Assembly (NCBI GenBank): GCA_015501595.1
Contig: JADNRX010000125.1
Coordinates: 62,001 to 126,000, forward strand
Reading direction: 5' to 3'
Length of the DNA stretch: 64,000 nt
Source: Hymenopellis radicata
Lineage: Eukaryota > Basidiomycota > Agaricomycetes > Agaricales > Physalacriaceae
Part shown: positions 1 to 64,000 of the stretch, piece after piece
Position numbering within the stretch: the stretch's first letter is position 1
Layout: every line of letters begins with the position of its first letter
Notes under the pieces: model-generated
What the model saw: the letters and a program-made list of their open reading frames with translations, nothing else
Told to the model about the DNA's origin: nothing
Databases searched by the model: none
Program-made: the position numbers and the translations under genes

Positions 1-174
1 ACCTTACCCGCCTACCCCTCCTTCCTGACAATGCCCTTGCTGCACTCCCCGATAACGCGTCTTTCGCTTGAAATGACTCTGGAGAACCTGGAGAGGCTTC
101 ATCCGGTGCCGTGTATCAGAAAACTAAGCGAGCTGGATCTGTTTCTGCGTCCTGGGCATACCTTGGATGGGAGG
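1..174 (+). pseudogene. 5' part of a leucine-rich (F-box/LRR-like) host gene, cut by the giant insertion
   Basis: The frame is open from base 1 and rich in leucine (ends ...LSELDLFLRPGHTLDGR), typical of the irregular leucine repeats of basidiomycete F-box/LRR proteins. The coding sequence stops because the first three bases of the inserted element (TAG, 175-177) form an in-frame stop codon. Codons gat-ggg-agg at the break continue in the same frame with ggt-tac-gat at 26630, so this is the upstream half of the gene whose 3' part is at 26630-27436. The gene begins before the window, so the N-terminus and any F-box cannot be seen. The rejoining is seen directly; the F-box/LRR family label is an inference from composition. 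Confidence 0.75.
167..174. repeat. 8-bp target-site duplication, left copy (ATGGGAGG)
   Basis: ATGGGAGG immediately precedes the left terminal repeat and recurs exactly at 26622-26629 directly after the right one. An 8-bp duplication is the hallmark of hAT transposition and has also been described for Zisupton/KDZ elements. Confidence 0.93.
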
Positions 175-191
175 TAGAGACCTCAACGAGT
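175..191 (+). repeat. Left terminal inverted repeat (17 bp)
   Basis: TAGAGACCTCAACGAGT matches the inverse of 26605-26621 at all 17 positions. It is the outer boundary of the giant element. Confidence 0.92.
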
Positions 192-350
192 AATACTCGG
201 ATCAGACCCGCGATCCGAGAGCCGAGTACTCGAGGCCGAAAGGGCATACTCGTGATCCGGAACTTACTCGATCCGCGCTGACTCGCGGGTCAAACGAGTC
301 GAGTACTCGCGAGTTTGGCGAGTACTCCTAGACGATCCGGGTCAGTTACG
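192..350. promoter_or_regulatory. Left subterminal ACTCG/GATCC repeat region
   Basis: This stretch is packed with overlapping short words ACTCG, CGAGT, GAGTACTCG and GATCCG in both orientations. The same vocabulary fills 26445-26604 at the other end and 4373-4530 in the second unit. Many hAT transposases bind clustered short subterminal motifs, so this is the likely transposase-binding region. The repeats are seen; binding is inferred. Confidence 0.6.
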
Positions 351-412
351 AGTCACAAATACTCGCGGATCAAGCTACATAATATTGTAATAAAACTGTA
401 CATAAACGACTA

Positions 413-3412
413 CTACTCATCAGATTTACCTCTCCGTGCGGCTTTTTCGTTGAAAATCCGAATTACTTGCTCGATAGGCACAAGGCCTGACTTGAACCAA
501 TCCTTCAGCACGACACAGGCGCGAACAGACTCATCCGAAAGGTTGAAACGATGTTTGGTGACCGTTAAGCCGGCCACCGAAAACATCCGTTCAACATCTG
601 TCGATGTAGCTAGACTGATCATCAGTAGAAGAATGAGATGGAATCAAGAAGCGAAGCATACCCGGCATGCTCAGAAAGTTCAACGCCATCAGCGCCAAGG
701 CTCCTTGCATTGTCATCGTGGTCTTACCCTTGTCGTCGGGTACATCCAGTAGAGCCGCCCAATAGCGGACTGGATCGACACAAGTTCCGACTGGCGGTGT
801 TGCCAGGTAATCCTCCAAGACGTCCACGGTCTGATTGAGTCCGAAGGTTGCTATGTGCGCAAACGGATTCGCCGCCGCCGCCTATAACTTGATGGTCAAT
901 AAAGATGCATAAATGATAATACAAAACATACCGGATCAGCAATAGCTGGTGGTGGCGGAGCCGGTACCAATGGTCGGTAACGTTGGGACCATTCATCTCG
1001 AACATGTTCCACAGCGGCGGTGATCCAATCTTGCGGCCAGTTCTGCGACACGAAGTACGACGTTTTGTAGCGAGGCATCATGACTAAAATAGATTTAGAG
1101 CTAGCAACGAATAGGAAACAGCGAACGTACCCATTCCGATTCGAATCATGATGTTATCGTCCGTCTTGGCGTAGTATTTGAGGATGGTTGCTCGACCGGC
1201 GGCGGCGGCGGCACGGATAACGGCAAGCTTCTTGGTGTCGATAATCACTTTGTCGAGGGCATCAACTAAGGCATCCATCGTCGGAATAGTCTCGTAGATC
1301 AGCGGAATCTTGGAACGACAGATCAGGTTCGAAGCCTGCACGAAAAGCTGTTAAAAACTCGAATTAGACTACAAATTTACAGAGAGCATTGGTGTAAATA
1401 CATGGAGAAGGTCCTTAAGTTGTTCAATCATAATCCACTCTCCGGGGGTGAGCTTGAACTTCCTGAGTTTCCGTTTCGCCACCTTGTTGAACTCCGGCAG
1501 TTTGCATAGAGCATCAAGGGGCTCTCGCAGCTCAAGGGCACGTTGGAGGACGGGGAAGAGAGAGTTCCAGCGAGTGGCCACCATTCGAATCATCTTCTTC
1601 GGCTTCATCTTCGCCTTGACACATTGAGCAGCGAGGGCCTCTTGCGTGACCTGGCTGTTGAACACGCGGTTACCGAGCTTCATAATCTGGAAGACATTAG
1701 ACCCGAAATACAGATAGAACGTAGCACATACCTTTGTGACAGCTGCTCTCGCAATCTTCCGGTCGTCCTCCGACAGCTGTTTAACCTCCTCCAAAGCCTC
1801 AATCAACTCATCCAATTCACCCTCGATAGCCGCCTCGCGATCCTGGTCCTGCTCGTCCATAGCCGAGAAGTCGGTGAGGGTGGGCATGTCCTCCTCGTCG
1901 TCAATATAAATGTTTCCCTCCTCGTCGAAGTCCTTGGTAACGTCGTAATCGTCGAGACCTTTCTTGATAAGTTTCTTTGAAATGAATTGCCGCATGACGG
2001 ACTGTCAAGGGTTAGATGAATAGACCAAGGACGAAGCGCCGATAAAGCATACCTTGGTTCCCAGGTCAATCTGATGCCCGCAACAACCAACAAAGGTTTC
2101 CTCCCCCACAGGACTGCTTGATGGTAGCATCTCTCCCATTTCCCGAACCATTGCTGGGTTGGTGTTGGCATTGTCGCCACAGAGACCGAGAAGTTTCGCC
2201 AGCATTTCGAAATCGTCCAAGGACTCGTAAGTGCGCTTGGCGAGATATCCAGCCGTGTGTCGCTCATGCAGACTATACGGCAGTTAGTCTCACCCAAACG
2301 ACTAAGTGTACCACTTACGGTACCATGTCCAGATTGATTTTATCAATGGCCGTCTTCACGGGATTGAAGAAAATCGCATTGAGACCTTGGCTCGACCGTT
2401 TCCCGCCTGAGGCCCAGCCGTCGAAGACTACATGAATGCGACCGGGAAGTGCCTATAGCCAACAGTTAGATTGAGGATATCGGCAGAAAGGAATGGATAT
2501 ACCTTGAGTTTCTCTTTAACGACTGCCTTCGTAATGTCGTACACCTCCTTAACGTCCTTCGAGAGGGTGTTCGCGGAGATGAGACGGGCGTTGGGCATGA
2601 GCATGCGAACTATTTCACGAAAAGGTTCGTCCTCGGCGAACGCAAACGGGCGAGCGCAAAGGGCAACTTCTTTGACAAGAAGGTAGCGAAGCCGCCCATG
2701 GGAGTATGTCGAACCATGTGCGAAGGCGATGATCGACGGCTGTTTACCCACAAGAGCCTTGCACGTCTGGACATGCCGGACCAGATTGCTGGTGCTAGTG
2801 TCGGTGAAAAGACGGGGAATCGACTCTTCATTGTTGCTGAGACACATCAGATGAGGCAGAATATACAAGACTACGCGACTTACTATTTGCAGATGAAGCG
2901 CATCCCCCATTTCCCGGTCCTCTCGTTATAGTCAACGACAGGTTCCAAGAAATGCTCGTAGATGGCGGAAGTCCAGCGTTTCGACTTGCGCACTAATGAA
3001 TAAGTTAGTACGTGTGTATACAGATTAATGTAGAACCTACCAAGCAAGGCCTTCCAATGGTCCTCGCTGTCCTCGTCAACGTCGTCGTCGATGGGCTCAA
3101 GCGTGCCAACAGAGGAGGTGTCGTCATCCACGTCCAGGATGTCTTCCTCCGGCTCGCTTGCAGGGCGACTCGAAAACTCTTCGACTTCGTCCTCGTCCCA
3201 GAACCAACTTCCTGTTCGATCTCCTTGTCGAAATCAAGCGGAGATGTAGCCCGCGAGCGACCGCGACTACCGCGACCACCGCGAGCACGACCACGAGCAC
3301 GCGTGGCTCTGGCTCCTCTGCCACCCCGACCGCGTTTAGCAGCGGGCTTAGAGGTCCCACCACGAGCAGCGCCCTCGGTAACAGTGTCAGCTCGAGTGCG
3401 TTTGGCAGGCAT
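413..3412 (-). CDS. BED-type hAT transposase, copy 1 (intron-containing)
   Basis: Cut-and-paste transposase of the hAT superfamily. From the start at 3412 the order is: a basic, Arg/Gly-rich and then acidic N-terminus; a BED-like zinc-finger region (STSNLVRHVQTC near 2770, the first cysteine partly lost at a splice site); FAHGSTYS; the first catalytic block FDGWAS (near 2415); the second acidic block GDNANTN (near 2175); the LTPGEWIMIEQLKDLL helix (near 1440); PRYKTSYF (near 1060); DPVRYWA (near 760); and the C-terminal dimerisation block STDVERMFSVAG ending at the stop at 413. At least eight 45-60 bp GT-AG introns are visible. A 1-nt shift relative to copy 2 near 3200 breaks the acidic region. 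The stop lies about 240 bp inside the left terminal repeat, as expected for the element's own transposase. Confidence 0.88.
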
Positions 3413-4355
3413 GGAGATGATAATGAGCAGTTCGACATAATCAAACTTTTATACCATGTCAGACAGGAAACGGAAATGGAAAACATACAAGACATACCAG
3501 TGTGAACTGCTGATTTGGGATGCAATCGATGAAGCTGAGCATTTGCATGTGCTCGAATAATGCACCATATGCTGTTATCGCAGGCTATTAGCAAGGAAAA
3601 AAATATACGCAGAGTGTAATCACCGAAAAGCTGTCAACGAAAATGCCAAGACGCGCGCATGAGAATCTACGGCAGAAAGTTAGGAAGAAATGAGGAACAC
3701 CTGGCCAAAAGGTACCTACCTCGTCCAATGGCGATGTATCCATCTATCGATGGCAGAACATTCCAGCGAGTTCTAAGCCCTGGACGGTAAGCCCTGGGCG
3801 CTCATCCGTGGTGGTGTGGCGTCCCAAAAAAGCGAAATATCCGAGATAACGGCTGGAGCCATCGATGGCAGAACGTTCGAGGAGGTCCTCCCCTGGGCGG
3901 TAAGCCCTGAGCGGTCGTCCGTGGTGGTGTGGCGTCCCGCAGAAGCGAAAAACTGCTGACAATCGTCAGACAGAAGGAACTGACAATCGTCAGATTCCCA
4001 TGAATATCCGAGCCCGAGTAGTCGTCCGGTCCTCCAGCGACACCCGGCATGGCTGCCTGACATCTGTCAGAGCAGCAGAGCTGACGATCGTCAGGCTCTC
4101 GGCATGCAAGAAGTGCCAGTCCCACCGTCGTGGTGGAAGCGGACAGAGTAACGGTCAACGTGACACAACGTTATGTCTCTGCAGAGCGTGACACAGACAC
4201 CCATGCCCGCGATCGCCGGTGGAATCAAAAATGATCTATCTAAGCTCAAAATCACACGCAGACACAAGGAATAGTAACAGATAAAATCGACTCGTATTGA
4301 GTACTATTGAAGTAAGTAAAGCATCCCCGGTTACATCAACGAATACGGCGGGATA
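3413..4355. promoter_or_regulatory. Upstream region of hAT copy 1: tandem repeat plus palindromes
   Basis: This is a non-coding stretch upstream of the transposase start. It contains two ~110-bp imperfect direct repeats (about 3744-3835 and 3858-3950) sharing TCGATGGCAGAAC, AAGCCCTG and GTGGTGGTGTGGCGTCCC, followed by four 14-bp palindromes (3956-4094). Past the palindromes no gene was recognised up to the unit boundary at 4355. Confidence 0.6.
3956..4094. promoter_or_regulatory. Two paired 14-bp palindromes (CTGAC-N4-GTCAG), hAT copy 1
   Basis: Four palindromic sites lie at 3956-3969, 3980-3993, 4057-4070 and 4081-4094. They form two pairs, each with starts exactly 24 bp apart. They are about 545-680 bp upstream of the transposase start. 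The same 24-bp-paired architecture appears in hAT copy 2 and four times at 10.0-10.7 kb. It looks like an operator for a dimeric DNA-binding protein contacting two neighbouring sites. The binding protein is unknown; the BED-finger transposase and cargo products are candidates. Confidence 0.75.
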
Positions 4356-4372
4356 TAGAGACCTCAACGAGT
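4356..4372 (+). repeat. Internal copy of the terminal inverted repeat
   Basis: Exact 17-bp copy of the left end at the start of the second hAT unit. It is flanked by GGCGGGATA, not by the ATGGGAGG target duplication, so it arose by duplication and not by independent insertion. Confidence 0.9.
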
Positions 4373-4593
4373 AATACTCGGATCAGACCCGCGATCCGAG
4401 AGCCGAGTACTCGAGGCCGAAAGGGCATACTCGTGATCCGGAACTTACTCGATCCGCGCTGACTCGCGGGTCAAACGAGTCGAGTACTCGCGAGTTTGGC
4501 GAGTACTCCTAGACGATCTGGGTCAGTTACGAGTCACAAATACTCGCGGATCAAGCTACATAATATTGTAATAAAACTGTACATAAACGACTA

Positions 4594-7592
4594 CTACTCA
4601 TCAGATTTACCTCTCCGTGCGGCTTTTTCGTTGAAAATCCGAATTACTTGCTCGATAGGCACAAGGCCTGACTTGAACCAATCCTTCAGCACGACACAGG
4701 CGCGAACAGACTCATCCGAAAGGTTGAAACGATGTTTGGTGACCGTTAAGCCGGCCACCGAAAACATCCGTTCAACATCTGTCGATGTAGCTAGACTGAT
4801 CATCAGTAGAAGAATGAGATGGAATCAAGAAGCGAAGCATACCCGGCATGCTCAGAAAGTCCAACGCCATCAGCGCCAAGGCTCCTTGCATTGTCATCGT
4901 GGTCTTACCCTTGTCGTCGGGTACATCCAGTAGAGCCGCCCAATAGCGGACTGGATCGACACAAGTTCCGACTGGCGGTGTTGCCAGGTAATCCTCCAAG
5001 ACGTCCACGGTCTGATTGAGTCCGAAGGTTGCTATGTGCGCAAACGGATTCGCCGCCGCCGCCTATAACTTGATGGTCAATAAAGATGCATAAATGATAA
5101 TACAAAACATACCGGATCAGCAATAGCTGGTGGTGGCGGAGCCGGTACCAATGGTCGGTAACGTTGGGACCATTCATCTCGAACATGTTCCACAGCGGCG
5201 GTGATCCAATCTTGCGGCCAGTTCTGCGACACGAAGTACGACGTTTTGTAGCGAGGCATCATGACTAAAATAGATTTAGAGCTAGCAACGAATAGGAAAC
5301 AGCGAACGTACCCATTCCGATTCGAATCATGATGTTATCGTCCGTCTTGGCGTAGTATTTGAGGATGGTTGCTCGACCGGCGGCGGCGGCGGCACGGATA
5401 ACGGCAAGCTTCTTGGTGTCGATAATCACTTTGTCGAGGGCATCAACTAAGGCATCCATCGTCGGAATAGTCTCGTAGATCAGCGGAATCTTGGAACGAC
5501 AGATCAGGTTCGAAGCCTGCACGAAAAGCTGTTAAAAACTCGAATTAGACTACAAATTTACAGAGAGCATTGGTGTAAATACATGGAGAAGGTCCTTAAG
5601 TTGTTCAATCATAATCCACTCTCCGGGGGTGAGCTTGAACTTCCTGAGTTTCCGTTTCGCCACCTTGTTGAACTCCGGCAGTTTGCATAGAGCATCAAGG
5701 GGCTCTCGCAGCTCAAGGGCACGTTGGAGGACGGGGAAGAGAGAGTTCCAGCGAGTGGCCACCATTCGAATCATCTTCTTCGGCTTCATCTTCGCCTTGA
5801 CACATTGAGCAGCGAGGGCCTCTTGCGTGACCTGGCTGTTGAACACGCGGTTACCGAGCTTCATAATCTGGAAGACATTAGACCCGAAATACAGATAGAA
5901 CGTAGCACATACCTTTGTGACAGCTGCTCTCGCAATCTTCCGGTCGTCCTCCGACAGCTGTTTAACCTCCTCCAAAGCCTCAATCAACTCATCCAATTCA
6001 CCCTCGATAGCCGCCTCGCGATCCTGGTCCTGCTCGTCCATAGCCGAGAAGTCGGTGAGGGTGGGCATGTCCTCCTCGTCGTCAATATAAATGTTTCCCT
6101 CCTCGTCGAAGTCCTTGGTAACGTCGTAATCGTCGAGACCTTTCTTGATAAGTTTCTTTGAAATGAATTGCCGCATGATGGACTGTCAAGGGTTAGATGA
6201 ATAGACCAAGGACGAAGCGCCGATAAAGCATACCTTGGTTCCCAGGTCAATCTGATGCCCGCAACAACCAACAAAGGTTTCCTCCCCCACAGGACTGCTT
6301 GATGGTAGCATCTCTCCCATTTCCCGAACCATTGCTGGGTTGGTGTTGGCATTGTCGCCACAGAGACCGAGAAGTTTCGCCAGCATTTCGAAAATCGTCC
6401 AAGGACTCGTAAGTGCGCTTGGCGAGATATCCAGCCGTGTGTCGCTCATGCAGACTATACGGCAGTTAGTCTCACCCAAACGACTAAGTGTACCACTTAC
6501 GGTACCATGTCCAGATTGATTTTATCAATGGCCGTCTTCACGGGATTGAAGAAAATCGCATTGAGACCTTGGCTCGACCGTTTCCCGCCTGAGGCCCAGC
6601 CGTCGAAGACTACATGAATGCGACCGGGAAGTGCCTATAGCCAACAGTTAGATTGAGGATATCGGCAGAAAGGAATGGATATACCTTGAGTTTCTCTTTA
6701 ACGACTGCCTTCGTAATGTCGTACACCTCCTTAACGTCCTTCGAGAGGGTGTTCGCGGAGATGAGACGGGCGTTGGGCATGAGCATGCGAACTATTTCAC
6801 GAAAAGGTTCGTCCTCGGCGAACGCAAACGGGCGAGCGCAAAGGGCAACTTCTTTGACAAGAAGGTAGCGAAGCCGCCCATGGGAGTATGTCGAACCATG
6901 TGCGAAGGCGATGATCGACGGCTGTTTACCCACAAGAGCCTTGCACGTCTGGACATGCCGGACCAGATTGCTGGTGCTAGTGTCGGTGAAAAGACGGGGA
7001 ATCGACTCTTCATTGTTGCTGAGACACATCAGATGAGGCAGAATATACAAGACTACGCGACTTACTATTTGCAGATGAAGCGCATCCCCCATTTCCCGGT
7101 CCTCTCGTTATAGTCAACGACAGGTTCCAAGAAATGCTCGTAGATGGCGGAAGTCCAGCGTTTCGACTTGCGCACTAATGAATAAGTTAGTACGTGTGTA
7201 TACAGATTAATGTAGAACCTACCAAGCAAGGCCTTCCAATGGTCCTCGCTGTCCTCGTCAACGTCGTCGTCGATGGGCTCAAGCGTGCCAACAGAGGAGT
7301 GTCGTCATCCACGTCCAGGATGTCTTCCTCCGGCTCGCTTGCAGGGCGACTCGAAAACTCTTCGACTTCGTCCTCGTCCCCAGAACCAACTTCCTGTTCG
7401 ATCTCCTTGTCGAAATCAAGCGGAGATGTAGCCCGCGAGCGACCGCGACTACCGCGACCCGCGAGCACGACCACGAGCACGCGTAGCTCTGGCTCCTCTG
7501 CCACCCCGACCGCGTTTAGCAGCGGGCTTAGAGGTCCCACCACGAGCAGCGCCCTCGGTAACAGTGTCAGCTCGAGTGCGTTTGGCAGGCAT
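4594..7592 (-). CDS. BED-type hAT transposase, copy 2 (intron-containing)
   Basis: Same exon-intron layout and motifs as copy 1: FDGWAS near 6597, GDNANTN near 6357, LTPGEWIMIEQLKDLL near 5620, DPVRYWA near 4945, STDVERMFSVAG near 4770, stop at 4594. It differs in the N-terminal low-complexity stretch. Around 7300 one G is missing and around 7460 two bases are missing relative to copy 1, whereas the C run near 7380 has the extra base that keeps copy 2 in frame where copy 1 is shifted. An added A near 6392 lies at an exon end. Each copy therefore carries different small frame breaks, in GC-rich or homopolymer sequence, so sequencing error must be excluded before either is called dead. Confidence 0.85.
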
Positions 7593-8536
7593 GGAGATGA
7601 TAATGAGCAGTTCGACATAATCAAACTTTTATACCATGTCAGACAGGAAACGGAAATGGAAAACATACAAGACATACCAGTGTGAACTGCTGATTTGGGA
7701 TGCAATCGATGAAGCTGAGCATTTGCATGTGCTCGAATAATGCACCATATGCTGTTATCGCAGGCTATTAGCAAGGAAAAAAATATACGCAGAGTGTAAT
7801 CACCGAAAAGCTGTCAACGAAAATGCCAAGACGCGCGCATGAGAATCTACGGCAGAAAGTTAGGAAGAAATGAGGAACACCTGGCCAAAAGGTACCTACC
7901 TCGTCCAATGGCGATGTATCCATCTATCGATGGCAGAACATTCCAGCGAGTTCTAAGCCCTGGACGGTAAGCCCTGGGCGCTCATCCGTGGTGGTGTGGC
8001 GTCCCAAAAAAGCGAAATATCCGAGATAACGGCTGGAGCCATCGATGGCAGAACGTTCGAGGAGGTCCTCCCCTGGGCGGTAAGCCCTGAGCGGTCGTCC
8101 GTGGTGGTGTGGCGTCCCGCAGAAGCGAAAAAACTGCTGACAATCGTCAGACAGAAGGAACTGACAATCGTCAGATTCCCATGAATATCCGAGCCCGAGT
8201 AGTCGTCCGGTCCTCCAGCGACACCCGGCATGGCTGCCTGACATCTGTCAGAGCAGCAGAGCTGACGATCGTCAGGCTCTCGGCATGCAAGAAGTGCCAG
8301 TCCCACCGTCGTGGTGGAAGCGGACAGAGTAACGGTCAACGTGACACAACGTTATGTCTCTGCAGAGCGTGACACAGACACCCATGCCCGCGATCGCCGG
8401 TGGAATCAAAAATGATCTATCTAAGCTCAAAATCACACGCAGACACAAGGAATAGTAACAGATAAAATCGACTCGTATTGAGTACTATTGAAGTAAGTAA
8501 AGCATCCCCGGTTACATCAACGAATACGGCGGGATA
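7593..8536. promoter_or_regulatory. Upstream region of hAT copy 2: tandem repeat plus palindromes
   Basis: This duplicates 3413-4355. It has the same ~110-bp imperfect tandem repeat (7925-8131) and the same four 14-bp palindromes at 8137-8150, 8161-8174, 8238-8251 and 8262-8275, again as two pairs with 24-bp spacing. No coding sequence was recognised. Confidence 0.65.
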
Positions 8537-9305
8537 AGGCCCAATATCCTCAATCTCAATCTCACAACCTTCCACCGTCATAAAAACCCTCTCGTCTGTA
8601 AGCTGATAAGACTAAGATAACCAGGATATAGATCATGCATCAGCACGAGCACGAGTACGGTCCGGAACGGACGCATACGAGTGCTCGTGGATGTACTGGT
8701 GAAGAGAGAAGTGAGATGTAATAAACCTGACCAAAACACTGGATGCCTCACCATAAGAAAACGGCGGAGCCGACTGTCCCCGTACTTTGTGAATCAAATG
8801 TTTAAGCTGTTAGCGTTTGAATCGTCACATCATTACGCGCCCCATGACCCGACGTCCCGACGTCCCGACGCCCATCGACACCCATGCTGCCCCAGACCTG
8901 ATGGTGTTGAATTTAGCAATGCGGAGTGAAATGGATGATATACATACATCGAACAGCACGAGTACTGTCAGGAAAGGACGAGTACAAGTGCTCGAATCTC
9001 CAGAAGCAAGCTGGATAAGAAAAAGTTAGTTGGTCTGGAGAGGTGAAATCCAGAAACTCAAAATACTAACGGTTCATGAACGGCGGCTCCGGTAGATCCA
9101 GATCTTTGTAGATCGCTTAGTTAAAATATGACTCTTCGGATGATCCATAGGTTTGGCGGCACAAGATGCGACATCCCGCCACGCCGCCCACCATCCCGCC
9201 CAAATGTCATGTTGAGAAACCGCGCGGGGCGCACAAAGAGTAGATGATTCTGTTCGCTCTGGAGCACGAGTACTGTCCTGGAAGGACGCATACGAGTGCT
9301 CCAGG
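8537..9305. repeat. Three hairpin-bearing repeat units with ~310-bp period
   Basis: Related inverted-repeat motifs occur at about 8642-8688, 8952-8996 and 9264-9303. Each has the form (GAG)CACGAGTAC...TCC-N4-GGAC...GTACGAGTGCTC-like arms and sits ~309 bp from the next. Between them are diverged copies of sequences such as gacatcccgcc and catcccgcc. The CGAGTAC core resembles the subterminal words of the element ends. No convincing gene was found. Confidence 0.6.
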
Positions 9306-10010
9306 CCGTAGGTAGAGGCTGGCCAACAAAAATGCTTAATGGTGGAATTGTAAAACTTGAAATACTCACCGTGGATGAACGGCGGGCTCGATGGCCTTGA
9401 GACCGCGTCGAAATTCATGAATAGATGGGAATCTTCGATTCGTCGCGTCGTTACCCGCCCGCATGCTGACATCCCGCCCTGCCGCCACCCATCCCGCCGA
9501 CTCGATATTGGCATGACGGACTAGATGAGATTTTTTAGAACAAAAATCGGAATAAGGACAAGGACTTACTGTAGAACACATGTATCGAAAGATCTTGTTT
9601 AAATCTGCAAAGGCAGATTCGAACAAACTAGTTGTTTTTATAGGTTACAGAAACTTAAAATACTCACCGTGGATGAACGGCGGGCTCGATGGCCTTGAGA
9701 CCGCGTCGAAATTCATGAATAGATGGGAATCTTCGATTCGTCGCGTCGTTACCTGCCCGCGTGCTGACATCCCGCCCTGCCGCCACCCATCCCGCCGACT
9801 CGATATTGGCATGGCGGACTAGATGAGATTTTTTAGAACAAAAATCGGAACAAGGACAAGGACTTACTGTAGAACATATGTATCGAAAGATCTTGTTTAA
9901 ATCTGCAAAGGCAGATTCGAACAAACGAGTTGTTTTTGAGAGGTTACAGAACTCAAAATACTCACCGTGGATGGACGGCGGGCTCGATGGCCTTGGGACC
10001 GGCTCGAAAA
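9306..10010. repeat. ~299-bp direct tandem repeats
   Basis: The segment from CTCACCGTGGATGAACGGCGG at 9366 repeats at 9664 and begins again at 9963. Copies one and two are about 95% identical by eye across the whole unit. A diverged unit precedes at ~9070. On the minus strand each unit carries an open frame ending ...IEPAVHPR followed by a perfect GTGAGT donor-like sequence, so these could be duplicated exons of an unknown gene. I could not assemble a convincing protein. Confidence 0.7.
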
Positions 10011-10018
10011 TAGAGCCA

Positions 10019-10226
10019 CTGACGACCGTCAGATGGCGGCGGTTGACAGTCGTCAATCCGCAGATAGAGTGCAGCAAGTTCTTGTGGGCGTGCAGGAGGC
10101 GGTTGACCGACATAAGAGGAGACTTCAGAGAGATAACAGAGACATAGCGATAACGGAGACATAGCAAGCTGCAAGAGAGTTGGAGCCACTGACGACTGTC
10201 AGATGGCGGCAGTTGACGACCGTCAA
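10019..10226 (+). promoter_or_regulatory. Two paired palindromes, forward orientation
   Basis: Pair one is CTGACGACCGTCAG (10019-10032) and TTGACAGTCGTCAA (10043-10056). Pair two is CTGACGACTGTCAG (10189-10202) and TTGACGACCGTCAA (10213-10226). In both pairs the starts are exactly 24 bp apart and the spacer is ATGGCGGCGG or ATGGCGGCAG. This is the same architecture as upstream of the hAT genes, but with a conserved spacer and a TTGAC variant as second half. Confidence 0.8.
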
Positions 10227-10525
10227 TCTGCAAGATCAGAGTTGATGAGAGAGAGAGAGCGCGACCTTAATGAGAATGCGATCGTGTGTGTGGCTGTGCC
10301 TTGAGTTTGTACACCAGGCTTGTACAATACAAGCGCTTCTTCCCTCTGTCCAAGTTCCCTCTGTCTCTGTGTCGGCCTCCCCTCTATCTTTTTGCTCGTT
10401 GTTGTCGTTGGCGCCGTTCTTCTCGCCGCCATACGCCCAAGTGCCGTTGGCTTTTCTGATTTTCGTGAACTTTTGTGAGTAGATTTCTTTGTATTGTTCC
10501 CTCTTGTTTCCCTTTTCTCTGCGGA

Positions 10526-10657
10526 TTGACGATCGTCAACCGCCGCCATCTGACGGTCGTCAGTGGTTTTTTTTTTCCCTTTAATTTTCCCTTTGCAGTC
10601 CGGCCGCGCCTTTGGCGGATTGACGGTCGTCAACCGCCGCCATCTGACAGTCGTCAG
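10526..10657 (-). promoter_or_regulatory. Two paired palindromes, reverse orientation
   Basis: TTGACGATCGTCAA (10526-10539) with CTGACGGTCGTCAG (10550-10563), and TTGACGGTCGTCAA (10620-10633) with CTGACAGTCGTCAG (10644-10657). Both pairs have the spacer CCGCCGCCAT and 24-bp spacing, in inverted orientation relative to 10019-10226. The last site ends about 190 bp before the start codon at 10848, a plausible promoter position for the plus-strand cargo gene. Confidence 0.8.
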
Positions 10658-10847
10658 TGGCATCGATTTTCTCGATTGGCGCTTGCACATATGTGCTCTG
10701 CGCCAAATCGTCGTAGGGCCGTGGATGGGCCTATGTTCAAGGTGACGCGTTGTACTGACTGGGCTTTGACAGTCCAGACAACGCGTCTGATTTTCTGGTA
10801 CGCGCCTCTCCATTCTTTGCGCCGATTTACAGCTTTGATTGGTAGAT

Positions 10848-12411
10848 ATGGGCTACCACGCCGACCTTTTGGCTAATCCGGAGCTATTGATTGCACGCTC
10901 TTCGCCATCTGAATGTAAGTGGTGTTTCGCGTTCACCCAGCAACATTTACTAATATACGCCACAGCAATCACCGCTCTCGATGGCCGCTATGGAGCCATT
11001 CTGCCCCACGCCCCAGCCATCATCACAACACCGAATGCCTCTTGGCTTCCTCTCCCGCCTCGCGCAGCAACCCAGATTGTACAACGGCGCGCTGACTTTC
11101 GCTATGGTCCCGAAGATCCTATCCTCTTCCCTCAAATGGCGGTTTATGAGGCTCCTCATCTGCCTTGTATCTTGAGGGTTCGCCCTATCTCTGATCTTGG
11201 CAGTGAGCTTGACTCGCTTTGGGTGGATCCAATGCCCGTAATCGATTGGGTGGAGGACTTGACATTTCGACGAGGATTCGGGCGGGCGAGCACCATCTTC
11301 TCTTCTAGATTGGTCTCCGGTTTCGCCTACCTTCGGAACTGTTTTGAAACTGGCAGCCTTAATGCTGGTATCATGGCTATCTACAATACCGAGGCCGCCA
11401 AACTATCTCTCATATCCGCCAATCTTCGTTTTCTTCATCAACCATTTGGCCGCTTCTCCCTACTCCTCCGCGACTACCAGCGCACTGCCCTGGAGCTCCT
11501 CGCGATATACGCCTATCACACCATCGTCGAGCCTGCAAGATATGGCATAACCTCCCTCCTTACCGAAAAACCCGACTTACACGACGATTTCATGGGGTGC
11601 ATCACTTACGACCTTGCCCTCGTGAATCTTTACATGTGTGTGGGTGTGCCAGTCTGGCTTATTCGCTCTACCGAAGATCTTGGGAGCGTACGCGTAGATG
11701 AACTGCGTACCCTCATGGACCCCCGGTATAGCACCGTGACGGCAATCTGTCCACAATTTCCCGATGTCTTGTGGGAGGGAGATGCCTCGTCGAATGAGAA
11801 GTATGCCTCTCTACGAAGGGCGGCGGAGAGGAGTCAAGGCAATTTTCGCTCTCCTATGACTATGCCCTTCTTCGCTGTTGCCCGCCCGACTATTCCTCTT
11901 CCCAGTGCTTCGACTTCGACTCGTCCTACTGCCTCACGCGCCAAAGGCAAGGGCAAGGGCAATACCGGTATGTTTTTCTTGTTCTTTCATATATTCAAAC
12001 TGATTGAATTCAACCAGTGACGAAAAAACTCGTTTATCCCGTTCACGCTCTTCTTCCGCCGATCTCTCCCGCCTGGCTCGCCGCTGCCGAATCGATTGAC
12101 GAGGAGAGTTATGCCTGTTCTGAAAAACCCGCCGAGCAGTACTTCCTCCCCAGCCGCAAATGTTTACCAATGTCGGGCAGCCGGCGAAATCACTGGAAAT
12201 GCTCCAGAAATGGCTAAGGATACGGCCTGTTGCGATTGGTGTGGCTCAGTCGAACTCCCCGCACGTCATGTCGCATCAGGCGTGGCGGGAGTGGATCAAC
12301 GCATGCGTGGTGCGGTTGCCTGATGTCAAGGATATGAGTCGCCACGGGTGGCGGCATCAGGCTTGGAAAGAAGAGGCACCCATGGCAGCAATAGATACCA
12401 TATTCTTATGA
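10848..12411 (+). CDS. Agaricomycete orphan cargo gene (plus strand), frameshifted near the 3' end
   Basis: I do not know its function. The ATG at 10848 opens MGYHADLLANPELL. An intron at 10915-10965 (GTAAGT...ACAG, 51 bp) and one from about 11968 to 12016 (GTATGT...CCAG) are clear. The middle carries FRYGPEDPILFPQ, LPCILRVRPISDLGSELD, DWVEDLTFRRGFG, LLLRDYQRTALELLAIYAYH and GVPVWLIRSTEDLGSVRVDELR, a combination I recall from multicopy mushroom hypothetical proteins. After ...PAEQYFLPS (about 12150) the homologous continuation TNVGQPAKSLEMLQKWLRIRPVAI lies one frame over, so a 1-nt indel or unseen splice breaks the gene. It then runs to a stop at 12411, probably truncated. It is preceded by four paired palindromes and may be regulated through them. 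Confidence 0.65.
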
Positions 12412-12713
12412 TTATAATCACTGACCCGGATGGCATATTTCGTGGCTACAACCACAAATGTGAACTCACTTGAATGCCTCATTTCCGTGTCTATAACCAC
12501 TTGCACAGCATCGTCCCCATATGGATCCTTCGTCAGCAGGGCCAACCTCTCGTTATCTCCCGCATTCGGGGGATATTGTAGCCATCCGGTCAAAATCAAG
12601 CCGCGGGTGCCATCAATGGGACCAACTTCGGCGAGATGCAGGCCAAATCCAAATCTTCGGGTAAATTGTGCATAAAAACAGATAATAATAATAAGCAAAA
12701 AAGTAATATACAT
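12357..12713 (-). CDS. Unrecognised minus-strand ORF, possible gene fragment
   Basis: A 118-codon frame downstream of the KDZ stop. After a hydrophobic start it reads FTRRFGFGLHLAEVGPIDGTRGLIL, WLQYPPNAGDNERLALLTKDPYGDDAVQVV and FTFVVVATKYAIRVS, which looks like real protein and not a chance frame. It overlaps the 3' end of the plus-strand cargo gene. No family assigned. It may be a surviving exon of a further cargo gene. Confidence 0.35.
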   Translation of the reverse strand: MYITFLLIIIICFYAQFTRRFGFGLHLAEVGPIDGTRGLILTGWLQYPPNAGDNERLALLTKDPYGDDAVQVVIDTEMRHSSEFTFVVVATKYAIRVSDYNHKNMVSIAAMGASSFQA

Positions 12714-12731
12714 GTACAGTACAAGCGCGTA

Positions 12732-15700
12732 TCAATCAACATCGTCCACGGCAGCGTCATCGTTTAGCAGAACTTGAGCACGCGCGGCAGCAAGCGAACC
12801 AAGATCCTCTTCCTCATCCTCCGAGTCGGACTCCTCAACCTCCTGCACCTCGATGCGATCGGGCTTCCGTCTCTTTCCGCTCTTGTACGGTTTAGCCCAA
12901 ATCGCTTGAAACTGTGCGTCGATGGAACGATGCACCGCCGCCTGACGGTGCGCGAGAGCATGCACCCCAGCTGCGACCTCGGGAGACGCCGTGGGCCAAG
13001 CTGAGGCACGAGCCTCCCACTTGGACGCTTCGTCCTCAAGGGATAAAAGCGTCCGCTGCTTTTCAACCCCACACAGACGTGACTCTTCCGTCCAGCGCAG
13101 CGCCCGAGCACGACTCTTCAGCCACTCCACACGAATAGACCCCTCCAACTCTGATTTATCCATGCTGTTGGTGGCACCTTCCACCAACCAAATCCACGAG
13201 ATCTCGTGTTTCCCACTGCCAAACTGCACCTCGTTCGGCTTCATACTCGACTTCTTCTTCTTACTCGGCGGCTCCGGGTCTTCGTCGATATCGAAGACAA
13301 AACTGTCCAACGCCTTGATGTCGCCAGGTAGAAGATCACGAAACACCTTAGTCCACGGACCATCTCCACGCAACCGCAAAAGAGCAGCACGTGCGCATCG
13401 GTACTTCCTCGCAGCAAGCTCGGTCTTTCCTTGTAGACGGTGAATGATGGTCCAGGCGCGGCTCGTCTGCTTCTGACCTCGAAGATTGACGCGGCGGAAG
13501 GTAATGATCGCTCGTCGTGCACGCTGCATGCACCGAATCGTCTCTAGCGCATCGTAGCACTGGCTCTCGCGGAGCTTCTCTTCCTTGGTCGCAACCTCGC
13601 AGAGACACCCACGAGACCGAAGATTGCCTGCTATATCGGACGGCAGTACGAGGGCCTCTGTTTCAACATCGCCTGTACGAGAACCAATGCTTGCGAGCTT
13701 GGAGGTGACACATGGCATATACACCTTTTGGAGCTCGCGAATTTGTCCAATCTGGGTTTGGAGGAGGGTGCGCTTTTCGTGAATCTCCTTGAGAACACTA
13801 GGAGTGTCTTTGTCGTCTTGTTCGAGCATCCAAGTAATCTTTCGTCTACCACTGTAATAAGTCCGAGATAGACAACTCTGTATATGTACACGTACTGGAG
13901 ATCTTCCGCGATGACGATAAAACTGATGAAAACAGTCGGTCCAGTATCGTGAAGGGCGTCTTGCGTTAGCGCCTCCTTACGATCTTCGGCAGCTAGGGCT
14001 TGAAGTGTTGTTGCTTCGCTTACATCTTGCATATTAATTAGTACCTCGTACAATATCAAGAAGAATCCACTTACGGAGTACCTCCAAGTAGTAAGGATTC
14101 GTCCGTGTACGATCCGCCTCCCAAGCCTCGACCTGCGTTGTCCATCTCGCTGCGCAGCCCTCGGGGAGAATAGCAGTAAATTGTTCATGAGCGGCGGTAT
14201 GGCGTTGGGCACCAATGATAGCGAAATGATCCTTTCGATGAAGACTAAGACCTGATATACGGTAAGCACCTTTCTAGCACTGAAGCGCGGATGTCTTACC
14301 AAGCCCGGTGTTCTTACTCCAATTATGGGAGGCCAAACGCCGATCCAGCGTGTCGTGGCGCCCTCCTGGTAGCATCTCCTTCGTCGAGGGGGCAGATCCA
14401 TTTAAAGGTCCCCATGTCCTCTCGATCCCCTCCCCATCCGTTCGTCCAACGCCGGGCTGCACGTTCATGGTATACTGAACTTGACAAGCCAGCTTGTGTC
14501 CTTTACAATGACACTTCGGCACTCCCCAGAAGGTCCTGACACCCACGCCTAACTGCATGGAAGCGGGCAGGGCGGCCATGCGAGTTCCGAAGTTAATGCA
14601 CCACTGGCACACCACGTCATACGAGAAAAAGATTTCGTCGAGACCGCAGTTCTTGATCCCTGATAGTGCAATGAAGTCCATATTGCAATACCTGTCGAAT
14701 ATTGTCAGCTGAATCAGCGCTATAGATAACCAAATCTCTGTACCTTTCGCCTCTTTGAAGGTCTCCGATGCCATTGGGACGAACCATCTCATGTCGAGCG
14801 CAGATACACATACCGACACCGGTCGATCGCAAACCAATATTATTTTTGGTCTCGGCGTGGGCGAGTGTGCGAAAACCGGCACAAGAACTGATCTGGTGGA
14901 TTATGAGTTTACAGCAAGGTATGGAAGGAAACACTTACATCTTTCTGCTTGGGATACTTCGCGATGTGCTCCAAATAAGCCTTATTCGACACGAAGTACG
15001 CCCAACCGGTATGAAGACCCGGATCCAAAGTTGACGGTCGTCGAAGATTGCAGAGTCGAAAGTTCGCATCAAGGGCGATAATGAGACGATAGAGATATCT
15101 GAGACACGGTCAGAGAATGCAAAATGCTGATAGAATGCCTAAAGATACCTTTCATTTAGTGGGACAGCGCGCCAGTTCGGCGGCAGGTTGACGCCTGGAC
15201 GTGGACAAGCCCAGCAACGCAAGGCAAGCTCGCCTTCTCGTGTCGTCGCCCGCCCATTCTCCACGCAGCCACGTCCTCCACGCTTCAAGATTTTGATGTG
15301 TCCAAATTCTCTATTGACACGGCCGTACGACTTATAACGATCCTGTGGAAAGTAAATTAGCATACATCCTATCGCATCAAGACTCCTCTACCTTGGGAAC
15401 CGAAACACCTGTATGATCAGTCATGGCAACGAGAGCATTGTAGTGCTCATAGGTCGACATCTTTCCCGAAGACGATAACATCTCGAAGTCCTCGAGGAGA
15501 CGTAACGTTGCTCCTGTCTTGGGGTGGCGGGTAGTCACAGGAAATACCTCGGCTCGAAGCATCTGCAAACGATGGGCCACACGATGCTCGCAGCCACAAA
15601 AATCAACGTTGACTTTGTGGATGCCATTACTATGGAGGATCGTAAAATCGTTAGGACCGGGTTGAGGGTTGACGCAGGGATGCCCGTCATCGTGGCCGAG

Positions 15701-16362
15701 TTGCAGACGAAGACCGAGAGCGCGTAGAGTGACCTTCTCATAAAAAAGCCCGTTCCAGCGCTACAGACGACGTGTATTAGTGGTTGCTGAAGGGAATCGA
15801 CACGCTAGAACATACCTGAATGCGATGAAAAGGATTTCGACGATGTTGGCGAAGAGTGCACGGAAGACAGTCGCGGACCGTTCCCCAACAGTCCTCACAA
15901 CGATACAGAGCCTCCCTTGGAACCGCAAAACTCTGGGAGTCCTTACACGACATGCAGCATGGGCCGCCAGCACCCTTACCCTCCAATCGAACAAATTCCT
16001 CCAGAAACTCTTGAGGACGGCCGTCATGGACCCAATTCAACAGGTTCTGATCCTACACATTAAATCCTATGAGTTCCGCGCGCGCGTTAACAATCGTTTT
16101 CACATACAGAGTTCTGGTACCGTTTGCGAGGGGGCGGAGGTGGCGGTGGTTGTGCGTTGAATGGCAGGGGAGCGGCACTGGACCATGCGCCAGGCGGAAG
16201 ATGGCTTGCCGCTATGCGAGCAACCGAGGATGTACTGGATGTGACTACGCGACGTTGGTCTCGCGACAAATTGACAGTACGTCCTTGGGCGACATCGAGA
16301 TCTCCATCGTCGTCGTCGTCGTCCGCGCGAACCAGTTTGAGACGGCGTCTTTTGGTGGACAT
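12732..16362 (-). CDS. KDZ (Kyakuja-Dileera-Zisupton) transposase with CxC2 cysteine cluster
   Basis: Complete-looking, multi-intron gene. The start MSTKRRRLKLV is at 16362, followed by an acidic Asp run and a poly-Pro stretch. The CxC2 zinc-binding cluster follows at about 15780-16040 (CCMSCKD, YRCEDCWG, CLPCTLRQH, NPFHRIQ). The RNase H-fold core has ALDANFRL (near 15070), YDVVCQW (near 14610) and GRTDGEGIER (near 14425), the conserved acidic positions of KDZ transposases. Then come STKEMLPGGRHDTLD and a long helical C-terminus with basic SKKKKSSMK and an acidic tail ending at 12732. This is near the family's usual architecture, and I saw no break in the catalytic region. KDZ elements in mushrooms are known (Iyer et al. 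2014) to travel with other genes, including TET/JBP genes; none was recognised here. Confidence 0.9.
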
Positions 16363-16529
16363 TCCAGGCGGAGAGGGACGGAAGGGAATTTTGCCATGAC
16401 TGGAGGCATCAACAAGTGGCTTTGACTTTGTTTATTGATCCCGGCTATCAGATATTTTCGAATACAAAAATGCGTATGATTGACTTCAAGACATAGATAA
16501 CGATAATGCTACAAGAGAGGCATGATAAA

Positions 16530-16972
16530 TCAAGCCGAGTTTTTCTTTGGGGCACCGCTCCTCTTAGGCTTTGGGAGATATCGGTTCAGCCGAAAATTGC
16601 CATCCAGGCGGAGGCTATCAAGGATGTTAGTTCTATACGTTACGCTGACGGCAAAAGAAGAGTACCTTGAGCTGCCTTTTGGTTGAGTAGGCACGCCGCA
16701 GTAGCATTGGGGACAGGAAGTGTCGTAGTTCGACCAGAATTGCTCCACGCGCTCTCCGTGGGTGTCAAAGCCCGGCGACAGTACATATCTAAGCCCAGTT
16801 GATGAGAGGAAATGGTCAGAGTAAAAAGGTCGTACCGTTCGCCTTTTTGCATGTCGACATCGTTCGTGTCCATGATGGTCAAGAGCGAGTTCTTTGGCTG
16901 CTCGCCAAATCGGGTCAAAGTCTCTTTGCCTAATCGGGACAGACGAGCAATTATGTGTTCAAGTTGTCTCAT
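16530..16972 (-). CDS. Small unrecognised gene between KDZ and orphan gene A
   Basis: Three exons can be joined with clean GT-AG introns. MRQLEHIIARLSRLGKETL...DVDMQKGER (start 16972) joins YVLSPGFDTHGERVEQFWSN...CPQCYCGVPTQPKGSS, then LRLDGNFRLNRYLPKPKRSGAPKKN, ending at 16530. The product is about 112 residues with a Cys-rich CPQCYCG segment and a basic C-terminus. Function unknown. Its upstream sequence (16855-17095) is duplicated at 17705-17950, in front of the 3' end of the next gene. Confidence 0.5.
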
Positions 16973-17095
16973 TCATACGAGCTGGCGAAGGATCAAGATA
17001 CAGATGAATCAGATATATAAGATATCTAAATGGTAAATACCAAACAAATAACGAACAAAAAATGTACGACTTCAAGATCCACACCCTAAATTCCG

Positions 17096-17695
17096 GGCGA
17101 GCTGGGAGTGGGGGGAGGCGGCGGCGTTGGCGGCCAGCTCATCCTCTCGAAGTCCTCGAGGAGACGGAACGTTACTCCTGTCTTGGGGTAGCGGCTAGTC
17201 GCAGGAAATACCTCGGCTCGAAGCATCTGCAAACGATGGGCCACACGATGCTCGCAGCCACAAAAATCAACGTTGACTTTGTGGATGCCATTACTATGGA
17301 GGATCATAAAATCGTTAGGACCGGGTTGAGGGTTGACGCAGGGATTCCCGTCATTGTGGCCGAGTTGCAGACGAAGACCGAGAGCGCGTAGAGTGACCCT
17401 CTCATGAAAAAGCCCGTTCCAGCGCTACAGACGACGTGTATTAGTGGTTGCTGAAGGGAATCGACACGCTAGAACATACCTGAATGCGATGAAAAGGTTT
17501 TTGAAGATGTCGGCGAAGAGTGCACGGAAGACAGTCGCGGACCGTTCCCCAACAGTCCTCACAACAATACAGAGCCTCCCTTGGAACCGCAAAACTCTGG
17601 GAGTCCTTGCATGAGATGCAGCATGGGCTGCTCTGATCCTAAGTCCTATGAGTTCCACGCGCGCGTTAACAATCATCTTGACGTACAGAGTTCTG
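17096..17695 (-). pseudogene. Chimeric fragment: tail of orphan gene A fused to a duplicated KDZ N-terminal piece
   Basis: Bases 17147-17695 repeat 15481-16110 of the KDZ gene (the LRLLEDFE..., NDFTILHSNGIHKVNVDFCGCEHRVAHRLQML and CxC2 exons), with ~70 bp deleted from the CxC2 exon. Bases 17096-17146 repeat the 3' end of orphan gene A (the Pro-rich ...PSSPGI). The piece lacks the catalytic core, start and stop, so it is a non-functional duplicate. The order shows that KDZ and gene A sequences were rearranged together inside the element. Confidence 0.8.
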
Positions 17696-17949
17696 GTCCG
17701 AGGAGACGTCGTTCGTGTCCATTGTGGTCAAGAGCAAAGTGCTCGCCAAATCGGGTCAAGGTGTCTTGCCTAATTGGGAATGGTTGGCGCGAGCACGACG
17801 AGCAATTATGTGATTTCTCAATCAGACGAGGTGGCGAAGGATCAAGATACTGAGATTACAGGTCGATAAGATATATAAGATATATAAATGCTAAATAACG
17901 AACAAAAAACGAACAAAAAATGTATGACTTCAAGATATATTTTCAGAAA

Positions 17950-19138
17950 TTACCACTCCGCACCATAAATTCCGGGCGAGCTGGGAGGACTCGGAGCGGG
18001 GGGAGGCGGCGGCATGGCAGCCAACTCAGCCTTAATCTTGGTGGTCCAATACACCACCTTCGCATTAAACCGGGCCTCCATCTCCGGAGAGTCCAAGAAC
18101 GGGGAGTCAGGAGTGCGACGTTTGACCCCACGGGGGGGCGTGGAGGGAGGCGTGTAGTCCGTTGAAGTAGCCGAGGTCGACGAGGAGGAGGAGGACGAAG
18201 AGGACGAGTCCTCATAGTCATCATCAGAAGATGACACATCGTCCTCGCCATCAGAAGAGGACTTGTTGTCCTCGTCGTTGTCGCGATCAGAAGACGACTC
18301 GGCGTCGTCACCATCGGAAGACAACTCGGCGTCGTCGCCATCGGAAGACAACTCGTCATTGTCCTCATCCATAGCAGATGAATCAGGGGATGATGGGTTC
18401 GCGGGGAGGTTGCAGAATACACGGCAGTTGTTGAGACATTGCTGTCGGAATCCGATGAGGACGATGTAGATAACGATGTCGCCGGCGTGTAGAGCCCATA
18501 TGTGGGGGCATTCGAGTAAGTGAGGGTGTTTGATGCTGTCATCCACAAAGGAATCGGCTGAGTTGGGGAGGAGCCGTCGACGTCGCCCTCCTCCGGTACT
18601 TTCTTGCGGGTGATAGGACGAGGACGTGGGCGAGGCCTGGTACCGGGAGCGTGATGCTGCACCAGGAGAGGGTTATGATAGATGTATGGACCGTCGTCGC
18701 CATATTTCTTGTATGACAAGTGCGTAACTGCCCATGCAAGTCCGCGACGAAGTAACTAGACAGTGATTAGATATAGTATTATATATGAGCTGAGGTAGAA
18801 CATACCTTGTTTCGTTCGGCGTAGCGGGTGATGTGCTCCTGACGTGTCTCGCCGAAAAGATAGGGCAGCGGGAACGTGATGTTGTAAGCCAGCGTATGGC
18901 GAAGTTTGAAGTCGCGCCAATCCTCGGCCTGCGTGTTCCACGCGTAGAACTGCCAGTGGGGGTTGGCCTGCATGGTGAATACGAACTCGCGACCCAGGCT
19001 AATCATATAGTCTTTTTGGTCGGCAGGGAAGCACTGCGAATGGGGTATGGTCAGTCACAGACGCGTCAAAGAGGAAAGTATGTTTACCGGGGGGAATGGC
19101 GGCAGCTCGTAGTAGATTCGGGGGAGATTGGAAGTCAT
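17950..19138 (-). CDS. Orphan cargo gene A (aromatic-rich N-terminus, Ser/Asp-rich tail)
   Basis: Function unknown. The start MTSNLPRIYYELPPFPPG is at 19138. Two clear introns separate this from CFPADQKDYMISLGREFVFTMQANPHWQFYAWNTQAEDW...YAERNK and from LLRRGLAWAVTHLSYKKYGDDGPYIYHNPLL. The tail has long Ser/Asp runs, STDYTPPSTPPRGVKRRTPDSPFLDSP and ends ...SPGIYGAEW at 17950. I recall similar proteins as multicopy families in mushroom genomes. The reading frame changes between about 18400 and 18540, either at a third intron or by an indel. The basic RGVKRR and acidic runs suggest a nuclear protein, but that is speculation. Confidence 0.65.
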
Positions 19139-19471
19139 TTTGACGCGTTTTTTGCTTCGTGGAGAGTGCAAGAGTGTGTATTGGGATGAAGAGGGAAAAG
19201 CGCGTCGTCCAGCTTTTTGTGAGCGGGTCCTCAAAATCTGGAGTCCGCAACTCAGCTGTCAGGCAAGGAGACGGCAGAGAGGAGCACGGACCTTCATGGC
19301 GACGGTGTTGCGATTGAAGACCGTGCTTCGATATTAGTATCCTGGCTGTCCGGTGCGATGTTGGTTACATAATGATGTTCGTCGGGGGGGCGGCGGTAGA
19401 GCTGGAGAGCTAAGATATGCATGAAAGACAGTTCAGACTCGGATGTATATGGAAAGAACGAACAAATACAA

Positions 19472-20145
19472 CTAAGACGTCAAGTAGAGAAGTTGACGCC
19501 TTTTCTTGGCCTTGCTTAGAGCGCCAGCCTGCGCATGCGTCCAAAGGTCCGCGACGTACTCGTAGACCCTCTGGAACCGGTCGCAAATCTCTTTGACATC
19601 GCGCCAATACGATGAATCAATGCCCGCCTCCTCCTGAATTTCGGCCAGGACGCCCTCGACATACCCTAACTTCTCGCGATAGATGTCCTCCTGCTCGCCG
19701 ATATACTGGCTACCCTTGTAGACGCCTTGCATCTCGTACTCGGAGACCATACTGGCGATGAAGGGGATAATGGCGTTGCCGGAGGTAGCTCGCAGCTCGC
19801 CATCGACTTGGCGCACTCGACGAGTCAGACGTTTGCACAGATTTTCGTCGAAGGTTCTAGCAGCATCTCCATCAGGCTGTTAAATGAACTGCAATGAAAG
19901 ATAAACGTACCGCGGAGCAGCCATCCTCAGAGCTTGCTGACGACGTTTCCTCCCAGCTTCGATGGCCTTCCTGTCGTAGCGCTCCTTCATGGCTTGGAGC
20001 AGTTCCTCGCGGTTCCTAGTATAATAGTGTTCACGAGTAGCCTAACAGGGTAAAAGGTAGCTTACTTGTGGTAGTACCGCCGCTTGTTTGCCTTCACGGC
20101 CGCCGCTTTGAGCTCTGGGGTGTCGTAGCGGATGGGGGGCGCCAT
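19472..20145 (-). CDS. Orphan cargo gene B (basic, helical, ~200 residues)
   Basis: The start is at 20145 (MAPPIRYDTPELKAAAVKANKRRYYHK). An intron beginning at 20066 joins NREELLQAMKERYDRKAIEAGRKRRQQALRMAAPR, and a second joins TFDENLCKRLTRRVRQVDGELR..., ending KAKKRRQLLYLTS at 19472. The N-terminal third is strongly basic with a KANKRRYYHKNREELLQ pattern that I recall at the start of many mushroom orphan proteins and that looks DNA- or RNA-binding. The rest is helical with acidic and aromatic residues. No known domain recognised. It lies in the same orientation as KDZ and genes A, C and D. Confidence 0.65.
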
Positions 20146-21248
20146 GGTGACAGTGAAAGGAGGGATCTGAAGGAAAATTAATCGTGCGTGCTGAACGAAG
20201 GAGACTGAGAGACTTGCCAAAAGAGGGATTCGGTTTTTTTGAGTGGTTGTTGAACGTTGAAGAAGGGTGGTGGAGGCAGGACCCAAAGTGAGCGATCCGT
20301 AAGGTATCTGCATTGGCTTTCGAGTTCACTAGACCTTTACTAGACCGTAACTCACAACCAGCTCTAAAAATTCCAACAAAATTGTAGAACTCTCAGATGA
20401 TTTATTTATGATTTTCTATGTCTTTATTGGAGCAATGGAGTCACGGTGACCAGTATAAAAATGTAACTCTGGCCGAAGGATATTGATGGACCCACTAGAC
20501 TTTATAGGACTTTAATGAGATCGTAAAATTATCTCGTGCTACCAATGTCAGGGCATAATGGGGACTGCGCGCAGTGCAAAATATAAGTGACGAGAGGTGT
20601 CGGACATGTATCCGAAGAGTACAGCATATGAGACGCGGTATAGATGAGACGAAAACAGGGCAATCATCCACTAGACTTTAACTAGACAGATTCTGTTCAG
20701 TTAGCGTGTCGTAAGGGGGCACCCAGACTTGCCTTGTGATCAAATCAAAACATACATAACATGGATTTCCAAGTGGACCGAGGGGTGAATTGGGCGTGCT
20801 ACTTGTCAGAACATCCGAATGATGTTCTGATATTTCCCTAGACAGTATAGATTTGGCCCATTACGCGAGGTCCGAATGACTAAAGACGGTGGCACTCACT
20901 TGACAGACTGCCATAGATCAAACTGTCCCTTCCTGGGAGCGGGAAAGGGCCTTAGATACCCAGAAATCGCCACAGCCATACGCGCTGGTGACTGTCGGAG
21001 GTGAGTTCGGAAGTACGTTCCGCCGGCTTAATTAGGCATATCTAATCACTTTCGAAGCACAGTTGCCACGTGTACGATCCTAAAGCAGCGCGGGCGGTGG
21101 AAGATATTCGATTGAGTGAGCCGTGCAATATACATTATAAAATAACTACGTCGTATGTCGCGGTACCACAAGACAGACTACAAATACAAAGCTCAGTACA
21201 AGAAATAGCCTACGGGCAAGCAAGGATATATCTAAATAGCGACATCTA
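20146..21248. other. Gene-poor spacer with three CACTAGAC repeats
   Basis: No gene recognised. A motif CACTAGAC(C)TTTA...CTAGAC or GGAC(TTTAA) occurs at 20328-20348, 20493-20515 and 20669-20687, spaced ~165-176 bp. The rest is unremarkable AT-balanced sequence. Confidence 0.5.
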
Positions 21249-22218
21249 CTATTCCGGGGAAGAAAGAGACAAGCCCGACGCGCTCCAGCCAGGAATGTCG
21301 CCCCAGGTGTCGCCCCAGGGACTTTCCCGAGGTTCTTGAGGTTCTTGATGGGGGGCCCTCCAACCATCCGGCGAAGGTGTGCGCGACTTGAAAGGACCCA
21401 TACGCCATAACGAATCCGTATTCGGAGCGACTTCCGCATCCACGGGTACCTGCTCCCACCAGTTATAGTGCCTGCGGTTCCCTCCGGGGCTCCAGGATCC
21501 AGACGCCCAATCCGCGGGCACGAGCGGCCATGCAGTTGAGCCATCGCCGTACGGCGGCTCCCTGGCCTCGCGATAGTATATCGGCACTTCATCATCCGGC
21601 TCCGTGTCCAACATGTAGAACCAGGTCGACACGCCGTTAGGAAGCGCTCGAAGGTCGTGTTCATCCTTTTTCTTGGAGATGTACTCGTCCTCCGGCAGAG
21701 ACGACAGATATGATGTGACGAGCTCTTGCTCGACCGGATCGAGGGCATCATCCAAGCCCATGCGCCCCATAGCGGATTCCACAAGGTCGACGTCGTCAGG
21801 GAAGGCTCCGGTCGGGCACCACGAGTTGAATGCCGTTAAGACGACCTAAATGGGGTCAATCGGTGTTAGGAGGAGGATGCAAAAACACGTACCTCACGAA
21901 CAGCTGACTGTTCGGACTCGGAAACACCAGTGCGCCAATAGAGCGACGGGAGGAAGACATTCTCCACGAAGTTGAGATCATATTCGTGTTTGAGGGACGT
22001 TGCGTAGCCGGCGAGATGTTGTCGGACAAGCGAAGCTTGGAGGGCAGAGAGAACGTGTCCAGACATTTGATATCGATCTGGATCATGACTGTAAATAGAC
22101 GAACGATCAGAATAATGAAAACTTACCAGAGTTTTGGGTGACAAGTTCTAGTTTGGTGAGTGTGCGAAGGAAAGCTTGTTGAGAGCGTTACCTTGACGCC
22201 GAAGGACGAACGTTCCAT
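21249..22218 (-). CDS. Orphan cargo gene C
   Basis: Function unknown. The best-supported exon reads MSGHVLSALQASLVRQHLAGYATSLKHEYDL...SAVRE (to ~21892), joined by a clean intron to VVLTAFNSWCPTGAFPDDVDLVESAMGRMGL...SLSSPE, ending at 21249. The second exon is rich in Trp and Tyr (WWEQVPVDAEV, WGDTWGDIPGW) and has a conserved-looking ALPNGVSTWFYMLDTEPDDEVPIYYREA. An upstream mini-exon starting at 22218 (MERSSFGVK) is possible, but I could not make the phases of the intervening introns agree, so the start is uncertain (alternative 22066). Confidence 0.5.
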
Positions 22219-22677
22219 CGATGAACGTGCGTAGTTGATGAACGTGCGTATAAATCTAAAAAAGCAGAGAAGAAAGATTCAAAGCTCAGAATAAAGATTC
22301 AAAGGTCTGAGGTAGAGATGTCCCTCGTAGTTCAATGGCTTTATGGCTGGGCTTCCTCGTAATCTGGGAAGCCTCGGTTCGAACCCCACCTGCGTTAGAC
22401 TATTCGGCACGTCGCTAATATCTTTTTGGGTAGTACGGGTTTGTGAATTTTGATTTTTCAATACACGTTCCACGTTGAAACCCCCCCTTCCCCAAAAAAG
22501 GCAAAACCAGGTCGTACAGTCGCCCTGGGTCCGCCTGGCGGCGCCCCAAGACGACGTGTACGGAGAGTTGGAGACAACAATGTATAAGTTAAATATATTA
22601 ATTTACATGTAGCAAGATAGCGAATAAAATATAGTGCGATAATATACAGGTAAGAGATCAAGATGGAGTTAAAACGA

Positions 22678-24954
22678 TTACAGCATGCAGCCCAATGCCC
22701 ATTCAACGTCCTGAACCGCCGCAAGCCATTCCCCGTGGCCAAGAACATCATCCTTGCACACAACGCCCCACCAGGCGAGGAGTGCAAGAATGCTCCAATG
22801 TCCATTGACTCCACTGGTGCGAATACTTCCCCAGGATCTTCCCGCCGGCTCAACACGATGCTGTTCCCTAAAGGGCGCATCTGTGGTTTTGACACCACGC
22901 CATTCAGGCTGTAGAGCGGACCACCACGTCCAAAATTCAACCCGGAAAGTGAAATGATCGCTGCCGGGGGTGTACTCAACTGCCCGAGCGCGTTTGTTCC
23001 ATGCCGCGATACATGCTGGCCGTACTTTGTGGGTTGGTAGAGGTTTGCCGTGGGAGTAGCTCTGGCTCTGCTCGAATTTGCCATATATGTCGACAAGGCG
23101 CGTCCACTCTGGCCCAAGAGCGTACGAAGTAAGGTGTTGACGCGCTTCGATTACGTATGGCGGCTCTGGCACTGGCGACTCTGGCACTGGCGGCTCTGGC
23201 GCTGGCGGCGAGGGAGGTGGAATCGAAGGGCATCTCGGAAGAGGTGGTTGTACGTTCAAGAATTGAGTTGGGTGGGTCGAATCACCCGGACCATTTACTG
23301 GGATGAACGATGAGGAGAGAAGGGTCGGGTCTATGGCGGCATTGGTGATGTTGGAAAGAACACCGCCGGGACGTAACCCCACAGGGGCTTTTGATGCTTG
23401 GAGTCGGTTGGATTGACGAATGTCCCGCGAAGGCGTCGTGTTACCGGGCGGCGTATTCCCACCATCCTCCTCCTCCTCCTCGTCCTCATCCGCCTCTTCG
23501 TCTGGCTCCGACGCACGACTCGCAGCACGTTTCTTCCGTCCCTTGGCATTTGGCTTGGTAACGCGTTTACGTTTCGGAGATGGTTTCGATGGATCCACAG
23601 GAGAGTCGAGTTTTGGGGGAAGGTTGGGATCGATGTTCCAAGGATTCTCCTGGAGTACGAACCAAGGTGCCTTTGCAGGCGCAGAAACACCGGGCAGCGA
23701 GCGCGCTTGTTGTTCGGCGACGGCTATTCAATAGATTAGAGACATTTACACAAGAGGACAAAATTTACGCACTGAAACAGCCCATTCCGAATTCGCCAAG
23801 AGCAGCTTGGTAGCACTTGTGGCGACGCTTGCCACGATCACCGTCCGCCTCATGGAAAAGTTTGGGAGTCGCAGACTTGTCATATCCGACGTTAATTCTA
23901 AGGCAGAGAGATTAGATTATAAGACGACGAAAGAATGAGAAACAGCGTACGTGAGGACGTTTACCTGGCCACCTTTCCTAGGCTCAGGCCCAACCCAAGA
24001 GAGAGAGACATTGCCGCCAAGCAGGGTTGAAATACCCTCTAGGAGGGGCTGAAGCGAGGTTGGAAGTCTATCCAATGCACTATCTTTGTGTCAGTACACG
24101 AAGGAAGATGTGATCGCGGGGACTTACGCCTGCGTTTCTTCAGGGGACAGCAGCGCGACGGGCCGTTTGGCAGCGTCCTTGCCCTTGGCGACTTCAGCTG
24201 CGTCAGTGGCAGCTCGTTCCTCCCAATACAGCTTTTCTTCGGCACTTAAATCCTCAAACGTCGCTGCCGCGAATTGGCCAGCTGCAGTGAGTCGCTCAGA
24301 ACGCGACTTGCCACTTTTCTCGAACGATTGGTTGAATTCCTCGCGCGACGGTCCGAATTTTTCGGTCGACCACATCTGCTGAGGCGTGCGCCCTCGCTTC
24401 CTGACGACGTCAACTCCGGCGACTTTGGCAAGAAGAGCGGCAACGGGATCCTTCGCGACCTGGGCTGGCGTCATTTTGGTGATGGGTGTTGCTTTATTCC
24501 AGCGGGTCTCAAAGTAATTATGTATGCCCTGTGAATCATGAGCTGTATAGAAAAAGAAATGAAAGCCACGACGTACCGTGTGCAGCCGATTCAAAATGCC
24601 CTTCTTGCGTTCCGCGTCGATGTCAGAAAGAGGGGCCTCAGCGGCAGTCGACGTCTCAGCGGCAGTCGACGTCGTGGCAGCATTTGGAGCCGGTTCCTGG
24701 TCCAATGGAAGGTCCCAAGGATAGAGGGTCAAGAATTGCCGATAAACAGAGTCAGAGTACTCCGATCCTTCAGCTTTACTGCGTCGCCGGGCTTGTTGAA
24801 AGGCGGGCATGTGGCTCTCGATAAAGGCTAGGCGAGAACCCTTGAGCCACCCCTTGCGGAACACAGGGAACGATGTGGAAATTCTGATTGGACATATCAT
24901 CAACCACATGGCCGGAGATATCAAAGATCAGGGCACGTACTGATTGTCAGACAT
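22678..24954 (-). CDS. Orphan cargo gene D (large, HMG-like middle, WW/DVEW C-terminal region)
   Basis: Five or more exons join from MSDNQ at 24954 through ISTSFPVFRKGWLKGSRLAFIE, a 14-residue duplicated TSTAAE stretch, RGRTPQQMWSTEKFGPSREEFN...LSAEEKLYWEERA (HMG-box-like helices), ALDRLPTSLQPLLEGISTLLGG, INVGYDKSATPKLF and AVAEQQARSLPGVSAP. It then continues to a basic, acidic and proline-rich linker and a C-terminal segment with FWTWWSALQPEWRG, SGVNGHWSILALLAWWG and VQDVEWALGCML, stop at 22678. The product is roughly 690 residues. I recall this architecture from abundant Agaricomycete hypothetical proteins. A chromatin or DNA-binding role is only suggested by the HMG-like part and basic linker. 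No break seen. Confidence 0.65.
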
Positions 24955-25585
24955 TATAACTCTGAGTGAGTAACGCGAAATAACACGAAGACGACGCGCT
25001 TTTCGAGAGGTGGAGGTGTATATCAACAATCCGAATGCGCGTAAACAAGCATTTCATAGCAGGAGCAAACAGTTCATTTAATATGAACTAATCGGGATGG
25101 TACCATAAATAGAATAGTGTGCTTGAACGAGCGAAAAGCCGCTGGCGCAGCGTCGACAGAGCAGACGTTCAAATGCGACAAGTATGCTATTGTACATCGA
25201 GGCTATTCAATGCTTAAAACATACATTCATGCTGAACCCGGCGAGCCGCATAGTATTAGCCCATTTTGAGCGTGGGAAAAGCGCCTGGCGGGCGGCGGTA
25301 CATCCAGGCGCATCCAGCGCATTTTCACACCTTACGAACCGGAGTTTGAACGCAAGGGGATAAGGGAATGCCTGCACGCTGCTGCAATCTGAGCAGCCCG
25401 GCGCGTAGCCAGAACGAGCCAGCGCGCTAGCGCCCGCCGCCATGAAACGAGGTATGCCGAGGTGCCGTGAACGAGGTGCCGTGAAATCGATGCCGCTGAC
25501 TAAGTTGAGGCGGATCGAGGATTCGGAATGAATTTAATACCCAGTACTTAAAAGACATTTTGCGGTATTCACTGGAATGTAAGCA
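24955..25585. other. Intergenic stretch between cargo genes D (-) and E (+)
   Basis: This is a divergent promoter region. I see no repeat, gene or palindrome pair of the kind found at 4, 8 and 10 kb. Confidence 0.4.
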
Positions 25586-26335
25586 TTGACCGTGGGAAGA
25601 CCTAGGGTTGGGGAGGCCCAGTTTAGGGTTGGCCATTTCGTGGTTATAGCCATAAAAATGGCATTGGGCTCTGTGGTTATAATCTTGAGAATACCCCAAA
25701 AATTACAGCCTGGCCTGGAAGAGGTTGACAAGCTGGTGACGGCAGCAGAGACGGAGATGACGGTTGAGTTGCTGGAGGTTGGGATGTGGAATGGGCGGCC
25801 CTTGACATCGACAACAACCGAGAACGGGAAACGGGATGTTTTGGAGATTGTGTGGGAGGCGAATGAGCTCGCGTTTCGAATGGAGTTGGCTTCCTTGTGC
25901 CTTCACCTGTGCCGTCCCGAGCATGTGGACAGCCGGAAGTTCATGCAGGCCGTGTCTCTTTGTTTCCCCCTCGGTGATGCGCCTCTCGGTCTGGTTGATC
26001 TCGGTCAGGCAAATCAAGGACTTGCAGACCCGGATTGGTGGAGTCGGGCCCGGTTCGTGTATGCGCTGAAGAAGGTTATGGACTTGTGGCGTATTTCATC
26101 ACCGTATCCTGCACCGGATTCTGATGTGCAGTTTGGCAAGACGGGGTTCACACGGGAGGAAATGGAAGCGTTCACGGCCACCATCTTCGCACACTATATC
26201 GGGAACTTCTTCCAGGTGTTCGGTCGCCCTCCTCGCCTTCCGATGAACCTTCCCTTCGAACCACAGACGTCATGGGTGCCTCCGGTGTATTTCAATCAAC
26301 GTGGAAAGGCAGATAGATGGGTACCAAGGTTGTAG
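25586..26335 (+). CDS. Orphan cargo gene E, adjacent to the right end
   Basis: A single open frame of up to 250 codons. The recognisable part begins near the ATG at 25658 (MALGSVVIILRIPQKLQPGLEEVDKL) and continues VELLEVGMWNGRPLTSTTTENGKRDVLEIVWEANELAFRMEL...GLADPDWWSRARFVYALKKVMDLWR...FTATIFAHYIGNFFQVFGRPPRLP, ending at 26335. I recall similar orphan proteins in mushroom genomes; no biochemical function known. The stop lies about 285 bp inside the right terminal repeat. It is one of only two cargo genes on the plus strand. Confidence 0.65.
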   Translation: MTVGRPRVGEAQFRVGHFVVIAIKMALGSVVIILRIPQKLQPGLEEVDKLVTAAETEMTVELLEVGMWNGRPLTSTTTENGKRDVLEIVWEANELAFRMELASLCLHLCRPEHVDSRKFMQAVSLCFPLGDAPLGLVDLGQANQGLADPDWWSRARFVYALKKVMDLWRISSPYPAPDSDVQFGKTGFTREEMEAFTATIFAHYIGNFFQVFGRPPRLPMNLPFEPQTSWVPPVYFNQRGKADRWVPRL

Positions 26336-26444
26336 TAGTTAGGGCTGCGGACATGTATGTACTATTTAGGACTTCCGGACTTTTTTTTGCGCTGCGTGTA
26401 CTTCATAAAATTTGTATTTTTTTGGTGCTCTCTGGTCTGATTTC

Positions 26445-26604
26445 CCGCGAGTCAGACAGAGTACTCGCGACGAGTACTCATGCCTCCAAGGCCGTACTCG
26501 CGATCCGCATGTGATCCGACTCGTTATCGATCCGCGGATCAAACGAGTCGGATCACCGAGACCCCCGACCGGATCAAGTACTCGAGTTTCCTTGTGATCC
26601 GGAA
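26445..26604. promoter_or_regulatory. Right subterminal ACTCG/GATCC repeat region
   Basis: Repeated GAGTACTC, ACTCGCGA, GATCCGAC and GGATCAAACGAGTCGGATCA words mirror the left subterminal region. An ATG at 26480 opens a frame that runs through the terminal repeat into the downstream host gene half. Confidence 0.6.
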
Positions 26605-26621
26605 ACTCGTTGAGGTCTCTA
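26605..26621 (-). repeat. Right terminal inverted repeat (17 bp)
   Basis: ACTCGTTGAGGTCTCTA is the exact inverse of 175-191 and is followed directly by the target duplication ATGGGAGG. Confidence 0.92.
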
Positions 26622-26629
26622 ATGGGAGG
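26622..26629. repeat. 8-bp target-site duplication, right copy (ATGGGAGG)
   Basis: Identical to 167-174. It marks the right junction of the giant insertion. Confidence 0.93.
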
Positions 26630-27436
26630 GGTTACGATATGATCCTCGCGCACGTCCTCGCGCCATTTGTCGCCGCTCATCCCGACCTCAACTCACTTTC
26701 GCTGAGGCTGTTCGAGCCGATGGATATCTCGCCCCTGTTCTCCTCACTTTCGCTGCTCCCAAAGTTATACTCCTTATCCGTGACCGTACCCCTCACGGCG
26801 CCGCATCTCGGGGATCCCGACGCATTCGCGGATTTTCTCAACGCACACACGCACACCCTCCGACACCTCTGCTTGCGTGTAAGCGATCTGTCGTCGCCCG
26901 TCTTCGGCCTGATTGACGCAAGCTTGGTGCGTTGGATGCAGACGGCCTTTTACGCTGTACGTGTGGAGTCGCTCAGGGTGTTGGAGGTCGGTATGGGATT
27001 GATGCCAGTGGAGAGTGCGCAGCTGGTAGTGCGGCGCTTTGGGGCACTAGATAAGCTCATCCTAACCGGGAGAAGCTTGACGCTGGAGGAGGTCGAAGGG
27101 CTCCTGCCGCGAACAATGGTGAAGAGGTTGCGGATAGGTCCTGTGGTCCTGTCTCCACAAATGATGGATGTCTTCGCCGAATGTATACCTGATCTGGAAA
27201 GGCTGGAGGTGGTCGGTACCGACGTGGTGCCGTGTGATGGGGATAGCGTTATTCCGGATTATGAACATGGCGGACAAGATGATAGTCAAGTCGCCAAGTT
27301 CGTCGATGAGATGGCAGCGAGAACATATACTACATGGGCGCTCAGAACACTCGAGTTGGATGGGCGTGGCCGATGTCCTGAGGAGAGAGATGTCTGGAGA
27401 GCATGTGTCCCAGCCTTGAGGGTGATAATGCTTTGA
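26630..27436 (+). pseudogene. 3' part of the split leucine-rich (F-box/LRR-like) host gene
   Basis: Continues in frame from codon 172-174 of the left fragment once the insert and one target copy are removed. It reads GYDMILAHVLAPFVAAHPDLNSLSLRLFEP, LLPKLYSLSVTVPL, HTLRHLCLRVSDL, SLRVLEVGMGLMP, ALDKLILTGRSLTLEEV, VKRLRIGPVVLS, LERLEVVG and LRTLELDGRGRCPEERDVWRACVPAL, a series of irregular leucine repeats ending at 27436. It is intact and uninterrupted, so the insertion may be young. A frame starting at 26480 inside the element reads straight into it. Confidence 0.8.
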
Positions 27437-28582
27437 TGATGTTATGTGTATATTGCCTAATGGATGAGTCTTCTTGTATCATACACGTCGTACTCCTGTG
27501 TCCATATCTGGATATCAGGGTTTGATTGTGCTTATAAAGAGACGAAGGCATACCGCGAGCGTTTGTCCAGATGAGTATAAGGTCATTCTATCGTCAACGC
27601 CTGGAGCACCGGCCAAACCGAGCTTGTAAACGATTAGTGTGATAGACTGGTGTTTCAGGCGCGTATATGCGGTGACGATAGGTTAAAGATCTGCTTAAAG
27701 AGTTTTGAGTTCGACCACTCTACAAAGGGGACATCAGTCTGGCTGGATGAGAGATGCTTGAAATATCTTCACCGAAGCGTGACGTCCTCATGGAAAATGC
27801 CAACCCATGAACCGTACAGGAACTGCAAAAAATACTAAAGACAGATCATTTATCGACGACTTGGCAGCGCAGGGTCAGAAAACGCACCGAATCCGATAAA
27901 ACCCTTGAAGCGATATGAGCACGCCCCAATTGATGACCACGACAACTGACCTGCCCGTGGAAGACCAGCGAAAGATTTGGGCCACGTCTGATTGCTCTAG
28001 AATAAACTGGAGGCGAGCACGAAACGTATATATCGACTTAGTTTGCGTGGTTAATGATGGGTGAGAACCGGGCAGCCAGGTGCCCACGGAGCAATGATAG
28101 GTCTGTACATGCATCGGAAAGATACGCCTCTATGTTGTCGCTATCGAGTTGCAAGGTCCTCTCAGTTTCGCACAGTGACACGGGAAGGATAGAGGCGTTT
28201 TGGGGGTCAACACTTGATTTCCGCTATGTACATATACCGCTCAGGGGAGGAAGAAATAGGGCATACCAGGCAGGTCTGATTCGCGGAATGCGATCCAGCA
28301 AAGCACTGCGGAATGGGTTTGTGATTCGCAGGCCTTCGAATGCTCCCCAAATTTACGCTGACAGGATTCGGGAACATGTCGTGCTACCAAGGCTCTTCGT
28401 CCTAGGGTATATCAGTAGTACTCTTGCGTGCATATATGCAGGGAATACGCACGCATCGGCAACTTTGCTGCACAGTGCGCAAGCGACGACAAGCTTCAAG
28501 CCGACGACGAGGCAACGCTCTCAGAGGCGCTCTGTTATAGGCCGTAATGAAGAACAGATGAGGCGGGCGCCTGCACATAAAG
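27437..28582. other. No gene recognised
   Basis: Only short frames without family resemblance. No structured repeat seen. Confidence 0.4.
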
Positions 28583-28810
28583 CGGCGGCGGCGGCGAGTG
28601 CGTCACTATATGGCAACTGATGATGATGGCAGGAAGGAAACTCGGAGGAAAGAGCAAGTGATTTGCAATCAGAACGCGATCGCGTGCTTTTGAACTCCGC
28701 CGACCTGTCAGGAACACACCTATGGAGGATTGGTCGCGGACAGGTCGTGATGTCCATTGAGTAAATTATTCGATCAGAATTTCACTGTAAAATGCGTCTG
28801 AAGCACAGTG
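28583..28810 (+). repeat. Dispersed repeat, copy 1
   Basis: Begins GCGGCGGCGGCGAGTGCGTC and includes GCAACTGATGA, CAGAACGCGATCGCGTG, GAACTCCGCC and GAGTAAATTATTCGA. It matches 43741-43930 in the same orientation with small indels. A ~45-bp stretch (CAGGAACACACC...) is present only here. Confidence 0.8.
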
Positions 28811-29397
28811 ACGTGTATGATACTATTCTTTGCGAGCTGAAAATAATCTGCGCCACAGTTTTAACTTCCAGCTTAAAACGCGCCATATAAGCGGACACGG
28901 ACACGCTAAAATCACAAATACCGAAATTGGTGTTGGAAGTCAAGCTGTCCGGATCGCAGGACCGCTCGGCGCGTCGACGCGACGCGCCTCTGACAGGCTC
29001 TCTGGATGATCCGCAGGGCTATATTTAGATGTATTGAGGATCCGCCACTTCATATGTTTTCCGTTCTCTTGATATCCCGCTGTTTAGTTCACTTACCAAG
29101 CTTTCCCAGTAGTCTTACAAATTGTTCACACCTGTATAGTTGTCTCCGAGGATGTTCGGATTGTCAGTTTTATCGTGTTGTTTTTCTGTAGTTTAAAAGG
29201 ATTGTATTCGGTACGAAATACAGTAGTTCAGTCCGCCCCAGCAGTCCCCGCCTCCTCGACAAATATCGTATCCATCTCACAATTGGTGCACCGCCGTAGG
29301 AGGACTCGAGATTTGTCCGAGTGGGCTTCCCGCGCGGGCCCAAGAGACTCTGCGATACGCTCAAAGGTGCGCTTTCCCTCCTTGAAATACTCCTTAA
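28811..29397. other. No gene recognised
   Basis: No convincing coding or repeat structure seen. Confidence 0.4.
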
Positions 29398-29823
29398 TGT
29401 TAGATTGCGAGCTTTCGTGAGCTCGGTCACCTCGGAGAGGTTTCCTAATCGGGCGGTGAATGGTTGTTTGCGTGTTTGCACGCCGAGGACATTGTAGTGT
29501 AGGTACTAGGACTCAGCTAGTCACACAGACACTCGGATGATGGTGGTCTTTAGATGAGGTGTACATTCGGAGCCTGTATACACTATAACATCCGTGCAAC
29601 GTGTGTTCGTATAACATAATCGAGCCCTACAGTAGGATGTCATCTATTTATTCTATTGTTCTGTAGGGTACTTAAGTAGGATACTGCTTGTATGTACAGT
29701 ATCCGTTTGCCTCAGCTCACGCTTCGAGGGTCAAACGGAATTGATGTGTTCCTGCCATTTTGGGACTTGCCTCTGATCATCATCTCGTCGTCGCGGCGGC
29801 TGTGCGCACGCGTATTTTAACAC
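29398..29823 (+). repeat. Local duplication copy 1 (holds a solo LTR; empty site for the 2.5-kb element)
   Basis: Shares TGTTAGATTGCGAGC... to ...GCGTATTTTAACAC with 30380-33201. The ends TGTTAGATTGCG and (inverse) TGTTAAAATACGCG are imperfect inverted repeats, so the unit may itself be a small transposon remnant. It contains the 134-bp LTR-like insert but lacks the 2.5-kb element. Confidence 0.8.
29498..29631. mobile_element. 134-bp solo-LTR-like insertion (TGTAGG...CCTACA) with GTAG target duplication
   Basis: It starts TGTAGGTACTAGG, ends GAGCCCTACA and is flanked by GTAG on both sides (29494-29497, 29632-29635). The sister copy at 30474-30482 reads ATTGTAGGATG with no insert, giving a direct empty site. 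TG...CA ends with a short target duplication fit a solo LTR of a very small (TRIM/SMART-like) retroelement. Confidence 0.65.
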
Positions 29824-30379
29824 AAACGGATCCTTCCTTCGCGAGGAAGTAAAAGATGCGCGCGATCGAGGCGCTTTGTGTTCGTTGAAGCCGCCGCCAT
29901 TGTCGTCGATCTTCGGGCCGTATATGCGTGTTCGTCCTGCCCGTTGTCACCCAAGCCGCTTATCGAAGCGCACTGGTGTTGCTTTCTCATCACGCCAAGC
30001 ACACCGGGGATGTCGTTGTTGTTGTTCATGTTGTTGCTCCTGCACGAGGGCCGAAGAGTCGTGCCGAATGCGTACAGTGCCCGCATGTGGGCCGAAGGAT
30101 CATGCACATTGTACCGCCGCCAGCGCAAGGCGTGCTGAATGCGTAATTGCCCCGAACGTACTGTGGGCCGAACGAACTGCCTGCTGAGGCCGTATGTCAG
30201 CCGAATGGATTTGTGAGATGTCGAGGCGAGTTGTCGAGATTTGGTCGAGATGGATTGTTATTGTGATCGGATTTGCTGGTGCTGCGTTGTGCCACTGCGC
30301 ATCATCTTTGTGGTTTATCAAGCCATCGGATTTTTGGTTTGAGGGGGTGCATTTGCGAGCTCTCTCAGCTCGAGGGGTG
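29824..30379. other. No gene recognised
   Basis: GC-rich, with short overlapping frames (for example CCCC/GTTGTTG runs near 30010-30045). Nothing assignable. Confidence 0.35.
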
Positions 30380-30637
30380 TGTTAGATTGCGAGCTTTCGT
30401 GAGCTCGGTCACCTCGGAGAGGTTTCCTAATTGGGCGATGAATGGTTGTTTGCGTATTTGCACGCCGAGGACATTGTAGGATGTCATCTATTTATTCTAT
30501 TGTTCTGTAGGGTACTTAAGTAGGATACTGCTTGTATGTACAGTATCCGTTTGCCTCAGCTCACGCTTCGAGGGTCAAACGGAATTGATGTGTTCCTGCC
30601 ATTTTGGGACTTGCCTCTGATCATCATCTCGTCGTCG

Positions 30638-33163
30638 CACCTGTGTAGCCCTATATACGTAGTCCCCTGCCCTGGTATGACAGGGCATCATACGTGGGCT
30701 GGAGCTATCGTTTGATCTCAGGTACCACATTATGAATAATTCCGCGACAGCTAGTAGCCACCTTCCTAATATATCCCCCCTCCCGGCATATGTACTGACT
30801 GACTGATATGTCCGCGTGCGCCCTTTAGTCATCCCGTGCGCCCCCGACTTCAAGGGTTCTTCGCGCTCTCTCCTCGGCAACAACGGCAAGATTGATGGCC
30901 ACTATCCCGTGTTCCATCCCACATACATTTATTACTGTAGTATATCCCGCCCCCCGGACTTCCGCTCCTGAGATCCGAGAGGCACGCCAGTCAACATCTA
31001 TGCCAGTCTTTCACTACACGGTAGGGAATAGTATATAGCACCGGTTGTGCAGGTTGGCACGGGTTACGGATAGTGGTGCGGGCATGGGTGTCTAAATACA
31101 ATCACAGTTTTGAATATTTCGCTGAGGCGACACGCTGGGCAAGTGCACAGTGGTCATACCCTAGTCGAAAACATCAACATCCTTCCAGCAAAGTTGGGTA
31201 TTGCTGCTCCATGTCATGTGAATACATCGTCGTGCTTGAGGGTCCGGACATTGCCACTTTACAGAGCAAGTGTTCACTGTTGAATGCGATGGGTGAGCTG
31301 CCAGCCTGGGGCATCGTGAAGGGATTCGTCCCAGAGACTTGCAATGTAGCAATGCTCATTGGATGAGCAGATAGATGAGTCGTTGACGCGCAATGGTGGA
31401 AACGAGGGCCTAGAGAAAGAATGTTCAGCTGGAGTGCAATGAAAACTGGGAAGATAACACACCATTTTGGGCTGGATATGTCCACGACGCCATCCAGCCC
31501 GAATTCAAACTACATGCCTCCTCGCCGCAAGCGGCATACAACACCCTCTGACAGACTTCCTGCTCCTTTAAGCCTGGTGCCGTTGCCCACGAGTAGTGCT
31601 GCTCAGAGCCTGTGAGGACAAAAAGATGTCCTCCTGATTCCATGGCTGGACGCTGTGTCGGCAATGCCATCCAGCGTAAATCCCAGTTTCTGGCCTCGTC
31701 ATAAGTGTACATGACGGCAATGCGGATGGGAGCACCTCCTCAGGGTACTTATAGTACGTAGTCGGCCAGCTCAATGTGTCTTGGAACATCATCCAGGATA
31801 GGAGAGGACATGTCCAGGTGGGAGTGGGTGGCGAGAGTGGAGGATGGTAGTAGATCGAGATCAAAAGCTCAGAATTGTAAGGGATTTGCCTTAGGCTTCG
31901 CCAATCGACAAACTTTTATTAAACCAAAATTATAACCCACTACTCAGCGGTCATAAAGACTATTCCTTTGGTAAGAACAAGGTTACAAGTACAACTAAGG
32001 ATACTCCAGTGCGTTTAGCCAACAAGTCAAGATATTGAGGCAAGAATTCACCTCGAGAGGTACAGGAGGGCGGTCAGGTACACAGCCACAATAATCACAA
32101 TCACACCAAAAAATGAATGAAAAAGGTTAGATATATTGAAGCACACATCTACGAAGTACCAGCTAAGACCCGACAATGTAGAACAAAGCTCCAATGACGG
32201 CCGTCAGCGATAGATGCACTGAATAACACCGTCCTATCAGCATCACAACAGTCAGGCTGGTGTGTATAGTCTGATGCCCGCAAGATTGGGCTCGAAGGTA
32301 GTGGGAATGGGGATGGCATTGGTGTGAGTGCGGCAAGTGAGATCTTTCACCGTAGTAGAGGTGGACGGCACACGAACGCTTGCGAGAGCCCTAGCAATTG
32401 TTGTCCACGAGGCAGGGAGATATGCGGCAATGATCGTGAGTCGGGGGTATATGCGCCATACGTGCGAGAGCGTGCACAGACGCTGGGGAGCAGACACGTT
32501 CTGGGAAGCGACAAAAATATCAGCATGCAAGTTAACGCAATCCAAGGGCGGAGCGTGATGAGCTCAGAGCACTCCAAGGGTGGAGGCGCGGAGTACAATA
32601 TACGCTCCAAGGGCGGAGGCGCGGGGCACAATATATGCTCCAAGGGCGGAGGCACAGAGCACAACATATACTCCAAAGGTGGAGGGCACCATCCAAAGGC
32701 GGAGGAAATGTCGTCCAAGGGCGGAGACAATGTTATGTGTCGAGTTGAAAGTTCAACAGGAATTCCATCACATTTTAATGTCTCTTGAAGACAGGAGACT
32801 GGGTATAGGAGAGAGAAGACAGCGACATGGTGGTGAGCGGACAAGGGGCAAATGTCGGATCACGATTCACGGGATCGAATTCGGAACACGGGATAGCAAC
32901 ACGATCAATCTTGCCGTTGTTGCCGAGGAGAGAGCGCGAAGAACCCTTGAAGTCGGGGGCACATGGGATGACTAAAGGGCGCACGCGGACATATCAGTCA
33001 GTCAGTACATATGCTGGGAGGGGGGGATATATTAGGAAGGTGGCTACTAGCTGTCGCGGAATTATTCATAACGTGGTACCTGAGATCAAACGATAGCTCC
33101 AGCCCACGTATAATGCCCTGTCATACCAGGGCAGGGGACTACGTATATAGGGCTACACAGGTG
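30638..33163. mobile_element. 2.5-kb DNA transposon with ~280-bp terminal inverted repeats
   Basis: CACCTGTGTAGCCCTATA... at 30638-30915 is the inverse of 32883-33163 with few mismatches. Flanks are CGTCGTCG (30630-30637) and TGTCGTCG (33164-33171), an 8-bp target duplication with one mismatch. The uninterrupted sequence ...CTCGTCGTCGCGGCGG in the sister copy near 29787 is the empty site. No transposase was recognised inside; minus-strand frames at 31425-31864 are unassigned. Probably a non-autonomous element with unusually long terminal repeats. Confidence 0.8.
32567..32735 (+). repeat. Minisatellite CTCCAAGGGCGGAGGC... within the 2.5-kb element
   Basis: Six imperfect repeats of a ~35-bp unit with core CTCCAAGGGCGGAGG and linkers such as CACAATATATG and CACAACATATA. 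Confidence 0.75.
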
Positions 33164-33201
33164 TGTCGTCGCGGCGGCTGTGCGCACGCGTATTTTAACA
33201 C

Positions 33202-35217
33202 TTAAACCTTTGCACCGCTTGCAAGTCTTTTCAGACATGACTGGCTTTGGCGACCCATTCGGAGCAAGGTTACGAGCCACGTCATAAACTGTTGTGGTTT
33301 CAAAAGCGAATCGGCGGAGCCTCATTGAAAGGGCGAGCCGCGATACTGTCATCGGATGAATCTGAATTAATGTGAGTGCAAGAGGCCTGTCAGCACTTTG
33401 GTATGCCCATTCTTATGTTCGCGACATTTTTATAAGTATATGTGGGTGTTGCAATTCGATTATGAAGAAGACGCGAAAGTGACTACTACAATATTGAAGA
33501 AATCCAATACGTATGCGTATTATTAGGGTGTCCAGTGTCCGTCTAGAGCAATCCTATTTCTGGAAGAGGATATCATGTACACCAGAGCTGGGAGTACAAA
33601 ACACTGCCGATATGACTGGACTTTGGTGACCATTAACGTCGGTCAAGACAGGCTGGTCGAACCGAATTGTTGTCCTCGGAGACCGGCCTCAGCCTTTGGC
33701 ATGAACTGAATATATGTAAAGAGCGTGAGTGCGCTAACATCCTGCACTTGCTTCATCATCCTTCGACATTCCTGTAGACTGTTACTAGACTGCTCTTTCG
33801 AGAAACAAAAGGTGGCCTACCTGACTGAAGGGGCGCTAGGACTGCGTCCCTTCCGAGTATGAGAAGCGATTGCTTCTGTTTCTTGCCGTACTCGGACGAA
33901 TAAGACGAACCAAATCTAGAAGAAGGACCAGATTAATTCAACACGCTAGATGCAGATGAAAACAAGACGCACCTCCAAAGGCGTGGAAAAGAGTTTACGT
34001 CATCGACATGCTCTTGTTCTCGTTCTTGAACATAGGCCGCTGCCTCTTTGTTCCAAACGCGATAACAAGGTGCGCGTTAGACAATAAAAGGTCGCAGATC
34101 TGAGTCGTAGAGGTCGTCGACTTGGTCTCGCCGCGGCCACGTCAACCGACGCGATATTTGCAGTATCGCGTCTGTCAAAGCGGCATCCCTTCCTTTGAGC
34201 TTCGTGCTCGTCCATCTTGTGTTGCGTCGGGTATGTTCTTCCCCTCTACTTCTCCTCTCTCTCTCAACAGTAACGTTCCAAAGGAATGTGTGTGTAACGG
34301 ATCGAAGAACATGGAGGTGCAGTGGCCTTGCAGTCTCCACGTTTATTCGAGCGTTCCAGTTTGGTCAATGAGACCGGACCTAAACAAATAGGTGGTCCTC
34401 AATGGGGCGCACTCACCGACACATCCGTGATGGATGCCGCAAGGAGCAGGTAAGTGCTTGCGTTTGTCGATGATCCGCACTACAAGTCTGTCATCAGTCG
34501 ACCGGATCCACAAGGAAGCAGCCCACTGCCCTCCCTCCCTTCACCAATCTGAATGTACGATTGGTATGTCCAGTTTGCATTTCCTTGTCGTAACTCACTT
34601 CACCCTTCAGTTGACGGTGTTCAAATCCTTCAGACACCAGCAACCTTGATGTCTCAGCGCAACGCGTGTGTTGACCTCGATCATCCATGTTTTGCCACTG
34701 GCATCCTTGTATTCGACTTGTAGAGTCTGTGGAGCATTTTTTCATCTCTCCATGGACTGTCAACTCTTCACGAACATCCTTCTCGGATCTGTGTTTGGTG
34801 AGTAACCGATCTTTGGTGAGCATTAGTGCGGCTCACCCATAGCCACGATTGACTAGATCTTGGATCCATTCCTCGGGCGGGTCCGCGGTGGTGTACGCTA
34901 AGGTGGCAAGTGTAGGGTGTGCATTCCGGAAAGGAGCTGCTTGCATTGTAGAAAAGGTGTGACTAGAACTTTGACGATGGATTGTAGTGCGAGTTTTGGA
35001 ATTAATGTTGAACTTCGTGCACGTCTTGCATTTTAAGTATTCCGAACATAATAGTTTCTTGTTCTACGAGGTTGTGTATCCGAGTCCGCTGATCAGCCCG
35101 CCCGAACAATAATTCTGATCGTCTCCAGCAGTCGTAGCCAGGCTTTTCGCCTCTCAATTGTCATCTACAATACAACAATACACAACTCTCCGACCCATTG
35201 TAACCGGATGGTATAGA
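33202..35217. other. No gene recognised
   Basis: Short frames only (for example near 34000-34215 and 34494-34823, minus strand) with no family resemblance. Confidence 0.4.
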
Positions 35218-35439
35218 ACTAGCAGTAGCGTTTGAAAGTCAGGTCTTGTAACTGTTAAAAGACTGTTAACCCAACCTAACCTGACCGCACATAACCGCTG
35301 TAGGAAATGACTGTGGTTGCAGTCAGTGACCGGTCACGGTCAACAGTTATAGCAAAATGAAAATATGAATAACCACTAATGACCGGTTATTAACCGGTCA
35401 TGACCACCCTAACCGGTGGCAACCGACGAACCTGGACAA

Positions 35440-35527
35440 AATGGACCCCAAGGGAATTGAACCCGTGAAGTCCGACCTAGATCATAGAATGTATGAACAG
35501 CCAATATACCGATTGCACCAAGAGGTC
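35440..35527 (-). other. Decayed tRNA-like sequence (A and B box present)
   Basis: On the minus strand it starts GACCTCTTGGTGCAATCGG, with an A-box-like stretch, and later has GGGTTCAATTCCC (B box) and GGGGTC pairing with the start. The D stem no longer pairs and the anticodon arm is not convincing, so it is a pseudogene or the head of a SINE, not a working tRNA. Confidence 0.4.
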
Positions 35528-36489
35528 ATATTCATTATAAAATTTTAGCTCCTACAACACCCCACAGAGGATATATGGTCTAAAGCTTTCTATTCACACC
35601 CCCGTATACTCACTATCTCTCAGAAGTACGCCTCCGCGAGCTGAGGTCAAAATGGTATTCTTGATGTAAGGATTGATTCAAGTGACCTGAGAGTATTACT
35701 CGTGCATATGAGCATGCCTGTGCTAAATAGCACAGGCTGCAGGTCATAATGCACGAAAACTCCATTACCTCCCGTCGATGCAAAGCGACATGTCAACATT
35801 GCATCGCCGCAAGGTAATGGGAGATGGGGAGTACGTGGTGCTGGGCATTGCTGTTCTGACGCGTCCTCGTTGTGCTGGGAGTGCCGCCCACTAGCCGCGT
35901 CCTGCAGCCATGCATCGTTGGCCTCTGGAGTCTGCTAACTGTTGATGCGAGTCCTTAGGGTCAATGACCCCGTCTCGTTGTTGCGTATTCAGCCTCGCAT
36001 CGCTATGCTCTGGTGGTCGTCATATCCTGATCCTGTTAAGCATCGTTGTCGGTAGCAGATGGACGGAAGTACGCACCTCGACGCGGCTGTGCCGCCGTCT
36101 CGTCCTAAGCAAACAGTCGCAGTTGAATAGCGAGGGGCGTCCGAGGAGGAGATACGACGATAAGTGCCGAGCGGCGTGTAGCCTCCATGCTGCTCCGATC
36201 CCGGATGAACAATTATGTGCTGTACGCCTATCGGGGCGCCGATATCGTGCGCGCATCATCATCGTTGTTGTGGTGTCGTTTTGGTCATGGCCGTGGGGTC
36301 GCCGTGCAGTCGCCGTGTAGCTTTGGGGTGGTAGACATGTTGTCATTGAGGTGATGGTGCTGTTGTCGAGGTGGCGGCGACGTCGCTGGTGGCTTCGTCA
36401 TCGCTACCGCGGTGGCTTCGTTGTCGTTGCGTTATCATGGTCGGATCGTCGTTGGGCGTAAGTCAGGACTAAATGTACTAAGATACGCA

Positions 36490-37625
36490 AAAGACGCACC
36501 TTGACGACGCCGCCTGCCAGCAGACAGCGCGGCGTCGAGTCCCTCAGTCATGCTCCTGAGTCCTCTGACCCGCGGAGGGTCTCCACCATCATCGTCGAAG
36601 ATTTGCGGCCTCGTTGGAGGGCTTATGCATCCTGCGGGGCCGCCGGGGCTCTTCAAGCCCGCGAATCCACGAAAAAAGCAGTAAAAAGAGACAGATTGAA
36701 GGAGAACGACGCCTGGAAGACCCGCGTCCCATGGTCGAGTCGTCGGCGTCCAGGCGTCGTGAGATGGTGGTGGTTTTAGGGAGAGATCGAGCACGAAAAA
36801 GTGTCTCGATTACCACTCGGATGATCGGTCCGAGTGATTTTAATGACTTCTGCGAGCTCCAGCACGATAACGGCGACGATTGAGGCCTTCAAATATTGTA
36901 GGATGTGTTCCTACCATATTTTGGCATCTTTTATTTTTTGGCTAGTTTTTGGCCTACGAGAATATGATACTCATACTATAAACAATGATACTGCATCTTG
37001 GATATCTCAAACAGTAACTCAGTGGTATGCAGATGTGTACTTGTCCATATATATACTATTGTCAATCTTTTAGCCTCTTCCTCATCTTCGACAGAAGAGG
37101 TTTCTCATGCTGGAGGACGTGATCTCAACGTATACCTGATGGTATACTTGCCATGTAAGGAATTTCTAGGCTCTACAGCAAATGTAACACCACAAATTAA
37201 GCGTAGATATATGTGACCCCATTACTGTAGACTAGTAGTAGATTCCGATACTTATATCTCCACTCCGAGTCCGTCGTCGCTGTCCCGAGCGTTGACGAGC
37301 TCGTTCCGTTCACGATCGGATGCCCGATCCGAACAACCCGGACAGTGATCGAACACTGTTCGGGGTCGCTCTCTTCTCTTCTCACCATCATCACCTCTCT
37401 CGCGACCGACTCTGAGTCGTCGCACATCATCACGGAGACCGACTTTATGTCGTCTCCCTGCGATTTGACTGTGTTTGCGGGCTTGAAGAGCCCCGGCGGC
37501 TCTGCTGGACGCGTAAGCCCTCCAACGAGGCCACAATTCCTTGACAATGTTGATGGACCCCTGGTTGACTCGGGAACGCGACGCCGCGCTGTCTGCTGAT
37601 GGGCGGCGTCACAAAGGTGCGCATT
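36490..37625. repeat. Inverted repeat inside the 3.1-kb hAT element
   Basis: The segment 36490-36670 (GCGCACCTTGACGACGCCGCC..., GACAGCGCGGCGTCG, GGCCTCGTTGGAGGGCTTA, GGGCTCTTCAAGCCCGCG) is the inverse of parts of 37470-37625. A third partial copy (GACGCGTAAGCCCTCGAACGAGGCC) lies near 37778. It may be a second, older element nested inside. Confidence 0.65.
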
Positions 37626-38652
37626 TCAATCTCGGCACCTGCTGGAGCTGCTGTATGCCCCGCTAGGACGACTGGAAGGCCGTTGCTAGGGCACGACGCC
37701 CTAGCAACGGGCCAACATCCACCTGAGCACCCCTCAAAAGGGCAGCCAACGACGACGACGACTATGTTGGCCCGCAGGACGCGTAAGCCCTCGAACGAGG
37801 CCGCGCGTATCCCACCACCACAAAATATCATTTTCTTCCCCCTCTCTCATCCTCATCCCTCACTACCTCGCGGCTATGCAACGTTGCTCACAACATTGTA
37901 TCGACGGGAGGTGTGGGGGGTGATCGTGCACTACGGCATGCAACCCGTGCTATTTAGCACAGGTATGCGCCGAAGACACGAACAAGCCACTGTGGACCTC
38001 CCGAGTATCCCGGGATCAGTGCACTGTCTCAATCCATGCATTGAGTTGTGTATCATCCTCAGCTGCAGGCTTGCTCTAGTTGTAAAGCCTTGCTACGTAC
38101 TTTTATTGCAGTCGAAGACCGGTCATGACCGGTTATTACCAGTCAGTGACCGGTCTGACCGGAGACCAGTTAGACCGGTCACTAACTGGTCTAAAGACCG
38201 CAGTTATGGGCCGGTTACGGTCAGACCGCGGTTACGGTCACCGGTTAGGCCAAAAAAAAATTTCCCCTGCGGGGCGCGGTCAACAGTCACGGTAGGTAAG
38301 GTCCAAAGACCTAACCTAACCTGACTTTCAAACGCTAACTAGCAGTCTTTCGGTCCGAATCCTCAACTCTGAGATATCACCACATGCTGAGGCAGTCTCT
38401 TTAAGCTCATTTCGAAGTGAGAAGGCAACTGCTAGTATATTATCCTCAATGTGGTACTCGCACATTTACCTTCAAGTCTCGCCAATCAGCACTGTAATTG
38501 TTTCCAGTTTAGCGGCTGTGCGTAGAACAAGCATATCTGACTACAGGGTTCTTAGGAAAAGTAGCTTGTTATTTTCGGGGACTTATCAATGGTACGGCGG
38601 CTCGCGCGACAGACACCCCGATCACCACATTACTCGCTATCCTAGTACTATA

Positions 38653-41600
38653 CTATGCGAGGTGGACTTGGTACATACATTCATACAATATCTTTCGATT
38701 CAGTTTCAGATGTCTCATACTCTGATTGTCCCCCGGTCCTGAGGATGGCACGAATCCAACGGTGAGCTGACCATCCAGTGCGAATGGTAGCGGTAGATGT
38801 ACTCGTTTCGGAAGACACCTGCAGCCGAGATTATCTGTAAGAATGGACAGTTGAAAATGGAAACGGACTGTGCTTGCCTTCTCATGTGGAGGCGACAGCG
38901 GTGTGTGGTCGGATGTACTGTCGCTGGCTACTACTTCGGCCTGATTGACAGCGAGGATTATTTCCTCGTAACGGTGGTAGGCCAGTGGAAGGCTACTAAC
39001 ACCCGCAGCACTGTAACAGTCTCTACTGTAATATTCGCTGTAGCGATTGTAAAGATCACGGCTAGTCTCGGCGTGCAGGATGTCAAGAAGTTTCTGGTGA
39101 ATGACAATCCAGAGGCTAGGTTCGAAGAAGGCACAAAATATCGACAACCTAGAGGCTCCGTGTCGACAGCAGATGATTAGCATCAGGCAGACGGATACGG
39201 TGTAATCCTCAGTCAAAACGTATGATAGCATTTCATCGTGCAGCTCGCGAGCGACTGAGAAGGTTCCCTGCATAGTGTCCACATAAGCGGAGGCGAGCAG
39301 TGCGTATCTGAAGCAGAGGCGGAACAGGCTTGGCTCAGATGACAGACCTGAAAACAATGGAACCACGATCTCTCCACGGACGACGCCCAACCAATCTCGT
39401 TGGTGGAGTTGTCGGCAAATTTCACGAGCAAGGCCATTCGAGCTTGAATTCATCTCAGAATGCCAATCGGGCTGCAGAATTTCGGCTACTATCCAACGGA
39501 CTCCGGGAAGTCCAGGAAGACTACATCTGAGATGGTCTGAACAATAGCGTCCGAAAGGTTGATGGAGAAGTCATGAACCAGAGTTGAGTCTTTAACAAGG
39601 GTTCTGAAGAGGGCGTGAAGGATACCAAGCTTATCCGAATGAGACAGCACATCGCCTAAGAACGCATCAGAGTGGACGACTACCACCAAGGAACGAAATG
39701 TGGCTCTGTAAATGTTGTGTCGGCGGAGTGCCGTATTGATGTCGACTCCGACGTATCGTCGGATAAACCGAATGACATTACGCAAGAGGGGTGTGTCGCT
39801 CCTGCTGTCAGATCCCGCTCGTTGATTGGACACTGGGGAGCTGAACCAGGGCAAGATTTAACAAGATATCGTGCGAAAGGTTGGCGTAATCGTCATGAGC
39901 GCACATGGCTGGGTACAAGGTGCGAACCAAGTATTCACAAATCGAGGGACGCAAAACAGACTTGACTATCCACTCGAACGTAGCCGGTTGACTGTTCGGA
40001 TAGTAAGGATGTTCGCGGACTATGAGACGAAATCCATCGTCCGTCTGGTAACCATGGATAGGCAATGATGCACGGCCGATGCAGCGATTATTGATGTCGC
40101 AAACAGTGTCTTCTAGGCACGCGTGCGGCTTTATGAGCCAGTCCGCAAGTGTCATCCATACCGCTGACTCCTTGCAATCAACGTCAAGCCACCCCGTCCC
40201 GTTTCTCAAACCGTTTTGTAAGATGATTGCCCAAGAAAACACGTCGTAGTACACGGTGGGGTCGACAATCTGCTGGCGCAAAAACCTGATGGCGTGCTCA
40301 GGCTCTGTCCGATCAACCAGCGTAGCGATAGAGTTTTCAGAAATGTCAGGCCGTCCCACGGCTAAAGAATTGCGAAAGCTGAGTTCGTTCGCAGTGTCCG
40401 AATGGTCTGCTGTGCTCCAAACACGGACATGAGCGCGGTACAAGTACAAGCGTTCATAGGCGCTCCGCTTGTCCTCAGCTCTGTATTCTTGGGAGTCAAG
40501 AAATTCCCGGATGACGCCCTCGAGGTCGGTGATTCTAGCGCGAATGGTGTCAAGACTCTGAAGCGGAAGCATGCTTAGCGCCTGCAGAACGATGCTCTGG
40601 ACAGATGTGTTCGATGAGATGTTATGGAGCCCACTAAGCGCTCGGGCATCCAGCTCGTCGCCAATTTGGTGCACCAGTTCCTTCTCCACCACGTTAAATG
40701 ACTTCTGGACTGGCGACCGAATGTCCTCCGCGCTGAGAACGAGCGGGTGACTCTCCTGTGTAGTACTAGTGTTGGTAGAGTTACGTGCGCTCATCCGGGG
40801 GAGAAGTCTGTTGAAAGAAGCGGAAAGCTGGAGATGGAGCTGGAAATGGTGGCTGAAATCATGAGAAGCCGACTGAATGTAGCCAATCATGGAATAGGAA
40901 TAGCGTGTCAAGTACGTTTTGTACGGACACGCGGGTTTGAAGAGGGGAAGTAAATTTGTGCCAAATACGACACGAATGCAAAGAAGGCAATAGCACCAAC
41001 AACTACGGCGATGGGCGTGCTGAGAGACCGAACATAGACAACGAGTCCCCCGAAGAAGAGGCCCAATGCGACGTGCATGACCACCGGCAGCATCCCAATA
41101 ATAAGTGGTACATGCCACTCCTTTAGATTCTCGTATCGGAACTGGCGCGTCCGACAACGATCCCGCGGTGTCCCGACGAGGTCGCCAGGTACTGGTGGAT
41201 CCACTGCTTTGTGAGGACAGCAAGGAGAGCTGTTGTCAAGCTAAGCGCTAAGCTCGTGAACCACAGTGCGTTAACGAACGTGCTTGTGCTCGATACGCGC
41301 AGAGGGTGGTGGGAGATAACGCCGAATGAGCAATGCCTTCGTCGGACGTAGCACCGTTGAGCATGGCGCGTTGGAGGTGGATGACTTCGAACATCAAGTT
41401 CGCGGTAACCTCGGAGAAGTCGACTTGGAGGGTTTGGGCGCTTTGAGCGACGAAGGTGGAGACGACGGCAGAGAATAATCCAGCCTGGAAGCAGGAACCG
41501 GTGAGTTCTGAATAACGTAACAACTGGGATTACTCACAAAGACGAGCAACACATCCAAGGCATCCCTCCAGTCCTCGACCATATCGCTGTCAAACTTGCT

Positions 41601-42008
41601 GTACTCTTGGAGGAAGGTCTTCCAGACCCTGGCCATGGGCCCCATCTCCTTGAACTTTTCATCCTCCAGGAACTTCTGCTCATAGTCGTAGGGGTCAATG
41701 CCTAAGCATACGTGGCGCATATTAGTAGGTTCGTCTCATACCAATGCCAGTCACGAACCTTTCTCAACGCGTGGACGCATACCCTTTGAGCCCAATCTTC
41801 GTCTGGACTTCTTACGCGTGGGTGCAACATATGTCGGTATCGTCGCGACAGATTGTTCTCTGCCTGTCCGAATCGCTGCTCCTGCCTTTGCAGTATCCAA
41901 AGCGGGGCTCGTATTAGAAGAAGATCGGGCGTCAGAAGGTGAGTCAACACGTCCAGGTGGTTCCAGGGATACTACGGCAACAGAGGGATGTGGCGTATGA
42001 GATGACAT
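38653..42008 (-). CDS. DUF6535-domain membrane protein
   Basis: Basidiomycete family of unknown function, anchored in a membrane. The start is at 42008 (MSSHTPHPSVAVVSLEP), with a disordered N-terminus. An intron leads to IDPYDYEQKFLEDEKFKEMGPMARVWKTFLQEYSKFDSDMVEDWRDALDVLLVF and LFSAVVSTFVAQSAQTLQ, the DUF6535 signature. Further membrane segments include MLPVVMHVALGLFFGGLVVYV and IAVVVGAIAFFAFVSYLAQIYFP. A long soluble helical region follows (40800-39500). A GT-AG intron near 39490-39440 probably joins a last exon (NSSSNGLAREICRQLHQRD...) ending near 38653; if not, the protein ends at 39489. Frame changes between 40900 and 41250 fit introns. Confidence 0.75.
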
Positions 42009-43740
42009 TTCGAAGCAAGGAATACGGGGATCTGATTCGCACGATATATCATACTGATATTTACCACGTTCCTTATTCCTTCCGCGGCTGTCCCTGACAT
42101 GGCATAAACACGCGTATTAAAGCAGTACAATGGGAACGTGAATCACCTCATTTGCCGTAGGGCGGTATGGTATGTCTTGTTCCGATTTGGGCCAAATGGT
42201 GCCTACCCGCAATCGTTGCGACGTCCTCCCGGAACCACCACCTAGTGTTTGCGAGCCCAAGAGCGAGGACTATGTTAAACTTGGCAAACATCGTCATGTA
42301 AAGCAAGCGCGTTTGATTCGTCCCGGATTGGATGATGACATTCCTAAAGATCCTTTGTCGCGCGTATGTTCAGGACCCATAAAAACAATCATAAGCACAA
42401 ACCATCAGCCCTGAATGCCTGCATTCCTAAACCGACGAAATGGAAGGCTTAAATCGACGCCACACAGTGTACAAACTCCGATATTGATCCGAAGCCGTGA
42501 TCTGTGTTCACCGCCTTGAGGGTCGTCAATCTCGCTGTTGACACATGTTCAGTGGGAAGCCCTCACCATCATAGCGAACTGTCAAGAGCTCTGATTAATC
42601 GTCACTGCGTAAAACGAGAGTGTTTGATTCGTTCGATCCGAACGCCAGGCACAAGCCTTAATGACCGCGATAGACATATGTCAATTGTATTCGTGGTGCA
42701 TATACATCTGAGCAGAGAGATGTCAACCTCAGAGCAGGGCAACTAATAGAAGATTCACGTACCTTGAGTAAACCGCACTACCAAGACCATCACTTCCGGC
42801 CTTGGCCGTACGAAATAAGATGAACGCGTTGGAAGGTTTGGCAGGAAGTGGATCTGGGACGACTTGTCAGAGAAGACGACGATGTAGGCTTTCCCGGAAT
42901 AAGAGCTGCAGGCTGATCATGATAGTACATGGTATGCCGCTTTGGAGTCGACAGAGAGGAACGAAGCCGGTTGGTTTTGAGATGGAAGGATGACGGGTGG
43001 TTATCTGGACCGGGTGCTTAGTATCCTTTTCGACAGATGGTCTACAACCCATATAAATCTGTTCGTGACCAGGAAGGCCAAAGGAAGGCCATGACAGCCA
43101 TTGCAGCCGCGTTTCTCGAGTTCAAGCCACGGCTGTTTCCCGACAATTTCGTCAGCCAGGAATCACATTGTACCTCACACTGCTTACAGTCACATAGTTA
43201 TCCAAGCAGCAACAATGACTTTGAAATCCTCTTGTTTTCTGCTTCACCAGGATTTATGACCCCATTCCAGACAAGCGATTTATCTTGTGGGCATGTCGTC
43301 AGCCTCGGTGGTGCGTTTAGAACAGCGCTTTCATATACCGGCCAAAAGGACACGTTTTCGGGAGAACATCAACAGGAGTAAATTCAATGGAAGGAGCCCA
43401 ACGAAGTCGTGGACGATACATGCTGGACGTGTTGGCATTGGATTAACAAGCGGAGTGAGTGAGAGAGAGAGAGACGCACCACGGAATAGTATCCCTGATG
43501 CTGAAGGCGGTCGAAACCCCGACGGGAATTTTAACAGTCCTCGTCGACGCAGGTCGGGGGGGGGGACATAGATGTGGAAGGCCACTGTGTCATGGGTGAC
43601 ATTCAGATCCGTAGCGAGTTCATGCGCCTCTATGGTGAATCGCGTTCCAATGCCTATGATTGCCTCTTGCGCTCGTCGACCAGGTGGGCATATTGGCCTT
43701 CACCTATCGCCTTCGGAGAGGCGGACGCCTGCACGTCGAG
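42009..43740. other. No confident gene
   Basis: Several plus-strand frames (42172-42414, 43037-43381) lack family resemblance. A poly-G run and GAGAGAGAGAGAGA tract lie near 43460-43566. Confidence 0.35.
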
Positions 43741-43930
43741 AGAGGCGGCGGCGGCGAGTGCGTCGCTATATGGCAACTGATGAGCGCTGAGCTATGATGA
43801 TAGCAGGAGAAAAGAGCAAGTGTCAGTGATTTGCGATCAGAACGCGATCGCGTGTTTTTGAACTCCGCCATTGTGTTTTTCATTGAGTAAATTATTCGAA
43901 GAGAACTTCACGGTAAAAATGCGTCTGACG
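43741..43930 (+). repeat. Dispersed repeat, copy 2
   Basis: Matches 28583-28810 (GCGGCGGCGAGTGCGTCGCTATATGG, CAGAACGCGATCGCGTG, GAGTAAATTATTCGA) with small indels. Confidence 0.8.
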
Positions 43931-44143
43931 TTAGAGCACGTCTGTTACTTTAATCGAACATGGAGGATTAAGTTTGTTCAGATTACTGTTGGGGTGGTGG
44001 TACTTGACTGGTAAGTGATGATTAATCGATAGCAGTCTGCTCATCTAGAATTATTAAGAGACGTCTACAAGCGCTACATCATACTGGCTATGCGGTCCGT
44101 ATCTTCATTTACATTCAACGTCGACAAGATGCTTTCTGAGTCT

Positions 44144-45564
44144 TCAAGCGGCGAATTCACCCTCGATCAGCCCCTCGTGAAGAAAGGCATTAAACAGCAC
44201 CTCAACTTCTGGCTGAAAGACTGCAGCATAGTCGACCACAACACGGCGCAGTATATGAAGACGCGATGCAATCATCGCGTTCAAACTGTGCGTGACTTCA
44301 AGCCCGCCATTCCAGCCTTTCACGACCAAAGTCTCCAACCCAACCACCCTCCCCTCCCCACGTAAAGCATCCGGCACATCTCGTCAATGCTTCCATACAT
44401 GGAGAAACGGATCTCGATTGACGTCAGATTAGGCGTCTCGTCGAGAAAGAAACGGAGCGCGTGCATATTGGCCCAATCGGTAGCCGCCAGCGTCACCATG
44501 AACTCCCGGAGTGACAATCCAGCCCCACCGAGAAGGGGCTCCAAGTTGATAGTGGGACAGCCCCTGCATATCTCATCCTCGGGATCCTCCCCATCTCGCA
44601 CGTGCAGATGCAAAACCTCCAGGGCGGGCAAGTCCAAATGCGACAGAACAACCTGCATGGACGTGCCGCACCCTCGCAGTTTGAGCGAGCGAAGCGACGT
44701 GTTGGTGACGACGTTGGACAGCGGATACGCCCGCCGATTGGCCCATTCGTCCACAATGAAGGAGGCTTCCTTCACCGCCGTGCATTTTTCCAACAGGTGT
44801 ACGGGCCTGAAGGGAAAGTCGTATGCAAATCCCAAAGACACCTTCTGGTGGGCGCCGGTGATCTGGCCCCACGGTATCGTAACATATCTATCAACGCCAT
44901 AGGCACGCCCTGTGTAGAACGCTCGCAAAGCGCTCGCGTCGCGGAAGAGCTCCGATTTCCGGAAGGCCTCGCCGTCCTGGCCTGGTTCCTTGAGTGGTAC
45001 ATATGAAGGGTTCATGACTCTAAGTATGAGTGAAGGCTCATCCCAATGAAGCTGGAGCCGAAGGGATTCCAATACTGGAAGATGGAGAGGCAACCCGTCG
45101 TGAATTTTGAGAAGGGTCTCTGACATGACCGTGATATCGGCGGTTTGCCATCGTGTCGACGAGTCAAGGAGGGGTTGGAAAATTATCTGGGGATCGATGA
45201 GCTGATTACATGTGACGACAACCTGTATCTTTCTGTCCCCCGAGCGAAATAGGAAATGGGAGAGCCGCTGAGCCATTGCTGCATGACTCGTATGCCGGTT
45301 CATGTCCACGGTGACAGTCGTCCATACCCACGGCGCAGATAAGGCGGCGTCTCTCCAGCTAGATGTGACGTGGGTAAACACCCAAAGGGGGTACATGTTA
45401 CTGAGGCAGTCGACGCCACACATGATCTCTGGGTCCTGCAACATATAAGATAGGATCTCCCCAGCGACGTCAGGCCCAATCTGAAGTGCCATTTCGGAGC
45501 AGTTTGGCGTAGAGGAACACTCTCTACAGACTGTCAGTTGGTGAAGCGATGATACATGCAGCAT
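44144..45564 (-). CDS. F-box protein with a G-run frameshift near the C-terminus
   Basis: Probable substrate adaptor of an SCF ubiquitin ligase. The N-terminal part reads IGPDVAGEILSYML...LWVFTHVTSSWRDAALSAPWVWTTVTV, the basidiomycete F-box-like pattern. Leucine-rich segments follow (LHLPVLESLRLQL, LRSLKLRGCG, LDLPALEVLHLHV, PNLTSIEIRFSMYGS). At about 44360 the frame ends early (GRGGWLGWRLWS). The next frame supplies a typical C-terminus, VVGLETLVVKGWNGGLEV...VFQPEVEVLFNAFLHEGL, ending at 44144. The shift falls in GTGGGGAGGGGAGGG, so a 1-nt sequencing error is likely. The true start could be the internal Met at 45492. Confidence 0.75.
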
Positions 45565-48500
45565 ACACGCACCCCGATGTCGTAAAGCCAGGCCGGCAGA
45601 CGTCTATCGCAAGTATTCACCCGAAGCTAACACTGACACGCATAAGACACGCCATGGTCGCGCTCAAGAAAACCTCTGGGCGTACCTTTCGCCTGGAGCC
45701 TCTGCACTGCTGGATGGTGACAGTAGGAAGGAAAGAGGGAATGATGAAATTTTCCCCTCTTAACTTCCCACGTTATTGCAAATCTGAGGTAAGGCAGTGA
45801 GTCGGTGAGGGAACCGTGAATACAATCGGGAGATCGAAAAACGGTGAGTCGCCAAATCGAAACCCCAACCTCTTCAAATCGAAATTGATCCTGGTACAAA
45901 ACCAAATTATGGCTCTTGTCCCCGATCCTAAATGAAATTCACGATTCACGGTCTAGAATTGAAATAGTGATCAGTGAGTGGAACAAAATTCAACCAAAAT
46001 GCAGTGAATTACCGAAAGAATTCATGCCTGCTAGCGATTGAGCCACTGGGCTTTTCCCACAAAATGGACTGCTAAGATAGTCCCGACCTAAACATCAAGT
46101 GGCGAAGTAACGGCGCGGGGCGATTGTAAGGACAAAACCAAAACCACGATCATCAGTGGACAAGAACATTCAACAAGAATCGCCGGGACAAAAACGAAAA
46201 CGAAATTCACGAGCGTGATCACCGAAATTGAAATTCAAGCGTGAATCGAATATCTATTTCCTTTGCCAGATGGGACCGCTCCTACCACTGAATGTATAGA
46301 CGCTGTTCCACGGTGCATAGGACTGTATGGGCTTCAAATTGGCGATGTGCATGTCCGCGTTCGTAATGAAGAGAAAGTTATGGCTAAAATACAGCCTACC
46401 TATGCATTTGGTACACCTCGATGGATCTTCGAATTGTAGCTGTTCTATAGACACGTCTATCTATGCGTGTCCATAAGCAAAACAATTACACCCATAGAAT
46501 ATGTCTGCACCGGCTAGACCGACGAAGCAGATGATGGCGTTAGCCAACATGCCTCCGCATAAGGGCTAGTATTCACCACTACGACCTCTGAACACCGAGT
46601 ACTGAGAGGTGTAGAGTATGCTAAGGCGACCTATCAAAACGAACGGAACAGTCGGTGGGGCAGTGATAAAGGCAACAGCTTGAATCTAATGCGATGGTGC
46701 TGAAGACCGTGCAACGACAGTATTGCTTCCAGGGCGGAAATAGCACTAGTATCCTGACTCTGCTGGGCGTCATGGAGCGACGAATTATACGGGGAACTGA
46801 ATTCACTATCATGCTGACACGTCAGCGATGAACGGCGGAGTGAATTGAGATACGTACGTGCCGAGGATACGCAGTATCTGATATCGGCTCGAGGCCGCAT
46901 TTACTTCTTATGCGGGTCTTCCAAAGGCATAGAACTGGGAAAGCCTTACGCGATGGACTTTGAAATTTGAAGATAGGTCGCGGTTACAAACGTTTCCAGT
47001 ATGAATAGAGCTGTGTGGCATGTCGCCAAAGCGGGGCCAGTGTGTCGTTCTGGCACGCAAAGGGACCGCGTGCAGTGGCCGTTTCCAAGTCAATCATAAC
47101 GATGCCTGCTACCTTTCAGCGGCTCTGCTAAGATCCAATAACAGCTAGAAACGTACAGGACACTTTAGTGACATTGAACCCGAAGGAATATAGGACCAAA
47201 ACGCACCAGACTGAGAACTGAACCCGGTCCTGCATTCGAGGGAATTGTCAAGGTGCGCTGCTATCTGGTCCTCCTTCGCTGTCGTCCGCACCATCACCCG
47301 CGGCTTGTCTAGGCGGCGCCGCCCTCTCGCCACTCCCATTAGTCTTTGCCGAGTTCGAGTCTCGTGGTATGTAAGGAAAGTAGGCGTCTGAAGGAGCACA
47401 TGCTGGTTGCAATTCAAGTCGGATCAGTTCCCGATCACGGTTTTATCCGGACCACCATGCAGCCAGGTTCTGAATCCGACTCTGAACTGTTACTTTGAGT
47501 AACACTATGGACACCTAGCATTCATTCCTCTCCTCTATACGTACTACCTCGACCCGCTGAGGCATGTTACAACTGACATTCAGGATACCTCGTCTCTGCC
47601 AGTACATGTGAGTAGCGCCAGTCGTTTTCGATATCTATCTATCTATCTGGGGGTCTCTCGACGTCTGCAATCTCTCCTATTTCAATCTTCTGGTAACCAT
47701 ACCGCGCGTCGCAATACCCACTGTATGCATACACCATTATCTCTGAACGTTATCTTGACAAGTGCCGACGAACACACATTTCCAGCGCGCCTTAATCCAT
47801 GTCATGTCCCCCAACACTGTCTAGAAATTTCTGTCCTACAAGTTGATATCGAACTCTTCTTTGGAACTGGCGATGAATCTGGACTGGGATTGGCCGCAAA
47901 GATGAACGCGTCTTCCCGGCGCTCCAAAGATAGCCAAACGCAGATTCAATTCCGAAGGCGAGGACTGCTTGCTTACTCGCTCCGGTCGCTATCTTTCCTG
48001 AAGAAGATGCTGCCGCCTTCTGTCACCTCAAATCTTGCAGACACCTTCCGGGTATGTCCCTTCTTTCGTCCATCTCATATACGCTCAAACAAACGGTCCG
48101 AGTAGACCCTTACCTTGCGCTAATAACCTCTTTGGCTCGGCGTGGAATGTTTTGCGCCAACTTGGTAGCTCAAGGATGGCGGAGACTTCGACCCAGCGTT
48201 CTGATTCTTTCGCTATGTAATACGCGACACTTTTCCCCTAGCTACCGGAGAGTGCGAAACAAAGTAAGACATTCAATTGTCCGCCTTTCTACTACGGGAA
48301 ATTTCTAATGGCGCGCTTTCCTAGTTCGATTGTTCGACTGTTCTGTTGATCTCCGATCATTTATGCGACGCCACACTTCATGCTAGTAGCCGATCGTCCT
48401 CACCGACAGCCATGAAATCTCCGTTGAATAATCAATGCCTCCACGTAACTCTACCGGAGCGCTGGGCTTGTCTAGGCGACTCAGGGTTATGACTTTGGCA

Positions 48501-48659
48501 TTCCAAACCTGGTATTTCAGCGGTTGTGGACGCCCACGTGATCAAATATTCTTTATTGTCGGCCATTGTCGATGTATTTGGCTCTCATCCACAACCACAA
48601 TCGCTGCCACTCACGTCAACCAACGCATTCACCGAATTTCTCTACTGAAAACAATACCT
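45565..48659. other. Gene-poor stretch with weak F-box-like remnants
   Basis: The frame at 46254-46454 (minus) and the plus-strand frame at 47608-48105 have no clear family. A short TATC repeat lies at 47632-47653. I see nothing that I would call a gene. Confidence 0.35.
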
Positions 48660-49675
48660 ATGGCCTCGTTGACGACAATTGCTCAGTCCGCGACCACATC
48701 ATCTTCCCCTTCTCTTCGCACGGAGTCTCCGACAGAATTTATTCTGAAGTATATGCGCGATAAACACGTTAAAGTTACCTCCCCCGACACCTACATTCAA
48801 CGGCCTCTAAACTGTTACTTCATCTACCGCCTCTATCATAAATTGCAGGTCCGGGGACCAGGCGATTTTTGGAGGAGGCTTAAGCCTGAACAGAAGCAAC
48901 CTTACATGGATGCCCAGAAGGCGGCGGACGAGCTACAGGCCCAAATGTACCCAGAGTGGAAGTATAATCCACAACCAAACGAAGCGAAAGGCGAGGCGAA
49001 GGGGAAGGGGAAAAATAAACAGCAGAAGTCGACAAAGAGGTCTCGAAGAAGGAGGAACAATCAAGCTCCGACCCAGTCGCCATTGATCAACGACGATGAC
49101 ACACGCGTCAATGGCGCGGACAATTCTTTCCCCTTCACCTTCACCGCGCCTATGCCTGCTATCTTAGCACCCATGCAGCCCGTCCAACAAGGCTATCCTC
49201 TTCCGGCCTATGGCTACGCTCAGGGAACGAACGCCTCTTCCCTGGACTTCGACCTGTCAGCGCATACCGCGTTTTCATTGCCGACTGACTGTGATTTCAC
49301 CTTCACCGCGCCCAACATCTCGCAACCTGTTCAACAAGCCGCCTCGCCTGTACCCTACTACTTCCAGCCATCCGGCTTTCACGAGCCATCAGCCTCCCAG
49401 TCTTCAGCGTATTATGATGGCAATGCCCCGGCGGTGTATGATGAGGAGGTGGGTTTCTAATCCTGTCGTCGACGCGCGTTTCTGATCCTTCATGCTCTAA
49501 GGGAATGGATCGCACTTCCGATGATACCAACGTCAACGTTGTGGCTGTCGCAGTCGACGAGGACACAGAAATGGCCCAGCCCGGCGGGGAATCTGTCGGT
49601 GTCCCACTTGAGCCTAGCAATGTCTCGCGCTCGAAGTTTGACGGAGGATGGTCATCTACGACGAGGAAGGTATGA
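48660..49675 (+). CDS. HMG-box-like protein with a shortened box
   Basis: Probable DNA-binding protein of the MATA_HMG/SOX-like class. The start is at 48660 (MASLTTIAQSA). The box begins IQRPLNCYFIYR and ends FWRRLKPEQKQPYMDAQKAADELQAQMYPEWKYNPQP, close to the consensus RPxNAFxxYR...WRxLxxxEKxPYxxxAxxxxxxHxxxYPxYKYxP. Only 13 residues separate YR and W; the usual gap is about 26, so most of helix 2 is missing. A basic run (KGKGKNKQQKSTKRSRRRR) follows, a likely nuclear localisation signal, then a Pro/Gln/Tyr-rich tail. A GTGGGT...CTAAG intron (49449-49501) extends the frame to 49675; without it the protein ends at 49460. Possibly degenerate or a diverged transcription factor. Confidence 0.65.
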
Positions 49676-51726
49676 TTGCTAGACCGCCAAGTTCGCACGA
49701 CCCATGGCTAGATCGACGTCGCCGAGAACCCCATAGGTATTGCTCTGCCTTCCCTTTCTGCGTTACAACAGCTCCTTGCTTAGCCCGCATCACGAACCCG
49801 AATGCAGATTTATGGGCGTTCATTCCTACGCTGAACGGATTCGAGACCGTAGTATGCGATGTATGAATGTTGAGTGGTATGCTTTACAGTTGCTGCATAC
49901 CGAATACACCAATTTTCATATGGTGAATAATGCCCGGATGCCCTAACATTCTGATGATAATACAGTCGGGCACTATCTATAGTTCTGGGGAGTGCTAGGC
50001 AATGCTCTTTCCACACATTTCCATTGCGCCGCGCCTTCAAGACACACCGATACATTTCAGCGGAAGGCAGAATGCCTCATTCCAATATGCACAACTGCGA
50101 AACATACATGCAAGGGCGACGGGGTCATTCACGGGTCCATACGATGGATCCGAAAAATGGAGTGCCACTGGGCACTCGGACTATAAAGGCTGCAAGTGAC
50201 TGGCATGGTATTTCATCACCTCCCAGCTCTTCTATTCTATCCTACCTTACGGTCTATAAGCCTATATCTCTCCCTCTCAACGTCCTATTCCATTAGTCGA
50301 AATGTGCCACCAGAGCCGGTACGTGCTCCTGTTGTCCTCGAGAATAACGAAGCTCATTTTCTTGCAAGCTTTCGTAATAATTACCTCCTATGTAGTGGAC
50401 ATACTGTAGACCTGGTATGTGTTCTTCTTCAACCTCCCGTTCTTATAATGACACCATTTACAACTAGCCATATGTAAAGGTAGAACACTGCATACTCGCA
50501 TACTTCCAGCGCTGACATTTCTGGTCTTCAGAACGACTGCATGAGCTCCAGATGTCGCTTCAGTAGCCAGCACCCGGCGACGTGCCCCTACTGCCCTATC
50601 ACTTGCACGCAAAGGTAAGTCATTACTAACCTTATTGCCCAAACTGTCCTCTGACATGTACATTACATTTCAGCCGCATGACTGAGGCTACTCAGAGTGC
50701 GTCAATTCCTCTTCCGTCCCAGTATTCCTCTCAGCCATAATAGACCGAGATTTCAATGCGAAATGCCCCACATGTACTTCCTTTTACCATACGGGGATTT
50801 TTAAGCCTAGAGCCTGGCCCCAGTGAGGCTACTGTAATCGGTGCGTCAATTCCTCTTCTGTCCCAGTATTCCTCTCATCCATAATAGACCGAGATTGCCA
50901 GCGCGTTGCCCCCATTGTACTCTCTTTTTTCCATACGGGCCAGTTTTGCAGGCAATGCCCCTCGCCACAAGTCGTATCCGTTTCCTCACCTTCCATTTTA
51001 TTTCATTTGCAGAGCAAATGTACATAGATACTGGCTTTTATATGGGCTTTCTACTTCCCAAAGCTTGATCTGATAAATACCGTATCTAATCTTCTTCTGT
51101 GCTCGATGTACTTTCTCGTCTATATATGTTGTCCCTTGTTTAGTGTCTGTGGTCTGTCAAGACATGTCCTCTTGACACGTAGTCGTCGGGCTCGTCCTCT
51201 TTCTCGTCTCCTTGGTCGTCGTCGTCCTCCCATCCTCGAGCTCGACCTCAAAGTCGTCCTTCAGTTGGTCGCAACACTTACTTGTCCTCTGGTCCGTCAA
51301 CATTCCCATCTTTTGGTTTTGGTTGGTCGCCATCCTCGTCCACAGGCTTCGTTCTTTGCTTCGCCGCGCTTCATCCTTTTGCTGTCATTCGTATGGCGCT
51401 TGAGCTTGCGTGCCATTAGACAAGGCCGCATCTCCGAGTCTTGGACCCGGTCCAAGTACGCCTGACAGTGACAGGCCATGCAAGAGATATCCTTATACGA
51501 AGACGGGCCGCCCGTGAAACTTCTCAATCAATGAGCGCACAAGTCAAAAGTCCTATCACGATAGTCGTCGCGCGACGTTCAAAGAGGTTTCGCTGCAGTA
51601 CACCACTCATCAACCTTGACTCCGCAAGTTTCCCGGCCCGCACTTCTGAGTCCAAGTGAAAGTAAAGTCCATGTTATTAGACTGTAATTATTACGACTCC
51701 ACAAAAACATTAAATATCATAATAGT
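49676..51726. other. No confident gene; contains a 143-bp tandem repeat
   Basis: Short frames only. A direct repeat starting TGAGGCTAC...GTGCGTCAATTCCTCTT spans about 50682-50823 and 50824-50955. Each copy contains C-x2-C-like codons (CPTCTSF, CPHCTLF) in some frame. The frame at 51106-51465 is Ser/Leu-rich and low-complexity. Confidence 0.4.
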
Positions 51727-52460
51727 TTAACAGAACTTGTGAGTGAAGGTCTGCCCCAACGCCGAATTCCTATCGGCCGCGTAATCCGTAGCATAGCTGT
51801 AAGCCTGGTCATCCGGGCAGGACGACGTCGTGCACGTAACGCTCTGGCCATCCGAAGAGCTCAACGTCGTCGGAATGTTAATGCTAGCATCGACGCGGCT
51901 CAAATCCCACGCCGTGCGCTGTCCACCCCACTGGCCAAAGTCACCGTAGCCGTATTCAGACAAGATGACGCCCGACGTGATACCGGCGTCGTTGCACACG
52001 AGACCTATGCACAGAACGCGATAAGAACGCGCTCAGAGAGATTAACGAGTCGACATACCGCCGTTGCATCCTCCAGTCGCGCAGTTGGCGCCGTTTCCAT
52101 CACAGCCAGTACGGCCCAGGCGCGGATGCCCTATGAATAGGGAGGAGGAGGTCAACAATAGGTGGGTGACGGAGAGAGGAAAAGAGCGTACCAAAGCGTA
52201 GTCGTCAATACCGTAAGACGCCGAGGCGCCGGAACCCAACTGGACGCCGTACGAGACAGACGTGTCGGGTTGTCCATAGGGAGCCTTTCCTATGGCAGCC
52301 CAGACGGCTAGAAACGACGATGATTAGTCGGCTATATGCATACCCAACGAGAAAGCGCGAGCGTACTGTAACCACAGTTGTTCTGGAAGTTGATAGTGAA
52401 CGCCGACGACGACACGACGAGCGTCGAAGCGAGAGCAGCGAAAGCGGCGGAGAATTTCAT
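51727..52460 (-). CDS. Secreted thaumatin-like protein, with a 1-nt frame break
   Basis: Starts MKFSAAFAALASTLVVSSSAFT, a classic signal peptide, then INFQNNCGY. Introns of 50-60 bp join AVWAAIGKAPYGQPDTSVSYGVQLGSGASASYGIDDYAL, then RTGCDGNGANCATGGCNG, then GLVCNDAGITSGVILSEYGYGDFGQWGGQRTAWDLSRVDASINIP...LGQTFTHKFC (stop at 51727). Conserved cysteines and the TGCDGNGANC motif mark the thaumatin fold (cell-wall or glucan-associated in fungi). At the start of exon 3 (near 52110) the expected continuation needs one more G (CCTGGGCC); as read, exon 3 is out of frame with exon 2. Likely sequencing error, otherwise a pseudogene. Confidence 0.8.
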
Positions 52461-52540
52461 TGTAGAGCTATAGACTGAAAGTAGATCCAAGTCGGTAGAC
52501 ACAGAATACAGCCATCCAAAAAAACATAGCGGTTAAATAC

Positions 52541-52948
52541 TCATAGCCAAAGAATCACGGAAAATAGAGGAAACACTAGACCAGCGAGAGCACATGTAGG
52601 ACAGGGGCCAACACACGTTGGAGACTGTTGCGGCCGCTCGCGTTCCTGCACATCCAAGATGATACGCTCACATGTCGTGCGTGTATGTATTTCAAATCCA
52701 CGCTTTCCACGCTCCAGAGGCAAACTAACAAGAGAAAAGATCGTTTCAGAGGTCGGGCCAAGCATGTGGAGGTGGGTAGACACATCATACATACAGTCGA
52801 CACCGCACATCGTCTCCGAGACCTGCGAGATATATCTCTCCGGTGAGATCACGCCCAATATAGAGTGCCATTCAGAATAAGTCCAGCGTAGATGGATATT
52901 CTTGACAGATTGTGAGGTAGGGCGATGATACAGGCAACATACACTCAC
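52541..52948 (-). pseudogene. Truncated F-box N-terminal fragment
   Basis: The frame SVKNIHLRWTYSEWHS...SETMCGVDCMYDVSTHLHMLGP resembles the F-box gene at 45.5 kb (EIMCGVDCLSNMYPL). It then degrades into unrelated sequence. No C-terminal leucine-rich part. It is the edge of a larger duplicated segment. Confidence 0.5.
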
Positions 52949-54676
52949 CTAGAGTTGACATTTTCATTGTGGAAGCAGTATATGGGCTTGAAGTCGGTGA
53001 TACGCATCCACCGCCAGTCGCAGGACGTGTGCACTGCGCGCCTGGAATAGGACTGGTCGATACTACTTGAGTAGGTGACGAGATACGTATGCCTCCTCGG
53101 AGTCGCATCTCTAGACGCATACACGAACGCGTACACGAATACACATTTACTCCATTAGGTGTCACTAGAGCGAGATCCACACTTGGATCCACAAGTACAT
53201 CATCCTAGATCCACGCATCAAAATGAATCGATGTCGAGACACTAGGTTCCCGCGGTAGCAAGAGCCTGTCGATCGCGACAAGTTCTGTATCATCAGCAGG
53301 CGCGGTGTGGTAGATGTATCACAACAAGAACTCTCCATCAAGTCAACATGATTTCATTCGGCGGGTCCGAATCTAAACTCGTCATATTGACGCCTATGGA
53401 GTACGTCCTGAAGAAAGCGGGATATGTTATTGTATGCCATGTCGTGGCGAGAATATCAGAATCGCAGAGGAGAAGCTAGCCCAGAAGACCCACCTGCTAG
53501 CCCGTTCATCGTCGTCTGATGGCTATAACCGTGCTTAGCCGCCAGAGCGATGACACATCGGGTTGAACAGGGTGTAAAGGAAATGCGTGTTGTGTACATG
53601 ACAATAGGGCCGAAATGCTGAAGGACGTGAGATGCGTCGCGACTGGTTGCAGTCTCACATCCGGATAGCTACATGCCATTCGGCGGCGTCTTCTCCTGAA
53701 GGTTCGCCGCTATCCTGCGCCGTACGGCGGATGTGCTTTCGTCTATGCTCCGTCCGCATGGTGACCTCCGCCGCGAAATGACCATCTGCGACCAATCAAT
53801 CCGCAAACCGTGGATGTGTGTTGAAGTTGGCGCAGTTAAAACGGCTTTTGGGTGTACGGCGAATGGGGGGCCATAGTACTGAAGATCCTACGACGATTGT
53901 TGTCGGGTAAATGCAGTACTTGCACGATGAATGGATCATGAAGAGGAGTGAATTCATTCTGATTTTTGCGCATCGTCAGTGATTAACAGGGGATTAGATT
54001 AAGATACACACGCCGCAGCCATGCGTATTGGCCTTTGATGTGAATAGAGTCTTCATGGGCGTAGAAGAGCCGCGTAGGACGTGGAACGATTCCGCTCTGG
54101 ACAGAGCCCCGCGAAATTTCGCCAAGGGGTGTAAGATATCGTCTTGGCGGTGGGTGTCCCAAGTCGAGTCGCGACGACACCTGTGACCTCGCAGCCGGTT
54201 ACGGGGAAAAATCGCAGTTAGCGCTAGAAATCTGCGGGAGGTGTTGGTGATATTAAACCTGGAAAAATAGAGGTAGAAAACGCACCAACAGGGAGACTTG
54301 CACCAAGGTATATTTGGTCTGCGTTATCACAGCAAGTTTTGGGCTTCACAAACGCATTTCTCTCGTATGGCAGTGATCCTGGGACGCAGATGGAGGCAAG
54401 AAAGGCGGGGCACATGATGGTTACGGTTCAAGCCAAATAGACCTCGATCACGGGTCCTTCAACCTCATACTCATACCTACTCACAGGAAGGAAAAATACT
54501 TCTCCTAACGGGCTTCCATGAACGTCTACCCTTGGAGCAGTGGTATCTCATCAAAATGCGGTATGTATCCTTCCTATTTCAACTTCTCGCTGAGGTTTGA
54601 TAACTTCGGAATTCAGGTGAAAACGCGTCGGCCTCATCATTCCTGGCGCACCCTCGACACGCTACCAGATCTATAC
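52855..54676 (+). repeat. Segmental duplication, copy 1 (partner 61913-63534)
   Basis: Collinear similarity with 61913-63534 in the same orientation. Shared anchors include GATACAGGCA near 52931, CTCCTGAAGGTTCGCCG near 53692, GACCTCCGCCGCGAAATGACC near 53762, ACAGGGGATTAGATTAAGATAC near 53986 and the stretch 54240-54600. Copies differ by substitutions and indels. A minus-strand exon frame (54224-54415, LPYERNAFVKPKT, CDNADQIYLGA, PVGAFSTSIFPG) is conserved in both copies and may be a small unknown gene. Confidence 0.8.
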
Positions 54677-57182
54677 ATCGACATGCGGATTAGGTATGTA
54701 GCGAGGTATCCAATACCTGCTGTGGACGCGCCAACAAAGCACGAAACCCTTTAGCGTACTTAATGGGTACCTGCGACTGCTGTCAACGGAACGGGCGGCA
54801 TACTGCGTAGGTGTTTCTACGCTTGGAAGAGACCAGTCGTTATCTATTGACCGTAAGTTGGTAAATGGGTCGTATAATATTAATGATACTTACGGAAAGG
54901 TTACTCTCCAGAGCTTGTACGGCTAGACCCGTTAACGTACCATCGCTTCTCCATACCGTCGAATGTACGGCAGGCTCGGCTTGTGATGGTTGTGAGCTCA
55001 CTACCCATCGTCTTGTTCTTTGCCGGTGCTCCCTCAGTCCTCAGCTTCGGGAAGGCTGCTGGCCATTTAAAAGCATGTCAACGTCGCACGATTCTCATAG
55101 ACTCTCACACCTATCCGTGATGGTGCGTTTAAGCACTGTGGGCCGATGAGGTTTACGGGGGCTGTGCACTGTCCGACCAGTGGAGAAACGCCGACGGTGG
55201 AGTTTTTGAGTCGCAGAATCCGGCTCTCCATGAATACGAAAACCATAGTCGTCAACAAGGTTCATGAAACCAGTAAGAAATACCGGGTTAGAAAAGCGAA
55301 TGATTAATGAATATCAGCGGTACTTGACAGTAGAAGGAACAAGCCAGCTAGAAGGACCAAGGGCTTTAGAAAGCCGGTCTTGCTGACTGGCAACGGAACA
55401 TTGACACAGCATCATTGTTCACGAATCCGTGGAATCATTATAAACTCTGAATTAAATCCTGCCTTAGTCAAGCGAAATCGAACGGACACGACATTGGCTT
55501 ACAGTTTCCTATGCAAAGAAATGAGAAATGCGCATAACGGTGAAATGAGGTAGCAACTCGCCTGTCATGACAGCACTCAAAGGAGAGAGCGAAACAGCGA
55601 ACCCAGGCTTTGCGTCCCGTATCATTCAATGACGATCTGGTAGACAGCGCCTGGGATGCGATGTTGCACAGGCGAGGATGGGCGGTTATTATCGTAAGGG
55701 AGTACGACATCGAACAAGATTCTGCGAATTTGTTGACTCCTGGAGTTCCCTGGAGGTGCAAGTCTAGCAGTGCCCCCTGAGCAGGTGGAACGCGTTTTCG
55801 GATGATGACGGGCACTGGTGAATTAAAAAAATACGAAGGCAACAGTACAGCGGCACCGATGTCGCTGGCGTTAGTTTACAGATGCGTTGAACATCAATGA
55901 CCAAGTGCTCCAGTAGAATCAACGTTTCAACGTCCAATGGGGATGTCATTCTCCAGCTTGAAGTGCCAGCAGCCGAAAGTTGAAGAACAGCGAGAAGCGG
56001 AAGTGACTCTAGTAGAGTTTCAGCACAACCACGGATAATGCTAGTCGGCTTGCCTGAGAGATCGAGCTCGTAAATACGGAGGTAGTGGTTGATGTTGTTC
56101 AAGAGGCTGAGCAGGTGATCGCGATGGTTACCGCGGTGCCGGCCGGTGCCGACACGTGGCTTGTCTTCGTTCTTCATCGCCTCCTTAGTCGGACGCAATC
56201 TGTCGTCCTGTTCTTGTTACCCAGTTCAAATCCCAGTCTACATTGCTCTATGCCATCAGCGCTCTCGGAGTCAGTCTGTCTTTTCTTGCGCTCTGTAGCA
56301 CGAGCAAGTCCCAAACAATTTTTGCAGCATGCCGGCGACGCGGTCGCTTCGAGGGATTTACCATTTCTCTTCAAGACGATACCGAGTGCAAGCGAATTGT
56401 CTCGATGATCGATTTTACAGTGACTACGTACCCGATACAGCTGTAGCTAGGCAGGTCGCCGTTCTATATGTGTCACTGTCCAGGATGTCAACCCAGCCCA
56501 ACGTGTAAAGATCACATTTATGTGTTCCAGGGCTCATACTAGAGCCTCTTTTTATTGATCTTCGGGAGAAGCAAGGCGATGGTCGGGATCTCGTTAGGCA
56601 TCAGGCCTGTTCATCGAATTCCGTCAATCGTACACGCTTCCAATGGGTACGAAGGCTCAATCTCAAGCAATTGCCCTATAGTACTTTCAGCATTGCAACA
56701 TCCACGACTTGTGACGGCGGCGCGCGTCGCGTTCATCGCCGGCCTTCACGGGTGTCTGTGTTATCTCTGTTGGCGAAGCGTTTGATGGAACATCCAAGTG
56801 TAAGCCGATCCCAAATCTCCGACAATCTATCTGATGTGTTTGGAGAATCACGTTTTGCTTTCGCGCTTCGTGATAGAGCACCGCGGAGTCCTCATCTATT
56901 CTTGCTGACCACCAGCAGGTTACTGTACCAAGTTGGCATGAGATGTAGCGACATCGAACCTTTCGACCTCTCGCAAGGCTTAGCGTTCTGCTAGGAAGTG
57001 AGCGTGCACATTTGGATGGGACTGGTCGTTCGGTTATCCCGCAAAGCATCACGATCAATTGACGAAGTGATCACTGAGTTCTTCGCCGTATGTCAAATCC
57101 CGCTGAGGTACAGCTTTTGCCGCACTTGCAGCACTCTTAAGCCAACTCTCGTGGCTTCTTCCTGAGGACCCCATCTCTCCTA
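54677..57182. other. Gene-poor stretch with LRR and DUF6533 fragments
   Basis: It contains the LRR-like minus-strand fragment at 55764-56198 (listed separately). It also holds, near 56644-56715, a ~75-bp copy of the 5' coding start of the DUF6533 gene at 57183 (both share GAGGCTCAATCTCAAGC and a similar AACATC-ACGA-TTGT pattern). Nothing else is assignable. Confidence 0.45.
55764..56198 (-). pseudogene. LRR/F-box-type protein fragment
   Basis: Reads HLLSLLNNINHYLRIYELDLSGKPTSIIRGCAETLLESLPLLAVLQLSAAGTSSW...LILLEHLVIDVQRICKL, a leucine-repeat pattern typical of basidiomycete F-box proteins, without an F-box start. No continuing exons found. Confidence 0.4.
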
Positions 57183-58767
57183 ATGGCTACAGAGGCTCAA
57201 TCTCAAGCCCTCGCCCTGATTTTAGTGCTGCAACATCGACAAGTTGTAACCGTACGTGTTTTAGAGTTATGTCTGCGACTTACTGACATGTTCCCGCTAC
57301 AGTATTTCGATAGTGCGATCCGTGGCCCCTTCCTATTCACCTCTCAACTAACAGCTCTCCAACACAGTTTCTGCCTCCGCTCTCTATGTACGCAAGTTCC
57401 CGAAAGATCTTGTATTGATCCTTCACGCGCACTCCAGTTGTTCGATTACCTCTTGACACTGAGCGATGAGGTAGAGCTCATATGGCACGCCAAATGGAAT
57501 ATCACGAAGATTCTCTACCTTCTGACAAGATACCTCCCCTTCGTTGTCATCGCTGTAGCCATGTGGTGTACGTTCCTCCGGTTTGCGCACAGTGGTACTA
57601 ACCAGTGATGTCCAACAGTTCAATTTATGCCAAACATGAGTCTCGACGACTGCCTAGTTGCTTACAAGATGAGTTCTGGTCCGTTTTGTTGCGATTACTC
57701 AAGCTTCTTCATGGACGTTGACCGCAAAGTACAGGGATGATAGTAGTCGGGATAGTTTTCGCGGAAGGTTCATACACGTCATCACTGTAACTACCGTCTT
57801 CGCGCTCTCATGCTTCGAATAGCTCTCCTCACACTCCGGACGTGGGTGGTCTGGAATCGCCATCCCTACTTCACCCTTGCGGTGCCTGCACTATCCATCC
57901 CAGTCCTGATATCGGCTTTGGTGGTGATAGGTCTCTTTTGTCGGTCCCTGCAGTGTGAACCACTTTAGTCAAGTACTACGGCCGGGACGAGTATCTAATC
58001 AGTATTACAGTCGCCCCGCTGCCCGATCCGCATCTCAAAGGCTGTTTTCTGTCTATGAGCAGTCCCATTCTGTTATGGGAGTTCGCACTTTTAGCAATAT
58101 ACGAAGGAGGTAGGTGTGTACGTTTCCTGCTCCATCCTACAATGACACGTTTGTCAGTCATGTTCCTTCTAATGGCAGTCAAAGCATACCAACAATGTAC
58201 TTATCTTGCACTGTGTTATCATGGAAAGTAACTGATTACGGGTATAGTTGTTCGCGAAGCGCCTGTGGAATCATCACGGTTGTTGAATGCTGTCCTGAAC
58301 GATGGTATGTCTCCGTTCGTTCTTTTCAAAATTTGTCTCCCTCAACTTTTATCACAGGCCTCCTCTACTATCTGTATATAGCAGGTAGTGGCCTTCTTTC
58401 ATGGAGCTTACACGATGTTGACAATCCACAGGAGTATGTATCATAAACATCATACTTGTTACCAGCCTTTCCGTATGTTTTTTCTGTGATATGATTGCGT
58501 TTAAGAGAGAACTGACGCTTCCCACAGCGAGACCTTATTAGATTGCTTGCACTGTAGGCATCCTAACTCCCTATCGCAGAATTGGCTCGCATTAATGCTG
58601 ATGTTGTTAGGTTTAAGTGTGCTATTCATGCTATCCTAACCTGCCGTACAATCACCAATATTCGCGCGCAGGCGAAGAATCAAGTCATTGTTGGAAGTAG
58701 TGGTGCTATCGATGACGTAGAAACTGTTAGCACTTTTCAGGTCATCCCGCTGGAGAGGTTTGGATGA
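57183..58767 (+). CDS. DUF6533-domain integral membrane protein
   Basis: Basidiomycete multi-span membrane family of unknown function. The start is at 57183 (MATEAQSQALALIL). After short introns comes the signature LFDYLLTLSDEVELIWHAKWNITKILYLLTRYLPFVVIAV. Later exons give ALLTLRTWVVWNRHPYFTLAVPALSIPVLISALVVIGLF, PHLKGCFLSMSSPILLWEFALLAIYE, TRLSVMFLLMAVKAY and VREAPVESSRLLNAVLND with GLLYYLYIA. The last exon has ILTCRTITNIRAQAKNQVIVG...STFQVIPLERFG, stop at 58767. The order and spacing match the family's seven-helix layout. At least six introns. No break seen. Confidence 0.8.
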
Positions 58768-59461
58768 CTAGGAGTGGTTGTTGGTGTCGAGCCGTCCTAT
58801 ATCGCCCAAGTTACGTCGACGACGCAGGCATAGAGTCGATACCTCCGCTCAGCATGCCTTAATGCTAATAGATGTGTCTGCTAAAGTCCTCGATGAGAAG
58901 AAAGAACCTACTACGTTGCGTGTATGTGGCATAGAAGACATCATGATGGGACAGTGCGACCATCACAAGCAGGTGGTTACCGCGGTGCCGAGACGGCTTT
59001 CGCCGTGTCTTGTCTTCATCGCCTCATTAGATTTTGCATAGTCCGCTCTTCTAGTTGTTAGTACTTGTAGACCCGACTCGACTTAATAGGAGGTACTTGT
59101 GCTTTATTTACTGTTCGTCGTCGTTCTCGCAGCGCCATCGTCGTCCTCTGGCTCGTGTGTTCCTGTCGTGTCCCTGTGCTGCTCGTCTTTCTCATCTCTA
59201 TCTGGTCGTCGTCGTCGTCCCATCCACTTCGTCCTCGTCCTTCAACTGGCTTTGTTTCGTCAACATACACGCCATTGATTGGTCGATTCTCGTCGACAAT
59301 TCCCCATTGTGCCTCGTCAGCTTAAGTCTCACCGGTAAGCCGAGTTAACACCCTAAGGGGTCCGTGTTGCTGCTGCAGTCGATCATTGACAACATAGCTT
59401 AAACACAGTAAGTACATGCGTAGAAAGTTCAGATCTAAGGTCATCAAAACTTATATGAACA
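58768..59461. other. Intergenic, no gene recognised
   Basis: A plus-strand Ser-rich frame at 59055-59348 resembles the low-complexity frame near 51200 (both VVVVxPSxSSSS), possibly a shared repeat remnant. Also GGTTACCGCGGTGCCG near 58977 recurs near 56125. Confidence 0.35.
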
Positions 59462-61530
59462 TCATACGTGCTTTTCCTCGATGGACTGTATATAAGTGTC
59501 CATAGGCCTTGAGGGGCTACTCGTCGTCTTCGCATATGGCATGTCGACCTTTTCGCTTAAACGCTGCTGAAGCGGAGCGGCAGTAACTGCCGACGTCGCT
59601 GCGGCGTAAGGCGATCGTTCTCGAATTCTTTCGCCATATTTCATCAGGATAAACTACGCCACACGGATCAGCCTGATTTCGATCATAATTTCACAGCGGA
59701 TCACTTACGGGCAAAGGGATCATGACGGTGGCGATCAGAGCACAAAGCGTTCCTGCCCACTGGTATCCAATGTTCGTAAACATCTGGGTGCTGTATAATG
59801 GGAACGACGCAGCGAGCATGTTTCGAATGAAGCCTTGGGCAGAGATGGCAGACGACGCGTATTCCCCGTAGCCATCTGCGAGATAATTTTGCACGGCGTC
59901 AAAGATCAAGTCTGTACAATGTAAGCATTAGTCAACGGAAATTCGGCGTCGAGAGAGGAACATGCAAATCGAAAAGACCATAGGGCATAGAGCGAGCGTC
60001 GGCACTATCCAATGCACGCTAGCGAATTGTGTCCAAGAGAACCAGAACAACGATACTGGCAACAAGATTGCTCCAACCCGACTCCACCACAACCTCGCCT
60101 CTGGACTGGGAATGCCTCCGTTCTGATCCCGCACACGGGCGTAGACAGCGTTCTGGTGGAACGAGGCGGCAAAGGCAAAGAAGGTCCCAATAATAGACGA
60201 GATGTATGGGAGGCCGGCAATACCTTGGCTCCAGCCGTGGTTGTTTTGAAAGGTGAGAGGAATAACGGCGAAGAAGAGGAAGATAATTGCCCATGCGAAG
60301 GCGAGCCAAAGGGAGAAGAAGAACACGACAGGTTCTCGGACGAGAAGGATGAAAGCACGCGTGGTCGATGCAGATAGAAGCGCGCTCAGGGAGGGAGTTT
60401 CAAGTTCAGAGGCTGCTTTGTAGCGGGAGTCGCCTGTCTCCTTACGCAGCTTCTTGGCGCGTTTGGCAAGAATAAGACCGCCACGAGTTTCTGACAGAAA
60501 GAGCAACTCGACAACTAGTAAGGCGCCGTTACAAATGAGTTGGATCTATGGGCGCGTGTAAGCTTACTTGTTCTGCTCGAATTGTGGGGAAGGACTTACC
60601 CATTCGATCCACCTCCATCCGATGTTCTGGTTAATGAATCCAGTCCACAAGGGAGCGGCGACTGTTCCAAAGACGGCGACGAAGCTAAAGAGATTAATCG
60701 GAAGGCCACGCTCTTTCGTGCTCCAGATATCGGCAAGTGTTCCAGGGATAATGGTAGTACCGGCAGCACCAAAGCATCCTGAAAGAAGACGAGCTACGAT
60801 GACGGTCTCGATGTTCTTGGCGAGTGCGATGGGTATGAACCAAATCGTGAAGAGCGCGTAGCATCCGAGGTAGATGGGATTTCTGCCGATGAACTCGGAA
60901 AGAGGACCGAGGAACATGGGCACGACGGCAAATGAAGCTGGAAAGTCATCGATGAGCAGCATGCACGTCCCGGGAGCACTGAGAACAGACCGTTGAAGAC
61001 GAACATGCCCACTTGACCAACTTCTACAGCGACACCGAATTCCTTACACATGTCGGTAATGCCTGCAGAGAACGAGGCAGTGGCCAATCCACTGGAAGGC
61101 GTTGGAAGATAATCCGAGGATGTTACTGATAACATACATAAATAGACACATGAAGCAGAGAAGGGTTGTCGTGCGCCACTTCTTCGCGGTGGACCACTGC
61201 AAGTCTGTCAGATGAGCAATCCTAAGTGAAGAATGAGCTTACATTCATGGGGTCGTTAGGATCATCTGGCTGGAAAGTAACCAGGATGACATCGTCTTTG
61301 CCTTTGAGAACTGGGAGGCTGGTAATGGGGGTAAGAGCGGGTGTCTGTGGAGCCGACGTCGGATCGGAATTGGATAGACCAGATGCGTCGTCGACGTGCT
61401 CTGATTCGCCAACGACAATCGGTTTAGCTGCAGCGTGAAAGGACAATTAGTAGGTAGTTCAAAGGAATTCGAAAAGCAATCTACCATGTTGGATATTGGT
61501 GGTATTACTCCCCACTATCATGGGAGCCAT
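59462..61530 (-). CDS. MFS transporter, DHA1/polyamine-drug type
   Basis: Twelve-span plasma-membrane H+ antiporter family. The start is at 61530 (MAPMIVGSNTTNIQH); an intron leads to AKPIVVGESEHVDD and VTFQPDDPNDPMN, then WSTAKKWRTTTLLCFMCLF. Next come MFVFN, a 52-bp intron (near 61000-60950), and ASFAVVPMFLGPLSEFIGRNPIYLG, which holds the family signature after helix 2 (PLSEFIGRNPIY). LLSGCFGAAGTTIIPGTLADIWSTKERG and GFINQNIGWRWIEW fit helices 4-6. Later parts are LSETRGGLILAKRAKKLRKE, REPVVFFFSLWLAFAWAIIFLFFAVIPL, and YLADGYGEYASSAISAQGFIRNMLAASFPLYS with GYQWAGTLCALIATVMIPLP. The tail is cytosolic and ends at 59462. It appears complete. Substrate unknown; relatives export polyamines or drugs. 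Confidence 0.88.
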
Positions 61531-61912
61531 GCTGCTGAGATGGTGACGGTGAGACGACGACGAAGATGTGAAAAGCTTTGGGCAAGTAAGCATGAACGCG
61601 CTCATTTAAATACCCGAACCACCACGACGAAATATCGGAGGAACACTTCAGCATAATCGATGAGTTGCCCGACTTAGCGCGGCATGGAAGAAAGAGCAAG
61701 CTACAGCATGCTCCGAACCCGATCGCGCGAGGCACCGGTCGGTCTTCACTCCCAGACGATGGCAGGCTGGCCGAGCCCACCATCTAGGGCCTTCGCGTCG
61801 AGATGCGATCTATCCTCGAACGAGTTCCGAGGAGCCAACCCGTCAGGAAGGAACAGGAGATTATGAGAGACCACACGTTCTGCGTATATGAGACAGCATG
61901 TCCCCCGCGAAG
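61531..61912. other. Promoter side of the MFS gene; no other gene
   Basis: No gene recognised. Leads into the segmental duplication. Confidence 0.4.
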
Positions 61913-63534
61913 TCATCCAATATGAAGTGCCAGATGGATATTCTTTACAGGTTGTCAGTTGGTGGGGTGTTGATACAGGCAGCATAGGCTCACACTCACC
62001 TAAAATTTGACGTTTTCAGTGTGCAAGCATCCGCAGGCAGCGCGCACTGCGCACCAGGAAGCAGCGCTGGTCGATACCACTCGACTAAGTGGTGACATGT
62101 CTATACCGCACCGCTCTCTAGACGGTCTAGTAGGCGCGCATTACGCCGGTAGGTGTGACTAGAACGAGATCCATAAGTAAATTGCGTCAAATCTGCTCAT
62201 CGATGTCAGGGCGTTAGGTCTTCTCGAGTCCTGTATCATCAGCAATAGACGTCAAGTAGACTTATCACAATACGAAATCTCCATCAAGTCAGTTTGGCTT
62301 CAGCAGGTCCGAAAGTAAAATGGTCAAATTCAGGCCTATGAAGTACGTCCTGGACTTGACGGTATATGCTAGTACAATAGTACGTCATGTTGCTGCTCGA
62401 AGGTCAGTATCAAAGAGGAGAATCGACACTAGAAGGCCTACCTAACCCGTCTGAAAGGTGATGCGCGTGATATGAATGAACGTCCCATCAGGATGGGCTC
62501 GAGACCTGCTATTCAACGTCGTCTTCTCCTGAAGGTTCGCCGTTATCCTGCCGTCCTCGGCGGATGTGCTTTCGTCTATGCTCCGCCCGCATGGTGACCT
62601 CCGCCGCGAAATGACCATCTGCGACCAATCAATCCGCAAACCGTGGATGCGTGATGAAGTTGGCGCAGTTAAACCGGCTTTGGGTGCACGGTGAATGTGG
62701 GGGGGCGATGGTACTGAAGACTCAGAAGAGTGTACGATGATTGTTGTCGGGTGAATGCAGTACTCGCACGACGAATGGATCATGAAGAAGAGTGAATTCA
62801 TTCTAATTTTGCGCGTCGTCAGAGATTAACAGGGGATTAGATTAAGATACATACGTAGCGCAGCCATGCGAATTGGCCTTTACTTGATGTGAATAGGTCT
62901 TCCAAGTTCATGGGCGTAGAAGCGCCGCAATGGGACAAAATCTGATGGTAGGTCGTGGAACGTTTCCGCTATGGGATATCGTCCTGGCGCCTACGGGAAG
63001 CAGGAGGGTGGGTGTCCCAAGTCGCGTCCGGACAACACCTGTGACCTCGCAGTCGGTTACAGGAAAAGTTGCAGTGAGCGCTAGAAATCTGCGGGGCGTG
63101 TATTAAACCTGGAAAAATAGAGGTAGAAAACGCACCAACAGGGCGACCTGCGCCAAGGGATATTTGGTCTGCGTTATCACAGCGAGTTTTGGGCTTCAGA
63201 AACGCATTTCTCTCGTATGGCAGCCTGAGCCTGGGACGCAGAAAGGCGGAGCACATGATGGTTACGGTTCAACCTCGATCTCGGTCCGTCCTTCCGAACC
63301 TCAAGGCCTCATACTCATCCCTATTACCTACTCACAGGAAGGAAAAATACTTCTACTGCCGGGCTTCCATGAACGTCTACCCTTCGAGGAGTGGTATCTC
63401 ATCAAAAGGGCGGTATGTATCCTATTTCAACTTCTTGCTGAGGTTTTATAACTTGGGAATTCAGGTGTCCATTTCTGAAAACGCGTCGGCCTCATCATTG
63501 GGCCTGACGCACCCTTGACGCTGCCAGATCTATA
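61913..63534 (+). repeat. Segmental duplication, copy 2 (partner 52855-54676)
   Basis: Same anchors in the same order as copy 1 (CTCCTGAAGGTTCGCCG near 62528, GACCTCCGCCGCGAAATGACC near 62597, ACAGGGGATTAGATTAAGATAC near 62829, and 63110-63480). The conserved minus-strand exon frame recurs (LPYERNAFLKPKT, CDNADQISLGA, PVGAFSTSIFPG). Downstream of copy 2 the sequence enters a cysteine-rich gene that copy 1 lacks. Confidence 0.8.
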
Positions 63535-64000
63535 CGGTGACTCCGACGGGGCGTGTATCGACAGCTGCCCATCGGGAACATTTGTCAACTCTTCCGATAA
63601 TTCAACGTGTACTGGTAAGTCGGGTCTCTTCGTCTTCCGGCGATAAACTGAATCTAATGTTGTACCTTGTTGTACTTAGCTTGTGACTCTAGCTGCTCCA
63701 CATCCGCGCGTTCGGTCTCGTTTTGTCTGACTTGTCCCAGCAGTCAACTCGCTTCGGATGGGACTTGTGTTACGTCGTGTCCATCGGGTACTTTCAAGAA
63801 GGACTCGTGGACGTGTTTAACGTGCCACCCCGATTGCGCTACGTGTTCTGGTGGCTCTTCCAATGAATGCTCGACCTGCCCTTCGGATCGCCCAGTTCTT
63901 AACAACGTCGCTGCAGCTCGTCGCAGTTTTTTGATACGACAGCGTGGTCTTGCAAATCATGCGACTCTAGCTGTTCAAGCTGTTATGGAAGCAGTTCGAG
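63535..64000 (+). CDS. Cysteine-rich furin-like-repeat protein, partial at window edge
   Basis: Exon ...DGACIDSCPSGTFVNSSDNSTCT (to 63614), GTAAGT...TTAG intron (63615-63679), then ACDSSCSTSARSVSFCLTCPSSQLASDGTCVTSCPSGTFK, WTCLTCHPDCATCSGGSSNECSTCPSDRPVLN. This is the C-x2-C-x3-C pattern of furin-like or growth-factor-receptor cysteine repeats seen in secreted or membrane proteins of basidiomycetes. At about 63905 the frame shifts by one; the next frame continues RRCSSSQFFDTT, WSCKSCDSSCSSCYG. The 5' start is not resolved and the 3' end is outside the window. Confidence 0.65.

Follow-up and report, generated by a model that had tools for sequence, protein, structure and literature searches.

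A hAT element inserted in a host gene

The window (the whole 64,000-nucleotide stretch of DNA analyzed, C280:62001-126000) comes from a 75.5-Mb assembly of the agaric Hymenopellis radicata, within which all comparisons between copies were made. It contains an insertion of 26,447 bp (positions 175 to 26621) lying between two copies of ATGGGAGG, an 8-bp target duplication (positions 167 to 174 and 26622 to 26629). The inserted DNA begins with the 17-mer TAGAGACCTCAACGAGT on the forward strand (positions 175 to 191) and ends with its reverse complement (reverse strand, positions 26605 to 26621), i.e., with 17-bp perfect inverted repeats, the latter being the sole right terminal repeat. With up to three mismatches allowed, the 17-mer occurred three times in the window compared to 0.10 expected from shuffled sequences; the additional occurrence, absent from an earlier first-pass annotation of this DNA, lies on the forward strand at positions 4356 to 4372.

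The anatomy of the target is directly visible. The left part of a host gene (positions 1 to 174, forward strand) ends in ATGGGAGG and its right part (positions 26622 to 27436, forward strand) starts with it, and joining the two flanks with a single ATGGGAGG gave an open frame running through ...LDGRGYDM.... Three paralogues of the gene (C727, C718, and C1157), at 70 to 71% DNA identity, aligned across the join with one gapped stretch each (joined positions 1005 to 2127, the join being at 1500/1501). These data confirm the perfect 17-bp inverted ends, the perfect 8-bp duplication, and the restored host frame that the first-pass annotation had described, the last now also backed by the paralogues that span the join. 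No Pfam family was recognized in the scanned part of the host protein, the one match (E = 0.18) falling below the cutoff. The annotation had proposed a search for an uninterrupted allele; none was found in this one assembly, where the only full-identity match to the right flank was the window itself. Its suggestion of a recent insertion is plausible because the nearest copies of the element, those at C140 and C895, are 99.2 to 99.9% identical to it over the pieces compared.

The features of the outer element are those of the hAT superfamily (Ac/Ds, Hermes, and fungal hAT elements): an 8-bp target duplication, short terminal inverted repeats starting with TAGAG, a usual start of hAT ends, and a transposase with the hAT C-terminal dimerization region. 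The transposase gene has 11 exons and lies on the reverse strand at positions 413 to 3412, with one single-base indel in exon 1. The 843-amino-acid protein, assembled from exon 1 of the C140 copy and the remaining exons of the window, matched the hAT dimerization region (Dimer_Tnp_hAT, PF05699) above the cutoff (E = 1.9e-8), with no match to an N-terminal BED zinc finger in the same Pfam scan, and a PDB search with it retrieved Hermes weakly (E values of 0.005 to 0.007). The transposase genes of C140 and C895 carry indels of their own, and the single-base indels in these genes may be sequencing errors.

Genome-wide, the 17-bp ends gave 343 plus 333 matches (676) with up to two mismatches, versus 1 plus 3 (4) for the reversed control. 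Short, apparently nonautonomous copies are abundant, as in other hAT families. Among the loci examined, all 15 pairs of adjacent exact 17-mers less than 1.6 kb apart (963 to 1,207 bp) were flanked by 8-bp duplications, 14 of them perfect and one with one mismatch, and all 15 duplications were different. Other copies with the same ends and different 8-bp flanks, which the first-pass annotation had anticipated, do exist. The reading as a hAT-ended insertion that duplicated 8 bp of target in the host gene is supported. The outer element departs from the superfamily in having a second, divergently oriented gene beside its right end and a unit length of ~8.9 kb.

A tandem repeat and a nested transposon account for the extra length

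The insertion had been read as one giant 26.4-kb hAT transposon with cargo, and this was not supported. The relative at C140 has a shorter form of ~8.92 kb (counting 14 bases missing where the contig stops), in which the parts matching window positions 189 to 4355, 8537 to 12376, and 25718 to 26621 directly adjoin, with neither repeat nor insert between them. Subtracting from the 26,447 bp a repeat of 4,181 bp, a block of 13,341 bp, and the 7 bp of the duplication of the latter leaves 8,918 bp. The extra length is made up of a left-end tandem repeat and a nested KDZ transposon.

The nested element occupies positions 12377 to 25717 (13,341 bp) and interrupts the second gene. Its insertion can be seen directly, from the 7-bp target duplication GAAGAGG on either side (forward strand, positions 12370 to 12376 and 25718 to 25724) and from the relatives: all six of them (C140, C895, C799, C775, C505, and C80) cross the insertion site with a 7- to 8-base overlap and without the 13.3-kb block. 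On its reverse strand were found a KDZ transposase domain (PF18758, positions 14274 to 14900, E = 8.7e-33) and a CxC2 cysteine cluster (PF18803, positions 15380 to 15760, E = 1.8e-40). The termini read CACCC...GCCTG, i.e., 5'-CA..TG-3', and the subterminal stretches are only loosely similar by eye. According to section 3.2.1 of Kojima 2025 (PMC12730594), two families of Kyakuja, which are KDZ elements, duplicate 7 bp of target and have CA..TG termini that lack inverted repeats. The block has the KDZ domain, a duplication of that length, and CA..TG termini without inverted repeats, and would accordingly be described as Kyakuja-like, a label given on its domains, duplication, and termini rather than on a transposase tree. 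Unlike the Kyakuja elements that bear a TET/JBP gene, it has no member of that family in its scanned open frames. KDZ domain matches numbered at least 166 in the assembly, and the interior of the block found only short matches elsewhere, at up to ~80% identity, in a search that skips very common words and so leaves its rarity unproven.

The reading that we favor, to which we give a probability of about 0.87, is an 8.9-kb two-gene hAT element lengthened by a left-end tandem repeat and a nested Kyakuja-like transposon. An ~8.9-kb two-gene hAT element would have entered the host gene by cut-and-paste, creating the 8-bp duplication; its left 4,181 bp would have been duplicated in tandem, from a breakpoint that coincides exactly with the left end; and a 13.3-kb Kyakuja-like KDZ transposon would have entered the second gene, creating the 7-bp duplication. 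The placing of the two latter events relative to the host-gene insertion is our inference, and their order is not fixed because no copy with the repeat alone or the insert alone was found among the copies examined. That a true giant hAT, already containing the repeat and the Kyakuja-like element, jumped into the host gene as a whole 26.4-kb unit is very improbable. The two outer ends are intact, each with the perfect 8-bp duplication next to it, and the sequence contains nothing that fixes the order of events; however, the assembly yielded no second copy of a 26-kb unit, the insert is missing from every one of the six relatives, and the tandem repeat is in none of the copies examined. On the first two of these counts we reject, within this one assembly, a single giant cargo transposon. 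A 26-kb hAT element with cargo would have rivaled the Starships, which the window element does not; it shows instead that unrelated insertions can be nested within what a perfect outer target duplication marks off as one unit.

A Starship was itself rejected: the gene at the left end encodes a hAT transposase, and no tyrosine recombinase (DUF3435), the mark of Starships, was present among the scanned open frames, which do not cover every exon, in agreement with the remark of the first-pass annotation that none could be seen. The window element resembles Starships as a large insertion in a fungus and differs from them in its hAT transposase, a length that comes from nesting, and a basidiomycete host. 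Another large element, the 14-kb class II element ToxhAT/ToxTA, contains nested transposons according to PMC12506042; it was formerly called hAT and has been reclassified, having TA duplications and 74-bp ends. The window element is likewise large and contains a nested transposon, unlike ToxhAT in its 8-bp duplications and 17-bp ends.

Origin of the left-end repeat

The two tandem units (unit a, positions 175 to 4355, the left 4,181 bp of the hAT element; unit b, positions 4356 to 8536) are 99.7% identical. Unit b starts exactly with the second left terminal repeat and includes a second copy of the transposase gene (approximate positions 4594 to 7593 on the reverse strand, placed by unit identity at copy a plus 4,181), which has several single-base indels; C140 has a single unit. 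In the simplest route, a sibling copy would have inserted into the element at 4355/4356, after which two identical right parts would have recombined.

An assembly error, or an abortive alternative transposition of the kind known from maize, instead of self-insertion and recombination, is an unlikely origin of the repeat, to be taken more seriously than the giant unit. In its favor, the units are nearly identical, and many, if not most, of the differences between them are indels of one base that only one unit has. Against an assembly error, the breakpoint coincides to the base with the terminus of the left end, which a misassembly would have no reason to pick, and at window position 1998 the units are split, unit b having the base of C140 and unit a that of C895, at this one site only. 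As to alternative transposition, maize Ac/Ds elements are reported to yield tandem duplications and composite insertions by that means in PMC3744419 and PMC4270019. The window element is similar to these composite insertions in that hAT ends are joined in tandem to partial element copies, and differs from the maize cases in that the duplicated stretch lies inside the element; the route would be a matter of inference. Self-insertion followed by recombination is the origin we prefer.

A constrained second gene beside the right end

The second gene runs on the forward strand from position 10848 to 26335, divergently from the transposase gene. It has one intron of 50 to 52 bp and 696 codons, which are open in C140, C895, and C799; in the window it is disrupted first by a single-base indel and, farther downstream, by the nested element, and in C775, C505, and C80 the matches contain stops, in a comparison that ignores introns. 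Between C140 and C799 the gene shows 36 synonymous and 14 replacement changes (dN/dS of about 0.12), and between C895 and C799 the ratio is 0.11. This directly shows that the second gene is under constraint among the element copies.

No Pfam family was found for the 696-amino-acid protein, nor, at E values of 10 or below, for four annotated relatives, and a structure predicted for it gave no significant fold match. In the protein searches, each with ~8,000 candidates scored, Hymenopellis accounted for 4 of 4, 7 of 9, and 4 of 7 matches, the relatives outside the genus being from Armillaria luteobubalina (27%), Desarmillaria tabescens (26%), Lyophyllum shimeji (25%), and L. atratum (26%). A further relative was a single 345-amino-acid JGI protein (28%). 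Similar proteins presumably exist in other Agaricomycetes.

Apparent exchange of a block with the second gene between hAT lineages

Compared in 300-bp steps, C140 and C799 are 54 to 86% identical up to element position 4800 and 93 to 99% identical from there to ~8600, followed by 79% in the last 286 bp. The transposase halves of these two hAT lineages have only ~70% DNA identity. The same step is present in C775, C505, and C80, whose right parts are at 91 to 100%, 92 to 98%, and 88 to 96%, respectively. As controls, C140 versus C895 gave 99 to 100% throughout, and C799 versus C775 or C505 gave no such step, save one 300-bp dip to 64 to 67% near 4500. Since the noncoding sequence of the right part is equally similar (94% between C140 and C799), constraint alone would not account for the pattern, and a ~3.8-kb block with the second gene (positions 9168 to 26314 of the window, the length being given without the nested element) appears to have been recently exchanged between the two lineages, as judged from the sliding identities.

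Pairing of the second gene with hAT ends and transposases

Leaving out close copies, we counted 19 diverged second-gene loci, with best matches mostly at 36 to 46% identity (33% at C464 and 26% at C1019). At six of them (two at C504 and one each at C643, C810, C1197, and C1087), a hAT transposase or dimerization region is found where a divergent partner would be expected. The other 13 had no transposase there at the sensitivities used, most of these loci not having been read in sequence. The TAGAGACCTCAACGAGT 17-mer was found ~430 to 465 bp from the end of the second gene at C504, C810, and C1197. A different end sequence, TAGAGCATRCCACRAGTTT, occurs 129 plus 122 times in the genome versus 0 plus 0 for the control and, among the 100 of its 251 places that were listed, is found in the right orientation ~430 to 680 bp from the gene end at two C754 sites, C675, and C505. 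Because C754 and C1087 served to define TAGAGCATRCCACRAGTTT, the independent tests of it are limited to C675, C505, and the second of the C754 sites. At C1087 the nearer TAGAGCATRCCACRAGTTT (330 bp) is wrongly oriented, the rightly oriented one being 880 bp away.

These pairings bear on whether the second gene simply rides along as a passenger, picked up by the hAT element from an agaric host-gene family and with no role in transposition. We regard this as doubtful, though a real contender. It would fit the relatives in Armillaria, Desarmillaria, and Lyophyllum, at ~25 to 27% identity, as well as the 13 unpaired loci. It sits poorly with the constraint on the gene, with its constant position and orientation next to the right end at loci that differ in having one or the other of two end sequences, and with a divergent pairing with the transposase that persists down to ~40% protein identity; and the unpaired loci weigh less for being largely unread. 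A bolder reading, which we hold to be short of probable, is that agaric hAT elements are a two-protein system of a transposase and a helper of a new family; the helper gene, retained next to the right end by two or more subfamilies (those with TAGAGACCTCAACGAGT and with TAGAGCATRCCACRAGTTT), would be traded as a cassette between lineages as divergent in their transposase halves as those compared above. The second protein may assist the element, either as part of the transposition complex or by letting it escape silencing, and the gene raises the question of whether a second protein is a requirement or an advantage for some hAT elements.

The apparent passage of a conserved second gene between hAT lineages would parallel the exchange of TET/JBP genes among fungal transposons. 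Section 3.1.2 of PMC12730594 describes TET+ hAT7 elements of Puccinia with an extra TET/JBP dioxygenase gene beside the transposase and 7-bp duplications, and the same paper infers the passage of TET/JBP genes between transposon lineages. The Hymenopellis element is similarly a fungal hAT with an extra gene besides the transposase; it differs from TET+ hAT7 in that this gene belongs to no Pfam family and that the target duplications are 8 bp long.

Insertions and end sequences of the hAT family

The hAT family inserts into itself, since its copy on contig C895, a close relative of the two-gene element in the window, contains within it a short copy of 1,136 bp (C895 positions 8609 to 9744) that has the same 17-bp ends and is flanked by an 8-bp duplication. 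The transposase gene of this C895 copy also holds an insert of ~0.4 kb (C895 ~14255 to 14690; loci L062 and L063), with short inverted ends and a duplication of TTTAGTCAT; this insert is a different, small element.

On contig C504, only 12 bp separate a 17-bp right end from a left end of the same kind (positions 8146 to 8191 of locus L079, C504:1-8420). The two ends belong to two related two-gene elements in tandem. In a comparison using exact 17-mers, this was the sole site in the assembly with right and left ends separated by 0 to 30 bp.

A second end sequence, TAGAGCATRCCACRAGTTT, was found in 129 + 122 copies in the assembly versus 0 + 0 in the control, and apparently marks a further hAT subfamily. 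Among the matches listed (100 of 251 places), those near diverged copies of the accessory second gene included C754:31461, C754:43320, C675:23098, C505:4798, C1087:2265, and C1087:2815.

Repeats in the nested element and the window

Within the nested Kyakuja-like KDZ transposon, a 484-bp stretch taking in CxC2 (cysteine cluster domain) coding sequence is present twice (window 15481 to 15964 and 17145 to 17628; 96% identity). A diverged relative of this element lies on contig C154 (3484 to 13776) and encloses a pair of 17-bp hAT ends, at 7278 and 8287.

Upstream of the hAT second gene is a 298-bp tandem repeat of 2.2 copies (window 9353 to 10009), which is also present in relatives. To the right of the hAT element, a direct repeat of ~1 kb was observed (window 53671 to 54676 and 62504 to 63535; 82% identity).
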